NCBI RefSeq assembly: GCF_000189635.1
Contig: NW_002476421.1
Coordinates: forward strand, 149,428-213,427
Source: Tetrahymena thermophila SB210
Taxonomy: Eukaryota > Ciliophora > Oligohymenophorea > Hymenostomatida > Tetrahymenidae
Reading direction: 5' to 3'
DNA length: 64,000 nucleotides
Both the position numbers and the translations under genes were made by a program. Positions 1 through 64,000 of the stretch are shown one piece after another (the stretch's first letter is position 1; the number at the start of each line of letters is the position of its first letter). Below the pieces are notes generated by a model. The model was not told the DNA's origin and ran no database searches. It saw only the letters and a program-made list of their open reading frames with translations.

Positions 1-2
1 GA

Positions 3-956
3 TTAGGTAAACCAGAGAAACTTTAATTTGAAATTTAAGATATTTCTGATATGTTAAGTTAAGCATCAGAATGGAGCATGAAAGGAATATATAAAGAATT
101 TGAAGAAGAAAATAAATAGAGACTAAGATTTTTATCAAACTCTGCAGAATATCAAAAAGAAAATGGAGAACTATCAAATAGACTTAAGCTAATTAAAATA
201 GTTTAGCTTCATAAATTTATTGTTTTTGACAGTATATCCTAATCGTCATATATTTCAAATAGGAAGCTCGATATTTTTAATTTAATTAATTAAATTTAAA
301 AGTGTAAATAGTTCACTTATCTTTAAGTATAAGATCATGATTCCTTCTTATTAGCCTGTGATAATAAAATAGTTGAAAAGAAGGAAAATTTATTAAAAGA
401 ATATGAATATACAAATGATACTGATTTGGGTGTTAACTAAAAATTAGCAATATTAAATAATAATTAGATTTATATTCATGATTAAGAAAAGGTTTGCAAT
501 TTAAAAGGAAAGTGTTTTAAAGTTGATAAAAGCTATCTGATTAAAAATATAAATCATTTCAATATGGACCTATTCTAAATCTAATTAAAATCTACTGAAA
601 GCAGTGATATAGATTATTTTGTTAATATCCCTTACAATATTTATTAACTCAGATCATTTTAAAGAGACTGTCAAATCTGTAGTTTGAAGAATTAAAATTG
701 CCAACTAGACTGTTTCAACAGAAAGAAATCTAGCCAAAATACTACTTAGTAATATGAAAGCTTAATGTACTTTGCAATATACTTTATTCTTTCTATTTTA
801 GTCATAACAGCAATTGTTTGCTCTTTTCTTTTAAATAGAGATAAAAAATCTTTTTAAGAAATGATTTAAACTGTCGCGACTTTTAAACATCCAATAGGTT
901 TATAAAAAATAGAACTACCATAAATATCTACAGAAATATCTTACTTAAAGTCTTGA
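3..956 (+). CDS. 3' end of a membrane-protein gene (partial, unknown family)
   Basis: Read with TAA/TAG as Gln, one frame is open from the left edge to TGA at 954-956, about 317 codons; the 5' end lies outside the window. The visible part is mostly hydrophilic, with a four-cysteine cluster near residues 220-235 (CQICSL...CQLDC) and then one strongly hydrophobic segment (about residues 255-275, containing AIYFILSILVITAIV), followed by a basic tail of about 45 residues. This suggests a type I membrane protein with a cysteine-bearing outer region and a short cytoplasmic tail. No catalytic motif was recognised. The last 20 or so codons fall in a stretch duplicated just downstream, so the true end could differ if an intron removes part of it. 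Confidence 0.6.
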
Positions 957-1085
957 TTATTGTAAAATATTTAATTGACTTTAAAGCATCCAATACTTTT
1001 ATTTATAAAAAAATAGAAATTCCATAAATAAAAATAGAAATCTCTTAGTTAAAGTCTTTATTAAATAAAAATATTTAATCAACTT
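889..1085. repeat. Two-copy direct repeat of about 98 bases
   Basis: The block beginning CATCCAATA at 889 recurs, diverged, at 987. Both contain AAATAGAA, CCATAAATA, TTAAAGTCTT and AAATATTTAAT in the same order. The first copy includes the last codons and the TGA of the upstream gene; in the second copy the TGA is lost (GTCTTTATT instead of GTCTTGATT). Confidence 0.6.
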
Positions 1086-2439
1086 AAGTTCTCAAATTTA
1101 TTTTTAGTTAACAATCTTTTTTTTATAGAGTACAATTCATTCATTTTGTAATTATTAAATTAATATAAAATAATTCAAAATATTTATTAAATTTACACTT
1201 TTTATAATTTCATATAAAATACTTTAAATATAAAACGAATAAAGGTATGTTAATCATCTGTTCTAAGATGTAAATTTAATTATATTTACTTCTAATATCT
1301 AAATTTATTAACTTTATATTAACTTTCTAAATTTATTTTGGTTTTTAAAATTTAAAAAAGAGTATTTTTTTAAAAATTTTAAAAATAAATATATTTAGAA
1401 TTTTAAGTTATTTTGCATACTATATAATAAATATATTAATTCATATTTGCTAATTTTATTTAAATATTTATTAATAAAGAAGTATATAAGCTTAAGAAAT
1501 ATAAGACTTTTATTTTCAATCAATAAATATATTTGAATCCAAATAAATATTTAAGAATATCAATAAGCATTACATTATTTAAAGAATAGTTTTAAATATA
1601 GTTATTTAGGTATAGAGGTTATTAAGCAATATGAATTCTTATTTTTAATTAAATAAAATAGACTTTAAATTGAATAGATTTCAAATGAGATATCTTGAAT
1701 ATTTTGTTTAAATGGTAATAGAAAAAAAAATTTGAAAACTAATTTTAAAGTTGTAAAGTAATTAATTCAAGCAAATTTTCTAGATAGTTCTATAAAAATA
1801 ATAAAAATTTATGAAATAGCATGTCGCTTTGATTAATTTTAGAAGAATTATACAAAGAAAAATCTAATTGAATATAATAGAACAAATAATAAATCTTTAT
1901 TCAACAGATATATAATTCAATTAGTAATTTATTGAATCAGATAAGATTAGGGGGTCAAGTTTTTGATAGGAAAAAAAGAAATCAATCAAAGTTATATAGA
2001 AATTTAAGGTATGAGAAAGCTTATGATAATATTTGATGATTGATGGATGATAGAACAAACAAATTCAAAGTCTTTATTTGAATCATACATACATATATCC
2101 ATAAATAATTAAATAAATACATTCATACACAACTAAAAAAGATGATAAATAATAATGAAGCTTAGATAATTATTATGAGTGAATAAAGGATTGCTCAATA
2201 ATATGCAATCTTATGATAGCTGATTCAATCTTGATATTGATTAATGCTCAGATATAAGATATCTTGTAATTTTATAAATAATTTAAAGATCATGTTAAGA
2301 AGTAAACGATAATAAAAAATTATTTATTTATTGTTATTGAATTTAAATACATTTTGATAATCTTAAGCTTTAGATATAATCAAATATTTATCAAATATTA
2401 AATAAAATCAATAAAATAAGTAATAAATACATCATAAAA
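957..2439. other. Intergenic AT-rich gap
   Basis: Apart from the second repeat copy (to about 1085) I see no reading frame with protein-like composition. It consists of A/T runs and short ATAC/ATAA tracts near 2090-2130. It should hold the 3' region of the left gene and the promoter of the mutase gene, but no promoter motif can be named. Confidence 0.5.
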
Positions 2440-4238
2440 ATGATCGGAACTTTCTTCAATCGTTTCTCTAAAAATTTGCACTCTATTAGCAAATACAATT
2501 TTACAAGCAACCCTGAAGCCAAAGTAAGATCATCTTATTTCAAGAATACTATGCAAAATTCAATCTAAACCTTTTAATTAATCAATATCTCGCTCATTTT
2601 TTGAGCGCATGTCTATTGAAATCATTCTTTTTAACCTGCAAATCATTTAAATATTTACAAAATAAACTTTATTTATGAAACAAATGAAAAATGTTTTGAA
2701 TTTACTCATCATGATTACATTAACAAATTCTTCTTAATTAAAAAAGTACAAGATTGTCCTTTTGAGACACGGTGAATCTGTTTGGAATAAGGAAAATCGT
2801 TTCACCGGCTGGAAGGATGTCCAACTCTCTCCTAAAGGTATATTTATTTTAGCTATTTCTATTTAACATTATTTGCATAGTCAATAAAATGGGTTTGTTT
2901 GCAATTAAAACAGTTTTGAATTGAAATTAAAAAAATAGACAGACAGTTAAATAGATAAATAGATAGATAAAACCATTTTCAATAATTTGCAAAAAAAAGA
3001 CTTTTGAGTTAAATAAACATGAGTAGAATAAAATATGTTTTTATATAATGATTAGGTATTGAAGAAGCCAGATCTGCTGGTAAGACCTTAAAGCAAAACG
3101 GTTACGAATTCGATGTTGTTTACACCTCTGTTTTGACCAGAGCTATCATGACTTATAATAACTTAGCTGATGAATTAGGTTGCCACCATTTACCAGTTAT
3201 TAAACACTGGAGACTCAATGAAAGACATTATGGTGCTCTCTAAGGTTTAAATAAGACTGAAACTGCTGAAAAGCACGGTGAAGAACAAGTTAAAATATGG
3301 AGAAGATCTTACTCAACTCCTCCTCCTGCCCTTGAACTCGATGATGAAAGATGTACCTAAATTTCCTTTTTTCTTCTTTTAAAAATTAAATTTAAATGCT
3401 TTTAAAAATTGAGAGTTGATTTTGTTTAGTTAGTTTTATTGCTCGTTCTACTAACAAAATCAAATAAAAATACTTTTTGCTATCTTTTTGATAGAAAAGC
3501 TTAGTATTTTCTTTTCTACTTAAAACGAAAATCTCGACAATAGAAAGATTCCTTTGATTCTTTCTTTTTAATTAAAAATCCAAAGCTATCAAAAATCTCA
3601 ACTAACTTTTGAATTCTACAAATAGTTTTTATTGTTTATTAATAAAAATAATTCTAATTAAATTCAAAAATAAATAGTCCCTGGACACGATAAGAGATAC
3701 AAGCACCTCCCCATTCAAGCTTTACCTAGAACTGAAGTAACAATAATAAATACCCCCGAAAAATAAACAATTAAACTAATTGAATAAATAAATAGGCTTT
3801 ATCTGACTGTGTTGCAAGAGTTATTCCTTTCTGGTATGATTAAATTGTTCCTTCTGTCTTAGCCGGTAAAAACGTTTTAGTTGTTGCCCACGGTAACTCT
3901 CTCAGATCTATCGTTAAGCATGTTGATAATGTTTCTGAATAAGGTAAATTATCATTTTATATAGAAGAACATAAAATTTATTTTAATTTTTGGCTAATTA
4001 TTTATAATTCTTTAATGTAAAAAGATATTATTGGTATTAACATCCCTACCAGTGTTCCTTTAATTTATGAATTCGATGCTAACTTCAAGCCTATCAGAAA
4101 CTACTACTTAGGTAACTCATATATTTTAAATGAGCATAACTAAATAATATAAATAAATAAATTTGATAATAATTAGCTGATCCTGAAGAATTAAAGAAGA
4201 AATAAGAAGCTGTTTAGAACTAGGGTAAGAAGAAATGA
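2440..4238 (+). CDS. PGAM: 2,3-bisphosphoglycerate-dependent phosphoglycerate mutase, seven exons
   Basis: Interconverts 3- and 2-phosphoglycerate in glycolysis and gluconeogenesis. Exons: 2440-2523, 2747-2837, 3056-3352, 3678-3736, 3796-3943, 4025-4111, 4177-4238; spliced length 828 nt, 275 residues, close to the usual 250 plus a 28-residue N-terminal extension. Every junction restores one frame. Family landmarks are clear: [18 protein letters not shown] (the phosphohistidine RHG), [21 protein letters not shown] (catalytic Glu), VVAHGNSLR (second catalytic His) and [10 protein letters not shown] near the end; the C-terminus is Lys/Gln-rich. The N-terminal extension ([17 protein letters not shown]...) is basic and Ser-rich and could be a mitochondrial presequence; this is inference. 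Codon use is more GC-rich than in neighbours, as in highly expressed genes. All six introns are short and AT-rich. Confidence 0.95.
2675..2746 (+). other. Possible alternative first exon of the mutase inside intron 1
   Basis: An ATG at 2675 lies in intron 1 and reads in frame, without TGA, straight into exon 2 at 2747. It would give a 24-residue, hydrophobic N-terminus ([16 protein letters not shown]...) in place of the 28-residue one from 2440. Either the intron 2524-2746 is spliced, which is preferred because exon 1 has coding-like, GC-richer composition and a GTAAG donor, or an alternative transcript starts here and yields a different targeting sequence. Confidence 0.35.
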
Positions 4239-6063
4239 ATAGTTAAAAATATTAGTGAATAAAGATGAGTATTTCAGTTATACAAATAATTTTAGGAGTA
4301 ACTAGCTAAACTTAGTAGATTAAAATTAAAAATATTTTAATTTAGTCGTAAATATATTTTTTATGTTGTCTGCAAATTAAAAATTAGTTGGTAGCTCATT
4401 TATTTATTTATCATTCATTATTTTTATTCTTTTTTTACTTTTATAGCTATTTTCTCATACTGAATATTTTAAATATTGTTATTTTAATAAATGATTTTAT
4501 TTGATAAAATCAAAAGGCTTAAAAAAAATAATATAAATATTTTTGAAAATTTTTGATTAAAATTTGTATAGAGGTATTAAAAAAATAAATTATTTAATTA
4601 ATTACTTATGCTTTGTTATCTTTACAAAATTATAATTTGATTTTTTTACTAAATTTTAATCATCATTTTTAAGATTATTAATTAAAAAAATATTTTTTTA
4701 ATCTTTGAATAATTAAATTTTAAAAGGTATTTTTTAATTAACTATATTAGTTAGAAAAAAACTAAAATAAATGAATATATAAAGGAATATGATTTTACTT
4801 TTACATAAAAATTGATTAAAGTTTATTATTTTTTATGATTACTCAGATTATCATTTAAAAGTTTTAGTAATTAAAGGAAATAATATATATTATTGATCTA
4901 AGTTTTAGATTGATTCATAATTTTTACTAACTTTAAATATTATTTTATTACATTTAAATAATTACTTATGAAGATAAATTAATTAAAATACTGATAACTT
5001 ATTAACTAAATTATCTAAAGTATTTTTTAAATTTTAGATGAATGAAAATTATATAATGTAATATTAGCAAGCATTTTAAGTGCCCCATTTTTAGTAATTA
5101 ACGATGAACTATTATTATTATCAAAAATAAATTTAAAAATGAAATCAAACATTCATTTATTAATTTATAACTTTTAAGTTTTAAATAATTAATTTTATCT
5201 AGAAATATAATGTATAAATGAGTGAATGAGTACACTCTTAATTAATTTGAATTAAAATTAAAAATTTTATATAATGAATTTAAAGATACACTCAATATTT
5301 ATTGTGCTTAATGCTTTTAAAATAGATTTATTTGAATTAAAATTAGGAAAATTTAAAACACTTTTCAAACATTTACTCAAGTTACATCATCAGAATTAAT
5401 TCCAAAATTTAAAATGTTTTATATACCAGATTATATAAAAACCAGCAATTTATTTTTCATTCATTATTTAGCATGAAAAAATTAATAAAAATAAAAATAA
5501 TAGTTTGATTTGCTTTGAATTGAATAGAATTGATTGTAAAATCTATGCAGCTAATTTTTAATTTATTTAGTTATTCAATTAATTCATTAGTAAGTGAGAA
5601 TTTTAACAAAGTTAATATCTATTTATCTATCTATCTATGAAAAATATGTAAAAATAGAAATGATTTTTTGAGATAACTAGCTTAGTTAAATTGAAATTTA
5701 GAGAGTTGATGATGCACTTTTGAGAAAGTTGAGAGATGCTAAAATATATGGTCTGAGAATGGAACTCACTATTCAATTTATGATTGAACTTTGATTGAAA
5801 CAATTTGATAAAAAGGGATAATAACAAACATATGACTATTAATTGTGCAAAACAAATGTATTTTATATATTTAAATTTGCTAAACAGCGTCAATTAAAGA
5901 TGAATGATTGACTAGCTGTTGTCTTCCAGCTTATTTAATATTTGCTTATTCCCTAACTATTATTGGCTTGCTTCAACTAGTTTTTCTAGACTTTAAAATT
6001 TAAAAAATCACAGAGCTATATGCATGCTGCGATTTGTGCTAATTATTTTAAGAACTGAATGAT
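4239..6063. other. Intergenic AT-rich gap between convergent genes
   Basis: This lies between the 3' ends of the mutase (+) and the 133-residue gene (-). It holds poly-A/T runs, a TATC microsatellite near 5620-5636 and the phrase TTTGAATTAAAATTA repeated near 5245 and 5330. A minus-strand reading frame near 5627-5893 has the F/I/K-rich composition of translated AT-rich spacer and is not counted as a gene. Confidence 0.5.
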
Positions 6064-6465
6064 TCAATATTCTCTGAGGATTTGTTTAACAAATTCAACA
6101 CCTTCAGTGTTAATACGATTGGTAAATCTGTCAGCGCAGAAGTTAGAGTCACGAACATTCTTAGCTGAGAAAACGCAGGTGTTAAGTTCACCTTCCCAAC
6201 CTTAAAGCTTTCTGAAAACTCTATCTTGGATTTCTTAAACGTTGGCTTTCTTTTTTAATTGAGTGACAGTAGGATGGATAATTTTATGTAAGTTGTTCAA
6301 AGCATCTTCCATTTATTGCTTTCTGTCTTCTTGGATGGGAATGAATTCGTAATCACTATAAAAAGTATATTCACGGGTAATCAAATCCTATCTGCCCATA
6401 TTGACAGTGGCTTCGTAGTTCATCTTTTGGATGGTATCCATTTCTTCGACGTTTTAGGTGGCCAT
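6064..6465 (-). CDS. Intronless 133-residue protein of unknown function, probably well expressed
   Basis: One uninterrupted frame from ATG (6465-6463) to TGA (6066-6064). The protein starts MATQNVEEMDT, is soluble-looking and mostly helical, and contains FYSDYEFIPIQEDRKQQM, a Lys-rich middle and GWEGELNTCVFSAKN followed by a second Cys 15 residues later (NFCADRF). There is no signal peptide or membrane segment. Third positions are much richer in C/G than in neighbouring genes (GCC, ACC, AAC, ATC, GTC), the pattern of highly expressed ciliate genes. I do not recognise the family: the two cysteines do not fit the CX3C pattern of small Tim chaperones. It is transcribed toward the mutase gene and followed by a large gap. 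Confidence 0.85.
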
Positions 6466-7162
6466 TTCAACTAAATAAAGCTTTCCTTTTTTCCTTTCTT
6501 ATTAAATTCCCTAAATACTCTATATGTATTTCTTATTATTTCTTTATCTTATTAATATTTATTTATTTTCCTCTCTTTATATCTTCGCAGATATTTCTTT
6601 CCTCTTCATCTTTCTTGTTAATTCATTAAAAATCTTTTCTTTCATCAATCAATCAAACAAACAAAGCTAGCTAACTAAAAAGAGTATCATTCATTTTTTA
6701 TATTTATTTATTGATGATATTCCTTTTTTTATTATTGTTATTTCAATTTTATTTCATTCATTTGATTTCATTTAAAACAGCTCTATCTAAGTATATGTAT
6801 ATATGTATAAGTAAATGTATAAACATATCAACCAATTAATTTATATAAAGAATAAAACAATCTCTGATAAAAAATATTCAAAAGCTCACAAATAAAATGT
6901 TTAAATAAATAAATATCTATTCATTTTAAATGCATTTAATTTTATATAAACAAAATTAAAACAAACATATTAACTAATATAAAATTTAAAATACTTTTTA
7001 TAGACATTTGAATGAATAAATTTAATTATCATTCTATTTTTTATTTAGAAATTTGAAATTATTTTAGTTTATTAAAAATGTTTTAAAAGATGAAAATAAA
7101 TTTAAATATATGAATTCAATTCTTCATGAAATAAAAATCATAAAGATTTGATGGATTTATTG
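6466..7162. other. Intergenic gap upstream of the 133-residue gene
   Basis: A pyrimidine-rich stretch (plus strand) covers about 6480-6660, directly upstream of the minus-strand start, and probably holds the promoter and 5' leader. The rest is AT-rich without coding character. It also contains the 3' flank of the coiled-coil gene at 7163. Confidence 0.45.
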
Positions 7163-9097
7163 TCAAAATTAACTAAGCAAAGTTAGATCATTTTGCATTT
7201 TTTCTAACTCTTCAAGCTACTTTTTTTCATTTTGCTCTTGCTCAAATTTTTCTCTCTAATTTTATAGTTATTTGGTAAATATTTATATTAATTTAGAATA
7301 AAAAATTACCTCCAACTTCAAAATATTCTACTATATTTCTAAATCTCTTTGTTATCTTTTAATGTATTTCATTTCGTTTTAATATTTAGTTCTATTTTCA
7401 ATAAAAATTATTAATAAAAATTATATAAAAATTCAAAGTTACTTCTCACTGTTGAATTTTTGAGTACTTTCTGCTATTTATTAATTGAGCAAATCTATTT
7501 AATAATCTCTTTCGTTTAATTCTTATTGCATGGTATCAAGTTTAGATTTCAATTCTTATAATTCATTTTATAAACTTTGAATGTCTGGATTTAATTTTTC
7601 AGTATAATGATTATCATTAAAATTTAAATTATTCTCATCACAATTTTCTAGCAACTATTCAAAGTTTTCCATTTGAATTATACTCTAATAAAACTGTTCT
7701 ATTTACTTTGCTTCTTTCCCTTTCTCTCTTTCTGCCTAAATGCTAATAGCACTATTTAAAAGCTTACACAAGTCTATCTACATATTTTAATTAAAATATA
7801 TCAAAAAATCAATTTAAAATTTTATTTATTTATCAAGGAAATCAATTACCTAACTATCAAAAGCCCACTTAAAAATGAGATTGTTTTCCTAAGCAGAGAT
7901 TATTTAACAGTTTTATAAGACATAAGAAAAAGCATTGTTTTTATTTGGACACAATTCAGTTTTGTCTTTTCTTAACATAAGATTTGAGTTTTTCAAATTA
8001 AAATTTTCTTGCTTTAACTAGTTTATTTCTTTGGCTAATGCAGCAATTTATTATTCTTTTATGTATAATTAATCTTAGTAATCGAGTTAGCTAATGCTCT
8101 AATAATTCATCGCCTATTAACTTTCCTATAAACTTTATCGTTCCTTCTTTTCTTTTTCTAATAACTTCATTACTCTGTCTACAAAACCAATTATAAAAGA
8201 AAAAAATTACATTTATTAAATGAAAAATTATTAAATTTACCTTTTTCTTCATTTACTTTAAGGATAAGCTTATCAAGAGGGTCTTCTTTAGGTTAAATAT
8301 TTTTTAATTCTTTTTCTTCTTCGTTATCACTAAATTATAAGTCATTAATTTTTATAATAGAAACTCTTCTCGATTAATTATTGACTGAATTGTATTAAGA
8401 GGAGTAATTATGTGCTTTAAACTAGTTTGTATCATAGTTTTTAGTATCATTCGCAAAATTACTTACACATTATTTTTTATTTTAATACAAATTGTCAATG
8501 CTCTTTAACTTATTATTATTATTAGCCATAACTTCAGTAAATGCTTCTTATCTATTGTAGCTATCTAAACATCTCTTAGAGCTGTAGTTTTCCTCATTAT
8601 TAATGTTTTTTTACCTATAAAAATCATTTTGAAACTATTAAGCAGAACTTCTTCTAACTGAAGAATAGTTTGTTTGGAAAGAACTGTTTACTGAGCTATA
8701 TTAACTTTGGAAAGAGTCATTTAATTAAATTTATTTTAAACTTTTTTGGTTTTTTATATCTCTATCAATTGCGAATTCTTATTCCATCAGCATATCTACT
8801 ATTTTTTACAATTGGCTTTAGATCTTTGAAAATTATGTGTTATTAAGTTGCTTTAAATATTCTATTGTCAATCCTTCTAGATTCAAATTAGGGATGTTTT
8901 CTATTTTAATTCTATCAGATAAGTTCATATCTTTGATTTTTTTATCATTCTTTAGCTTATAATCTCTAATAAACTAGCAGAGCTAGACTATTGATACAAA
9001 ATATTTTACTTTTTATACAAAAAATAATTTTAAAATGCTTACTTGCTTCATCAATTTAGTGCTAATAGGGAGAGGTACTTTGGTTTACTTGTTTCAT
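7163..9097 (-). CDS. Coiled-coil protein, 546 residues, six exons
   Basis: Minus-strand exons (plus coordinates): 9043-9097, 8241-8987, 7850-8178, 7443-7777, 7310-7391, 7163-7255; spliced 1641 nt. All five introns run GTA...AG and keep frame. Residues 1-75 form a small helical N-terminal region (MKQVNQSTSPY...). Residues about 95-235 are Ser/Asn/Gln-rich and look disordered, with an RRVSIIKI patch that would suit a kinase site. From about residue 265 to the end the protein is a long heptad-like coiled coil rich in E/K/Q/L (for example KLLEKEKKERQSLQ, LQNELQELKSKLDTMQ, QKKQLEELEKMQ). There is no catalytic motif and no membrane segment. A structural, cytoskeletal or basal-body role is plausible but is inference only. 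Start chosen as the first ATG in frame; exon 1 is only 55 nt. Confidence 0.8.
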
Positions 9098-11126
9098 TTT
9101 TATCTATTTTTAATATTAAAATTTATGGTAAATAGAAGAGTTCTAATTTTTCAGTTTGATTCCTATTAAATTTTCAACGAATATATTTTGATAAGTAATC
9201 AGAGTGTTTGTTTTTCCTTTATAAAAATTAATTAATTTTTTTGTTTATTTGTTACTTGATTTACGAAAAAAATATTGTGAAAATACTTTAAATAATATTT
9301 TTATTATCATTTAGTTATTGACATAGTTTAAAAAATAAAATATTCTTATTATCACTTTTTTTCTTTCTATATTGTCAATTAATTCCAGCCAAATATTTGA
9401 TAGCAAAATATAAAGCATTTAATACTTTTCTAAAAATATTTTAGAAGATTAATTTTTATTTAAATTATTTTAATCAGTTAAAAATAAATAAAAAATTATC
9501 TTTATTTAAAAATAAAATGCTAAAATTATTCTTAGTAGCAAATAGAATTACAAAATAAAATAAAATTAAATTAAATTAATTAATCTTTTTTTTTTCAGAA
9601 AAATTTTCAAGTATTATTTTGTAAGTTTTTAGGTATAAATAAATAAAGATAGCTTTTATAATTAAGACAATTTATTATGATCGATCATAAGATACTTTTA
9701 AAAATAATATTATTTTAATTATATTTTTGTTGATAATTTATAGTGGATAATTATTATCCTTACTGATTTTTTTTAATTTTTTATCATTTAACCTTATTTA
9801 TTATATATTATAAATTTTATAAATTCTTTCTTTATTATTCTTAGTAGCAAATAGAATTACAAAATAAAATAAAATAAATTATTCTTTTTTTTTTCAGAAA
9901 AATTTTCAAGTGTTATTTTGTAAGTTTTTAGGTATAAATAAATAAAGCTAGCTTTTATAATTAAGACAATTTTTTATGATCGATCATAATATACTTTTAA
10001 AAATAATATATTTTTATTATATTTTTGTTGATAATTTATGGTGGATAATTATTATCCTTTTCTACTGATTTTTTTAAATTTTTTATCATTTAACCTTATT
10101 TATTATATATTATAAATTCTTTCTTTATTATTCTTAGTAGCAAATAGAATTACAAAATAAAATAAATTATTCTTTTTTTTTTCAGAAAAATTTTCAAGTG
10201 TTATTTTGTAAGTTTTTAGGTATAAATAAAGCTAGCTTTTATAATTAAGAAAATTTTGTATGATGATAATATATTTATTATATTTTTGTTGATAATTTAT
10301 GGTGAATAATTATTATCATTTTCTTACTGATTTTTAAAAAATTTTTATCATTTAACCTTATTTATTAAATATTATAAATTCTTTCTTTCGAGTTGAGTTA
10401 TTTTTGATCAAATATTTAGAAATCTAATTGAATTTAATAATTTATTCTATTCTATTTTAAATTAAATTAATTTTATTGTTAAATCCTCTCTAAATCTGAT
10501 AAATACTTTTTTTATTTATTTTTTATAACAAAAATAAACGACATCTATGTTTAAACTTATTATACTTAACTTAATTTATCTACATGTTTATTAAAAAATT
10601 TACTAAACTTACATGGTTTACTTAAATAAATTTTTTTAATTATTTTTATCTTTTAATATTTTGTTCTTCATGTTTTAATTATTATAAAAAAGAAGATTAA
10701 AATGAATTAAATTTATTTAAATTTGGCCATTTTATTAAGCTTTATTAAAATTGATTAATTATTTCTATAATAACATTTTTAATATTATTTATGATCATCT
10801 AAAAATCTTTAAATTAAATTTAGAAAAATCTTGATGCTTAATATTTACAAATTAAAAAAAAGTTTAAAATTTTGTTTTTTTGATAATTAATTAATTAAGT
10901 ATATGCACAATATTTTATTGAAAAGAGTAATTATTTGAATTTGATAATTATTTATATTTTATATTTAAAAACTGTTCAAGTACAGTAACAAATTTTTAAT
11001 ATTCTTTGGTTTGGAAAGTGTAAACTAACATATTTGTTAATAATCAATCAATCTAATTAATTAACTATTTAGCAATATCAAATAACTACAAATATCCTTC
11101 AATATAATTTTGTCTTATAAGTAAAT
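9098..11126. other. Intergenic gap with a tandem repeat
   Basis: This is the space between the divergent coiled-coil gene (-) and the giant gene (+), so it must contain both promoters. The middle is occupied by the three-unit repeat listed separately. The rest is A/T-run spacer; no coding-like frame was found. Confidence 0.5.
9525..10390. repeat. Three tandem units of about 310, 293 and 265 bases
   Basis: Each unit starts ATTATTCTTAGTAGCAAATA (9525, 9834, 10127) and contains, in the same order, a T-run followed by CAGAAAAATTTTCAAGT, TTTTGTAAGTTTTTAGGTAT, GTTGATAATTTATRGTG and TTTAACCTTATTTATTA. Units 1 and 2 carry a perfect 16-base palindrome TTATGATCGATCATAA (9675-9690 and 9974-9989). Unit 3 has lost half of it and is the shortest. 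The units shorten progressively, mainly through deletion of ATAAA-type tracts. Confidence 0.85.
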
Positions 11127-14100
11127 ATGGAAGATTAGCATAAGAAGGATATTTTCGACTAGATTTCAGTCACTAAGATTAGGCTTTTAGAATTTTTTTT
11201 GCAAGTTCCTGAAAATAAATTACAAAAGTTTTTGAAGTTAGAGCCTGATCTTTGCTGTGTTCCATTAAGAAATGTAATTAACTTTTCATAATTTTGTTAA
11301 AAACGTTTCTAAAAATTAAAAGCACAATGGGTAAGCATTAGGCATTAAAGCTTTGAAAGGAATTTCTAAGAGACTGATTAAAAAAAATGTCTTTGTAAAA
11401 TCCCTTCTGAGAGATGCATGGGTGATTACTAGATTAAGAGTTTATTATTTATTCAAGTTAGCAAATATTCATATGGAAAAAGTAGACTTAGATAAATATT
11501 AAGAATGCATTAAAGAAGCAGAAAAGGAAATAATTAATAGATTAAACACTCATGAAGACGAAGAAGCTCACGTGTTCAATGCTTTACTTAAAATAGAAGA
11601 GCTCAAATAACACGTGAGAGCTCACGATCTGGATATGTTGATATCTGACTATGAAAGAATTAAAGAATATATTAAAAAGATTAAAGAAACTGATTTTGGC
11701 TACTTACTAAATTTAAGAATTAATGCAAGTGTTGGATACGCTGCAAAGTTGATTTCCAATGATATTGTTTTACCTTAAAGATTTCATCAAGTTGTGCAAA
11801 TATACACAACTCATTATGAAGAGAAAAAGCAAGTTGTATTTGTAGACGGAAATGATCATTTTATTTATTATTTTTCTCAACTTTAACTTTGCAAATACAT
11901 GCAGAGAGTTGAGCAAATCAGTCAAGCTCTTGAATTAGCTTAAAGGATGAAAACTAGTCTAATGCGCAAGAAACTTAAAATGAAGGCCAAGCTTAAAGAG
12001 CATTTATTTTCTGAATTTACTCATTTTTTTGAGGCGTGTATAAGCTTTTTGCAAAACGATTAAAGTCCAAGGATTTTTGATTGTAAGAAGAATATGAAAA
12101 AGAAAAAAGAAATGATCATATAAAGCCTATTCAATTTTTATGATGATAAGGAGGAACAATTATAAGATAAAGAAGCAGAAAGATTACAAAAGGAAAAAGA
12201 TGAAATTGATGAAGCAGAGTTAAATAAGCTAAATATTAAATACCAGCAAGATTATAAGCTTGTTGGTAGTCTCTCTAAATATCTAAATAATCTTTAAGTG
12301 AAAAAAGAAGATAAATAGATGGGTATTTTTGGGTTTACAAAGTAGAATCAAAAGCAGCAATAGCAAATATTTGAGGAACTGCAAGAAAAAATACTTTAGA
12401 AATAAAATGATGAACAATAGCAAGAGAATTTAAATTAATAAATTGAGGATTAAAATCTGAATCAATAAATTGAGGATAAAAATTTGAATCAGAAATAAAA
12501 AACTGTTCCTTCTTAAAAATCAATAGTTAATATAATTTCTTGCAGAAATATATAGTAAATTAACTTAGTAAAATCAAAAACTAATCCACCTCATTAAGAA
12601 GAGGTTGATGACTTTGAAGAAAAGTTAATAAAAAACGAAAAGAGAATGCACACTGAGGGAGATAAAGAGGAAAACAACTTTCAAAGCTTGGATACTATTT
12701 TTGATTATTTTGGATAAGAGAAATAAAATTTTATGAAAAATAAATTGAAAGTTTAGAAATAATATTAAAAAAATTAGAACTATTTTAGTAATGAACCTCT
12801 CTAAACAGAGAAGATGAAAGTTTTCCATAATTAAAAGGAAAAGTCTAGCTCTCAAAGGTCTATTTAATTAAATTAGCAGAGGCTATCTCTAACACTAAAT
12901 AGCAATTAACTAAAAAATATAAATTTTGATGAACTAAACAAATAAAAAGTACAATCAACTAAAAGTATAAATAGTATTAAAAGTGAGCTATTAATATAAG
13001 ATTTTGTGAGCTAAGCAAACTAAAGTTTATAGAAAAAATAATAATCATCTGAATCTGAACTTTTTCAACAACCTTCGAGTAGAGCAATTAATTTTTAATC
13101 ATCTAATAATTTATTGAAGCAAGAAGGAGTAATCAGTGATAGAAAAGGAAGTTAGAAATAAATAATTATGGAAATATCTGAGAGGTTGCAATCACAGTAA
13201 TCTGATAATTAAGCAAATTCTAGAAATAACTAAAAACTTTTAAAAGATAACTAGATAGCTTCAGGTGAATACCAAACTAACTCTGCTGAAAATTACATTA
13301 AAGATGAATTTCAAATATTCCAAAACAAGTTTAGTGTTACTATCGAAAAAGACACTCCTAATGGAGTTGAATCATAATTAGAATAATTCAAGAATCACTT
13401 TTTTAAAAGCAGTAGCAGCAATAATATAAAAATAAATATTAATTAGCCCTAACACTCACAGAGCAGCAGTATTGAAAAGGAAGAATAAGCAGCACCTCAA
13501 ATACAAATATATGAAAATTAGCAAAATGAATAAAATAAAAATGAAACTCTTAACAATAAAAAAATGACAGTTTAAATTGTAAAAGAAAAAGACAACTTAG
13601 CAGGAAAGCACAAAAAATCAAAAACTCTCTAGCAATTTGATAAAATAACATCTTTTTTAGATTTATATCGTAACGATATAGCCGCTAAATAAACTACCAC
13701 ATAATCTACATAAAACAGCAATAACAGTATTAAAATAATTTAAAAAATTCACAAATTTAATAATTAATCACAAAATTAAATTGAAGATTCGTTAAATAAA
13801 AATCAAACTTAAAAAAATTAAAATGAAATTTTACAAAATCAAAATGAAATAATGCAAAATTAAAATGAAATTTATTCCAATGCTAGAAGGAACCACTCTC
13901 TCAGAGATAGTAATTCTAGCAGGTTTAACAATATTCCAAAAGAATCAAGCCAATAGCACAATAATTTTATTACAGAAAGTAGTCTGTAAAACTAATCTCA
14001 AATAACAACGTAATAATCACAAAGAAATCAAAGTCTCAAAATTAAAATAATTCCTTCAGAAGTTGAGAAATTTCATTTAGCTCCCTTTTTCAGTTAAAAA

Positions 14101-17100
14101 AATATGATGAAGCACTTAAATCACAGAAAGAAAATCCCTTCTCAATAAGCAGAAAGCTTTTAATCTCCAAACAAATCTTTGGTTACATAAACTCAAATAA
14201 ATAGCAGTTCAAATATGAACTTTTAGAGCCAAACAAAAGAAACTAATTAAAGTAATTTAAAATACATTGAAACTCTTAACACCGAGAAATCTTTTTTATC
14301 AAATACAAATAGTAACAATTATTTTCAGTAAATCCCATCACCACCAAATAATAATAACATAAAAATTACATATTCTGGAAATAAAATAAGAAAACTCTCA
14401 CTTCTTTCTTCTAATAAAACTATCAATCAGCCATTCCAAATTCAAAATCAAGATGCTGTGCTTGAAGAAAACAATATTGAAAGCGAAGATGATCAAGGCA
14501 AGTCAATCCATAATAAACTTAATTCATAAAACAAAATAGCAATTTAATAAAAACTTAAGACATAATAAAATAGCAATGAAAATCCTCCCACAAATATCAA
14601 TAGTATATTTAATAAAATAAACAAGAGAAAGAGCCATCAATCTACCTTTACAGTCAATTAAAGTGGTATGCAAACCTAATAAAATATAGCTCCAAAAACA
14701 CAAAGAAACTCAATGTCTGATTTGTAAGAATCATATCAGCTAAATAAAGCTTCTCATAATGATATGCTAGAAAATGTTGATACAGACATACATTCTTTAT
14801 CAAGTCAAACACTTCAATTATCTCTAAAAAATACGGGAAGATCAACAAAAAATAAAAATGAGGAAGAGTAGCAAAATAAAATCAAAGAATATTTTTAAAA
14901 ATAAAACTAAACTTTTGGGAATGATGAAAAATATGGACTTCTTCAATTGTACCTAAATAAAATGCTTTACGTGAATCCATATGATTATTTACCTAAAAAA
15001 TCACCAAAAGAAGTTTATTCATTTATGAAAAATAAATTTACTAAAACTGAAACATCTTAAAGTTAATCCTCCTAAATGTATTAATTAGATGATATTTAAT
15101 AAAGTAATGACTAAATTATTGAGAATGTTTAGTTTTAAGACTAGGCAGCAGCAAATTTAAATGCTATTAATTAATAATTGTAAGTAGGAAATGAAGATTT
15201 TTAACAGATAAGAAAGAGTTCTTTTAATTCTTAATCTCATAATAAATTTACAGCTAACCATAAATCACTAGATTTTATATTTGCTCAGCAATAAATGTAA
15301 TTATCTTAAGCTTAGATGCATAAACACTCATAAACTTAAACATCAAATTTATAATAGTAAAATGTACCATCTATCAATATTAATCTTTTAGCCTAGCATA
15401 GAAATTCAATTAGTACTTAACAAAATTCTATCACAAACTAGTAGAACAGGTCCTTCCTAAGCTTATAACGAAACTCTGTTGCATTAAATAAGCACCAAAA
15501 TGTTGCTATGACCCATAGAAACTCAGCAATAAGTGCATTTTCAGAACCAAGGGCTAGTTAATATTTAAAAGAAGACCTTTCACAGCAAACCCCTTAAATT
15601 AAAATTAATTCAAATGCTAATATTCAAGCATAAGAAAAAAAGTATTTTTACTTATTAAGCAAATTATTAATTAAATTTTTTTAATTATCCAAAATAAAAC
15701 AAAAGGAGCAGTGATCCAAAACATAAAAGCAATAACAATAGCTTGGATGAAAACGAATCAGAAAAGCTTAGAATAACTGTATTTTTAAATAAATTCACCT
15801 TTTTTTTTAAAATAATTAATTTTGTTTTTTCTTTTTAAATAATTAAAATGTATTTTAAATAAATCTATCTATCAATCAATCATTTTTTTAATATTAATTT
15901 GGTTAAACTTTTGATAAAAAGCTGATTGAATAAATTTAAATGGCGAAGGATGAAATAAAGCAGGAATAAAGGCAAAGTTACTCAAAATAAGTTACTTTAT
16001 TTACGTTAAATAGTCTCCATTCATAAGAATCAATTGGGTCTGGAACTAAAGAAAATAAATCGAAATTTGCACCATAAAGCACAAAAATATCAGCATTTAA
16101 GCCTAAACTATTTACAAAGTAAAATTTTTTCAACAATTAATATTTTTTAATTCATTTTTTATAAATCTTTGTTTAAATAAAATAGAAATAGTTTTGACTC
16201 AGATAAATCAGATCAGTCAAATTCTCCTGTTGGAGAAAAGACTGTAAGAAATTTTAATTTATTGAAGAGATCAAAAGCATTTGAAAAGATAGATGATGAA
16301 GAAGAAGAAATAGGATCATAGTCGTAGCATCCATCTACTTAGATGCACTCTGCAACAAGTCCAAATAACGATTAAGTGAAGTCTATAAATAGCATAGCAT
16401 TTATTTTAGCTAGTAAAAAAAATTGGTTTAAGGTTTAAAATAAAGAATTAACATTAAGTCAGCGCGTAACAAGGCAATAGATTGCAAATGATGAGATTAG
16501 CTAAAAGATTATGCAACTCAGACTTAAATTTCCATCATTTTGTTTTAGTACTCACAGAATAGGTAGGTTTTAGAATTGGAATGTGCGTTATGTTGAATAT
16601 TATCATGAAAACAAGTGCTTCTAAATTAATTTTTTAGGTGCAGATAATCTTTTCTATAAAATGTTTATTCCAGCAAAACAGCTTAAAGACTTCAATCACA
16701 GCTAAAATAAGTTTATTACTATATGGCCAATAATACTTGATTATCTTTAAGATTATATGGAGTAGAAAAAAATTATATTAAAATTTAGTGATGATACAAA
16801 TTAATAAAAGAAGATTGAAATTAAAGATAGTGGTATTTCAAAATACTTTTAAGAAAATAAAATTGATTCTACTGTCACTGAAGTAATTAATAAAATTATA
16901 GCTTATAAGAATCGAAAGGATTAAATTGATCAAAATGAATCCCTCGAATCCATTAAATCAGAATCTAGTGACGAAGAAGAAAGTTAAAAAGATTTAGATT
17001 CTGATGAAAAAATTAATAACAATAATAAAAATAAAAAGAAAAATCCATACAGATTCTTCCTTGGATTAGCCCGTAAAAATTCTTACTTCCCAACACCAAG

Positions 17101-20100
17101 AGATGCTCTAGCTGCTGCAAAGATAAAAAAGATTTTTGAAATTCTTCTTTTTAGGTTCATTTTTAATTTAAGCTTTCAAATATTTAAAATTAATTCATAA
17201 ACTAATTTAACAGGTACATGTATGACTAACTCCGTCCAACTGGTAAAAAGCTCATTTTGAAAAAGGATGCCTCAACTTAGAAGTATAAAACCCTCTCAAA
17301 AAAAATCTAAAAGCTAGAAAATGATCTAGAAAAAAATACTTTTAATTAGCTGTTTAAAAGTAATCAATTTTCTTTAAATTATTCTTGACTTGACGATAAA
17401 TATTTAATTAAAATCTTTTTTAAAAAACTTTATGACAATAAAAATTCTATTTGAAATGATTTTAATTGAATTAAAAATAACTTTTTATGTTTTTTTATTT
17501 TTAACAGAAGCACCTACAGGAAATTCGATTGATAAATTAACTTCATAAAAATTTGGAATGCTTTAACTAAGATAAAAAGTGCAAAAAGATTTAATGAAAA
17601 TACCAGATAAATAAGAGTATTAGATTGAATAGATATGGAAACTGAGATATAGAGAGAATTTGTATTAACTGTGTTCTTTTATATTAAAGACTAAAGAAAA
17701 TTGGTTTTATTTTGTAAGCTTAAACCTTGCCTTTAAGAAAGATCATAATGCTCTTCTTTAGGTGTTCTTAAAGAAAAATTCTAATAAAAGTCTTAAAGAT
17801 TCATTTGAAAAAATAATCTCAATTTAATTACTCCATAAACCTAAATAAGAAAAAAATATTGAAGAGTAAATATAAGAATAATAGCTAAAAGAATAAAAAA
17901 TACTGCAGCTAATTGAACTCTAATAACAGTAAGAGTCTACTCCTAATAAAAGATACTCTATTTAGAGAAACTAATCTGCTAAATTGAGTACTTTTTCTTA
18001 AAACAAATTATTGACAAATATTCCTACTTTACAGAAAGATCCAGACCCTAAAAAGAGTATCAGCAGACAGAAAATATTTTAAGAAGGCGATTTTAAGGAG
18101 ATTCTAAGATATTTTGATTTAAATAGCATTATAAGAGGTATTGTAACAACCTAGAAAATACCAAAAACATTTAAAAATATCGCAATTAAAAATATAAAGA
18201 AAAGAATTGTAATTACAGAAGAATAACTCTTTTTAAGACTGTAATCAATAATTATTAATCGTTCAATTTTATTTTTGTTAAAATTATTTCAACTTATATT
18301 TAATTAGGGATAAAATAGATATTATTAGTAGAAAAATGTTAAAGCATCCTCCTATCATAGTATAATAAGACATTCCTGATTCATCAGATCCTAGAATGAG
18401 AGATTTTCTAACTAAATAAACTCCTTTTAACCCTTTGTTTGATTATGCCTATAAAAAATCTGATTTCCGTTAAGAGAAAGGGCAAGGCAAATAACATAAT
18501 CTTGACTAAAGCATGGATCTCTCCTCTGAAGATAGTGATGATTTTCATGGATTCCTAAGTGAAAACAAAGTTTAATACATCAAAGAAGTGCAAGAAGATT
18601 TTGAGAAAATAGAGAAAGCTGAAAAAGCTAATAATTACTACTTTGAAGAGTTACACTTTAAGTGTTCATGCAATATGAAGCAAAGCAACGACTCTATTTA
18701 TCTAAAATATTAATATTAGGGTACTGTATTTTATCTTAAAGTTACTATGCATGGAGAAGAGCACACTGAAAATGACCATTTTACAGAAAATATACATGCT
18801 CATCTTGACATAACAGTTATAGCTCCTAAGCTAAGATTTAGAAAAACATATTCTACAAGCAAGAGAAAAGCCCTTCTTCTCTTCAACAGCTTTAAAAAGT
18901 AAATATCTTTTAATCAGAAATTTTTAACCAAAAATAACTTAAAAAGCAAATGATTTTTAATTAAATTATTATTTTTAAAAATATCTCATAGGATTAAATA
19001 TAAAAATGCATTTGATCCTCCAATTTTCTTAAAGACTAGAAAAAGAATAGAATTAGATTTTCAAACAAACATCTAAAGAGTTTCAAGAAGAAAAACTATT
19101 GGTGAAATCATGCAAAGAAAAGAAGTCAAAATATTAAATTTATCTGAGCTGCCATCTTTCGAAATATTGAAATTGGCTTTATTAAAAAATTCTTCATAAA
19201 TGGAAAGCTTAAGATCGTTTAAAAGATTTTCTATTGTGGATTAAATAGGGTCATTTGGAAAGGTAATTTATTTAACAAAATACATAAAAATAAATATGCA
19301 AAATGTAAATAGGTTGTAGTAACAATGACAATATTCCATGATTTTAAATTCGGTAAATTATACTCTCTTGAGTTTCAAGATTTTACCTCAAAGTCAAGGC
19401 TATATAGAATAGCTCTTAACGATAACGATTTAGGAGATTTATTTGGTATCAAGTTATACGATGATGACAATGGAGATACCATAATAAAAATCATAAGAAG
19501 GATATGCTACCATGTAAGATTTGAGCAATAAAATGTCTATAGAGTAATTAATTAATTGTTAATTAAATATTAATTATTAATTAAAATATTTTTACATTTT
19601 ATTTTTATTGGAAAAAAGGTGCCTTTTCTTCATTTTAGAGAGGAATAGTACAGGAAGGGACTGTCTTTAAACAAAAGAAACTTAATAGATAGATTGAGAA
19701 AGAATGAGTTTTATGGAAACTACAGAAGATTTTACAATAAAATAGTTAAATACACTTTTGAAAAAGAAAATTTAAATAAGAATAAAAAACTTTATTTAAT
19801 TGATGCCTAAAGGAAACACAGCAGAATTATTTTTCATAAAGTATTTTTCCATCAGAATGAATATTTTATTATGACGATTAAAAAAAGCTTGGTCTTACAG
19901 CAATTTTGGATGATATTTATATACGTTCCTAAAACAAGTAGAAGAATCATGGGATACATTCAGAGCAGAGATATAGAGCAGATATAATTTTAAAATCTTA
20001 ATAAGGATATGGGATTATTTGAAATTTATGATAGGGATTAGCCATTTAAAAGTTATTAGGATTTCATCACTGAAGTTTGCAAAAATGAATTAAAAAAAAG

Positions 20101-21667
20101 TCCAGTGACAAACCAGGTTAGAAAAAAAACGTTCTTAAGAGAGTTTTAAAAGAAATTAAGTTAAAAAGTAAAAACCTAAAATAGCATTTAGTTAGATAAA
20201 ATTAACGATGGGAGTGCGCCTTCCAGTCCTGATATGATTCATATGGATAATTAATATGAAGAAGAAGATTAACTTGAATTACCCTCAGAAGATGAACCTG
20301 TTAAGTAAATACCAAACTAAAAGATTTCTCCAAGATTAATCCTTGAATAATAAAAAATAATCTTACCATAAAAAATAATTTAACGACATGAAAAGAGATA
20401 TGGTACTCATATACATTTTAATCCAATCCAAGAAGAATAAACTGATACACAAATGAAACTTGTCTTAGAAGAAAAATTCCATTAAATTACAGGATAAATT
20501 AGTAAAGCATATAAGCAGTCATATGTGCTTTCTTATAGACTTTCCAATCTTTCTTAATTTGTAGAAATGAAAATTTGGGAAGGTAAGATTTGTTTGTTTT
20601 TTATCTTACTTTTACAGTTTTTTTTTTTTAATTTTATTATTGATATACAACATAATTTTTCTCCTTTTAAAAAGAATCATTTGAAATAAAAAAATTAATT
20701 TATAGATATTAATTTAAAAATTTTATGAAATTTGTGATAGTTGTGATCGATCAAAAAAAATTTATTATGTTAAACAAAAATAAATATTTTAAATTAATTA
20801 ATCAGATCAATTTTAATTTAAATTTAAAATTAATAAAAAGATATCACTAGTAAAATGGTTTTAAAGTACAAAGGATAAAGCTATGTAATGCAAATGGGTA
20901 ATATATCAGTTCCGATGCAAGAATTCATTAACTCAAACTAGATTTAAACAGATTAAGGACCTGAAATTTTTGTTGAATATTTTATAGGCAAATAGCATAA
21001 TTAAGGAGAGTACTTAGTGACTTAAAGCTTTGAAGAAATATCTTATCCCTCTTCACTTCATTACTATATATATTTGAGATTTTATCACTTTAGCTAGGTT
21101 GGTATTATGCATAAAAAGGTTAACTTAAGAGAGTTATTAAATTTATTTATAGCTGACGGATATTACAAATATTAAACTAATTACATGCACTCTAAGCTAT
21201 AGTTATAAGATTTAGTTTAGCTGTGTGATTTTGTCAGTTATAAATTAAAAACAGGTACGTATGGAAGTATTCTGAATTAGAATTAATTTTAATATAAAAG
21301 AACTGGATTAGAAAGTTATTCTCGTAAAACACTATAAACTCTAGTTAAAGAATAAGAACAAGAAGAGGGAGAAAATGGAGTTGTTGAAAAGTTTGTTTTT
21401 TAACCAAAACCTTACAGTATAGTCAAAGTATACATAAAAAGAGCTAACAGAATTGTAGAATTTGTTATTTACACTCCATCTACTTTTTAAACATTTAAGA
21501 AAAAATACAATATATCAGAAATTTCTCTATCAATTCCATTTATTAATCTTTATCTTAAAGCAGGTCTTTACCGTCCTTTAGCAAGGAATATTTTGAAACT
21601 TCTTCATAAAGAGTTATCCTTTCATTTAAAAAACTCTTTAAAATAAAAACAGATCTCAAATATTTGA
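11127..21667 (+). CDS. Giant protein, about 3155 residues, twelve exons, family not recognised
   Basis: Exons: 11127-11273, 11323-15641, 15706-15778, 15922-16118, 16186-17154, 17214-17359, 17508-18240, 18308-18898, 18992-19262, 19313-19543, 19619-20582, 20841-21667; total 9468 nt, each junction in phase, TGA at 21665. Residues 50-300 are helical and basic (ISKRLIKKN, YLFKLANIHMEKV, RMKTSLMRKKLKMKAK). Residues about 400-1480 are low-complexity Q/N/S/K with many possible phosphosites. From about 1550 the protein changes to repeated strand-rich segments, each with alternating hydrophobic residues such as NWFYFVSLNL, GTVFYLKVTMHG, NEYFIMTIKKS and QSYVMQMGNIS. No TM segment or known catalytic motif was seen. 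Alternative: two genes, with a second start at ATG 15940; the coding-like small exon 15706-15778 argues for one gene. Possibly a cytoskeletal or ciliary scaffold; inference only. Confidence 0.75.
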
Positions 21668-22400
21668 AATTTTATATTATTAACTTTCATAATATTTAAT
21701 ATATTTTAATATTTTTAGTTTTGTAAAATAAAGTAATTAATTAATTTTATCAATTAAGTATAATTTATAGAAAAATTACTTTTTCATATAACTATAATTA
21801 ATAATATTGCATTTTACTTAATAATTATATCATTTACTATTAAAATTAAATTTAATAAATCAAATATAAATGTAAAACGAATTTAAAATAAGCAAACAAA
21901 TTCAGTTAACTTTTAAAATACAAATTAGCAATTAAAAAATAACAAAAAAGAATTATAAAAAATCTGAAAAAAAAGTTAATTTTCTCTCTAATTATAAGAA
22001 CTAATTTGATAAATAGCTTACATGGTTGATTTAAAAACATAGAAGCAAAGATAAGTCACAAAAAGTAATCATCATAACCTATTTAGATTTAAAAAAAGAT
22101 AAATTATTAATAATTAAATAAACTATTTATTTTTTCTGATATTTGAAATACTTTAATCAGAATCAAAATATAAAAATTTATGATGATATAAATAATCTAT
22201 TTAAAAAGTATTGCTTCTAAGTCTAAAATAAATAGTGTTTTATTTATTCATGGAAAAATATTATTTAGATTTAATTGCATTACACTTAATTTAATTTATT
22301 ATTTAAACATAAAAAAAAGAATTGAAAAATAATTAATTAAATTTACAAAAAGAAAGAAAGAACCTTTAAAAATTTTTTAGTTTTTGATAGTTGAAAGTCT
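21668..22400. other. Intergenic AT-rich gap
   Basis: This is the 3' flank of the giant gene. It is A/T-rich spacer with many poly-A tracts; nothing coding-like was found. Confidence 0.45.
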
Positions 22401-23288
22401 ATGATATTTATAAAATCAACAAATTCTGACTTAAATGAAATCTTATTGAAAAAAATCCACAAGCAGGCAGATGAACTTCTAACATGTTCTTAATCACCCA
22501 CAAATTTTGATAGGAAAATTTTGAAAGAGCATAAAAGAGCAGAAGCTCTAAGCTTACTGCTAAATTTTTGCATGCATTCATTTTTTTTATTTATAAAAAT
22601 TGTAATAATTAATGGCATAAAATTAAATTATTGGTTATTTCTTACTAAATTTTGTTTCAAAATAAATATTAGATGGAAGAGTTAGTTATCCATAATATTT
22701 TTTACTTTTTTAAAATATGAATGTATTATGATTTATTTCATAAACTTAAAAATATTAGAATATCAAATATATCCCAAAACCAAGCCTCACCTTAACTCAA
22801 CAGCTTTGTTGTTTCATAAGATTAAATTAATAATTTTTAATTATTTACATTCTATAAAAATATTTATAAGGTTTAATTTTAACTCTTATTCTAATAAATG
22901 TACTGTTGATACTCATTAATTAAGGCTTCTCACTAAGATTTTTCGAAATTTGATTACATTTCAAGAAACTTTGAGAAAATTTATTTTTCAATAAGTTAAG
23001 TGTTAATATTTGAGAAACTACTATTATAAAATAATCAAATATAAATCTTTTTTTACCAAAAAAAATATTACATTTAATTTAATAGAAATAATATTTATTA
23101 ATGCACTTAAAAAAATTGAAAAAAAAATGTATTTCAAATAGTAGCTAGCTAGCTTTTTTAAAATATAAAAAAATATATTTGAACTGATTTTTTTTAACAT
23201 ATTTGTTATAATTCTTTTTATTAAACGAATTTTTATATTAAGTAGCTTGCTTTTTAACTTTGTAGCTGTTTAAAAAATCATAAGCTGA
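22401..23288 (+). CDS. Doubtful gene: open frame whose first 60 codons look coding
   Basis: From ATG 22401 the frame is open to TGA 23286-23288 (295 codons), long for chance when only TGA stops. Residues 1-60 have normal protein composition (LNEILLKKIHKQADELL, KILKEHKRAEALSLLL). The rest is F/I/K/N-rich like translated spacer. A two-exon reading is also possible: a GTAATA donor at 22600 and an ATATTAG acceptor at about 22671, followed by MEELVIHNIFYFF and TGA. There is no recognisable domain or signal peptide. It may be a decayed gene or a short real one. Confidence 0.3.
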
Positions 23289-23811
23289 CTTTAATTTATT
23301 TAATAATTTTAAATATTGATTTTGATTGATTGTTATTAGTTTTATTACTAGCTTCTATTTTATAATAGATTCTTATAGACATTAAAAATTTTTATTATTC
23401 TAAAATGAGTTATTTATTACAAACACCAAGGTAGTAAAATACTTCATAACTTAAAAAAATAATTTATAAAAAAATATTTTTATTATTTATTCAAATTCAA
23501 ATTCAATATCATTTTAATTATATTAATATACAAACAAGCACTATGATTTAAAGATAGATCAGATTATTATGAACTGACTCAATTTTTTTAAAAAATAACT
23601 TATTATTCAATTCCTTTTTATTGTATATTTTCTAAAATATTTATTATTAAAAGATAATAATTATTAAATAATTTAAACAATTAGATTTAAATATTTAAGT
23701 CAAATATTAATAGCAGATTATTCTTAAAATGATTTCAATAATTTTATATTAATTATAGTTTTTAATAAATGTAAATGTTTAATTGATTTGATTAACATCA
23801 GTTTTTAGCTA

Positions 23812-24891
23812 ATGGATGGTTAGAAATTAATTAATCTTTTAATTAGATAAAGAGCCAGCAACATGAAATTTATTGTAAGAATTCAAGAAATTAATAAACA
23901 CAAAATCGTCTAACTATCTTATGATCTTTCTTTTAAAATAATGAATGATCTTTTTAATTACATTTTTTTTGGTATAAGGATGAATCAAAATAGTTCATTA
24001 GTTTAAAAAGTATAAATATTTTTCTAATAAGTTATTATGATGAAAAGCAAAATATAAGGTAATTAATTAATTACTTTACCTTTTTATCATCAAACATTTT
24101 TTAACTTTAGTTACAATTTACATTGATTTAAAATTTTTAAATCTATGGTAAATTATTTAACTCTTAAATTTTGGCAATTTATTTTTTTAATCTAAAGCTT
24201 GATTAATAATAATAGCTTTTGTTTATTATTAATAAAATTTGCTAAATAATAGGTCATCACAACTTAAGAATTAACCTAAAATTAGCTAAATAGTAATTCA
24301 TTGCAACTTAAGAATTTATATAAAGTTAGCTTTTACAAAAATTAAATACAAACGTATCGCCTTATCCTACAATTTTATTTTGCTTTCATATTATTATTTT
24401 CTATCCGCAATCTATTTTATGCTTTAAATAGAAGTTACTTCTTAAATATTTATCTGAATATCTTTTATTCAATCAGTATAATTTTGATGTAGAAAATATT
24501 TATTTGAATATCTTAATAAAAAAATCACTTCTAAAATCGATTAATATCAACCATAATTTAGTTACTTTGCTTGAAATAACCTAAAAATTATTAACTATTA
24601 AAGAAAAATTATTAATTAATTCTTTCTTTCTTTCTATTTTTAGCCAAATTATCTTTTGATGGACAAAAATTTATGAAATCTGAATAAATATAATTTAGTT
24701 GTTAATTTGTTGGATAGTTATGCGTTATAAACATTTTTATAAGCTAATCTAATCTAAGATAAATTAATATAATTAATTAAAATATAAAAAAAAAAGAAAG
24801 CTATGAAAATAATTAACAGAAGCTTGCAAAAAAACGAATCAATTTCTCCTAGAAAAACTACTAAGTAGAATTCTCAGCTGTCAAGACTTGA
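23812..24891 (+). CDS. Doubtful two-exon gene running into the next gene
   Basis: Exon 1, 23812-24058, encodes a coding-like stretch beginning MDGQKLINLLIRQRAS and including MKFIVRIQEINKHKIVQLSY, ending at a G|GTAATT donor. A 585-base intron with a tandem duplication would end at the pyrimidine-rich CTATTTTTAG at 24643. Exon 2 continues in frame with AKLSFDGQKFMKSEQIQFS and stays open to TGA 24889-24891. That end overlaps the start of the gene at 24803 in another frame, which is unusual for ciliates, so the true 3' end, or one of the two starts, is probably different. No family was recognised. It may be a broken or mis-joined remnant. Confidence 0.35.
24241..24328. repeat. Two 44-base tandem copies
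   Basis: GCTAAATA...CAACTTAAGAATT...AAATTA occurs at 24241-24284 and again at 24285-24328 with scattered changes. A third, weaker relative with CACAACTTAA and AAACCTAAAATT lies near 27105-27135. Confidence 0.6.
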
Positions 24892-26260
24892 TATCTCTAG
24901 AGCCTTTAAACTTAAAGTAGAAAGTACAAATAGAAACCTTAACTCTAGTCTTTCTCCAAAGCAAGAATAATCTAAAACAAATATACTTTAATAGAAATTA
25001 AACTAATGTAGAATCCAAAGTCCTTTAAACAAAGTCCATGATTCTAATTAGTTTTAATTTCATTAAAAATCTAAAATCTATGGTGAGAAATTAAATAATA
25101 TAAAAAAAAGCTAATAAGCTGAAAATTAGCTCAATTTGTCGAAACACCAGAGCCTCATTAAGTATGCATCTACTGATTATAACAAATATTAATGTCAAAT
25201 AGAGGAGTAAAAACTTATAAGTGGAAATAAAAAAAGTAAGACTCAGGATGATAATAATTTAGAGAGTGATTCTGACTCTGAAGAAGTATTTTCAATCTGG
25301 AAAGAAAATTAACTTAAAAGTTGTGGGTTAGATACGGATTAATTTATTGATGACAGAGGATAATAATTAGGATTTTACTAAATTTACAGACTGCGCTCTG
25401 CATTATACTAACCATCGTACGTATCGCGTTTAGATACAATATAAGAAGTGTAAATTCTTTCATAGCATTTTAATAAAGAGATACCAATAGAGCTTTTGAA
25501 GCAATAACAATTCTATCTTGATAAATATTATGAAATTCAGAAAAAAGATAAAATAAACAACTAAATACTATAGAAATAACTTAGTAACTAAAATTTTAAA
25601 GGTTTTACTTAAAAATGTTAGACTGAAAGACTTTATAGGCCAACATCTTCATAAGAATAAAATAAGATTACTTCTACTAAATTAAAATAATAAATTAGTT
25701 AATAGCTAAATTTGAATGAAACAAATCGAATTTAAAAAGAGAAAAGCAATATTATCTAAAATTAATCAGAAAGAATGACAAAAAAGATGTAAAACAAGCA
25801 AATTTAGAAATAAATAGGCAAAAAAGCAAATGATATAAATTAAGAATACCAACATTTATCATAATAATACAAATCTAAAAGAAGACAAAAAATTAGTATA
25901 GACTAAGAAGAAATTTAAAAATTCATATAAAACTAACCCATCACTGATAAAAACATTATCTCATAGGATGGTGATGAAGATACAAAAATTGATTAAAGTT
26001 TTGATAATACCTCTATAATATCTAATAATAAACATAGCCTTTCCAAAGACAATAATAATTCTACTAAAATATAAAATGAAGAAATAATATAAAATATTAC
26101 AGAAACTGCAAAATCAGTACTTTCTTACCTTTAAAAAATAGTTTCTAATCAAACAAATTAAGGTTAATAATTATTTTAAAATAATAAATTCTTTAACTTG
26201 ACAGATAAATTTATGAGTTATTAATCAAATAAATATGAAAATCATAAATAGCGAAATTGA
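24803..26260 (+). CDS. Family member 1: intronless acidic-core Gln/Asn-rich protein, 485 residues
   Basis: A single frame runs from ATG 24803 to TGA 26258-26260. Residues 1-150 are basic and disordered. An acidic Ser/Asp/Glu stretch (SDSDSEE, about 156-161) leads into the family core FSIWKENQLKSCG starting at residue 163, then FYQIYRLRSALYQ, YVSRLDTIQEVQIL and a helical segment ending YYEIQKKDK near 265. The remainder is Q/N/K-rich with weak coiled-coil character. There are no TM segments. The core is nearly identical in the gene at 48677 and recognisable, more weakly, in those at 30690, 35661 and 61214. I know no named domain with this sequence. Being intronless, soluble and basic outside the core, it could be a nuclear or RNA-associated protein, but that is inference. 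Confidence 0.8.
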
Positions 26261-27447
26261 ATTTTATAATAAAAATTAGATAACTTAACCTATTTATATA
26301 CTGCAATTTTTCTACAGTTATGTACTCTATTTCGGATATTTTTTAATTATACTATCATAATTTTTTCCTCATTCAAAAAAAACCTTTGGGTTTTAATTAA
26401 AATTTTGTCTTAATTTAGAAACTAAGATCATATATATTTATTTTTATATACAATGATTTATGATTTTTAAAAATTAAAAGGTTTCACTATCTTCTATTCT
26501 ACAATTTTTGGTAAAGAATTATTAATAATTATTCATTTAATTTTAAAGTAAACGAAATTTTATACTCAAGTTTTTAAGAATTATGAATACAATTTTTGAT
26601 CTTTGAGAATTAAATAGTTTAGCTCTCTTGTAAATTTATGTAAAGAACAATCAATTTGTTTTAAATAAAAAAATGAGCCAGTAAATTTTAATTGATTCTT
26701 ATTGAAACAACTTTTATATTGAAGAAATAAACTTAAGTTTTTTTTTGAGCTTTGAATTAATATTAAGATTCTTAATAGAATTCTAAAACATTTTTTAAGT
26801 ACATTTTGTTTGGATATAAGAATTAGTAAAAATGATTCTAAAATTCGAAGTTTATTGTTTATTATTTGTTTTAATAAGTAATTTATTTTTAAAAAAACAG
26901 AACTAATTTTAACTAGTAATCTTAGATTACTATTTCAATCACACTTATTGTTTAAATTTACAGATTACATTAATCATCTAATTTTAATGTATCATTAAAT
27001 TATTTAATTCCAAATAGTGAAAGAACCAGTTTTTTGAAAACAAAACTAGATTAAGACATAATCTTATTATTAAATTTTTCTAAATATAGATCCATCATAA
27101 ATTATCACAACTTAACATAAAACCTAAAATTTGCTTTTATAAATAATCATTATTACCACATCAGTTTTTCTTAAAAAATTATTTCTTTTATTCACAGCAA
27201 GTATTATTTATTAAATAAATTATTGGTTAAATTATTTATTTAAATAATTTTTGTGTAGAAAATAAATATATTTTTACATTTTATTAATATTAAATATCTA
27301 ATTACTATTTAGAAAAAAAATATATCTTAACTTTGTTTTATCATGAATTTATTTAGGTTTTATTTATATAATACATTTAAGAAATAGGTGCACTAACCAA
27401 AAATATTACTTCTTTCAAAATAGTGAAATTTAATTTTTTTTCTACGA
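26261..27447. other. Intergenic AT-rich gap
   Basis: This is spacer between family member 1 and the segmental duplication. Open frames here translate to F/I/K/N-rich sequence. A weak relative of the 24241 repeat occurs near 27105-27135. Confidence 0.45.
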
Positions 27448-28383
27448 AGCTTAAATTTCCCTAAAATAATAAAAATTGCTATCCTACACTTTTTTACAAT
27501 ATATGGTAAAATATAATATATTTTTTAAATTATATCTATAAATAGATTTCAATTAAATAGAATAAATAAACAAATAAAATAAAAAAATTTATTATTCTTC
27601 TTAATCTAAAATAAATAATCTATCAAAATATAATTTCAATTTTAAATTGATGAATGGGAAAATCATGTAAATTTTCTTAAGATTAATTAATAAGAAGAAA
27701 CTTACAAATTCTTTTTAATAAATTGAAAAATTTACTCACCATAAAATTAGACTTATTCAAGTACAGTAGACTTACACAAATTTATGTATAAATTTAAATA
27801 ATTACTATCCATAAATAGAAAAGAGCTACATAGCTTTACGAACAGATTTAAAAACATAGGCTTTCTAAATTTTTGATAATCAAATTAATTGGTTTTACAT
27901 TTTTTTAGATATTATGAAATATTTCTTACACTCAAATTTAAAAAATAACTATCATATTACTTCTTAAAAAAATTATTAAATACTTAAATTTTAATGGAGC
28001 AAAATCCTTTTAAAAGCTACTCTATATTATAAAAATATTAAAATCTTACTTTAAAGATGATGTTATCCTATTTGCTTTACATTTTGATTTTATATTAATA
28101 AGATCAGCCAGTCTTTTAGCATCGCAAATTATTTAAAAAGAAAAGCTCTAAAATTTAAGATACAATCCATAATAACTATAATAAAAGTAAAAAAATAATT
28201 ATAAATATATTTAATATCATTTCTCTTACTTTAAATATTTATTTTTAATTATTTCGCTCAGAATAATTTGAAATTATTTTTATTGAAAAAATTATCTTTA
28301 ATTGTAATTTTTAAAATATAATATATTTCTTAATTTTTGAAAATATATTCACTAAAGTACAATTAAATAAAATCAATAATAAA

Positions 28384-28501
28384 CAGGGTCTAATAAAATA
28401 AAAATCATGTGAAGGTGTTTTTTGTGTTTTTTTTTGAAATAAGTTGTCAAAAAAAAATTTTGATAATTTTAATGAAAATACTCCCATGTTTTTAGACCCT
28501 G
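28384..28501. mobile_element. 118-base MITE-like element with 10-base terminal inverted repeats
   Basis: It begins CAGGGTCTAA and ends TTAGACCCTG, exact inverted repeats; the inverted similarity continues weakly inward (CATGTGAAGGTGTTTT against CATGGGAGTATTTT). The flanks ATAATAAA (28376-28383) and ATTATAAA (28502-28509) match at 7 of 8 bases, consistent with an 8-base target duplication. The matching point in copy B (about 33030-33040) has a single AATATAAATG and no element, so it is an empty site. CAGGG-type ends and 8-base duplications are typical of hAT-superfamily non-autonomous elements; that assignment is inference. There is no coding capacity. Confidence 0.75.
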
Positions 28502-28508
28502 ATTATAA

Positions 28509-28934
28509 ATGAAGAAAATAGTTTGGGCTAAGAAGAGGGGTATAATTCAAAGTAATAAATTTTAAAATATATTAGTAAAATTAATAAGCTCATTAGCTAG
28601 CTTTCAAATTTATAAATAATAAGCAATATTAGCCATGTAATATGTATTTAACTAATATTAGCTAATATTTTATTTTAGTGGCAATGAAGAAGAATATTAA
28701 AATATAGAAAGAAAACAATTTCATGATAGTGGAAGTAACTATCCATCAAACTAAATTGAAAGTTATTTTTATTAAACATCTTTAAGATCTGCTAAATCAA
28801 ACGAAAAAAATATAAATTTAAAATAACTAAAAGAAATAGATAGAGAATTTAAACTAGCTATTAAAAAAAAAAAAAATTACAAAAGGAAAATAAAACTACC
28901 AAGATAAAAGATATTAAATATTAACCTATTTTGA
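28509..28934 (+). CDS. Small gene of duplication copy A, 141 residues, unknown
   Basis: ATG 28509 begins 8 bases after the mobile element. The frame is open to TGA 28932-28934. The C-terminal half is clearly protein-like (NEEEYQNIERKQFHD, NQIESYFYQTSLRSAKS) and its IESYF...SLRxA...NEKN pattern is conserved in copy B at about 33515-33580. The middle (about residues 15-55) is less convincing and may be an intron: GT sites at the same position in both copies (after about 28540) and a TTTTAG before 28680 are shared, but splicing from them gives another frame. No domain is known. Confidence 0.4.
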
Positions 28935-29213
28935 GAGAATACATTCACAAAATTGTTTTTTAACAAGTACAATAAATTGAAAAAGGCAACATTAGATATT
29001 ATTAGTTTTGAAAAATAATTTAAATAAAGCTAAAGATTTAGTTCAAATAAAATCAATCTTAAACTTTTATATTTATTTACTAAATAAAATTTATATTAGA
29101 AGTTTAAAATATTATTAAATAGATTTTTCATTCTAATCTAAAATTTCTTTAAATTATATAACGAAAAACAACTTGATATCAATTGTTAAATATATATTAA
29201 TCTATATTATAAT

Positions 29214-29771
29214 TCAATGATTTATTTTACTGAATTTACTCTCTATATTTTTTCTAATTTATAACACAATTTTATGTTTAAATAACAAAAAAATTATAAT
29301 TAATATTCTGATGATTTCTATTTTTAAGTGATTTTAAGATTTATTTACATAAACCTTAAATTTTTCAACTATAAATTCTCTCCATTAAAAATGTAATCTA
29401 ATTTGAATATGGAAAGCAAGATAAGATTAAGAAAAGTATTATAAATCTTCAAAATTAATGTAAATAATGATTTTTTGGTAATATAGTTATTTATATCCTA
29501 TATAAATATTAAATAAATTCAATGCCTCATTTTAAAATAATGAACAAATAAAACTGATTGAAGAATAATTATTTTCTTCATATTCATCTTATTTTTTGTT
29601 TTAGAAGGTTTATACTTCACTGTTTAGTAGGATGTGCTCTTCAAAATTTTGCTTTTAATCTTTAGAAGAAATTTTTTTAATTTAAAATTCTAAGAAATAT
29701 AGAATTCAGAACAAAGAAATTTTTATTATTATTGGACATCTTATAATTATACCAAATCCCTCTTCTTCCAT
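29214..29771 (-). CDS. Minus-strand gene of copy A with a 19-nt first exon
   Basis: Exon 1 (29753-29771) encodes MEEEGF plus one base; the intron runs from 29752 to an acceptor at 29690. Exon 2 continues in frame with coding-like sequence (KISSKDQKQNFEEH, EVQTFQNKKQDEYEENN) to about 29560, then stays open with poorer composition to TGA at 29216-29214. Copy B has the same start pattern (MQEAGF), the same donor position and a related exon 2, which supports a real gene. The 3' end is uncertain; the well-supported part is 29560-29771. No domain recognised. Confidence 0.45.
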
Positions 29772-30689
29772 TTTTTGATTTATATTTTGTAAGAAGTTGG
29801 TAGAGAGAGGGACTATTAATTAAGTAAGATAAAACTGAGTTAAATTTCTTTTATATAAATCTTATTAAAATAGAAGAATGTTTATACTTTCAGGATTTTT
29901 AATGCTAAAATTTATTAACTATTATATCTAATTACAGTAATCAATGTAATATAATAGAGAATAGAATTTATATGATCAGTCAAATTACTTTATATTTTAT
30001 GCGCTAATTAATTCTGACGTTAAAAAATATGAGAAAAAATAAAGTATTATGTGTTAATATTATATTTAAGATTATTTTAATCTGCAGACTTTAATATATT
30101 AAAAAATCTTTGCAAATACTTTAAATGAAATAAATATAAGTAGCATTAACAAATAAACTAACTAATTATTTATTTTATATAATAAAATTATTTATGATCA
30201 CTAGAATTGGTTGGGTACTGGGATAAATAGTCACTTCAATCAATTATTATTATGCTTTATTTACATAAGTTAATTAAGATAAAACGATATTCAAAGATAA
30301 ATTTTGAGCTAAGTGCAGGATTATATCTAAAAATTATATTAACAAACAAATGCTTGAAATTAATTAATAAAATCTGATAAATTATATTATCATTTACGAC
30401 TTATATCTATTTCACTGTATCAAATTTCTGTTTTCTATATTAATTTTCAAGATCAACAAATAATAAATTATTAAGTTATTGATTAATTAGCTATTTAAAA
30501 ACTTACAATCATCTATCAGAATTTAATAAAATTCAAAAAGATTAAGTTAGTTTAAATTGGAGGAATTAGAAATCAAACTTTTGTAAAAATAAAAAAACAA
30601 AACATATTAAAAAATATCTTTACAAAAGATCATATTAACTTGGTAACTACTAGCTTGAGAGAAGATTAAATTTTAAATATACCTCTTGT

Positions 30690-31391
30690 ATGACAAACAA
30701 TAATATCCAAAATAACTTTTTTAATCATAATAAAACATAATAACAAATAATAAACAATCTTAATGGTGAAATTATGAGTTATGATTTAGACTATAACCAA
30801 ACATAATCTCTTTTACTAATTCAAGCCATTTATGAGTAAAATGAAATATAAAACTATTAATAATCTTAAGATTTTCAAAATCAAAACTTTTCTCTTGATT
30901 TAAGCTTTGAGGATTATAAATCATTTAGTGAGTTCCCAAGCCTATGTGAAATAGAATAAAACCAAAAAATTGAAGATGATGAAGAAATGTTTTATATTTG
31001 CAGTAAGGATGATCTTTATGAAATAAATAACTTAATACCATTTGATGAATTGAAATACTAATTAACTCATATATAAAATGATATTATTGCTCAAAGAAAA
31101 GGTGAACTTATAAACTAATAAAATTAATAATAAAAAATAACAAATAATCCCTACATTTAATTTGAATAATATAAGATAGAAGGTAGTAGGAATAATATAC
31201 AGTCTAATTAAGAGATTAACAAAATTAGTCTATAAATTATAAATTAATATAAAGAAATAAAAGAAACTGAAAACTTTTCATAATTCAACTAAGATAATTA
31301 AATTTAAATTAAAAGAACTATAATTTTATTTATTTAAATGATGATGATAATAATAACAATATCTTAGTTTTAATTCAATTAAAAAAGATGA
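30690..31391 (+). CDS. Family member 2: intronless 233-residue protein in copy A
   Basis: ATG 30690 to TGA 31389-31391, one exon. The N-terminal 70 residues are N/Q-rich. SFEDYKSFSEF at 72-82 is almost identical in the gene at 61214; an acidic stretch (IEDDEEM) leads to the core FYICSKDDLYEI from residue 101, then a helical part (FDELKYQLTHIQNDIIAQRK). The C-terminal 100 residues are N/Q/I-rich and weakly conserved in copy B because that copy is frameshifted. Compared with members 1 and 4, Trp of FSIW is replaced by Cys and the FYQIYRLR block is lost. Function unknown; no membrane segment apart from a hydrophobic end (IILFIQMMMIITI) that may be an artefact of a late frameshift. Confidence 0.65.
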
Positions 31392-33038
31392 AATTTTAAA
31401 AAACTTTAATAATATTTTTATTTTTAAAGAATAACTTAAAAATGTAAATCATTTTTGATATAAAATATTTTTATATTCAATTTTATAGTTTAAAAAATTA
31501 ATTTGATTAAAAAATAAAGCAAAATGCCATTTAAATAAGTATATTTGTTTTTAATTAATTACTTGTTTAGCTTAGCTAAGCTAGGTAGAAACAAGAAAAT
31601 TCAAAAAAGTAATTAAATTTAATTGAATAAAAATAAATAATATAAAATGAGACAAAATGCCCCACTGAGAATAAATAAAATTATTTTTTAGATTGGGTCT
31701 GGAGTGGATTCAGATGAAAACAGCTTAAATTTCTGTAAAATGTTAATAATTGCTATCCTGAACTTTATATACAATATATGTTAAAATATATTATATTTGT
31801 TAAATTATACCTATAATTCGAGTTCAATTAAATAAGATAAATATTTACATATGATAATTAAAAACATTGTATATTTTTAGGATAACTTAGAAAACAATAA
31901 TTTTTTGAATAATTAATCACCTAAGCTGATCTATTATAACATAAAGTAAAAAAGTTGATTATTCTTATTAAGCTAAAATAAATAATATCTCAAAATATAA
32001 TTTGAATTTTAATTGATGAATGGGAAAATCATGTAAAATTTCTTAAGATTAATTAAACAAATGACTTACAATAACTCTTTAATAAACAGAAAAGATTACT
32101 TACCATAAAATTAGACCTAATCAAATAGAGGAGACTTACACAAATTTATGTATACATTTAAATAATTACTAAACATAAATAGAAATTAGTAACATAACTG
32201 TATGATCAGATTAAAAATTTAGACTTTCTAAATTTCGATAATTAAATTCATTTATTTTACATTTTTTTTGATATTAAGAAATATTTCTTACATTTAAATT
32301 TAAAAAATAACTATTATATTAGTTACTCAAAATATCAATAATTTAAAATTTACTTGTAGATAATAAATATATTATAATATGTAAAATATGTTAATGATTG
32401 ACAAAGTCAAATTTGATAATAATATCATTACAATTATGAAAATAAATCTTACAATTTTAGAGTAAAAATTATATTGTGAAATAAATCTTTTTTGGGATAG
32501 ATTTTTAGAAGAAAAATTTAAATATGAAGTCATTAATTACTGAGCTATTTTATTGTTAAGAATGCAAATTAATAATCTTAATTTAACTCTAAAAATTTCA
32601 CATAAATTTATTTAAAAATGTCTCAATATATCCCTAAAGTAATAAGAGTTACTTTAACTACAGCTTAAATTATGCTACTTCCTTACATAATTATTAAATA
32701 CTTAAATTATAATTATTTGTTTTACATTTTGATTTCCTTTAATTAAATCAGTTAGCCATTATCTCTACAAATTATTTAAAATGAAAAGTTCTAACATTAA
32801 GATACACATACATAATAATATATTATAAATGAAAAAAAATAATTATCAATAAACATATTTAATATCATTTCTCCTAATTTAAATACATTTAATTATATCA
32901 CTTAGAATAATTTGAAACTATATACAATGAACAAAATCTATTTAACTCTAGTTTATAAAAAATAATATATTTCTTAACTTTTGAAAATATATTCACTAAA
33001 TTAATTAGTAATTAAGTAGAATTAAGTGAAAAATATAA

Positions 33039-33714
33039 ATGAAGAAAATAATTTGGTATAAGAATAGGAGTAATATTCAAAGCAATACATTTTAAAATAG
33101 ATTCATTAGCATTTGCTTATTAGTTCACTTTCAAATTTATAAATAATAATCAAAATTATCCATTTATGGATTTAACTAATATTAGCTATTAATTTTATTA
33201 TAGAGGTAATGATGAATAATATTCAAATATAGGAAGAATATGATCTCATAAATAGCGGAGGAATTAGTGATAAATATATTTACCTTAGAGTTAATTAATT
33301 ATAGTTTTATTAAATATTTCGACTCTGTTCAGCTTTATATTTAAATCCTATTTATCTAGTTTAAACTATGTTAAAGATGTTTTAAAAATTCAAAAATTTT
33401 TAAATAGCCTAAAAAGAACAATAAATTTATCTTGATTTTTTTAGTTCTAAACAAAAAAATACTTAACACAAGTTTCAGAAAATGTATTAAATAATCAAAA
33501 TTATTATCTAGGAAGCCTAATTGAAAGTTATTTTGAATAAGCTTCTTTAAGAACTGCATCAAATGAAAAAAATAAAAATTTAAAATTATAAGAAAATAAC
33601 TTAAAAAAATATATAGAAAACTTAAACTAGCTAAATAAATATAATAAGAAAATAATAAAATATATTCTTAAAGTTAATTTTAAGTAATATTAATATAATA
33701 TAACAATTATTTGA
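33039..33714 (+). pseudogene. Broken copy-B relative of the gene at 28509
   Basis: It starts ATGAAGAAAATAATTTGG like copy A, but the frame used in A meets TGA near 33200 and again just after. About 230 bases are inserted (33283-33510) before the conserved block (LIESYFEQASLRTASNEKN, about 33515-33580), which then stays open to TGA at 33712. An alternative spliced frame with MMNNIQIQEEYD cannot be excluded. Confidence 0.45.
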
Positions 33715-34464
33715 AAAAAAATTATTTTATAAAAGGAAAACATGATAATAATTGTTAGCATTTTTTGAAAAAATTTTATCACTAAATGTGTTTTTAACAA
33801 GAGTAAAAATTTAAAAAGATAACATTAGAAATTAATTGATAAATAAAGCTAAGGATTTAAAAGATCATATTTTTATTTTAAAATTAAACAAACATAATGA
33901 TTTTTGAAAATTAATCAATCAAAACAAAATTTAGATAAAAAAATGTTTAAAGTATATTGAATTCAACTAAAATCAATCTTAATTTTTTATATCTCTTTAA
34001 TGCATAGAATTTATATAAGAAGTTAAAAATATTATAGAAAAGGTTTTTGCATTTTAATTTAGAAATTATTTAAATTATGTAACTAATAATAACTTTATAT
34101 CAGCTTTTAAAAATATTAATTTATATTATAATACTGATAAATACTGTTAACTTCAATATTTTATTTTACTGAATTTACTTTATATATTTTTTATAATTTA
34201 TAACATTATTTTGTTGTAATAGCTAAAAAAATTATAATTAAAATTCTGATGATTTCTTTTTTTTAACTAATTATAAGATTTATTTACATGAAATATAATA
34301 TTTTTCGATTCTAAATTCTCTCCATTAAAAATGAGTCTATTTTAATAGATAAAGTATAATAAGATTAAGAAAAGAATTGCAAATCTTCACAAAAAATATA
34401 AATAATGATTGTTGGGCAATAAATTTATTAATTTCTTAGATAAAAATTAAATAAATTCAATACT

Positions 34465-34711
34465 TCATTTTAAAATAATAAAGAAATAAAGAAATATAGT
34501 AAAGAAGAATATTTATTCCTCGTCATCTTCAACTTATTTTTTTGTTTTATTAGGTTTTTACTTTGTTGTTTAATCAGATGCACTTTCTAAATTTTGTTTT
34601 TAAAATTTTTGAGGAAATTTTAAAAATCTAAAATACTTATGATTAAATTTAGAGAGACACTTTAATTATAATAGGCCACCATACAATTATACCAAACCCC
34701 GCTTCTTACAT
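34465..34711 (-). pseudogene. Frameshifted copy-B relative of the gene at 29771
   Basis: It keeps the start (MQEAGF, 34693-34711), the donor at 34692 and an acceptor at 34628. Joining them puts the conserved exon-2 frame (QKQNLESASDQTTKQ, KKQVEDDEEQ) out of phase by one base. Read in its own frame, exon 2 ends at TGA 34467-34465. Either a frameshift has occurred or a different acceptor is used. Confidence 0.45.
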
Positions 34712-35660
34712 TTTTTGATTTATATTTTCTAGAAGTTGGCAGAGAGAGAGAAAGGGACTATTAATTAAGAAAAAAATGAGTTAAATTTCTTTTTTACAAT
34801 CTTATAAAGCTAGATTAATATTGATGTTTGTTGAATTTTAAATACTATAATTTATTAACTATTCTATCTAATTACAGTAATCAATGTAATATATTAGAGA
34901 ATAGAATTTATATAATCAGTCAATGATTTTATAATTTATGCGTTAATTAATTCTGAATTTTAAATATGAGAAAGAGCAAAATTCAATAATTATATTTAAG
35001 TAAAATAAAATTATTTTAATCTGTCGATTATGATAAATTTTTAATATATTAAAATATCTTTGAAAATATTTTAAATATGATCAGCATTATCAAATAAACT
35101 ATCTAATAATTTATTTTATATTGAAAAATTATTTATGGTCACTAGAATTGGTTTGATACTTGATTAAATAATCACCTCAATCAGTTCTTATTACACTTTA
35201 TATACATAATTTAATAATGATAAAACGATAACTCAAATAGAAATTTTGAGAAAGGTACAGGATTATTTCTGAAAATTAGATCAACAAACAAATGCTTGAA
35301 ATTAATTAATAAAATCTATTATTATTTACGGCTCATATCTATTAACTTATTTCACTGTATCAAATTTCTGCTTTCTGTATTAATTTTCAAAATTGTAAAG
35401 ATAAGACAAGTAATAAAATATTAAGTTAGTGACTAATAAGCTAATTAAAAGCTTACAACCATATCAGAATTTAATAAGATTCCTTCTTAAAAAATGATTA
35501 AGTTCGATTATATTGCAGAAATTAATAATAAAACTTTTGTAAAAAATAAAAAAAAAACAAAAAAATTAAAAAATAACTAATCAAAAGATAATTATAACTT
35601 GGAAACAGTTTGATTGAGGATAGGTTAAATCTTGCTTTTAATTTTAAATATACTACTTAT

Positions 35661-36146
35661 ATGACAATCAATAATATCCAAAATAACAATTATAATCATA
35701 ATAAAATATAATAACCAATTATAAACAATCTTAATGATGAAATTATTAGTTATGATTTAGGTTATAATCAAACATAATTACTTTAACTAATTCAATCCAT
35801 TTTTGAGTAAAATGAAATATAAAATTAATAATAATCCAAAGATTTTGAAAATCAAAGTTTTTCTTTAGATTTAAGCTTTGAAGATTATAAATCTTTTAGC
35901 GAGTTCCCAAGTCTATATGAATATGAAGAAATAGAATATAACCAAAAAGCTGAAGATGATGAAGAAAAGTTCTATATTTGTAGTAAAGATAGTCTTTATG
36001 AAATAAATAACTAATCTTTTGATGAATTAAAATACTAATTAATTCATATAGAAAATGATATTATTACTCAAAGAAAAGATGAACTTTTAAACAAAGAAAA
36101 TAAAGAATAAATAAATAGTAACAAATAATCCGTAAATTTAATTTGA
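35661..36146 (+). CDS. Family member 3: shortened copy-B paralogue, 161 residues
   Basis: ATG 35661 to TGA 36144-36146. It matches member 2 residue for residue through SFEDYKSFSEF, the acidic stretch, the core FYICSKDSLYEI (from residue 104) and the following helix. An indel in the A-rich tract near 36100-36125 then shifts the frame, so it ends about 70 residues earlier than copy A. Sequence homologous to the lost C-terminus continues to about 36360. The conserved core is intact, so it may still be functional, or it may be an early pseudogene. Confidence 0.5.
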
Positions 36147-36515
36147 ATAACATAAGAGAGAAATTGTTATGAATAATATACCATCTGATTAAGAGATTAA
36201 AAAAATTAATCTATAAAAAATAAGTTAATACAAAGTAAATAATAGAAACTGGAAATTTTTCATTATTCAATCAAGATAATTAAATTTAAATTAGAAGTAC
36301 AAATATTTTAGTTATTTAAATGATGATGATAAAAACAGCGATATCTCACTTTGAATTCAACTAACAAAAATTAACTTAAAATATATGACCATATTTTTAT
36401 TATAAAAAAATATAATAACAAATAAAGAATAACTTAAAAATGTAAATTATTTGTATATAAAATATTTTTGTTTTCTATATAAGTGTTAAAAATAATAATT
36501 TTATTAAAAAAATAT

Positions 36516-38481
36516 ATAAATTATAATAAAAATTGGGTATTTTAAGTTTTTTATTCTCATAATAACAATAATAATCTATTAATTTAAATAATTTGATAAA
36601 ATAATTATTTATCTATGTTTGTAAAATAAATATCTAAATCTGAACTATTATTTTTAGACATTTATTTCTTTGAAAATCATAATAATTCTAATTTAAATTT
36701 TTTGAAGACTAAAGATTATATGGTAATTATTAATCCTTGAAAATTTATTAAAGCTTTAATTTAACAAAAAAGTAAAAAAAATTTCTATCTATTTAGAAAT
36801 GTTAAATAATTTAATCTTGGTAAGCGATAAAATTAACATTCGATTGTCTTTTTTATTTTAGGCTATAAATATAAATAATAAAATATTTTTCTTAATTTAT
36901 GAAAAAATAAATCGATCTATCTACTATTTACTAACTTTTTAAATAGTTTTTTACTCTCAATACCATATTTTCTTGCCAATAGATTCTAAAAAAATATACA
37001 AAATAATCTTTTTATTTTCTTTCTTGTAACATAGAAAAAGTGATTAGAATTTTCCATATCATTTTTAAAAAATAAATAAAATAATCTAATTAATAGATAA
37101 ATTGATTAACCAAATGTGTTTTATATTTTAGTTTAAAAAAATATATAAAATAAAATAATTTTGAATATTTATGAATACATATCTATATACTGTAGAGTAA
37201 CTCTTTATATAATTTACTTTCACTACTATGCTTTCTCTCCTATAGATTATAAAAAATTACTATTTAGTGATAATTTCTTTTTATTTTCATTCATGTAACA
37301 AAGAAAAGGGTGTAACTTAGAACTTTCCATGTATTTTTTTCATTTTACAGTTAAAATAATATGAGTTAAAATTCTATTAATAATTAAATTATAAAAACAA
37401 TTAATTTTTTCAAATTATCTCATTTCAATTTTTAATGATTTGCGATATTAAGAAATTATCCAAAAAAAATATCATTTGTTCCAATCTTATAAATAATTCG
37501 ACTAATTAAATTGATTTAAATTTTTTATTATAAAATATGATTATTCTCACTTATATTTTAAATGAAATCTATTATTAACCACATTAAAAATACTTTCTTT
37601 TCACTTTAAAATTTTTAAATTGATGTTATTTATTTGAATTATATATTTAGAGTAATAATTTGGTGTTGACTATATAATTATGTTATTATATTAATAAAGC
37701 TAAATATCTTAAATGTTTATAATTAACCTAAAAACTAAATTAACAAAGAAATATATCTAATGAATATCATCCTAGATGCTTCAATAGAAAGTTTTTGATT
37801 AAATTTTCATAATTATTTTTGAATTATTCTGGTTAGAAAGTACAATATTTCTATTGTTTTTTAATTAGGATAGAGTTTCTATTTTTCTATATATAAAAAG
37901 CAAAAATTTATATTATGGTATTTGCAGAAAAGGAGATAAAATTATAGTTAATAACAAAAAGACCAAATAATATTAATGTTGTAAATTAATTTTCTAACTA
38001 TAAAATTAACCTAAATTCTAAATATTGATACTCTACCAAATTATATTAATATTGTAATAATGCTTTTAAAATACTAATTTAAAATAGCTTTTTAAAATTA
38101 TAAAATATGTGTTACTTTTAATTATATATTCTATAAGAATAAATTATATTGTTAATATTTAATTTATTTTTAGAAGTATTCATATTTAATAATACCAAAA
38201 TATAAAATTCATAATTTAATTAGAAATACCTAACATATGACCACATGTTTTTATTGTGAAATTTGGTATGGAAAAATTAAATTAGTATAAAACAAAAATT
38301 TAATGAAAAGCGGAAAACTTGATAACTTATCATTTTTTTTTATAACTTCAGTATTTTTTTTATGGATATTATATTTTGAGCTTAATTTCTTAAAAATCTA
38401 AACGAAATTAGAAGAGGCAAGTAAATAATTGATCTATCGATTAAGACTTAATCAAATTTAATTAAATTAAAGTTTACTGAA
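36516..38481. other. Intergenic AT-rich gap
   Basis: Spacer of about 2 kb between the segmental duplication and the beta-helix gene. It consists of A/T runs, with a short inexact duplication (…CTTTTTATTTTC…TTGTAACA…AGAAAA…) at about 37000-37045 and 37270-37310. No coding-like frame was found. Confidence 0.4.
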
Positions 38482-41400
38482 ATGAATACTGTTTTAATTT
38501 TGGGAATATTTACAATTTTAACTCACTAATTTTAAAGATTTTCTTACGCTTAAGAATGTCCTACATTTTCTAGACAAATTAGTAATTTGGTATTTCTAAA
38601 TATACATAGATTTTAACAAATTTTACAAAATAGTGCCCAGATTTTATGATGGCTATGTTATTTCTAATTATTTGCAAATACCTAATACTAATATTCTTTT
38701 AGTGAATTCAATTTATTCTGAGAATAATAAGGCTGTTTCAAGTATTGTTTTTTATAATGATATCTCAAAGTAAATTGATAATATTATAAATGCAATCAAG
38801 CGTAAACAAACACTTTATCAATTTCTGTTTCAATTTTAATTGTAATAATTATTAAAAGCTAGCTATGTCATAAATTAGATGGAGTATATCTAGTAGAGAA
38901 ATCAAATTTTAGCCTTAAATTAATAGGGAATTATATTTGCTGATCCTTACACTCTTGAATCAATTTAATCTTTTACATATAGCAGGTTAGTCTCGATGTC
39001 TTTATTAAATGGTTCAAAATATGCTTTGCTTTAATCATATTTATACGTCTTATACATAATCGATATTGTTTCTGGAGAACAAATTTTTACTTTAGATGTA
39101 TCTTCATACAACTCAAACCCTTATAATTATATTGCAATAGCCAAATTTTTTTCTCTTTAAAATGGCTAGTAGTTTATAGTTGTTCTAGACGTATACGGAG
39201 CTTATACTTGGAGTCTTAATTTGATTAATGTTTATTCTACTTATAATGGATATTTTGGTAATATATATTATATTCTACTAATTTCTTTAATTAAAAATCT
39301 CTATCTATAAAGCAAAAAGCGATCAAACCAGTGTAACATATAATTTAGTTGATCTCCATTCAAATTACGATATAATGTTTTTAGCTACTAGTTATTATGG
39401 AATGAATGCCTACCAAATAATAGATTTACAAAAAAATTAAATAAATATATTATAAGGCTATTGTAAGTTTATCTTTATTTAAAATAATTTTATTCAAGTA
39501 TTATAAATTAATATAGATGTTCAACGAGGTAGCTAGGAAAATAGTTTCATTAGTTTACAAAGTATAATTATGGATAATCAGTAAACTAGTTTATTTCTTA
39601 CTGATAAGTATAACATATTTAGATTGGATTTAAATATTCAATATAATTAAAGTACAAATACTTATGATGTATTTGATTTTGTTAATATCAATTAACCATT
39701 TATTGTTTAAACTGGTGAATAATATAAAAGTTGGTACCATCTCAAATGCAAAAATTAATTTTTAATACCATACTTTACCAGCTTTTTTTATTAAACAGGA
39801 ACACTTGTATATTCTTATAATACCAATTAATCTTATATTCGCTCAAGTAAAATTTAATATTATTATTATTATTAGTTAATTTTTACAATGTTAATTAAAG
39901 CTTTTCCATCCTCTGGATATACTAAAATATTTGGCTTTGAATTAGATTAATAGTAGTATTTTGTTGTCCCACAGTTGAACAGAATTTTAATTACAAAAGA
40001 TTCTCCAAATAATGATGTTTCATAAGTTTTTATTATGAAAAGAAATATTGAAGTTAGATAAAATACATTTTTCTAAGTTAAAAACTGCGATAATTGTTTT
40101 GTATTAATGTAAGAAAATTAATATATAAGCATTAATCAAGTTCTGAATGATACATTTTCAATAATAGTAAAAAGATAAAAATAATAATCAATATTAAGTT
40201 TATTAATTAATAAATAAATTAGGAATTTGATCTTAGCTAGTTAAGTTTAAATATAAACAAAATAAGTACCAATATTGATCCTTATTAAGATAATAATAAC
40301 AAATTTTGGGTAGTGGTTGGTTTACCATAAAAAGAAAATAATGAGAACTTTCTATTCTATGCAATTTGCATTAATGATAATACTTACTAGTAACTTTATT
40401 CAAATGATCCGATAGATAATACCTTATCATCTAGCTTCGCTCTTTATTCTACAATTGATTAAGAGATTATTGGTATAGATCTTAGAGGATACATATATGG
40501 TTGGGATGCTAAAGATTTTTCATTTAAATATAAAAAAACTCCATGTAATTTTTTTAATATTTTAAAAAATTATTCTTATTTTGTTTTGGATTCATTAATA
40601 AAAAGTTTTACTCATAACTAATAAATTTTATTTAGATTTTTAAATGTATGTTTAATTTTATTTTAAACATATTACTTATTTTCTTTTCCCTTATCCCTTC
40701 GAATTCTGAATATTTTTAACAAAATAAATTGGTAGGGTTTTGAAAAATTATTAAAGATTTTTTAAAAACTCCGAAATTCTTCAAAAAACACTCTTTTTTT
40801 CTTAGGTTAAAAATTTAAATATAAAAATCGCCCTCCTTATTACCCTTTGAATGCACTTTTTTTTTAATTATTATATATTTTATAAGTTAAATATATTTTA
40901 ACTTTATTTATTCATTAAAAAAAATAAAAAATAGAATATAGTTGCTAAAATTCAAATATAGGATAACTTTATCAAAAAGATAACTAAAAGTTTCTTATTA
41001 TAGTATGTAGTGATTTTAATGCTATAAGTTATAATTTTAATACAGGTGAAACAGTGGTTTTAACAAAATTATCATCTAATCCATTTACTATTAATGTATT
41101 TGATTCAATTGATATGATTGGCATAGGTGATTAAAGTAATGGAGAAGTGTATCTTTGGTATTTAAACTCAAAAACTTCAAATTTTAGCTTATTTATGAAT
41201 TTTTAAACTCCTTAGTACACAGATGTTATAAATAATTTATAATATATAAAATAAAATAAAACATTATTTATATAATATTACTATGGAAATTTGCTCCTTC
41301 CTATTGGTTAATGCCTATCTAATGTTACAAGCTGCTTAAGTTGTTAGATGAGTTTCTATTTTAATACTAGTGAAATAAATGGCTAATTAAATATGTATGG

Positions 41401-44400
41401 GTAAGGTACTTTGAGTAATCCATACACCTCTTCATTGAGTATCATATAAGCATTTTTGATGGTATTTATTATTCATAATTCTTTTTTTTAATTAAATTTA
41501 ATTAAAAACGATTTTCAATATATTTATAAAAGGTTTAATAATACTTTTAGCTGATTAAAAATGTTATAAACGTTTAGGCTTACATTCATATTAATAGTGA
41601 AAATAAAATGACATTTTATAATAGGTTACTTACTCTTGAAGCATTTTAAAAGACTAATTTATTTATATAAAGTTGGGATTAAGAGAAATAAGCTTAAATT
41701 AATGTTAGCGGATAGCTACAGTTTTCTGGTTTGGAACTACTAAATTTAGATAATTTGCTACTTTAATTTACTATTGATGCCAATGCTTCTCAATAATGTG
41801 GTATATAGTTCTAAAATATATTAGAAAAAGTTTTTATAGATAACATTTAGATAACTTCTTCTAATTAGGCTATTAATTGCTTTACTATTTAAATAAATTA
41901 GTCTGATGTTATCTTATAAAACATCAGCCTTAAAAATAAAGATTTTTCAAATGTTTCTTCACTCATTACTATACAAAACTCATAAAAGGTAATTTTATTA
42001 ATGTTATAAATTTTATTGATGTATTTTTTTTTTTAAATTTTAAAAGGTTTCATTTAATAATTTTTCCATAGAGAGTTGTACACTAAACTAAAATTTTAGT
42101 ATATTAACATAAATAAGTGATGTTTAAGTTTTAATAGATACAGTGATAATTTAAAATAATGTTTGTGATACAAGCAAAGTATATTATCCATAATTTTCTG
42201 GCTAGCTGTTTAAAGCAGGTTAATATAATGTTACTAATTTAATTGCAACCGGAAATTAATTTTGCAATTTAAAAGTATTTTCAACTGTGAGTAATATTTA
42301 ATAGTAAGATATTAAGTTTCAATTTTAAGATATAGTTTTAATGAATAATTAATTTTATATTTCTTCCACTTATCTTCTCTTCAATGCAATATATTCTATT
42401 AATCCTATCCCTTAACATCACTTAACTATGAAAAACTTAACTTTTTCTGATAATAAATACTTTCCTTCCTCATAAGTTTCATCCGACATATATTTAGGCA
42501 TTACATAGTTTGTATTAACTGAGAAAATTTTATCAGTTTCAATTACTGATGTAAAAGTTGAAAATCATCAAGAAATAGGATTTTGTTCAATCTCTTAATC
42601 TTCTCTAATTTCACTTAACTATATAAGTTGTAGAAATAACAAATCTTTTTATGACAGTGTAAAAAATAGAGAATATGGAGGATGTTTGCTATTTAGAGAA
42701 GTTAAAGAATTCAATTTACTAAGTCTCTAGTCTGAATACTTAAAGGGTTTTAACAATCTAATATTGGCAATAAATAACTAAATTTACACCAATTCAATAA
42801 TCTAAATAAAAAAAGTCAATATAACTAAATCATATTTTGAATAGAATCAAACTAATTCGCCAGCTAACCCTATTTTAATAAATTCTATTTATTACTCTAA
42901 TGTTACTATTTAGGATTCAATATTTTCTGAAAATTAGTTAATAGGAATATTTAATCCTCAGTAATTCTCTACTACAGGAATATAAATACTAAATCCTTTA
43001 GGAATTATTATACTTAATAATAACCAGTTTTTTAATTCTAAATCAAACTCACTTTTTAATTATCAATATTTGGTAGGTATGAATATTGATATCAGTAATA
43101 ACATCTTTCAAAATTCTTCATTTGATTTAAATGATGCATCTGCATCTTTTGTTCAATAAGGAGGATGTTTAAGAGCTAAGACCACAAACTTAAATATCCT
43201 TTCATCAAACTTTAGTTAGTCTACAGCAAATATTGGCTCATTTATTTATTTGGAAAGCTTAAGCAGTCAGTTAAATTTGAATGTTGAGAATTCATAGTTT
43301 AATGAAGGGTATTCTTATTAAGATGGTGGAGCTTTCTATATAGAAACCTCTCATTCTAAATTAAATTTCTTATGTAATTAATGCAATTTTAGTAATATTT
43401 ATACCCTAAGTCCTTAATCTTCTACCATCTCAATAGCGTATATAAATTATATATTTTTTAATTTATTTAGTTAGCTTTTAAATAAAATTTACTTCGTTTT
43501 TTGAAATAAAAAAACTTTATTAAAATAAATTTTACTTTAAAATAGGTAAAATCAAAAATAGCAAACTCTCAATTTTATAAAATTTTAGCAAGGTTAGTTA
43601 ATAAATATTCTCTCAAAAACGAATTCCTATTTTTTAAATGTTCTAAACACAAAAGTTTCATTTATTAGCATTTAAAATACAACATTTAATGAAACTTATC
43701 CAGACTACATAAACTAAATAGTCTCTGTATTTGATATTCAATCAGTTACTTTAATATAGGCACAACTATCTAATTTATAAATAATCAATTGTGATTTTGA
43801 TAATCTAATAATAAAAAACCTTGAGCAACATACTCCTCTACTAATAAATACCACAAATACTGATGTTATTTTATAGAACCTTAAAATTCAAAATTCTTTT
43901 TTTTCAACATAATTGATAAGCGTTAATTAAGGGACTCTTAATATATTGCAATCTAAATTTTTTAATCTAAGTCAAATTACCTCAAAAAGAATGCTTTAGG
44001 ATTAGAATTCTTAGGTTTACTTAGGTTCTCTCATCATGTTAAGTAATTCTACATTAATTATAGGATAGGAAACATTATTTTAACTAATAAAATGTCCTAA
44101 TTGTTGTGGTTCTGTACTCTAGCTATAACAAACTCAATTTTAAATTTTCAATACTTAATTTTTAAAATCATAAGTAAATTAAATAATTCTTTTAGTTCTT
44201 TTATATTCAGACATTTATAAAAATAGGCTAAATATGGAGGAGCTATTTCAATTTAAGGTCTAGTTTCTAACCAAAATAAAATAAAGAGTTCTACTTTAGT
44301 TTAAAATACTGCTGTGAATGATGGAGGCGCTTTATACTTATTGGCTTTAAAGTCAGATGTATATAAATTAATATTTGAAATTTTAAAATATTTATAAATG

Positions 44401-47400
44401 AATTATATTTTATTAGATATTCACTTTAGAGTTGAATAATTGCACTATTTAGGATAACAAATCATTGTAAGGAAATGGAGGAGCATTATATATTCGTTCA
44501 CAGAGTTCATCTTCATCTCTTTAAATAATTAATATACTTAATTCAACACTAACAGGTAATAAAGCAAATGTTGGAGGATGCATAGACAATTAAGTAATTA
44601 ATCCATCAATAGATTAACTTACTACTTTACAAAATAACTAGGCAGTTTTATATGGAGATAATATAAATTCTTATCCTAGCCATTTAAACTTCATTGTCAC
44701 GGATGAGTTAATCCCATATTATAATTAATCAACAAATCACTTAACTTTCTAGAAGATAAAGAGTGGATAATCAATACCTAAATTAGCTTTTTAGTTGAGG
44801 GACTAAACTTAAAAACCAATTTTTCCTTTAGATTCATAAAATATAAACGTTTTTGTTTAATTTAGTCTTAAAACAAAAAACTATTCTAATTATTATATTA
44901 GAGGAAATAATACTGCTACTTTTGATTTCAAAAACAAATATTTCATATTTGATGGAATATAATTAATAGGAACTCCAAATTCATAAGCCATTATAGAATT
45001 TAAGTCTGATGCTATTTAAATACTTAATTCTTAAACTAACTAATACGAATCTAATTATTCTTATGAAGTTGAAGTTTATTTTAGAAATTGTTCATATGGC
45101 GAAATTTAGAATTCTTATAACACATATACAGAGTGTGTTGTCTGTGAATAAGATAAGTATTCATTAGATAGCAAGTAATGCTATTAATGTCCATCAGGAG
45201 CAAAATGCAAAAATGGTATAATATTTGTAAATGAAGGATATTGGAGAAAATAGGAAAACAGTTCTTTAGTTATTGAATGTGTAAATAAAGATTAAAATTG
45301 TGTTGGAAACAATTATGGTAATTATGCGTGTCAAGTAGGATATATAGGACCTCTGTGCGAAGAATGTGATGTATAATAAAATTTAAACATAAATATTTAT
45401 TAAAATATTTATATTTACTAAGATTCATGGAGATTTTTGGGGGCAAAGTTATTCTAAAGTAGGTTCATATGAGTGTGGATAATGTAAAGATTTAAGTTCT
45501 TATCTATGGAAGGTTATTTTAGCAGTAACATGGACTTTGTTTTCTATATAGCTTGCAATTAGAGGAGATTTAGAAGAATAGGCTATAATCGCAGTTTAAG
45601 GAATTTTTAAAAGGCACTCAACAAGATTCTAATCAAAACCATCTTCAGATAAATCTTAATTCTAAAAGAAAAAAACTATTTAATGGAATTAACAAAAATA
45701 TTAGAGTTCTCAAGATTAAGAAAAAGCTAGTGTATACATAAAAGTTTTTACAAATTATTTGTAAATTATAGGATCTATCATCTCATTCAATATCAAGTAT
45801 GCTACAAGTAATAATTTTTTTAAATAAATTGATAAAAATAAAAAGTATTTATTTAATTTATACTGCAAATTCTCATACTTTACTACAATAAATTTAATTA
45901 TTAACTTATTCATTCACTACATTCTAAATATTTAATACATAAATTTAAAAAATATTATTAAAAATGGTATAATGTATGAAAATTAAGGTATATAATAAAA
46001 ATCATTATAATTTTTTTTGATAAATAAATTTTATTAAAAGATATATTTGATACTTCTTAGTATTTAGGAACTCCAGTTAGATAATAAATGAATTCACTTG
46101 ACTGCACTTTAAAAGAAATATAGACAGATATCCCACTAATTTATCTAAGATTTCTTTTTTCTCTTTTAGTCCCTGTTGCTTATTTCTTAACTTTTCTTTT
46201 AGGTTTGGTATTGTAAAGAGTATTCACTAAGGATAAAATTCATATATACTCTATGAGTACAGCTTTAATATTTATTTTTATTTTAGTTCAACCAGATCTT
46301 GTTTCTTAAATGGTTGCTATTCTTTCATGCAGATAAATAGGAGACTAAGAATATATTCTATTCAATGTTAGCTATGAATGTAATACAACTTAGCATTTAA
46401 GATATAGTTAGTATTTAATCGTTCCTTCATTATTATTTTTTGCTTTTATAATTCCTATTCTCCTATTTTACATACTTTATAGAAATCGAAAAAATTTACT
46501 TACTATTAAAGTAAATAAATAATATGGTTTTCTTTACAGAGAATATAGAACTGAAAAATATTACTGGGAATTTATTAAAATGTTGGAAAAGATATTTATT
46601 ATTTTAATACTGAATTTTTATTCTCAAGAAATAAATGTAAAAGGGGTTTTAATTTTTGCCATAATAACTCTATATGGAATATATTCTAACATCTTGTAAC
46701 CATACAACCTTAATGGATATAATATGATTGATTTTTATTAAACAAACGTTTGTGCAATTTCAGTGCTTCTTTGCTTATTTATAAATAATAACCCATTCAA
46801 TTATTTCGTAATTAGTTCAATAATAATATTAGCTATTATAAATATCTGGTTTATTATTATCGTAATCCATAGAGTTATAAGAGGCTATTTAATATAAATT
46901 AAAGACAAATTACTAGAATTAAGTCAAAAATTTTCTTTTACAAAAAGGATTGTTTAGAAATTTTATAAAAAACCTATAAATCCAGAATTAAAAGCTAAAA
47001 TAAGAAGAATTCTTTTAGAATACTTGAAATTAAGATAAGAATAAAAATGGGATCTTTTATTAATAGGACTTAAAAAATAAATAGGTATGAAAATTTAATT
47101 TATTAACTTAAATATACATTTATATTATATTAAAGAAAGGAATAATTAAAGGTTATTCAACGAATAATCAATTAAGCCAACAGAATCACAAAATAAATTA
47201 TAAAAATATGAATCAAAATTTGAACCTGAATAAGACATAGAAATTGATATAGATAATGATATAGAAATGATTCCTTAAACTACTTTTAGCCCTCATTAAA
47301 GTAAAACGTGTTTGGCTAAAGGTAAATTTATAAAGAAAAACAAAAAATTTTATATAAAACTTTTTAAAATATTTAGAAAGCAACAAGCTAAATAAAGCAA

Positions 47401-47534
47401 TCTATAGTAAACATATAAATTAAGAATAATCTTTAAAAGAAACTCCTAGATAGAAGTCTTTAGCTAACGAAAATCAAGATAATAATTTAATAGTTTTTAC
47501 TTAAAATAATAGTGAAGATATGTCAAACTGTTGA
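38482..47534 (+). CDS. Large beta-helix, Cys-rich, multi-pass membrane protein, about 2539 residues
   Basis: Fifteen exons: 38482-38581, 38634-39257, 39313-39462, 39517-40166, 40223-40544, 41004-41461, 41551-41988, 42047-43437, 43546-44173, 44227-44358, 44417-45370, 45423-45807, 46041-47084, 47136-47321, 47377-47534; every join is in phase. A signal peptide (MNTVLILGIFTILTHQF...YAQ) is followed by a region of beta-propeller-like composition to about residue 750. Then come beta-helix repeats with GGC/GGA caps (YGGCLLF, GGCLRAK, DGGAFYIE, YGGAISI, DGGALYL, NGGALYI). A Cys-rich segment (CVVC, CYQCPSGAKCKNG, CEECD, ECGQCK) and a C-terminal part with about seven membrane segments and a charged tail follow. 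This layout occurs in large ciliate surface proteins; a surface or adhesion role is inference. Intron 40545-41003 is exceptionally long (459 nt). The acceptor of intron 6 could be 41532 instead of 41550, adding six residues. Confidence 0.85.
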
Positions 47535-48676
47535 ATTAAATTTACTACTTCAAATTATTTAAATGTTTTATTTTTTTTTGTAAATAAATTATAAGTATTG
47601 CTAATTTCAATAAATTTTTTTGTACAAATTGAATATTAAGCAATCTTCATGCTTTTTTTGTTTTTATAAATCAGAATTTATCACATCTACTGTATATTTA
47701 TTTAAAACGTCAGCCTTTAATTTTTTATTCAAAATAAATTTTTTTGCTTTAATTTTTTTTTTCATAACTCAAAAAAAACTTCTGCTTGTCTGCTCAAAAT
47801 ATACTCTTTATGCTGTATTTTGCAATTTAATATTTACTAAATTTAGAAAATCTAATCAAAAATTAATTAATTTAGCTGTATTAAAAATACTAAATGAGAA
47901 ATTTCTTTGAATATTTGTTGAAGAAATACTAATAAATAAAAATAATAAAATTTGTAATAAATCTTAAAATGAAAAACTACTTTTCAAATTGATGATTTCT
48001 ATTTTTCTATTATTAGTAATATTAAAAATAGATGCATTAAAATTGATGCAAATATTTTAAAATATTAACTATTAACTCAGTTTATTTTCAAGTTATACAA
48101 CAATATGAGCAAACAATGATTTTAATTTTTAAATATATTAACGGTTCTATGGAATTATTAAAGATACTTTATTTAAATTAATCAACAGGTCTAAAAATAT
48201 TATTTAAAAATTGCATTTTCTATTTTCAGATTTAAATAAAAATAGAATTTACAATCAATCATTAATCTAATCAATATTATGAAAATTATTTTTTATTTTT
48301 TGAAAACGATCAAAATATTGATTCCGTTAGTTAATTCAAATGTGCAATTTTTTAATTTAATCAATTCATTTTTTATTGAGTGAATAGTAATGTTTCAGAA
48401 TTTACCAAATTTTTAAATAAAAGTTATTAGATAGGAACTAGGAGATATAAAATATGAATTGTTTAATTTTTAAAGGTTTTTTGAATTATGTAAATTTAAA
48501 AAAATCAATAATTTTTTTAATTCATAATAAGAAGAAAAAAAACATAGAAATAGAAAAACCATAGTGAGCAACCAAGCCAATCCACTTTTCCTTCATAAAT
48601 TAAAATAATAATACTAATAATTATAATAATAATTTAACAATCAAATACAATTAAGATAAAAATTTTGATTCGAAAA
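47535..48676. other. Intergenic AT-rich gap
   Basis: 3' flank of the beta-helix gene and upstream region of family member 4. A plus-strand frame around 47620-47910 gives an F/C/K-rich peptide of spacer type and is not accepted as a gene. Confidence 0.45.
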
Positions 48677-49750
48677 ATGAATAAAGATTATAAATTAAAT
48701 CATTTTAAATCCTTTTAAACAGTTTTATCTCCTCCTAAATAATTTTATAATAATCTTCGACTTTCATTTTCTTATAAAATTTAGGAAACAAATAACAGCT
48801 TTTTTAATCCTAAGTTAGATGCTCAAGAATTTTTTGATCAAAATAATAACAATTTACAATTAATTAAGTCCAATAAAGATGTAATGAAATAAGGAAAGTA
48901 CAGCTATACTTTATCATTGAAGAATAGTCAAAACCAACAATAATTTCATCACCAAAATTTATTGAATGAACAATAAAAATATAATATAAATATGGATGAT
49001 ATGTAGTAATTAAGTGATTAGGAAAGTTAATATGACAGTGATGAAGAGGAATTCTCAATATGGGAAGAAGATGAACTTAAAAGCTGTGGAATAAACACTG
49101 AAGAATTCAACGATAGCAGAGGAAAGCTATAATTTTACTAAATATACAGACTGCGTTCTGCATTATATTAACAGACTTATGTTTCACGCTTGGATACAAT
49201 TTTAGAAGTATAAAAAATTCAATATCATTTTAATTAGCAAATATCAGTAGATGAGTTGAAAGAATAGCAAGTTTATCTTGACACTTACTACTCTATTCAG
49301 AAAAAAGATTAAGAAATAGTTTCAGAAAACAAATTGAATCATAATTTCCTCAACTAAAAGTCAAAAAAATTTGATGTAAAAACTTTTAATTCATAAAATA
49401 AGAAAGATGAAAAAATAAATTTTAACGAGTCATAAACTGTTTAAAAACAAGCATTTGTTATTCGTAATAGCTCAAATGAAAATTTATAGGAAAATTTATC
49501 AAATTATCCTCCTAATTAGATAAAAAGGAAAGAAAATAATAATTAAAAAATTGATTTTGATTAAGATTCTTCAAAAAAAATCAAAATTCATTAGTAATAA
49601 GAAAATAAAATTAATGATAAAAATCAATGTAATATCAAAAGATAAAGCAACCATATAACATAATAATAAAATTCAGGAATTTTAGAAAAAATTTTATATC
49701 CTCTTTCATTTTTAAAACAAAAAATTTTCAGATAGCATTAAAATATTTGA
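48677..49750 (+). CDS. Family member 4: intronless acidic-core protein, 357 residues
   Basis: ATG 48677 to TGA 49748-49750, one exon. The N-terminal 105 residues are N/Q-rich. An acidic stretch (YDSDEEE) leads to FSIWEEDELKSCG from residue 126, then QFYQIYRLRSALYQQ, TYVSRLDTILEVQ and a helix ending YYSIQKKDQ. Over about 90 residues this is the closest relative of the gene at 24803, about 24 kb away, while the flanks are unrelated; the selection therefore sits on the core. The C-terminal third is K/N/Q-rich with a short hydrophobic patch (ILYPLSFL). No named domain, TM segment or catalytic motif was recognised. Two Cys in the core region are not conserved in all members, which argues against a zinc finger. 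Confidence 0.8.
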
Positions 49751-52507
49751 GAAACATATTTTTATTTACATCAAATAAAATATTTACTATAAAAAATATC
49801 AATTTTATGTTAATATTTTTTCAGCAATATTGAATTTTTAATAAGTAAAAAATCAAAGTGCAATTTGAACTAAATCTAATTAAATACGTTTGAATTTTGA
49901 TCAAGCACATTATGTGAAATTTTATATTAAATGCTCTAGCATTTTAATATAATAATTCCATGAATTTTATCTAAATTCATAACTTATCCTACCAAATAAG
50001 CATTTCCTACAAATTTTTTGATTTCTGTAATCATATTAAATAATTAAAAAAAATAACTACTATATCATTTGATATCAGATCGGATGATTATTTATTAAAC
50101 TAAGAAAAATAGGCTTATAAGAATTAGGAGATAAAACCTTACAAAATATAATTTTATTTATTATATATATTATTTAAAATAGCTATTATATAATACTTAT
50201 GAGTTGTTGTAAATGAATATTTGCTTACCTAAGAATATATTAAAATATTTTTAAAATTAAATTTATCATAATTAAACTTTCAAATATATAAAAAATTGAA
50301 ATTTAAAAGTTAATAAAAAAAGATAATTCAACCTTTTTTTAAATATAAAAAAGTAAAATCTGATAAACGATGAATCAATTTTTTAAAATTTACTGGATTA
50401 AATTATTATATTATTTTCTTTATAAAAATAAATTAAAAAATATAATTATTATTTTATTTATAAGCTAGTGATATGCTTTTAAATATTCCTTCATATTTAT
50501 ATAATTTCTATTTCTGAATTTAATTTAAATGAAAAAATAGTTTTTGAAAAGCTAGCTAACTATTTATATGGTATAAATTCTTATCAGTATAATGATGAAA
50601 AATTAGTTTCACTGAATTAAATTTAATTTAAATAATAGTTCTTTAAATTTTCTATTTTAAAAATTTATATGGAAAAATAACTGTTTTTCAAATTTGAAAA
50701 ATCATTTGAAAATGAAAATAAATATTTTATTTAGTTCTTTATTTTATATATTTAGTTAAAGTTTAATAATTTTTTATGATAATAAATTAAAATTCTAAAA
50801 ATATATTAGAAATAATAGTTCTATGTACTAGTTGAATGAGTTATAAAATTAATTATTTTAGTAAATATAAATATGAATTTTAAATTTACTATTCTAACAT
50901 TAAAAAGAAAATATTACTAAGAAACTATACTATTAATTATTTATTTAACTAAATATTTAGTATAGCTAGCTAAGAAAAAGTTGATAAATACTTTTTTTAA
51001 AGCAAAACAAGTAGAAGGAAAATCTAAAATTTGTTTAAAGCTAAGTTTGATTATTAATTAAAAAAATTTGAAAAAACAATTATACAAGCAATGATTTACA
51101 ATGAATCAATAGGAAAATTAAATTTATATTTAAGTTTAATAAAATAAATAAAAAGTTAATATATTTTTTTTATTTTAATATCAATAAAAAATTACTTAAA
51201 TAAAAATATTTATATTATTAATTAATAGTATTTAAAAATTTTTAATAAATATAATATTTGGGAAAATAAATGAAGATGAATTTAAGCTAAAAATAAAATG
51301 ATCTTTATTAAAAAAGAAATGAAAAAAATCAAGTTTTTAATAATAAAAGGTTTAAAAAAATTAAAAAATACTCTATGTTTAATATTCTTCGAATTTAGCA
51401 CTTTTAGTTAAAAATAAGTGTTTGTTAAATTAGGATAATAAAAATGAATTTATCTTTATAATTATTTTAATATTTAGAAAAATACAAAATAAAAGAGACT
51501 TTTAAGTAAAAAATATTTTATTAAAGAAAATTGATAATTAATATAATCCATTTAAAATAATAAGAAAATATTATGTATAAAATATTCATAGAAATCTATA
51601 TATAATTCCAAAAATTTGATATATTAGTTTATTTTCATGATAATTTAGTTAATGATCTCATCTTAACTTAAATTACTTTTTTTAATTTACATCAATTCTT
51701 TTAAGAGCTAAATATATTTGAAACTAACCAAAAATCTTTAATAAAGCATAAATTAAATTACATTTATTGATATAAATAATTAGTTCTTGTAAATATATAG
51801 AGGTTACAGAATAATAAATATTTTTTTCTTTGCTTCCAAATGATAATATAAAAATCTTTTAAAAATATACTTACTAATCTTTAAAAAATTTTACATTTAT
51901 TGAAGATACATATTTGAAAATAGCAATAACAAATATAACAAAAATAATCCTTATCATGTATTTATTAAGAAAATATTTAATAATATTAGTGTGATTGTAT
52001 AATTTTATTATGAAATATGTTGATCTTTTCAAATATTTTAAAATTACCTTTGAAATATTATTTTAATTTAATTATAACAATAATGACATACATTTAAAAT
52101 ATTATAAATTCAAATTTAAATTTTTGTCTGGAGGTATATATTTAAAAATAATTTTCATTTTACAATTAAATTTTTTATATTAAAAATTCATAAAATTGTT
52201 TTTATAAAGGTATTTTATTTTGAAAACAATTGTAAATTTAAAAATAAAATATTAGGAAAATTGGTATTTTTAGTAAATAAACTATTTCATAAATTTCTTA
52301 CTATTAATTGTATTTGAAAAAAGATTTTTTCAGTATAATTTAAAGAAAAATTAATTAGATAATCTTTAAATAAATCCAAAATTTTTGAAAACTCAAAAAG
52401 TTAGTTTAATTAATTGTTTATACAAGGATAGATCTTTAATAAAAACCACATAAATAGAAATATAATGAAATTAATTTAAAAAAATTGAATAAATCCTAAC
52501 TAAACTA
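49751..52507. other. Intergenic AT-rich desert of 2.8 kb
   Basis: One of the longest gene-free stretches in the window. It contains only A/T tracts and short ATTTA-type words; all long frames translate to I/K/N/F-rich sequence. The right end must hold the promoter of the PAS-domain gene. Confidence 0.5.
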
Positions 52508-55500
52508 ATGATGATAAAAAGAGGTTTTATACCAATCTTAAAATATATTTCAAGAAAGTTCTATACTATGAATTTTCATTAGATTATTAGATGTTATGAG
52601 AGAGGATAATTTTTTAGTTTACTTTTGATGCTAACTAAAGGAGTACTATTCCTTTTACTCAGCATATATAACAAAGAATATACCTAAATTTCAGCTGTAG
52701 ATAATAATATGGTTTTTTTAAATAAAAACAACTACATTAACGAATGGTAAGCAAACGGATATGCTATTTATATTTAGCCAGTATGTTTAATAATAAATTC
52801 AAGCATTTTAATATATTTAATTTTGTGTTATATCAATTTTAGCATCTTTGGATATAAATATATTGTTTAGCCAGCATTATAATAATGCTTAGATCCAAAT
52901 GAAAGTATTGAAATAGATGATGAGGAATTTTTACTCAAGTTAAATAAAAAAATGTATCATAAGATATATCAAATTATGAGTATTTACATTTCAATTTATG
53001 AATATATTCTTTCTACTGCAATTTTGTATTATAGTCTGATATAGATCCAGAATCCATTAGCTCCTATCAATCTACTCCTAGCATTATTTATTGGTAATAA
53101 TTTTAATAAATGGATTATATTTAAAATATTTATTTGGATTGTGTTTAGACTTCAACAGATTCCTTTTTAAAAAATTTTACCATATTTTATTTAATTAATT
53201 GATAAAACAAATAAATAGCTTTTTAGATATTTTGTTAATTTAATAGTTTTTTAATTAATTTTAATAAAAGGCACTTTAATAATCGATACTGATTATGATT
53301 ATTCTATAGACTCTTAAGATTATATGGCAAGGCCTTATAGCCCTTATAATGCAGCAATTTATTATTTAGATCTGTTAGTAGTTGGATTAATTAGCTTCAC
53401 AAACAATATTGATACTTTACTTTTAAGCATATACTTTTTAACAAATGGCTGGTTTTGCAGTAAAATATGTATATATTATCAAGCTAAAACTAGATTCTGG
53501 AATATCTTTACATATTACTATTTTGGTACACTCTGTTTGACTTATTTTGTATCTTTTAAAGCATTTACCTCAATTAGCTTACCTTCTTTGGCTACTATTA
53601 TTTATATACCAATATTTTATAAAATCTCTTATATTATATGTGGTTAGCAAGATAAATCGAGTTGTAGCTTTTTATAAGAAATTTTTGAAGAAAATGGAAA
53701 TATTTCTTTGAAAAGCGTTGATAGAGGAATAAGATAACAGTTTTTTTAAGACTTACAAAATTAGCGCATAAATGATTAGCTACAAATTTAAATCTTCAGT
53801 TTAATTGTAAAATAGAATTAACTATTATAAAAAATGTAGAATAATGTAAGTCATAATTAGCTTTCTATGTATTCTTAAATAGAGTAAATGCAAAAAGTAA
53901 TCAACATTAATGAGAGAGTATTATAATTTATAAAACTACAAATATAAGAGATTTCTTAAAAAAAGAGAGAACAACCCAACAAAATAGTTTATCTGATTTT
54001 TCTTTTAGAAATATTAAAAAACAAAAAAGCTTACATACTTGAATATTATTAAACAATATCATAGAAATTAAGTATAAAATAAGAACAAATTTTAAAATCT
54101 ATCTATTTAAAGTTTCTAAAGCAAAAGGAAACTATTTAAAATACAACAAGTACTATGAATTGTTTTGATGACTCATTTTATTAATTTATAAATTATGAAG
54201 AAAAAATAAATTCTGTTTATTAGATTATACAAAGAGGAGTTCAGTAAAAGATTGAATTTATTTCTTACTTAAAGAAAAAAATGCTAGATATTAATTTTTT
54301 GGTAAACAAAGCAAAAGCATTAAGGAATATTTAATTAAAAGCAAGAAATTCAATAAATGATTTATCAATCATAAACAATGAGAATCAAGATTTAATTTCT
54401 CTATAAATTTTCTATATAGAAACACTTTCATTTGAAGAAATAGATTTAATATTTAGTGCTGATTCTTTTTCTAAGATAAAATAGTAAAAGAAAAAAAGAG
54501 AGAAAAAATTTTAAATAAGGCATAATATCCAATTAAATGATTTATTTAAAAACAAATATTCTTGTGTAATATTTACTAAAGTTGAAGATGATTTTAATTT
54601 ATCTATATAAAAAGCTTCTTAAAATTTTAGTAAAATATTTGGAATTAATTAAAAAGATGCTCTTAATTAAAGGGTTGAGATTTTAATGCCACTAAAAACT
54701 CCACTAATTTAGAAACATAGAGAATATATTGCTAATTATTTCTAAAATTAAAATAAAGATACCATCTAAATTAAAGATAAAATTATGTTTGTTAAATCAT
54801 CAAAAGAATACCTTATTCCTATAAAAACTGATATTAGGTTGAATTATTCTTACAAACTTAATGAAATAGGATTTACAGCAATTTTTTAGTAAGTAAGAGA
54901 TGATTGTCAATATATTTTATTTTATATAGACACTCTAAATGTTATTGGGACAACTCAAAATGATTAAGACAGTTCTAATTAATATATAAATTTTAGAGAT
55001 ATCAAAAATTTAGGTAAATACTTCCCATTTTTATATAAACTCAAAACATAGAATAAATAATAATTAATGAAAGAGGAAGAAGTATAAAAAGAAGAATCTG
55101 ATACAAAATAATTTAATTCAATGTAAGATATATTATCTTTTTCAAGCGAAAGATATATATCAATTACTTATATTCATAAAAAGCATATAAATAAATACTT
55201 AGTAAATAATATTGAATATTTATTAATAATTTAATATGACGATTAATCACTTATATTGGAATAAGAGGAATTTGAGAAATCTAATTTTTTTTATTATTTG
55301 ATAAATATTAGCATTTAAGAAAGTGGTTACAAAGATATATAAAATTTGTACTTTATGAAACTATCTAATATACGTAATTTAAACCCTCATCAAAATGGAC
55401 AAATTATATTTAAGTACCTCAATGAATATTCTGAACTATATTAGCAGAGTATACCTTATAAAATTTTAGAAAATATGTAATAGGCTTTCTAAAAAAGATA

Positions 55501-58367
55501 TTCGATAGCAAGCTCTCAAAGATTTATTAAATCTATAAATAACTCAGATTTAATAGGGCAAAAATTAAATAAATAAAATGAAAAATATAAATTTAATAGT
55601 ATGAATTCTAAAAAATTAACAAATTAAAGCTATCATTAAATAATTAGAAATGTAGAAGAAAACTATGAAATTTCACAATTAAGTACGAATTAAATTTAAT
55701 TAGAATTAAAATCACAAAAATAAGGTATTTTAAATAATTAAAGGATAGAAATAATTAGTACTTCTTAATTCACTCCTAAAGATTTACTTAGTTAAGTATC
55801 TAAAAGATAAGAAGAATTTACTTAAGAGTATGATAAATACAATTTAAATGAAGATAATAAAGGAAACGATGACTGTACGTTTTAAGCTATTGATAGAAAA
55901 GGAAAGGATGAAAGTATGTTAGTTGACTTCAATTAAAAAGAGTAAATAAGCTTTGGTAATTAAATAGTTTTCAGTACTAAAAATAGCTTAAGTAAGCTAT
56001 CTCCTACTAAATAATAATCTCTATTAGCTAATAATGATTATACTCCACTAGCTATTGATAAAAAAGAAATTGATAAGCAAGTATTATTCGACTTCTATTA
56101 AAATCAATAAATAAATACAAACTGCATTGAAGATTAATTGTACTTTAGTGATAGAAATCACTTAAATTAAATATCTCCTATGAATTAAAATATATTACTG
56201 ACCAATAATTTATAACAATAAACCATCTAGAAAAACCTAACTTATCTTAGTAATGAAAATGAAATGATAAAATCTAAAAATAATTTAACATCTTACAAAG
56301 ACAGAAAACCAAATAAAACTAGAGAATAGAATATTGATAAAAATTCTTCTTCTATCTCAAGAGATTAAGCATCGTCATATAAAAAAAGTTTAATTAACAT
56401 TATAAGAAGAGATTCAAATATCTAAGCTGTTAGAGTTGTTAATATCTTTGGAATAGCTACTTTTTTAATTCTCACTATTATAACTGTATAACAATATTTT
56501 AATTTTATGGACTATATGGATTAGTTGAATCAAATAATGAATTCACAAAATTGGCCTTATGAAGTATAAGATTAGATTAGTAAATAGCTTATGCACTAAA
56601 ATTTCTTATATTTAGAAAGATAAAATAATTTTACATTTACTTCATAAGAAGTTCAAATAAAATTTGATACATTTTTATTAGAAAAAATAAATTAAAGTAG
56701 TGTGGAGTTTTTAAAAATATTACATTCTATGGATTAATAGCTAACTAGTTAAATGCTTTAAAACTAAATCAGTAATTATTAGTCTTAATTTTATGTGAAT
56801 ATTGCCTATGATCCATTAAATATTTCAGGTGTACCTTCTAAAATAAAAATTTTCTTCTTTGAAATTAGAAATTCATCATTGTGGTATTCTTTGCTGGTCA
56901 ATAACTATTATATCTATTAATAATCAAAAAACGTGTTTGGGTAGCTTTAAGAAATATCTCTCCTTTAAAATATGAATATTATATAAACTGGAATGTAGAA
57001 CACCATAGTCTATTTCGAAGGCTATTAAAATCAATAAATTTTAGAAGTAAAAAATTAAATTTCTTATCTAATAGGAATAAATATGGTTGTTTCAGCAGTG
57101 TGTCTTTTAAGTATAATTCCTTTATATTATTTCATATAGAAAAAAAAGCAAATAATTTTAAATTTATTTAGCACTTTTACTGTTTACTAGCTATAATAAA
57201 TTATTCTATAAATAAAATCTTTCTATTATAAAAACTCATTTTTGGTAACTAATTTAAATAATGCTGATTTTGATATTTAAATTTTCAGCAGTAAACTACT
57301 TTAAGATTATTAGAACCATAAAAAATAAACTCTTAGCAATATAACAAAACTTCCTGGATATAAATTAAGTATAGTATTAGTAATATGCCTAATTTATTTT
57401 TTACTCTCACTTAATCCAATATTGAATAAGATATTTATTGAAATTTATTTAGATAACTAGAGTAATAATTTTATGATTCTTGGTAAATATATTCTCTCAT
57501 ATTTTTTGACCTCATATTAAAAATTATTTTAATTATATAAGATAATCTAAACTAAGCTAGATCTTTCATTTTATAGAGTTCAGGTTTATTATCATTTGGC
57601 ACAACCATTAAACTATATCCTTATTCTAAAGTAGTTTTATTAAGCGAATACATAAGCCAAATCAGAGCAATCATGAATAAAACAGATTAGTTGTTAACAA
57701 ATATAACTAAAATCTCTAATTAGTTTGATATATCTGGAAGGTAAAATATAAATAATAACTCACCTTTTCATTTTAAAATAATATATTTAATAAAAATAGA
57801 TACCAATAATCATAGTATGATAATTTTTTTTCCCCTCTATTTCAAGATGACATTTGTTCCTTACTAGAAAAAAATTAACAACTAATACTAGATCCTACTA
57901 AAACTCTACCTGATTCTTGTAGAAAAATTCAAAATGGATGTCTATAATAAGGATTAAAATTATCACTAATTAAATTTTAATCAATAATATTAGATATAAA
58001 TAATCTAATTGAAACAAATCAAGATGAATAACTATTGTAAGCTGAACAGAGCTTATTTAAATCTCTTAACTTAGAAGATTTTTTTAATTTTATAGATTTT
58101 TTACAAGAAATATTCTTAATAATGGGTAACTTTATTGTAAATAATAACAATGACTACTTCTAGTATATCAAGTAAGTTGAACTAATATTATTTATCAATC
58201 AGCTTGTTCTCATAGCTTTAACATTTGGCCTAGGATGGCATTTATTTAGCTGTTGGATTGGTGAATAGATTAACAAAATTAAATAATATCTTTAAATAAT
58301 AAATATTTAAAATCTATTAGATAATAAGTATATATTATTATTTATTAAAAATAATTCAAAATTATGA
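52508..58367 (+). CDS. PAS-domain multi-pass membrane protein, about 1855 residues
   Basis: Exons 52508-53093, 53271-57482, 57542-57740 and about 57798-58367. The N-terminal 370 residues carry about seven membrane segments (for example LLMLTKGVLFLLLSIY, LDLLVVGLISF). A long cytoplasmic part follows with a PAS fold at about residues 620-740: ASQNFSKIFGINQKDAL, then RVEILMPLKTPLIQKHREYI. This resembles the PAS S-box membrane proteins expanded in ciliates and annotated as tiny-macrocysts (TmcB)-like. A Q/N/S-rich linker (about 900-1240) precedes further membrane segments (IFGIATFLILTIITV, MVVSAVCLLSIIPLYYFI, LSIVLVICLIYFLLS, FINQLVLIALTFGLGW) that bracket a lumenal or outer domain. It is probably a sensor; the ligand is unknown. 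Odd: the frames of exons 3 and 4 do not join cleanly across a T-run near 57822-57831. Intron 1 (177 nt) might hide a small exon. Confidence 0.75.
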
Positions 58368-58459
58368 AATTAAATTTAAAGAAAAGTATTTTTATTCTAT
58401 TTTTTCTATTATTTCAAAATCTAACTTTATTTAAAATTATAATTTAATTAATAATAAAT

Positions 58460-58475
58460 AGTACCCTAGGGTACT
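58460..58475. repeat. Perfect 16-base palindrome AGTACCCTAGGGTACT
   Basis: Each half is the exact reverse complement of the other, with no spacer. Eight of 16 bases are G or C in a surrounding region that is almost all A/T. It lies 93 bases after the TGA of the PAS gene. It could be a protein-binding site or part of a transcript 3' hairpin; the function is unknown. Confidence 0.8.
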
Positions 58476-58965
58476 GCCTTTTTCAATGTTAAATAGACGA
58501 ATTATAACAAATTTTTATACTTTTTAAAAACTAATATTATTTAATTTATACAAATTTATAATTTGATTATTTTGAATCCCATATATATAAGAATTTGTTA
58601 GTTATCTAATAATTTAAATTTTTTTCAAAATTGCATATTTAAAGGCAAATAATAAATAGAGAATATCATTTTTATTATTTCACAAATAAACTATAAAAAA
58701 CACAAACTTTGCTTAATTAACAAAAATAACAATCATAAATTATTAAAAATAAAATTACTCTTAATTTAAATAAGGTTATTTATATTTCAAAACAGTACTC
58801 TTTTTTGCTATTATAAAACTTTAATATAAATATCTAAAAATTTTTTTACAAAACTTGTTTAAATCTTAAATAATTTGTATATATTTATTTGTCTCTATTT
58901 AATAAGAATTAATTAGAAAGTAGCTAGCTGATTACAAAAAAAAGTAATACCACAATTTTAATTAA

Positions 58966-59457
58966 AATAAATTGTGTATTTAAGTAAGTTAAAATCACAA
59001 TAGAGAGACTTTAAAGAATTTACATTTTTTGTAATAGAGCAATATTTATTGATACATTTTTTGAAAACTCTAGTTATTTATGTTAACTGGTTATATTTAC
59101 CTTGTAAAAACATAAAATTTGTAATCTTCATATTTAATAATGCAATTAAATGTAATTATTATATATGCGAATAGTTTATAATCTTTAAGAAAAGTAAATA
59201 CTTCTATTATAAATTAAATAAATTGTGTATTCAAATACTTAAAAATCACTATAAAGCGGCCTTTAAATATTTACATTTTTTAAAATAGAGCATTTTTTCT
59301 TCATATATTTTTTGAAAACTCTTTGATATTTTGTTAACTAGTTATATTTACCTTGTAAAAATATTATATTTGTAATCTTTATATGTAATAATGCAAATAA
59401 ATGTAATTAATAATAAGCAAATAGTTTATGATCTTTAAGAGAGTAAATTTTAAATTA
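58966..59457. repeat. Two 250-base tandem copies
   Basis: Copy 1 (58966-59215) and copy 2 (59216-about 59457) share AAATAAATTGTGTATT, TTTACATTTTTT, TTTTTTGAAAACTC, GGTTATATTTACCTTGTAAAAA-type and TTTGTAATCTT words in the same order. Divergence is moderate, so this is an old local duplication. Confidence 0.75.
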
Positions 59458-60262
59458 AAAATATTACTAAGCATGCAATTTATCATGAATTTTTTCTTCA
59501 ATTTTTTAATTTATAAAGTTAAGTTAAATTTGTATTTTGATTTATAAAAAAACTTTTGAGAGACTTGTAATCTTAAACAATATCTATACAAACTATAGTA
59601 ATCTATAATAATTAAATTTCTATTTAATTACTCTTATGTAATTAATTAGGATAATGATTATTAACTTTGAAATGAGCATTTTTTTATTCAAAAATTTTGT
59701 AATCGAAAAAAATATTTGATATAAATTTAAGTAACAAACTAAAAAATAATTTTTTATAAAAACATTATTCAAATGTATTAGATAAATATTATTTTATTTG
59801 AGGATTGATTTTACTTAACTTTATTTCAGATTTATAATTATCCTTTAAATTTCTTTTAATTTTTTATTAGAAATATGATAAATAAAATGCGAGTAATTAT
59901 TAAAAATTATAAAAACAATCACATGATTATTAAATTCTGGCAATTACTACTTCATTTCAATTTCTAATTTTACTGAATTTAATTTTCCTTTTTTGATGAT
60001 TTCCGATATTCAAAAATTAATCAAATTATCCTCGCTCACATTCTAAAGAAAGTAAAAACTGTATTTTTGGATAAAAACCCAATCTCTTTAGTGCTTAAAA
60101 AGTTTAAGAATTAAATATTATTAATTAATAATTATAAAGTGAATATAATATTTTTAAATTAATATTTTCATTTAATTAGAGGTATTATATAGAGAAGAAA
60201 AATATTTTTTTTGAATAATTTTAATTTTATTCATAATTTATGAATATTTTCAAATTTAAAAG

Positions 60263-60430
60263 AAGGCTAACTAAGAGGAATTAATTACCAAAAATATGAT
60301 GAATATACTGATTATTCTCAATAATTAAAACCTAACCCACTCAATATTTTTAGTGCTTTAATAATATTACTTAAAAATGAGTTTTATTAAAAATATGTGA
60401 ATTCAAAAGAGCTGAATGATAAAAGATACG
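60263..60430 (+). pseudogene. Orphan exon-like coding fragment
   Basis: One frame encodes a 56-residue stretch of normal protein composition (INYQKYDEYTDYSQQ, LNIFSALIILLKNEF, SKELNDKRYG) flanked by a TTTAAAAG acceptor-like and a G|GTATTT donor-like site. There is no in-frame ATG, and a TGA lies upstream. No partner exons were found within 1 kb. Probably a remnant of a lost gene. Confidence 0.35.
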
Positions 60431-61213
60431 GTATTTAATATATAATTGCTTTTGTATAAATATAAAATAATATATTGTTAGCTTTTTTTTAAATATTTAA
60501 ATCATAATAGTTTGTTAACTTTTAAATACACAATTTGTTATCAGTTTTCTATTCAATTTTACTAGTTTAGCTTGAGTAAATAAAAAATGATTAGCTAATA
60601 ATGTAATATTTTTTTTAATTCTTCTACTTTTCTGAATTTAGTTAGTTAAATCATGATTATTAAATATGAGATGCTTTTATTTCAAAAATTTTATTGATGA
60701 AATGAAATATGAGCAATTAAACACACTAAATCCAAATTGATTGTTAGTTTGTATTTGTTATAAAAAAGTTATCTTGAATTTAAAATATAACTAGTTATAA
60801 AAGCTGGCTTATAACTAAAATAAAAATATAATATTTCTTAATAAAATCTGATGGGTAATATTTTTCAACTAACGAATTATATTACTTACTGTATCTAGTT
60901 TCACTCTAATAAAAAATCTAGGATGAATTTCTAATTAACTAAGCTTTTAATTTAAAGACATTAGTGAATAATTATGTGAGTTTTTTTACTATATTCATTT
61001 ATAAGAAACTAAATGGTTGGATTAAAATTTTAGAAACCAGCAATTTTGAGAATTATAAAAAATTAATTAAAAAAAATTAAAAAAAAAAATAAAACCAAAA
61101 ATTAATTATATTTTGATTATTATTGGTACTATTCTAACTTAGTTCTTTACTTAAGAAAAAATACACTCTATCTTTTACTTTAAAAATATCTAATCAAGCA
61201 AACACTATTTTCT

Positions 61214-62116
61214 ATGGATTACAATAATACCAACATTTCTAAAATTATTAATCCATCAATACCATAAGTTAATAACTTTTAAGATGAAGATTAAATTTAT
61301 GATTTATATAATAACAAAACTTAATTACTATAAAAAAATATTAGCCCTTATGGACAAACCTAAATAGAAGAATAAGAATAAAATTTTGAAAATCTAAATG
61401 ACTACTTGGAAATAAGTTTCGAAAACTATAAATCTTTTAGCGAGTTCTAAAATGAAGAGGAAGAGGAAGAAGTAAAAGAGTTAGAAAATTAAGAATAAGA
61501 ACAGTTTTCTATTTGTAGTGATGAAGATCTTTTTGAAATCTCTATTAATACACATAAAATTGATGATAATACTTAACATTAATTAGATTATTACTTTATC
61601 TACAGATAAAGAACAGTTTTAATATAAAAAAAATATGAACAAAATATTTAATAATAATAATAATAACAATAATAAGAAAATGCAATAGTAAACTATTTCT
61701 AAATATAACTTTAATAATTTATAAATGAAGGCCTTGAAGAAAATAGTACATCTAATTAATAAAGTAAAAAAATAAATCTAATTTAAGATAAATAATTAAC
61801 TACATTTAATTAAATAAATAAATATACAAAAAGTTCTGAAAGATAGTTCTAATACCAACCTTAAAAAAAAGTAAACATGTCATTGTAAAATGCAGGACAT
61901 CGTTCAAAAAAATTTGCAAAAAAAATAAATACACTTAATAAACTATAACATAAGAAGATTAAACCATAATTTAAAATAGTAAACACAAAAACTCAGTAAA
62001 CGATAAAATAAACTGAAAATATATCATATCCCAATCAAAATGACTAATTTCAATAAACAAATAATAATAATAATATTAGACAGTAAGAAAGCAATAATTC
62101 CTTAGATCTTAGTTGA
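61214..62116 (+). CDS. Family member 5: intronless acidic-core protein, 300 residues
   Basis: ATG 61214 to TGA 62114-62116, one exon. SFENYKSFSEF at residues 68-78 matches member 2. A Glu-rich stretch (EEEEEEV) leads to FSICSDEDLFEI from residue 98, then a block YYFIYRQRTVL that resembles FYQIYRLRSAL of members 1 and 4. The protein thus links the two subtypes of the family. A run of nine Gln follows at about 146-154, encoded almost only by TAA. The C-terminal 100 residues are basic and Q/N/K-rich (HRSKKFAKKINTLNK). There are no membrane segments and no recognised domain. Start chosen as the first ATG; it lines up with the other members' N-terminal lengths. Confidence 0.8.
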
Positions 62117-63691
62117 TTAGAAAACATTTATTTGCTTAATATTTTTTTAACAATATTATTCTATTTTAATCATATAATACCTTAAAAAGATGATATTTTT
62201 GTTTGAGATTATTTTAAAATACCCTTTTAAAATATAAATTATATATTTTAGAAAGATTTAAAAATTATTGAATTTATTGTTATTTTGTTAAAAAAAATCA
62301 CTTTTTTATTGTTGAAAATTAAATGAATATAGTACTTGCTACAAAATAAATGGCAATTTGATAAATGCTTCAAGATATAAAAAATAGAACTATTTATATA
62401 TTTATTTTAATTATTTTAATTTAATTCAATCATTTACTCATCTTTATTTATAATCAAAAGCATTATTCATCTAAATTTAAGTAATAAATAAAAATAATTC
62501 TGGTTAATTAAGACTCTATTTTAATACCAGTAATTAAAAGAATGAAGTAATAATTCAGCAGCGTATAATATAACTATGTGATTTAAATAAGTTAAGAAAA
62601 TTAATTAAATTTGATTGAACGAAATCAATCATTAAATATGAGATTGTGTTAATTAGAATTTATAATGTAATAAAAAAGAAAATTATTTAAATTAACATAA
62701 TATTGAAATAACTAATAAAAAAATTTATTGATAGAGCAAGCTATTATTAATTCATTTAATTATTTTTTTGTTAATTTTTAGGATATCCAAGCTTTTATTT
62801 TTAAAGTAAATGATTTTATTAAATTTAAACATAGAAATAAATATTTACTTATAAAATGATTAGCTTTTTTTTATTTTTGGAAAAATATTTAAAAATTAAA
62901 AAAAATAATTTAGAGAATAATCAATTTATTCTTTTTAATTTCGTGAACAAATTAATTTTTGCACAAAAATGTTAGGTGTTAAAATTATAAAAATTTTTCT
63001 AGAAGGTAAATAGAGTCTGTTTATAATATTTTCATTTTTTAAGATAGAGTAAATTAATTTTATTACTAGATGATAAGAAAATACAAGTTATCATATTATA
63101 AATATTGATAATTAGTTAAATTTAAATGTTAAAAAAAAAATTGTTCAATTAAAAAATACAATAAATTAAAAGAAATATTTTAATTATGATTTTCAGGATA
63201 ATATTATTTATAAATTTAAAATTGAGCTAACTATTAATCTATTATATTTTATAGATATTTGGATGTATTTATTGATACTTATCATTAAAAATATGTTTTA
63301 ATCTACTTAAAATTAACATATCAGTGTTTTGTATTGAATTTGTGGTTTTGTTTATTCAAGATTATGTATGGCTGATTAAAAAAAGAAGAAAAATTATTGA
63401 TTAACTAAAAGTCTTTAGGGAATATTGGTAACTCAAAGACCCACTGATATAATTTAGTGAATTTTGATTAAAACTCTTAATTTTGATTAATAATTAACTA
63501 ATTTTTATTTATTTACCACTTACCACAAGTATAACATAGATTATTCTTGAATAAAGAGAAAATTAAGTAAAATAAAATAAAATTTTAAGAATTTTAATTA
63601 CAAACAAAATAGAAGGGATTGAACACAAAAAGAGGGAACTTATTTTATTTGAAATAAAAATGAACTTTCTAAAAGGGAATTTATAAATATA
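62117..63691. other. Intergenic AT-rich gap
   Basis: Spacer after family member 5. It holds only the small TGA-interrupted piece at 63368-63460; the remainder shows no coding character. Confidence 0.45.
63368..63460 (+). pseudogene. Gene-start-like fragment with an in-frame TGA
   Basis: ATG 63368 gives MADQKKKKNY, then TGA at 63398-63400, and the same frame continues LTKSLQGILVTQRPTDIIQ to a second TGA at 63458. The second part has the look of a conserved protein (RPTDI motif, as in the small dimerisation/docking helices of RIIa type; a weak resemblance only). The rest of such a domain is missing. Best explained as a truncated gene start whose Trp codon TGG became TGA. Confidence 0.35.
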
Positions 63692-63958
63692 ATGGATGAT
63701 AGCAGAGAAAAATTACAGAAGAATAATAATAGTTTTAAACCAATCATATTAAATTTATCGATCAAATATTAGAAAAGAAATATTATGCTTATCGTAGCAT
63801 TTTAATAAAAAAATCAATTATAATATTAAATCACAAATATAAAAATTTATTTTTATATCAATTTCAAACTAAATCAAAGAAAGCATTAAAATTTAACAAA
63901 ATAATAAAACGTAATTAAAATCAATTAACCACCATAATTTTTATAAAATTAGAATTGA
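63692..63958 (+). CDS. Doubtful 88-residue open frame near the right edge
   Basis: ATG 63692 to TGA 63956-63958. The first 40 residues (MDDSREKLQKNNNSFKP, QKRNIMLIVAFQQK) have acceptable composition; the rest is N/Q/K/I-rich. It could be a first exon of a gene continuing beyond the window or spacer open by chance. No domain. Confidence 0.25.
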
Positions 63959-64000
63959 AAATAAAAAAAAATAAAATATGCCTTCATTGTACACTATTAA

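Follow-up and report, generated by a model that had tools for sequence, protein, structure and literature searches.

Clustered and fast-evolving gene families have been described in Tetrahymena. According to PMC6564038, genes restricted to one or two Tetrahymena species have median Ka/Ks values of 0.25 and 0.30, the published medians for conserved genes are 0.03–0.07, and the main case treated is that of leucine-rich-repeat genes with 90-bp exons.

The window analysed here is a stretch of 64,000 nucleotides of Tetrahymena thermophila SB210 (contig NW_002476421.1, positions 149,428 to 213,427). A sequence-only reading had proposed that it holds a local family of five intronless genes with a conserved acidic core. 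All five frames are present at the positions it gave, and each runs from ATG to stop under translation table 6:

24803..26260, + strand: member 1, A-type; open frame of 485 aa, core at about 25250-25570
30690..31391, + strand: member 2, B-type; 233 aa, acidic FYIC head, without the YRLR block
35661..36146, + strand: member 3, B-type; open frame of 161 aa, which stops earlier than member 2
48677..49750, + strand: member 4, A-type; open frame of 357 aa, core at about 49013-49336
61214..62116, + strand: member 5, which bridges the A- and the B-type; open frame of 300 aa

The motifs are also distributed as that reading had it. F[SY]I[WC]xx[DEN]xL is found in all five members, the block of the FYQIYRLRSAL type in members 1, 4 and 5, and SFE[DN]YKSFSEF in members 2, 3 and 5. 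Member 5 does combine both subtypes, matching member 2 at E 6e-14 and member 4 at E 4e-5. Member 1 matches member 4 at 61% over 110 query residues (E 2.7e-34), and member 2 matches a further B-type gene, at 241.6 kb of the same contig (C126), at 45% over 216 positions. As to the absence of introns, all five frames can be read without any, but an upstream exon may exist. The ATG of member 4 is the start of its match to the locus at C126:250 kb.

Because the genome is so AT-rich, N/Q richness and acidic runs are in themselves little informative, and the N+Q content of the proteins (26–31%) favors reading their likeness as an artefact of low complexity in AT-rich and N/Q-rich coding. However, the common block is not low-complexity, and shuffles of the same composition score far lower. 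When the best non-self tblastn match in the window was scored against 100 shuffles per member, member 4 reached 129 bits (best shuffle 30.4) and member 5 reached 63.9 bits (33.1); for member 3 the score was still 53.1 bits (27.7) when neither member 2 nor member 3 itself was counted. Against a profile built without it, member 5 scored 21.2 bits, with 2.2 for the best of 200 shuffles. The corresponding leave-one-out score of member 1 was 144.5 bits, and under the leave-one-out profile every one of the 17 rows scored above 200 shuffles. For members 3, 4 and 5, as well as for the 17 profile rows, the shuffles refute the artefact, and its probability is negligible.

The core comprises about 95 residues; in the most distant members it is shorter, at about 40. 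It has an acidic run, then [SN]IW, and after these GID...F.D..G..L.FYQLYRLR and predicted helices. The Ile-Trp pair of the head is almost fixed. In the A-type and most relatives the acidic run directly precedes Y/F/V/H-S-I-W, and the residue right after the run is variable, either an aromatic or V, I or H. Members 2 and 3 are without most of the core.

In all nine pairs compared, dN/dS was lower in the core (0.095–0.298) than in the flanks (0.331–0.722); the pairs share sequences and are thus not independent, and some of them have saturated dS, with values of up to 3.0. The core is under stronger purifying selection than the flanks in these pairs. For the whole protein, dN/dS was 0.32–0.56 in nine A-type pairs, and members 2 and 3 gave 0.47, with 0.40 over 144 codons. 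The earlier picture of a conserved core between free flanks thus stands in its first half by the lower dN/dS. Its second half does not hold as worded: variants of KRRQKISIDQ and TAKSVLSYLQKIV recur beyond the core in five full-length members, so that the flanks are not wholly free. Ser-Pro sites also occur in the flanks, which in one subgroup have the basic KRRQK motif as well. Members 2 and 3 contain no basic cluster of the NLS kind, a point against the adaptor reading given below.

The family is larger than the five genes first counted. Single-protein searches together with scans of genomic DNA stretches gave no fewer than 26 loci, distributed over 10 contigs, window segments with profile E-values of 0.03–10 being left out of the count. 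These include 20 further loci outside the window and a sixth copy inside it. A 77-kb stretch of C126 holds thirteen of them, C199 has three within 11 kb, C198 has three within 12 kb, and seven contigs carry one each. Local amplification is borne out. The clustered loci are separated by unrelated frames, and long open frames are found in several members on other contigs. Seven neighboring frames had no Pfam match at E <= 0.01.

A search with member 5 recovered, apart from member 5 itself, only members 3 and 2. The B-type gene at C126:241.6 kb escaped this search and came to light only in a scan of the DNA for the YKSFSEF motif; therefore the searches overlook some members. A first genome-wide pattern was far too loose to be informative (13,838 matches). 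A tighter pattern for the acidic Ile-Trp head gave 33 matches against 21 with a reversed control; of 30 loci cut from these matches, 14 were recognised by the profile, all 14 at places already known. Scans for relatives returned none in viral contigs with the core alignment and none in prokaryotic contigs with member 4. In a tree of the family, one of 17 inner branches was well supported and several branches were long, and no conclusion is based on it.

Members 2 and 3 occupy corresponding positions in a tandem segmental duplication of roughly 5 kb, which extends into DNA beyond the genes:

27574..31421, + strand: first copy of the segmental duplication, holding member 2; blocks 78–89% identical to the second copy
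31941..36403, + strand: second copy of the segmental duplication, holding a relic and member 3
33212..33493 (approximate), + strand: sixth copy, an A-type relic with frame breaks

In the alignment of members 2 and 3, indels of 4 nt and 1 nt break the frame in the 3' parts. The sixth copy was matched by the profile at E 3.9e-5, although it is not itself in the profile, and by tblastn from four of five A-type queries at E <= 1e-3. It is one of three decayed copies, at 33.2 kb of the window and at 238 kb and 245 kb of C126, and the latter two carry TGA stops near the core. Copies in this family arise through tandem and segmental duplication and some have decayed, which amounts to birth and death within the family.

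The core had been said to correspond to no described domain, and none was found among the Pfam, NCBIfam and PDB sequences searched. No Pfam match above the curated cut-off was obtained for the five window proteins, the 17 cores, 10 full-length relatives or two further stretches, and none of the 17 cores matched NCBIfam at E <= 0.001. The best core matches, DUF4156 in Pfam (E 0.011) and one in NCBIfam (E 0.0054), were each lone and sub-threshold, in one of 17 rows, and were rejected, as were sub-threshold Pfam matches of one of the five window proteins and four of the 10 relatives. PDB sequence matches (E 0.79–1.1) were judged to be chance. Two predicted structure models had mean pLDDT values of 50.9 and 51.9 and pTM values of 0.29 and 0.31 and are too weak for use; their agreement on helices lends weak support, because both were built from the same four window sequences. 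Foldseek with the first model gave 36 matches, none at E <= 0.001. A literature search returned no title or abstract opening describing the family, which is no proof of absence.

We give about an even chance to the following reading: a single multi-copy Tetrahymena family grows and decays by duplication, and its core would serve as the helical binding module of adaptor proteins. The block would be a small, mainly helical protein-binding module, in which the acidic run and the Ile-Trp head may contact a basic partner. With their Ser-Pro sites and, in one subgroup, KRRQK, the flanks would make the proteins regulated, possibly nuclear, mostly disordered adaptors. Such a function is possible from composition and the reading of motifs. 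In the B-type (members 2 and 3 and the gene at C126:241.6 kb, with member 5 as a bridge) the second half of the block would be lost or changed, indicating either altered binding or decay. A bolder version, which we hold to be unlikely, takes the core as a new small domain, perhaps a ciliate invention. In it, an acidic Ile-Trp segment would form the head of a helical module through which some two dozen proteins, differing in their disordered tails, would bind one common partner, and copy number and tail turnover would retune one regulatory complex, perhaps nuclear or in mating.

Acidic runs beside aromatic and hydrophobic residues are known from histone-binding acidic-aromatic motifs and from acidic activation domains. 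The acidic run and the next aromatic could accordingly be a chaperone-like histone-binding element, with the proteins shielding or delivering H2A-H2B or another basic nuclear protein. The placement of the run directly before the S-I-W segment and the KRRQK-like motif of one subgroup are in line with this, but the fixed residues are Ile and Trp rather than the aromatic after the run, and no chaperone of solved structure was matched in the PDB sequence searches; we consider it quite improbable. It is just as doubtful that the family consists of transcription regulators, with an acidic activation domain as the head and, in the remainder of the block, an unrecognised part that binds DNA or a cofactor. 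The F..IW....L spacing next to the acidic run in members 1 and 4 has the look of an activation domain, and the context is N/Q-rich. However, no DNA-binding family was found in Pfam, and an activation domain fused to a conserved block would be unusual. In contrast to both kinds of motif, the run here stands at the head of a conserved block, some 95 residues long, in which Ile-Trp is almost fixed and the GID...YRLR segment is present; by its residues the head is a look-alike only, and no membership is claimed.

The copies could also be the decaying leftovers of a sequence that was amplified but has no function in the cell, as the three relics, the segmental duplication and the frameshifting indels that separate members 2 and 3 would allow. 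The low core dN/dS in 9 of 9 pairs, with higher values in the flanks, and the long open frames on other contigs argue against this, and we rate it as very unlikely.

With the present family, the fast-evolving families on record for Tetrahymena gain a well-delimited block that occurs in at least 26 copies. One contig shows birth in the roughly 5-kb duplication, divergence in the A- and B-types and the member that bridges them, and death in the relics. A block conserved while its carriers turn over offers a handle on what such families do. Tagging and knockouts are routine in Tetrahymena.

The kind, a clustered and fast-evolving Tetrahymena family, is already known, and the protein block is apparently undescribed. 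The whole-protein dN/dS of 0.32–0.56 lies above the published 0.03–0.07 of conserved genes and can be set beside the 0.25 and 0.30 of species-restricted genes, although these comparisons are between paralog pairs of one genome and medians from the literature. In their clustered copies and apparently loose selection, the genes seen here resemble the tandem, species-restricted, fast-evolving genes of PMC6564038. Unlike its leucine-rich-repeat genes, those described here show neither repeats nor introns, and one conserved block is common to the members.

The five window genes belong to a family of at least 26 loci on 10 contigs. They had been described from the sequence alone as a five-member family; the relationship among the five holds, but the size does not. 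Read with translation table 6, each of the five frames is open and shows the stated motifs.

24803–26260, plus strand: member 1, A-type (carries the core, a conserved block of about 95 residues)
27574–31421: copy 1 of a tandem segmental duplication (unit about 5 kb; block identity 78–89%)
30690–31391, plus strand: member 2, B-type (most of the core absent)
31941–36403: copy 2 of the duplication
about 33212–33493: relic of a sixth copy
35661–36146, plus strand: member 3, B-type
48677–49750, plus strand: member 4, A-type
61214–62116, plus strand: member 5, a bridge between the types

Members 1 and 4 are clear A-type, with the acidic run, FSIW, FYQIYRLRSALY, SRLDTI.EVQ, and YLD.YY.IQKKD, and display 61% identity over 110 query residues in tblastn. 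For member 5, the stronger hits are to the B-type (member 2, E 6e-14; member 3, E 3e-12) and the weaker ones to the A-type (member 4, E 4e-5; member 1, E 2e-4); the remark that it mixes features of both subtypes was therefore right. Shuffled queries (100 each for members 3, 4, and 5) scored well below the real ones. With a leave-one-out profile, 17 of 17 rows beat 200 shuffles of their own, the weakest being member 5 (21.2 bits, against 2.2 bits for shuffles).

Across the 101.0 Mb searched (445 contigs; the window is C126:149428–213427), the member 4 query found 16 loci. Three more (C198:250.6 kb, C198:257 kb, and C184) came from searches with the C198:245 kb and C199:351 kb genes; the C184 core in turn brought in C336 (E 5e-12) and C179 (E 9e-12), which join the family via C184 only. 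Members 2, 3, and 5, the relic, and a B-type gene at about C126:241.6–242.2 kb were also counted. Thirteen loci lie on C126, three each on C199 and C198, and one each on C169, C179, C184, C216, C259, C269, and C336. These counts are lower bounds, as is borne out by the C126:241.6 kb gene, which escaped the member 5 query. The profile recognises C184 (5.8e-11) and C198:257 kb (1e-8), both absent from it. The weakest link among the 26, C198:250.6 kb (E 0.0014), was retained because one frame reads EEEYNIW...GIDFENFTD...LYKVRS. No relative was found among viral contigs with the core alignment or among prokaryotic contigs with member 4. The members in C126:226753–251363 mostly alternate in strand (-, +, -, +, + for the B-type gene, -, +); the window members are all on the plus strand.

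Telomere repeats (C4A2/G4T2) stand at both ends of C199 and of C198; none was found at either end of C126. A TERT stretch is identical to PDB 2r4g, which we take to be from T. thermophila, in 101 of 102 aligned residues, the sole mismatch being the first residue, at an exon edge. The genome is therefore a macronuclear one of Tetrahymena, most likely T. thermophila.

Members 2 and 3 occupy corresponding places in the two duplicated copies and are not independent of each other as finds. Among the matches listed (20 of the 23 repeat families), the blocks are spaced 4362–4982 nt apart and include both the genes and their surroundings. In the 5′ part (144 codons aligned), indels of 9 and 3 nt keep the frame and dN/dS is 0.40 (16.5 synonymous and 34.5 non-synonymous differences); downstream, indels of 4 nt and 1 nt break it. 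The C126:241.6 kb gene has 45% identity with member 2 across 216 alignment positions (E 1e-38, a single-comparison value) and shares the frame of member 2 through the ENFSQ motif, so the early end is that of member 3. A separate direct repeat of 226 nt (58936–59161 and 59187–59412, 80% identical) has a spacing of 251 nt.

A profile lacking the relic recovered it (E 3.9e-5), as did four of five A-type queries in tblastn; its middle part, inspected by eye, reads on in another frame. At the equivalent position of copy 1, near 28.5 kb, neither profile nor tblastn found a core. Outside the window, the cores at C126:238 kb and C126:245 kb have TGA stops close by.

The core skeleton runs from an acidic run through [SN]IW, a few residues, G[IVFY][DN], x2-3, F/W, x, [DN], x2, G, x2, [LF], x, [FL], x2 to [LIM]Y[RK]xR, and individual rows show exceptions. 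In the 17-row alignment Ile is the only invariant residue; W, F, Q, Y, and R reach at least 90%. The A-type and several relatives then have a helix-like Thr-Ile..Val segment and a Gln-Gln.Tyr-Leu-Asp segment, both absent from the most distant relatives. The proposal of a conserved core with free flanks stands in its first half: dN/dS is 0.095–0.298 in the core versus 0.331–0.722 in the flanks (Nei-Gojobori, table 6), the core being lower in all nine pairs, which share sequences and are in some cases saturated in dS. The flanks are not wholly free, since five full-length members (member 1; C126:227, 231, and 234 kb; C199:347 kb) have variants of KRRQKISIDQ, KCxTxR[IL], and TAKSVLSYLQKIV in common.

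In line with the sequence-only reading, no described domain was found for the core. Pfam gave no curated domain at its cut-off for window proteins, cores, or relatives, NCBIfam no family at E 0.001, and PDB sequences no match better than E 0.79. The block appears undescribed. AlphaFold2, run twice with the same set of four window rows, gave models of mean pLDDT 50.9 and 51.9; in both, IW is followed by a short helix and three more lie from the FYQIY block onward, but neither model should be trusted as a fold.

The data demonstrate that the genes have coding potential, that one block is under selection, and that the family has both amplified and decayed. The block might be a small binding module in proteins that, judged by composition, would otherwise be largely disordered; the carriers have Ser-Pro sites and one subgroup a basic motif. 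Such a combination would suit putative adaptors, a reading with about an even chance of being correct; their location in the nucleus is less probable than that.

Frames beside the family, C126:222525–224389 (Cys-rich) and window 38757–47515 (approximate, membrane-like), look alike by eye and possibly form a second co-amplified family. At 52508–57676, a 1722-residue open frame that includes hydrophobic stretches has no Pfam match at E ≤ 0.01.

PMC6564038 reports of species-restricted Tetrahymena genes that they are often tandem duplicates, are fast-evolving, and during axenic growth mostly show little or no expression. The family described here is clustered, and its dN/dS looks similar to what that paper gives, the values here being for paralogs of one genome without a conserved-gene control. 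It appears to belong among the known clustered, fast-evolving Tetrahymena families, with a block that appears undescribed.
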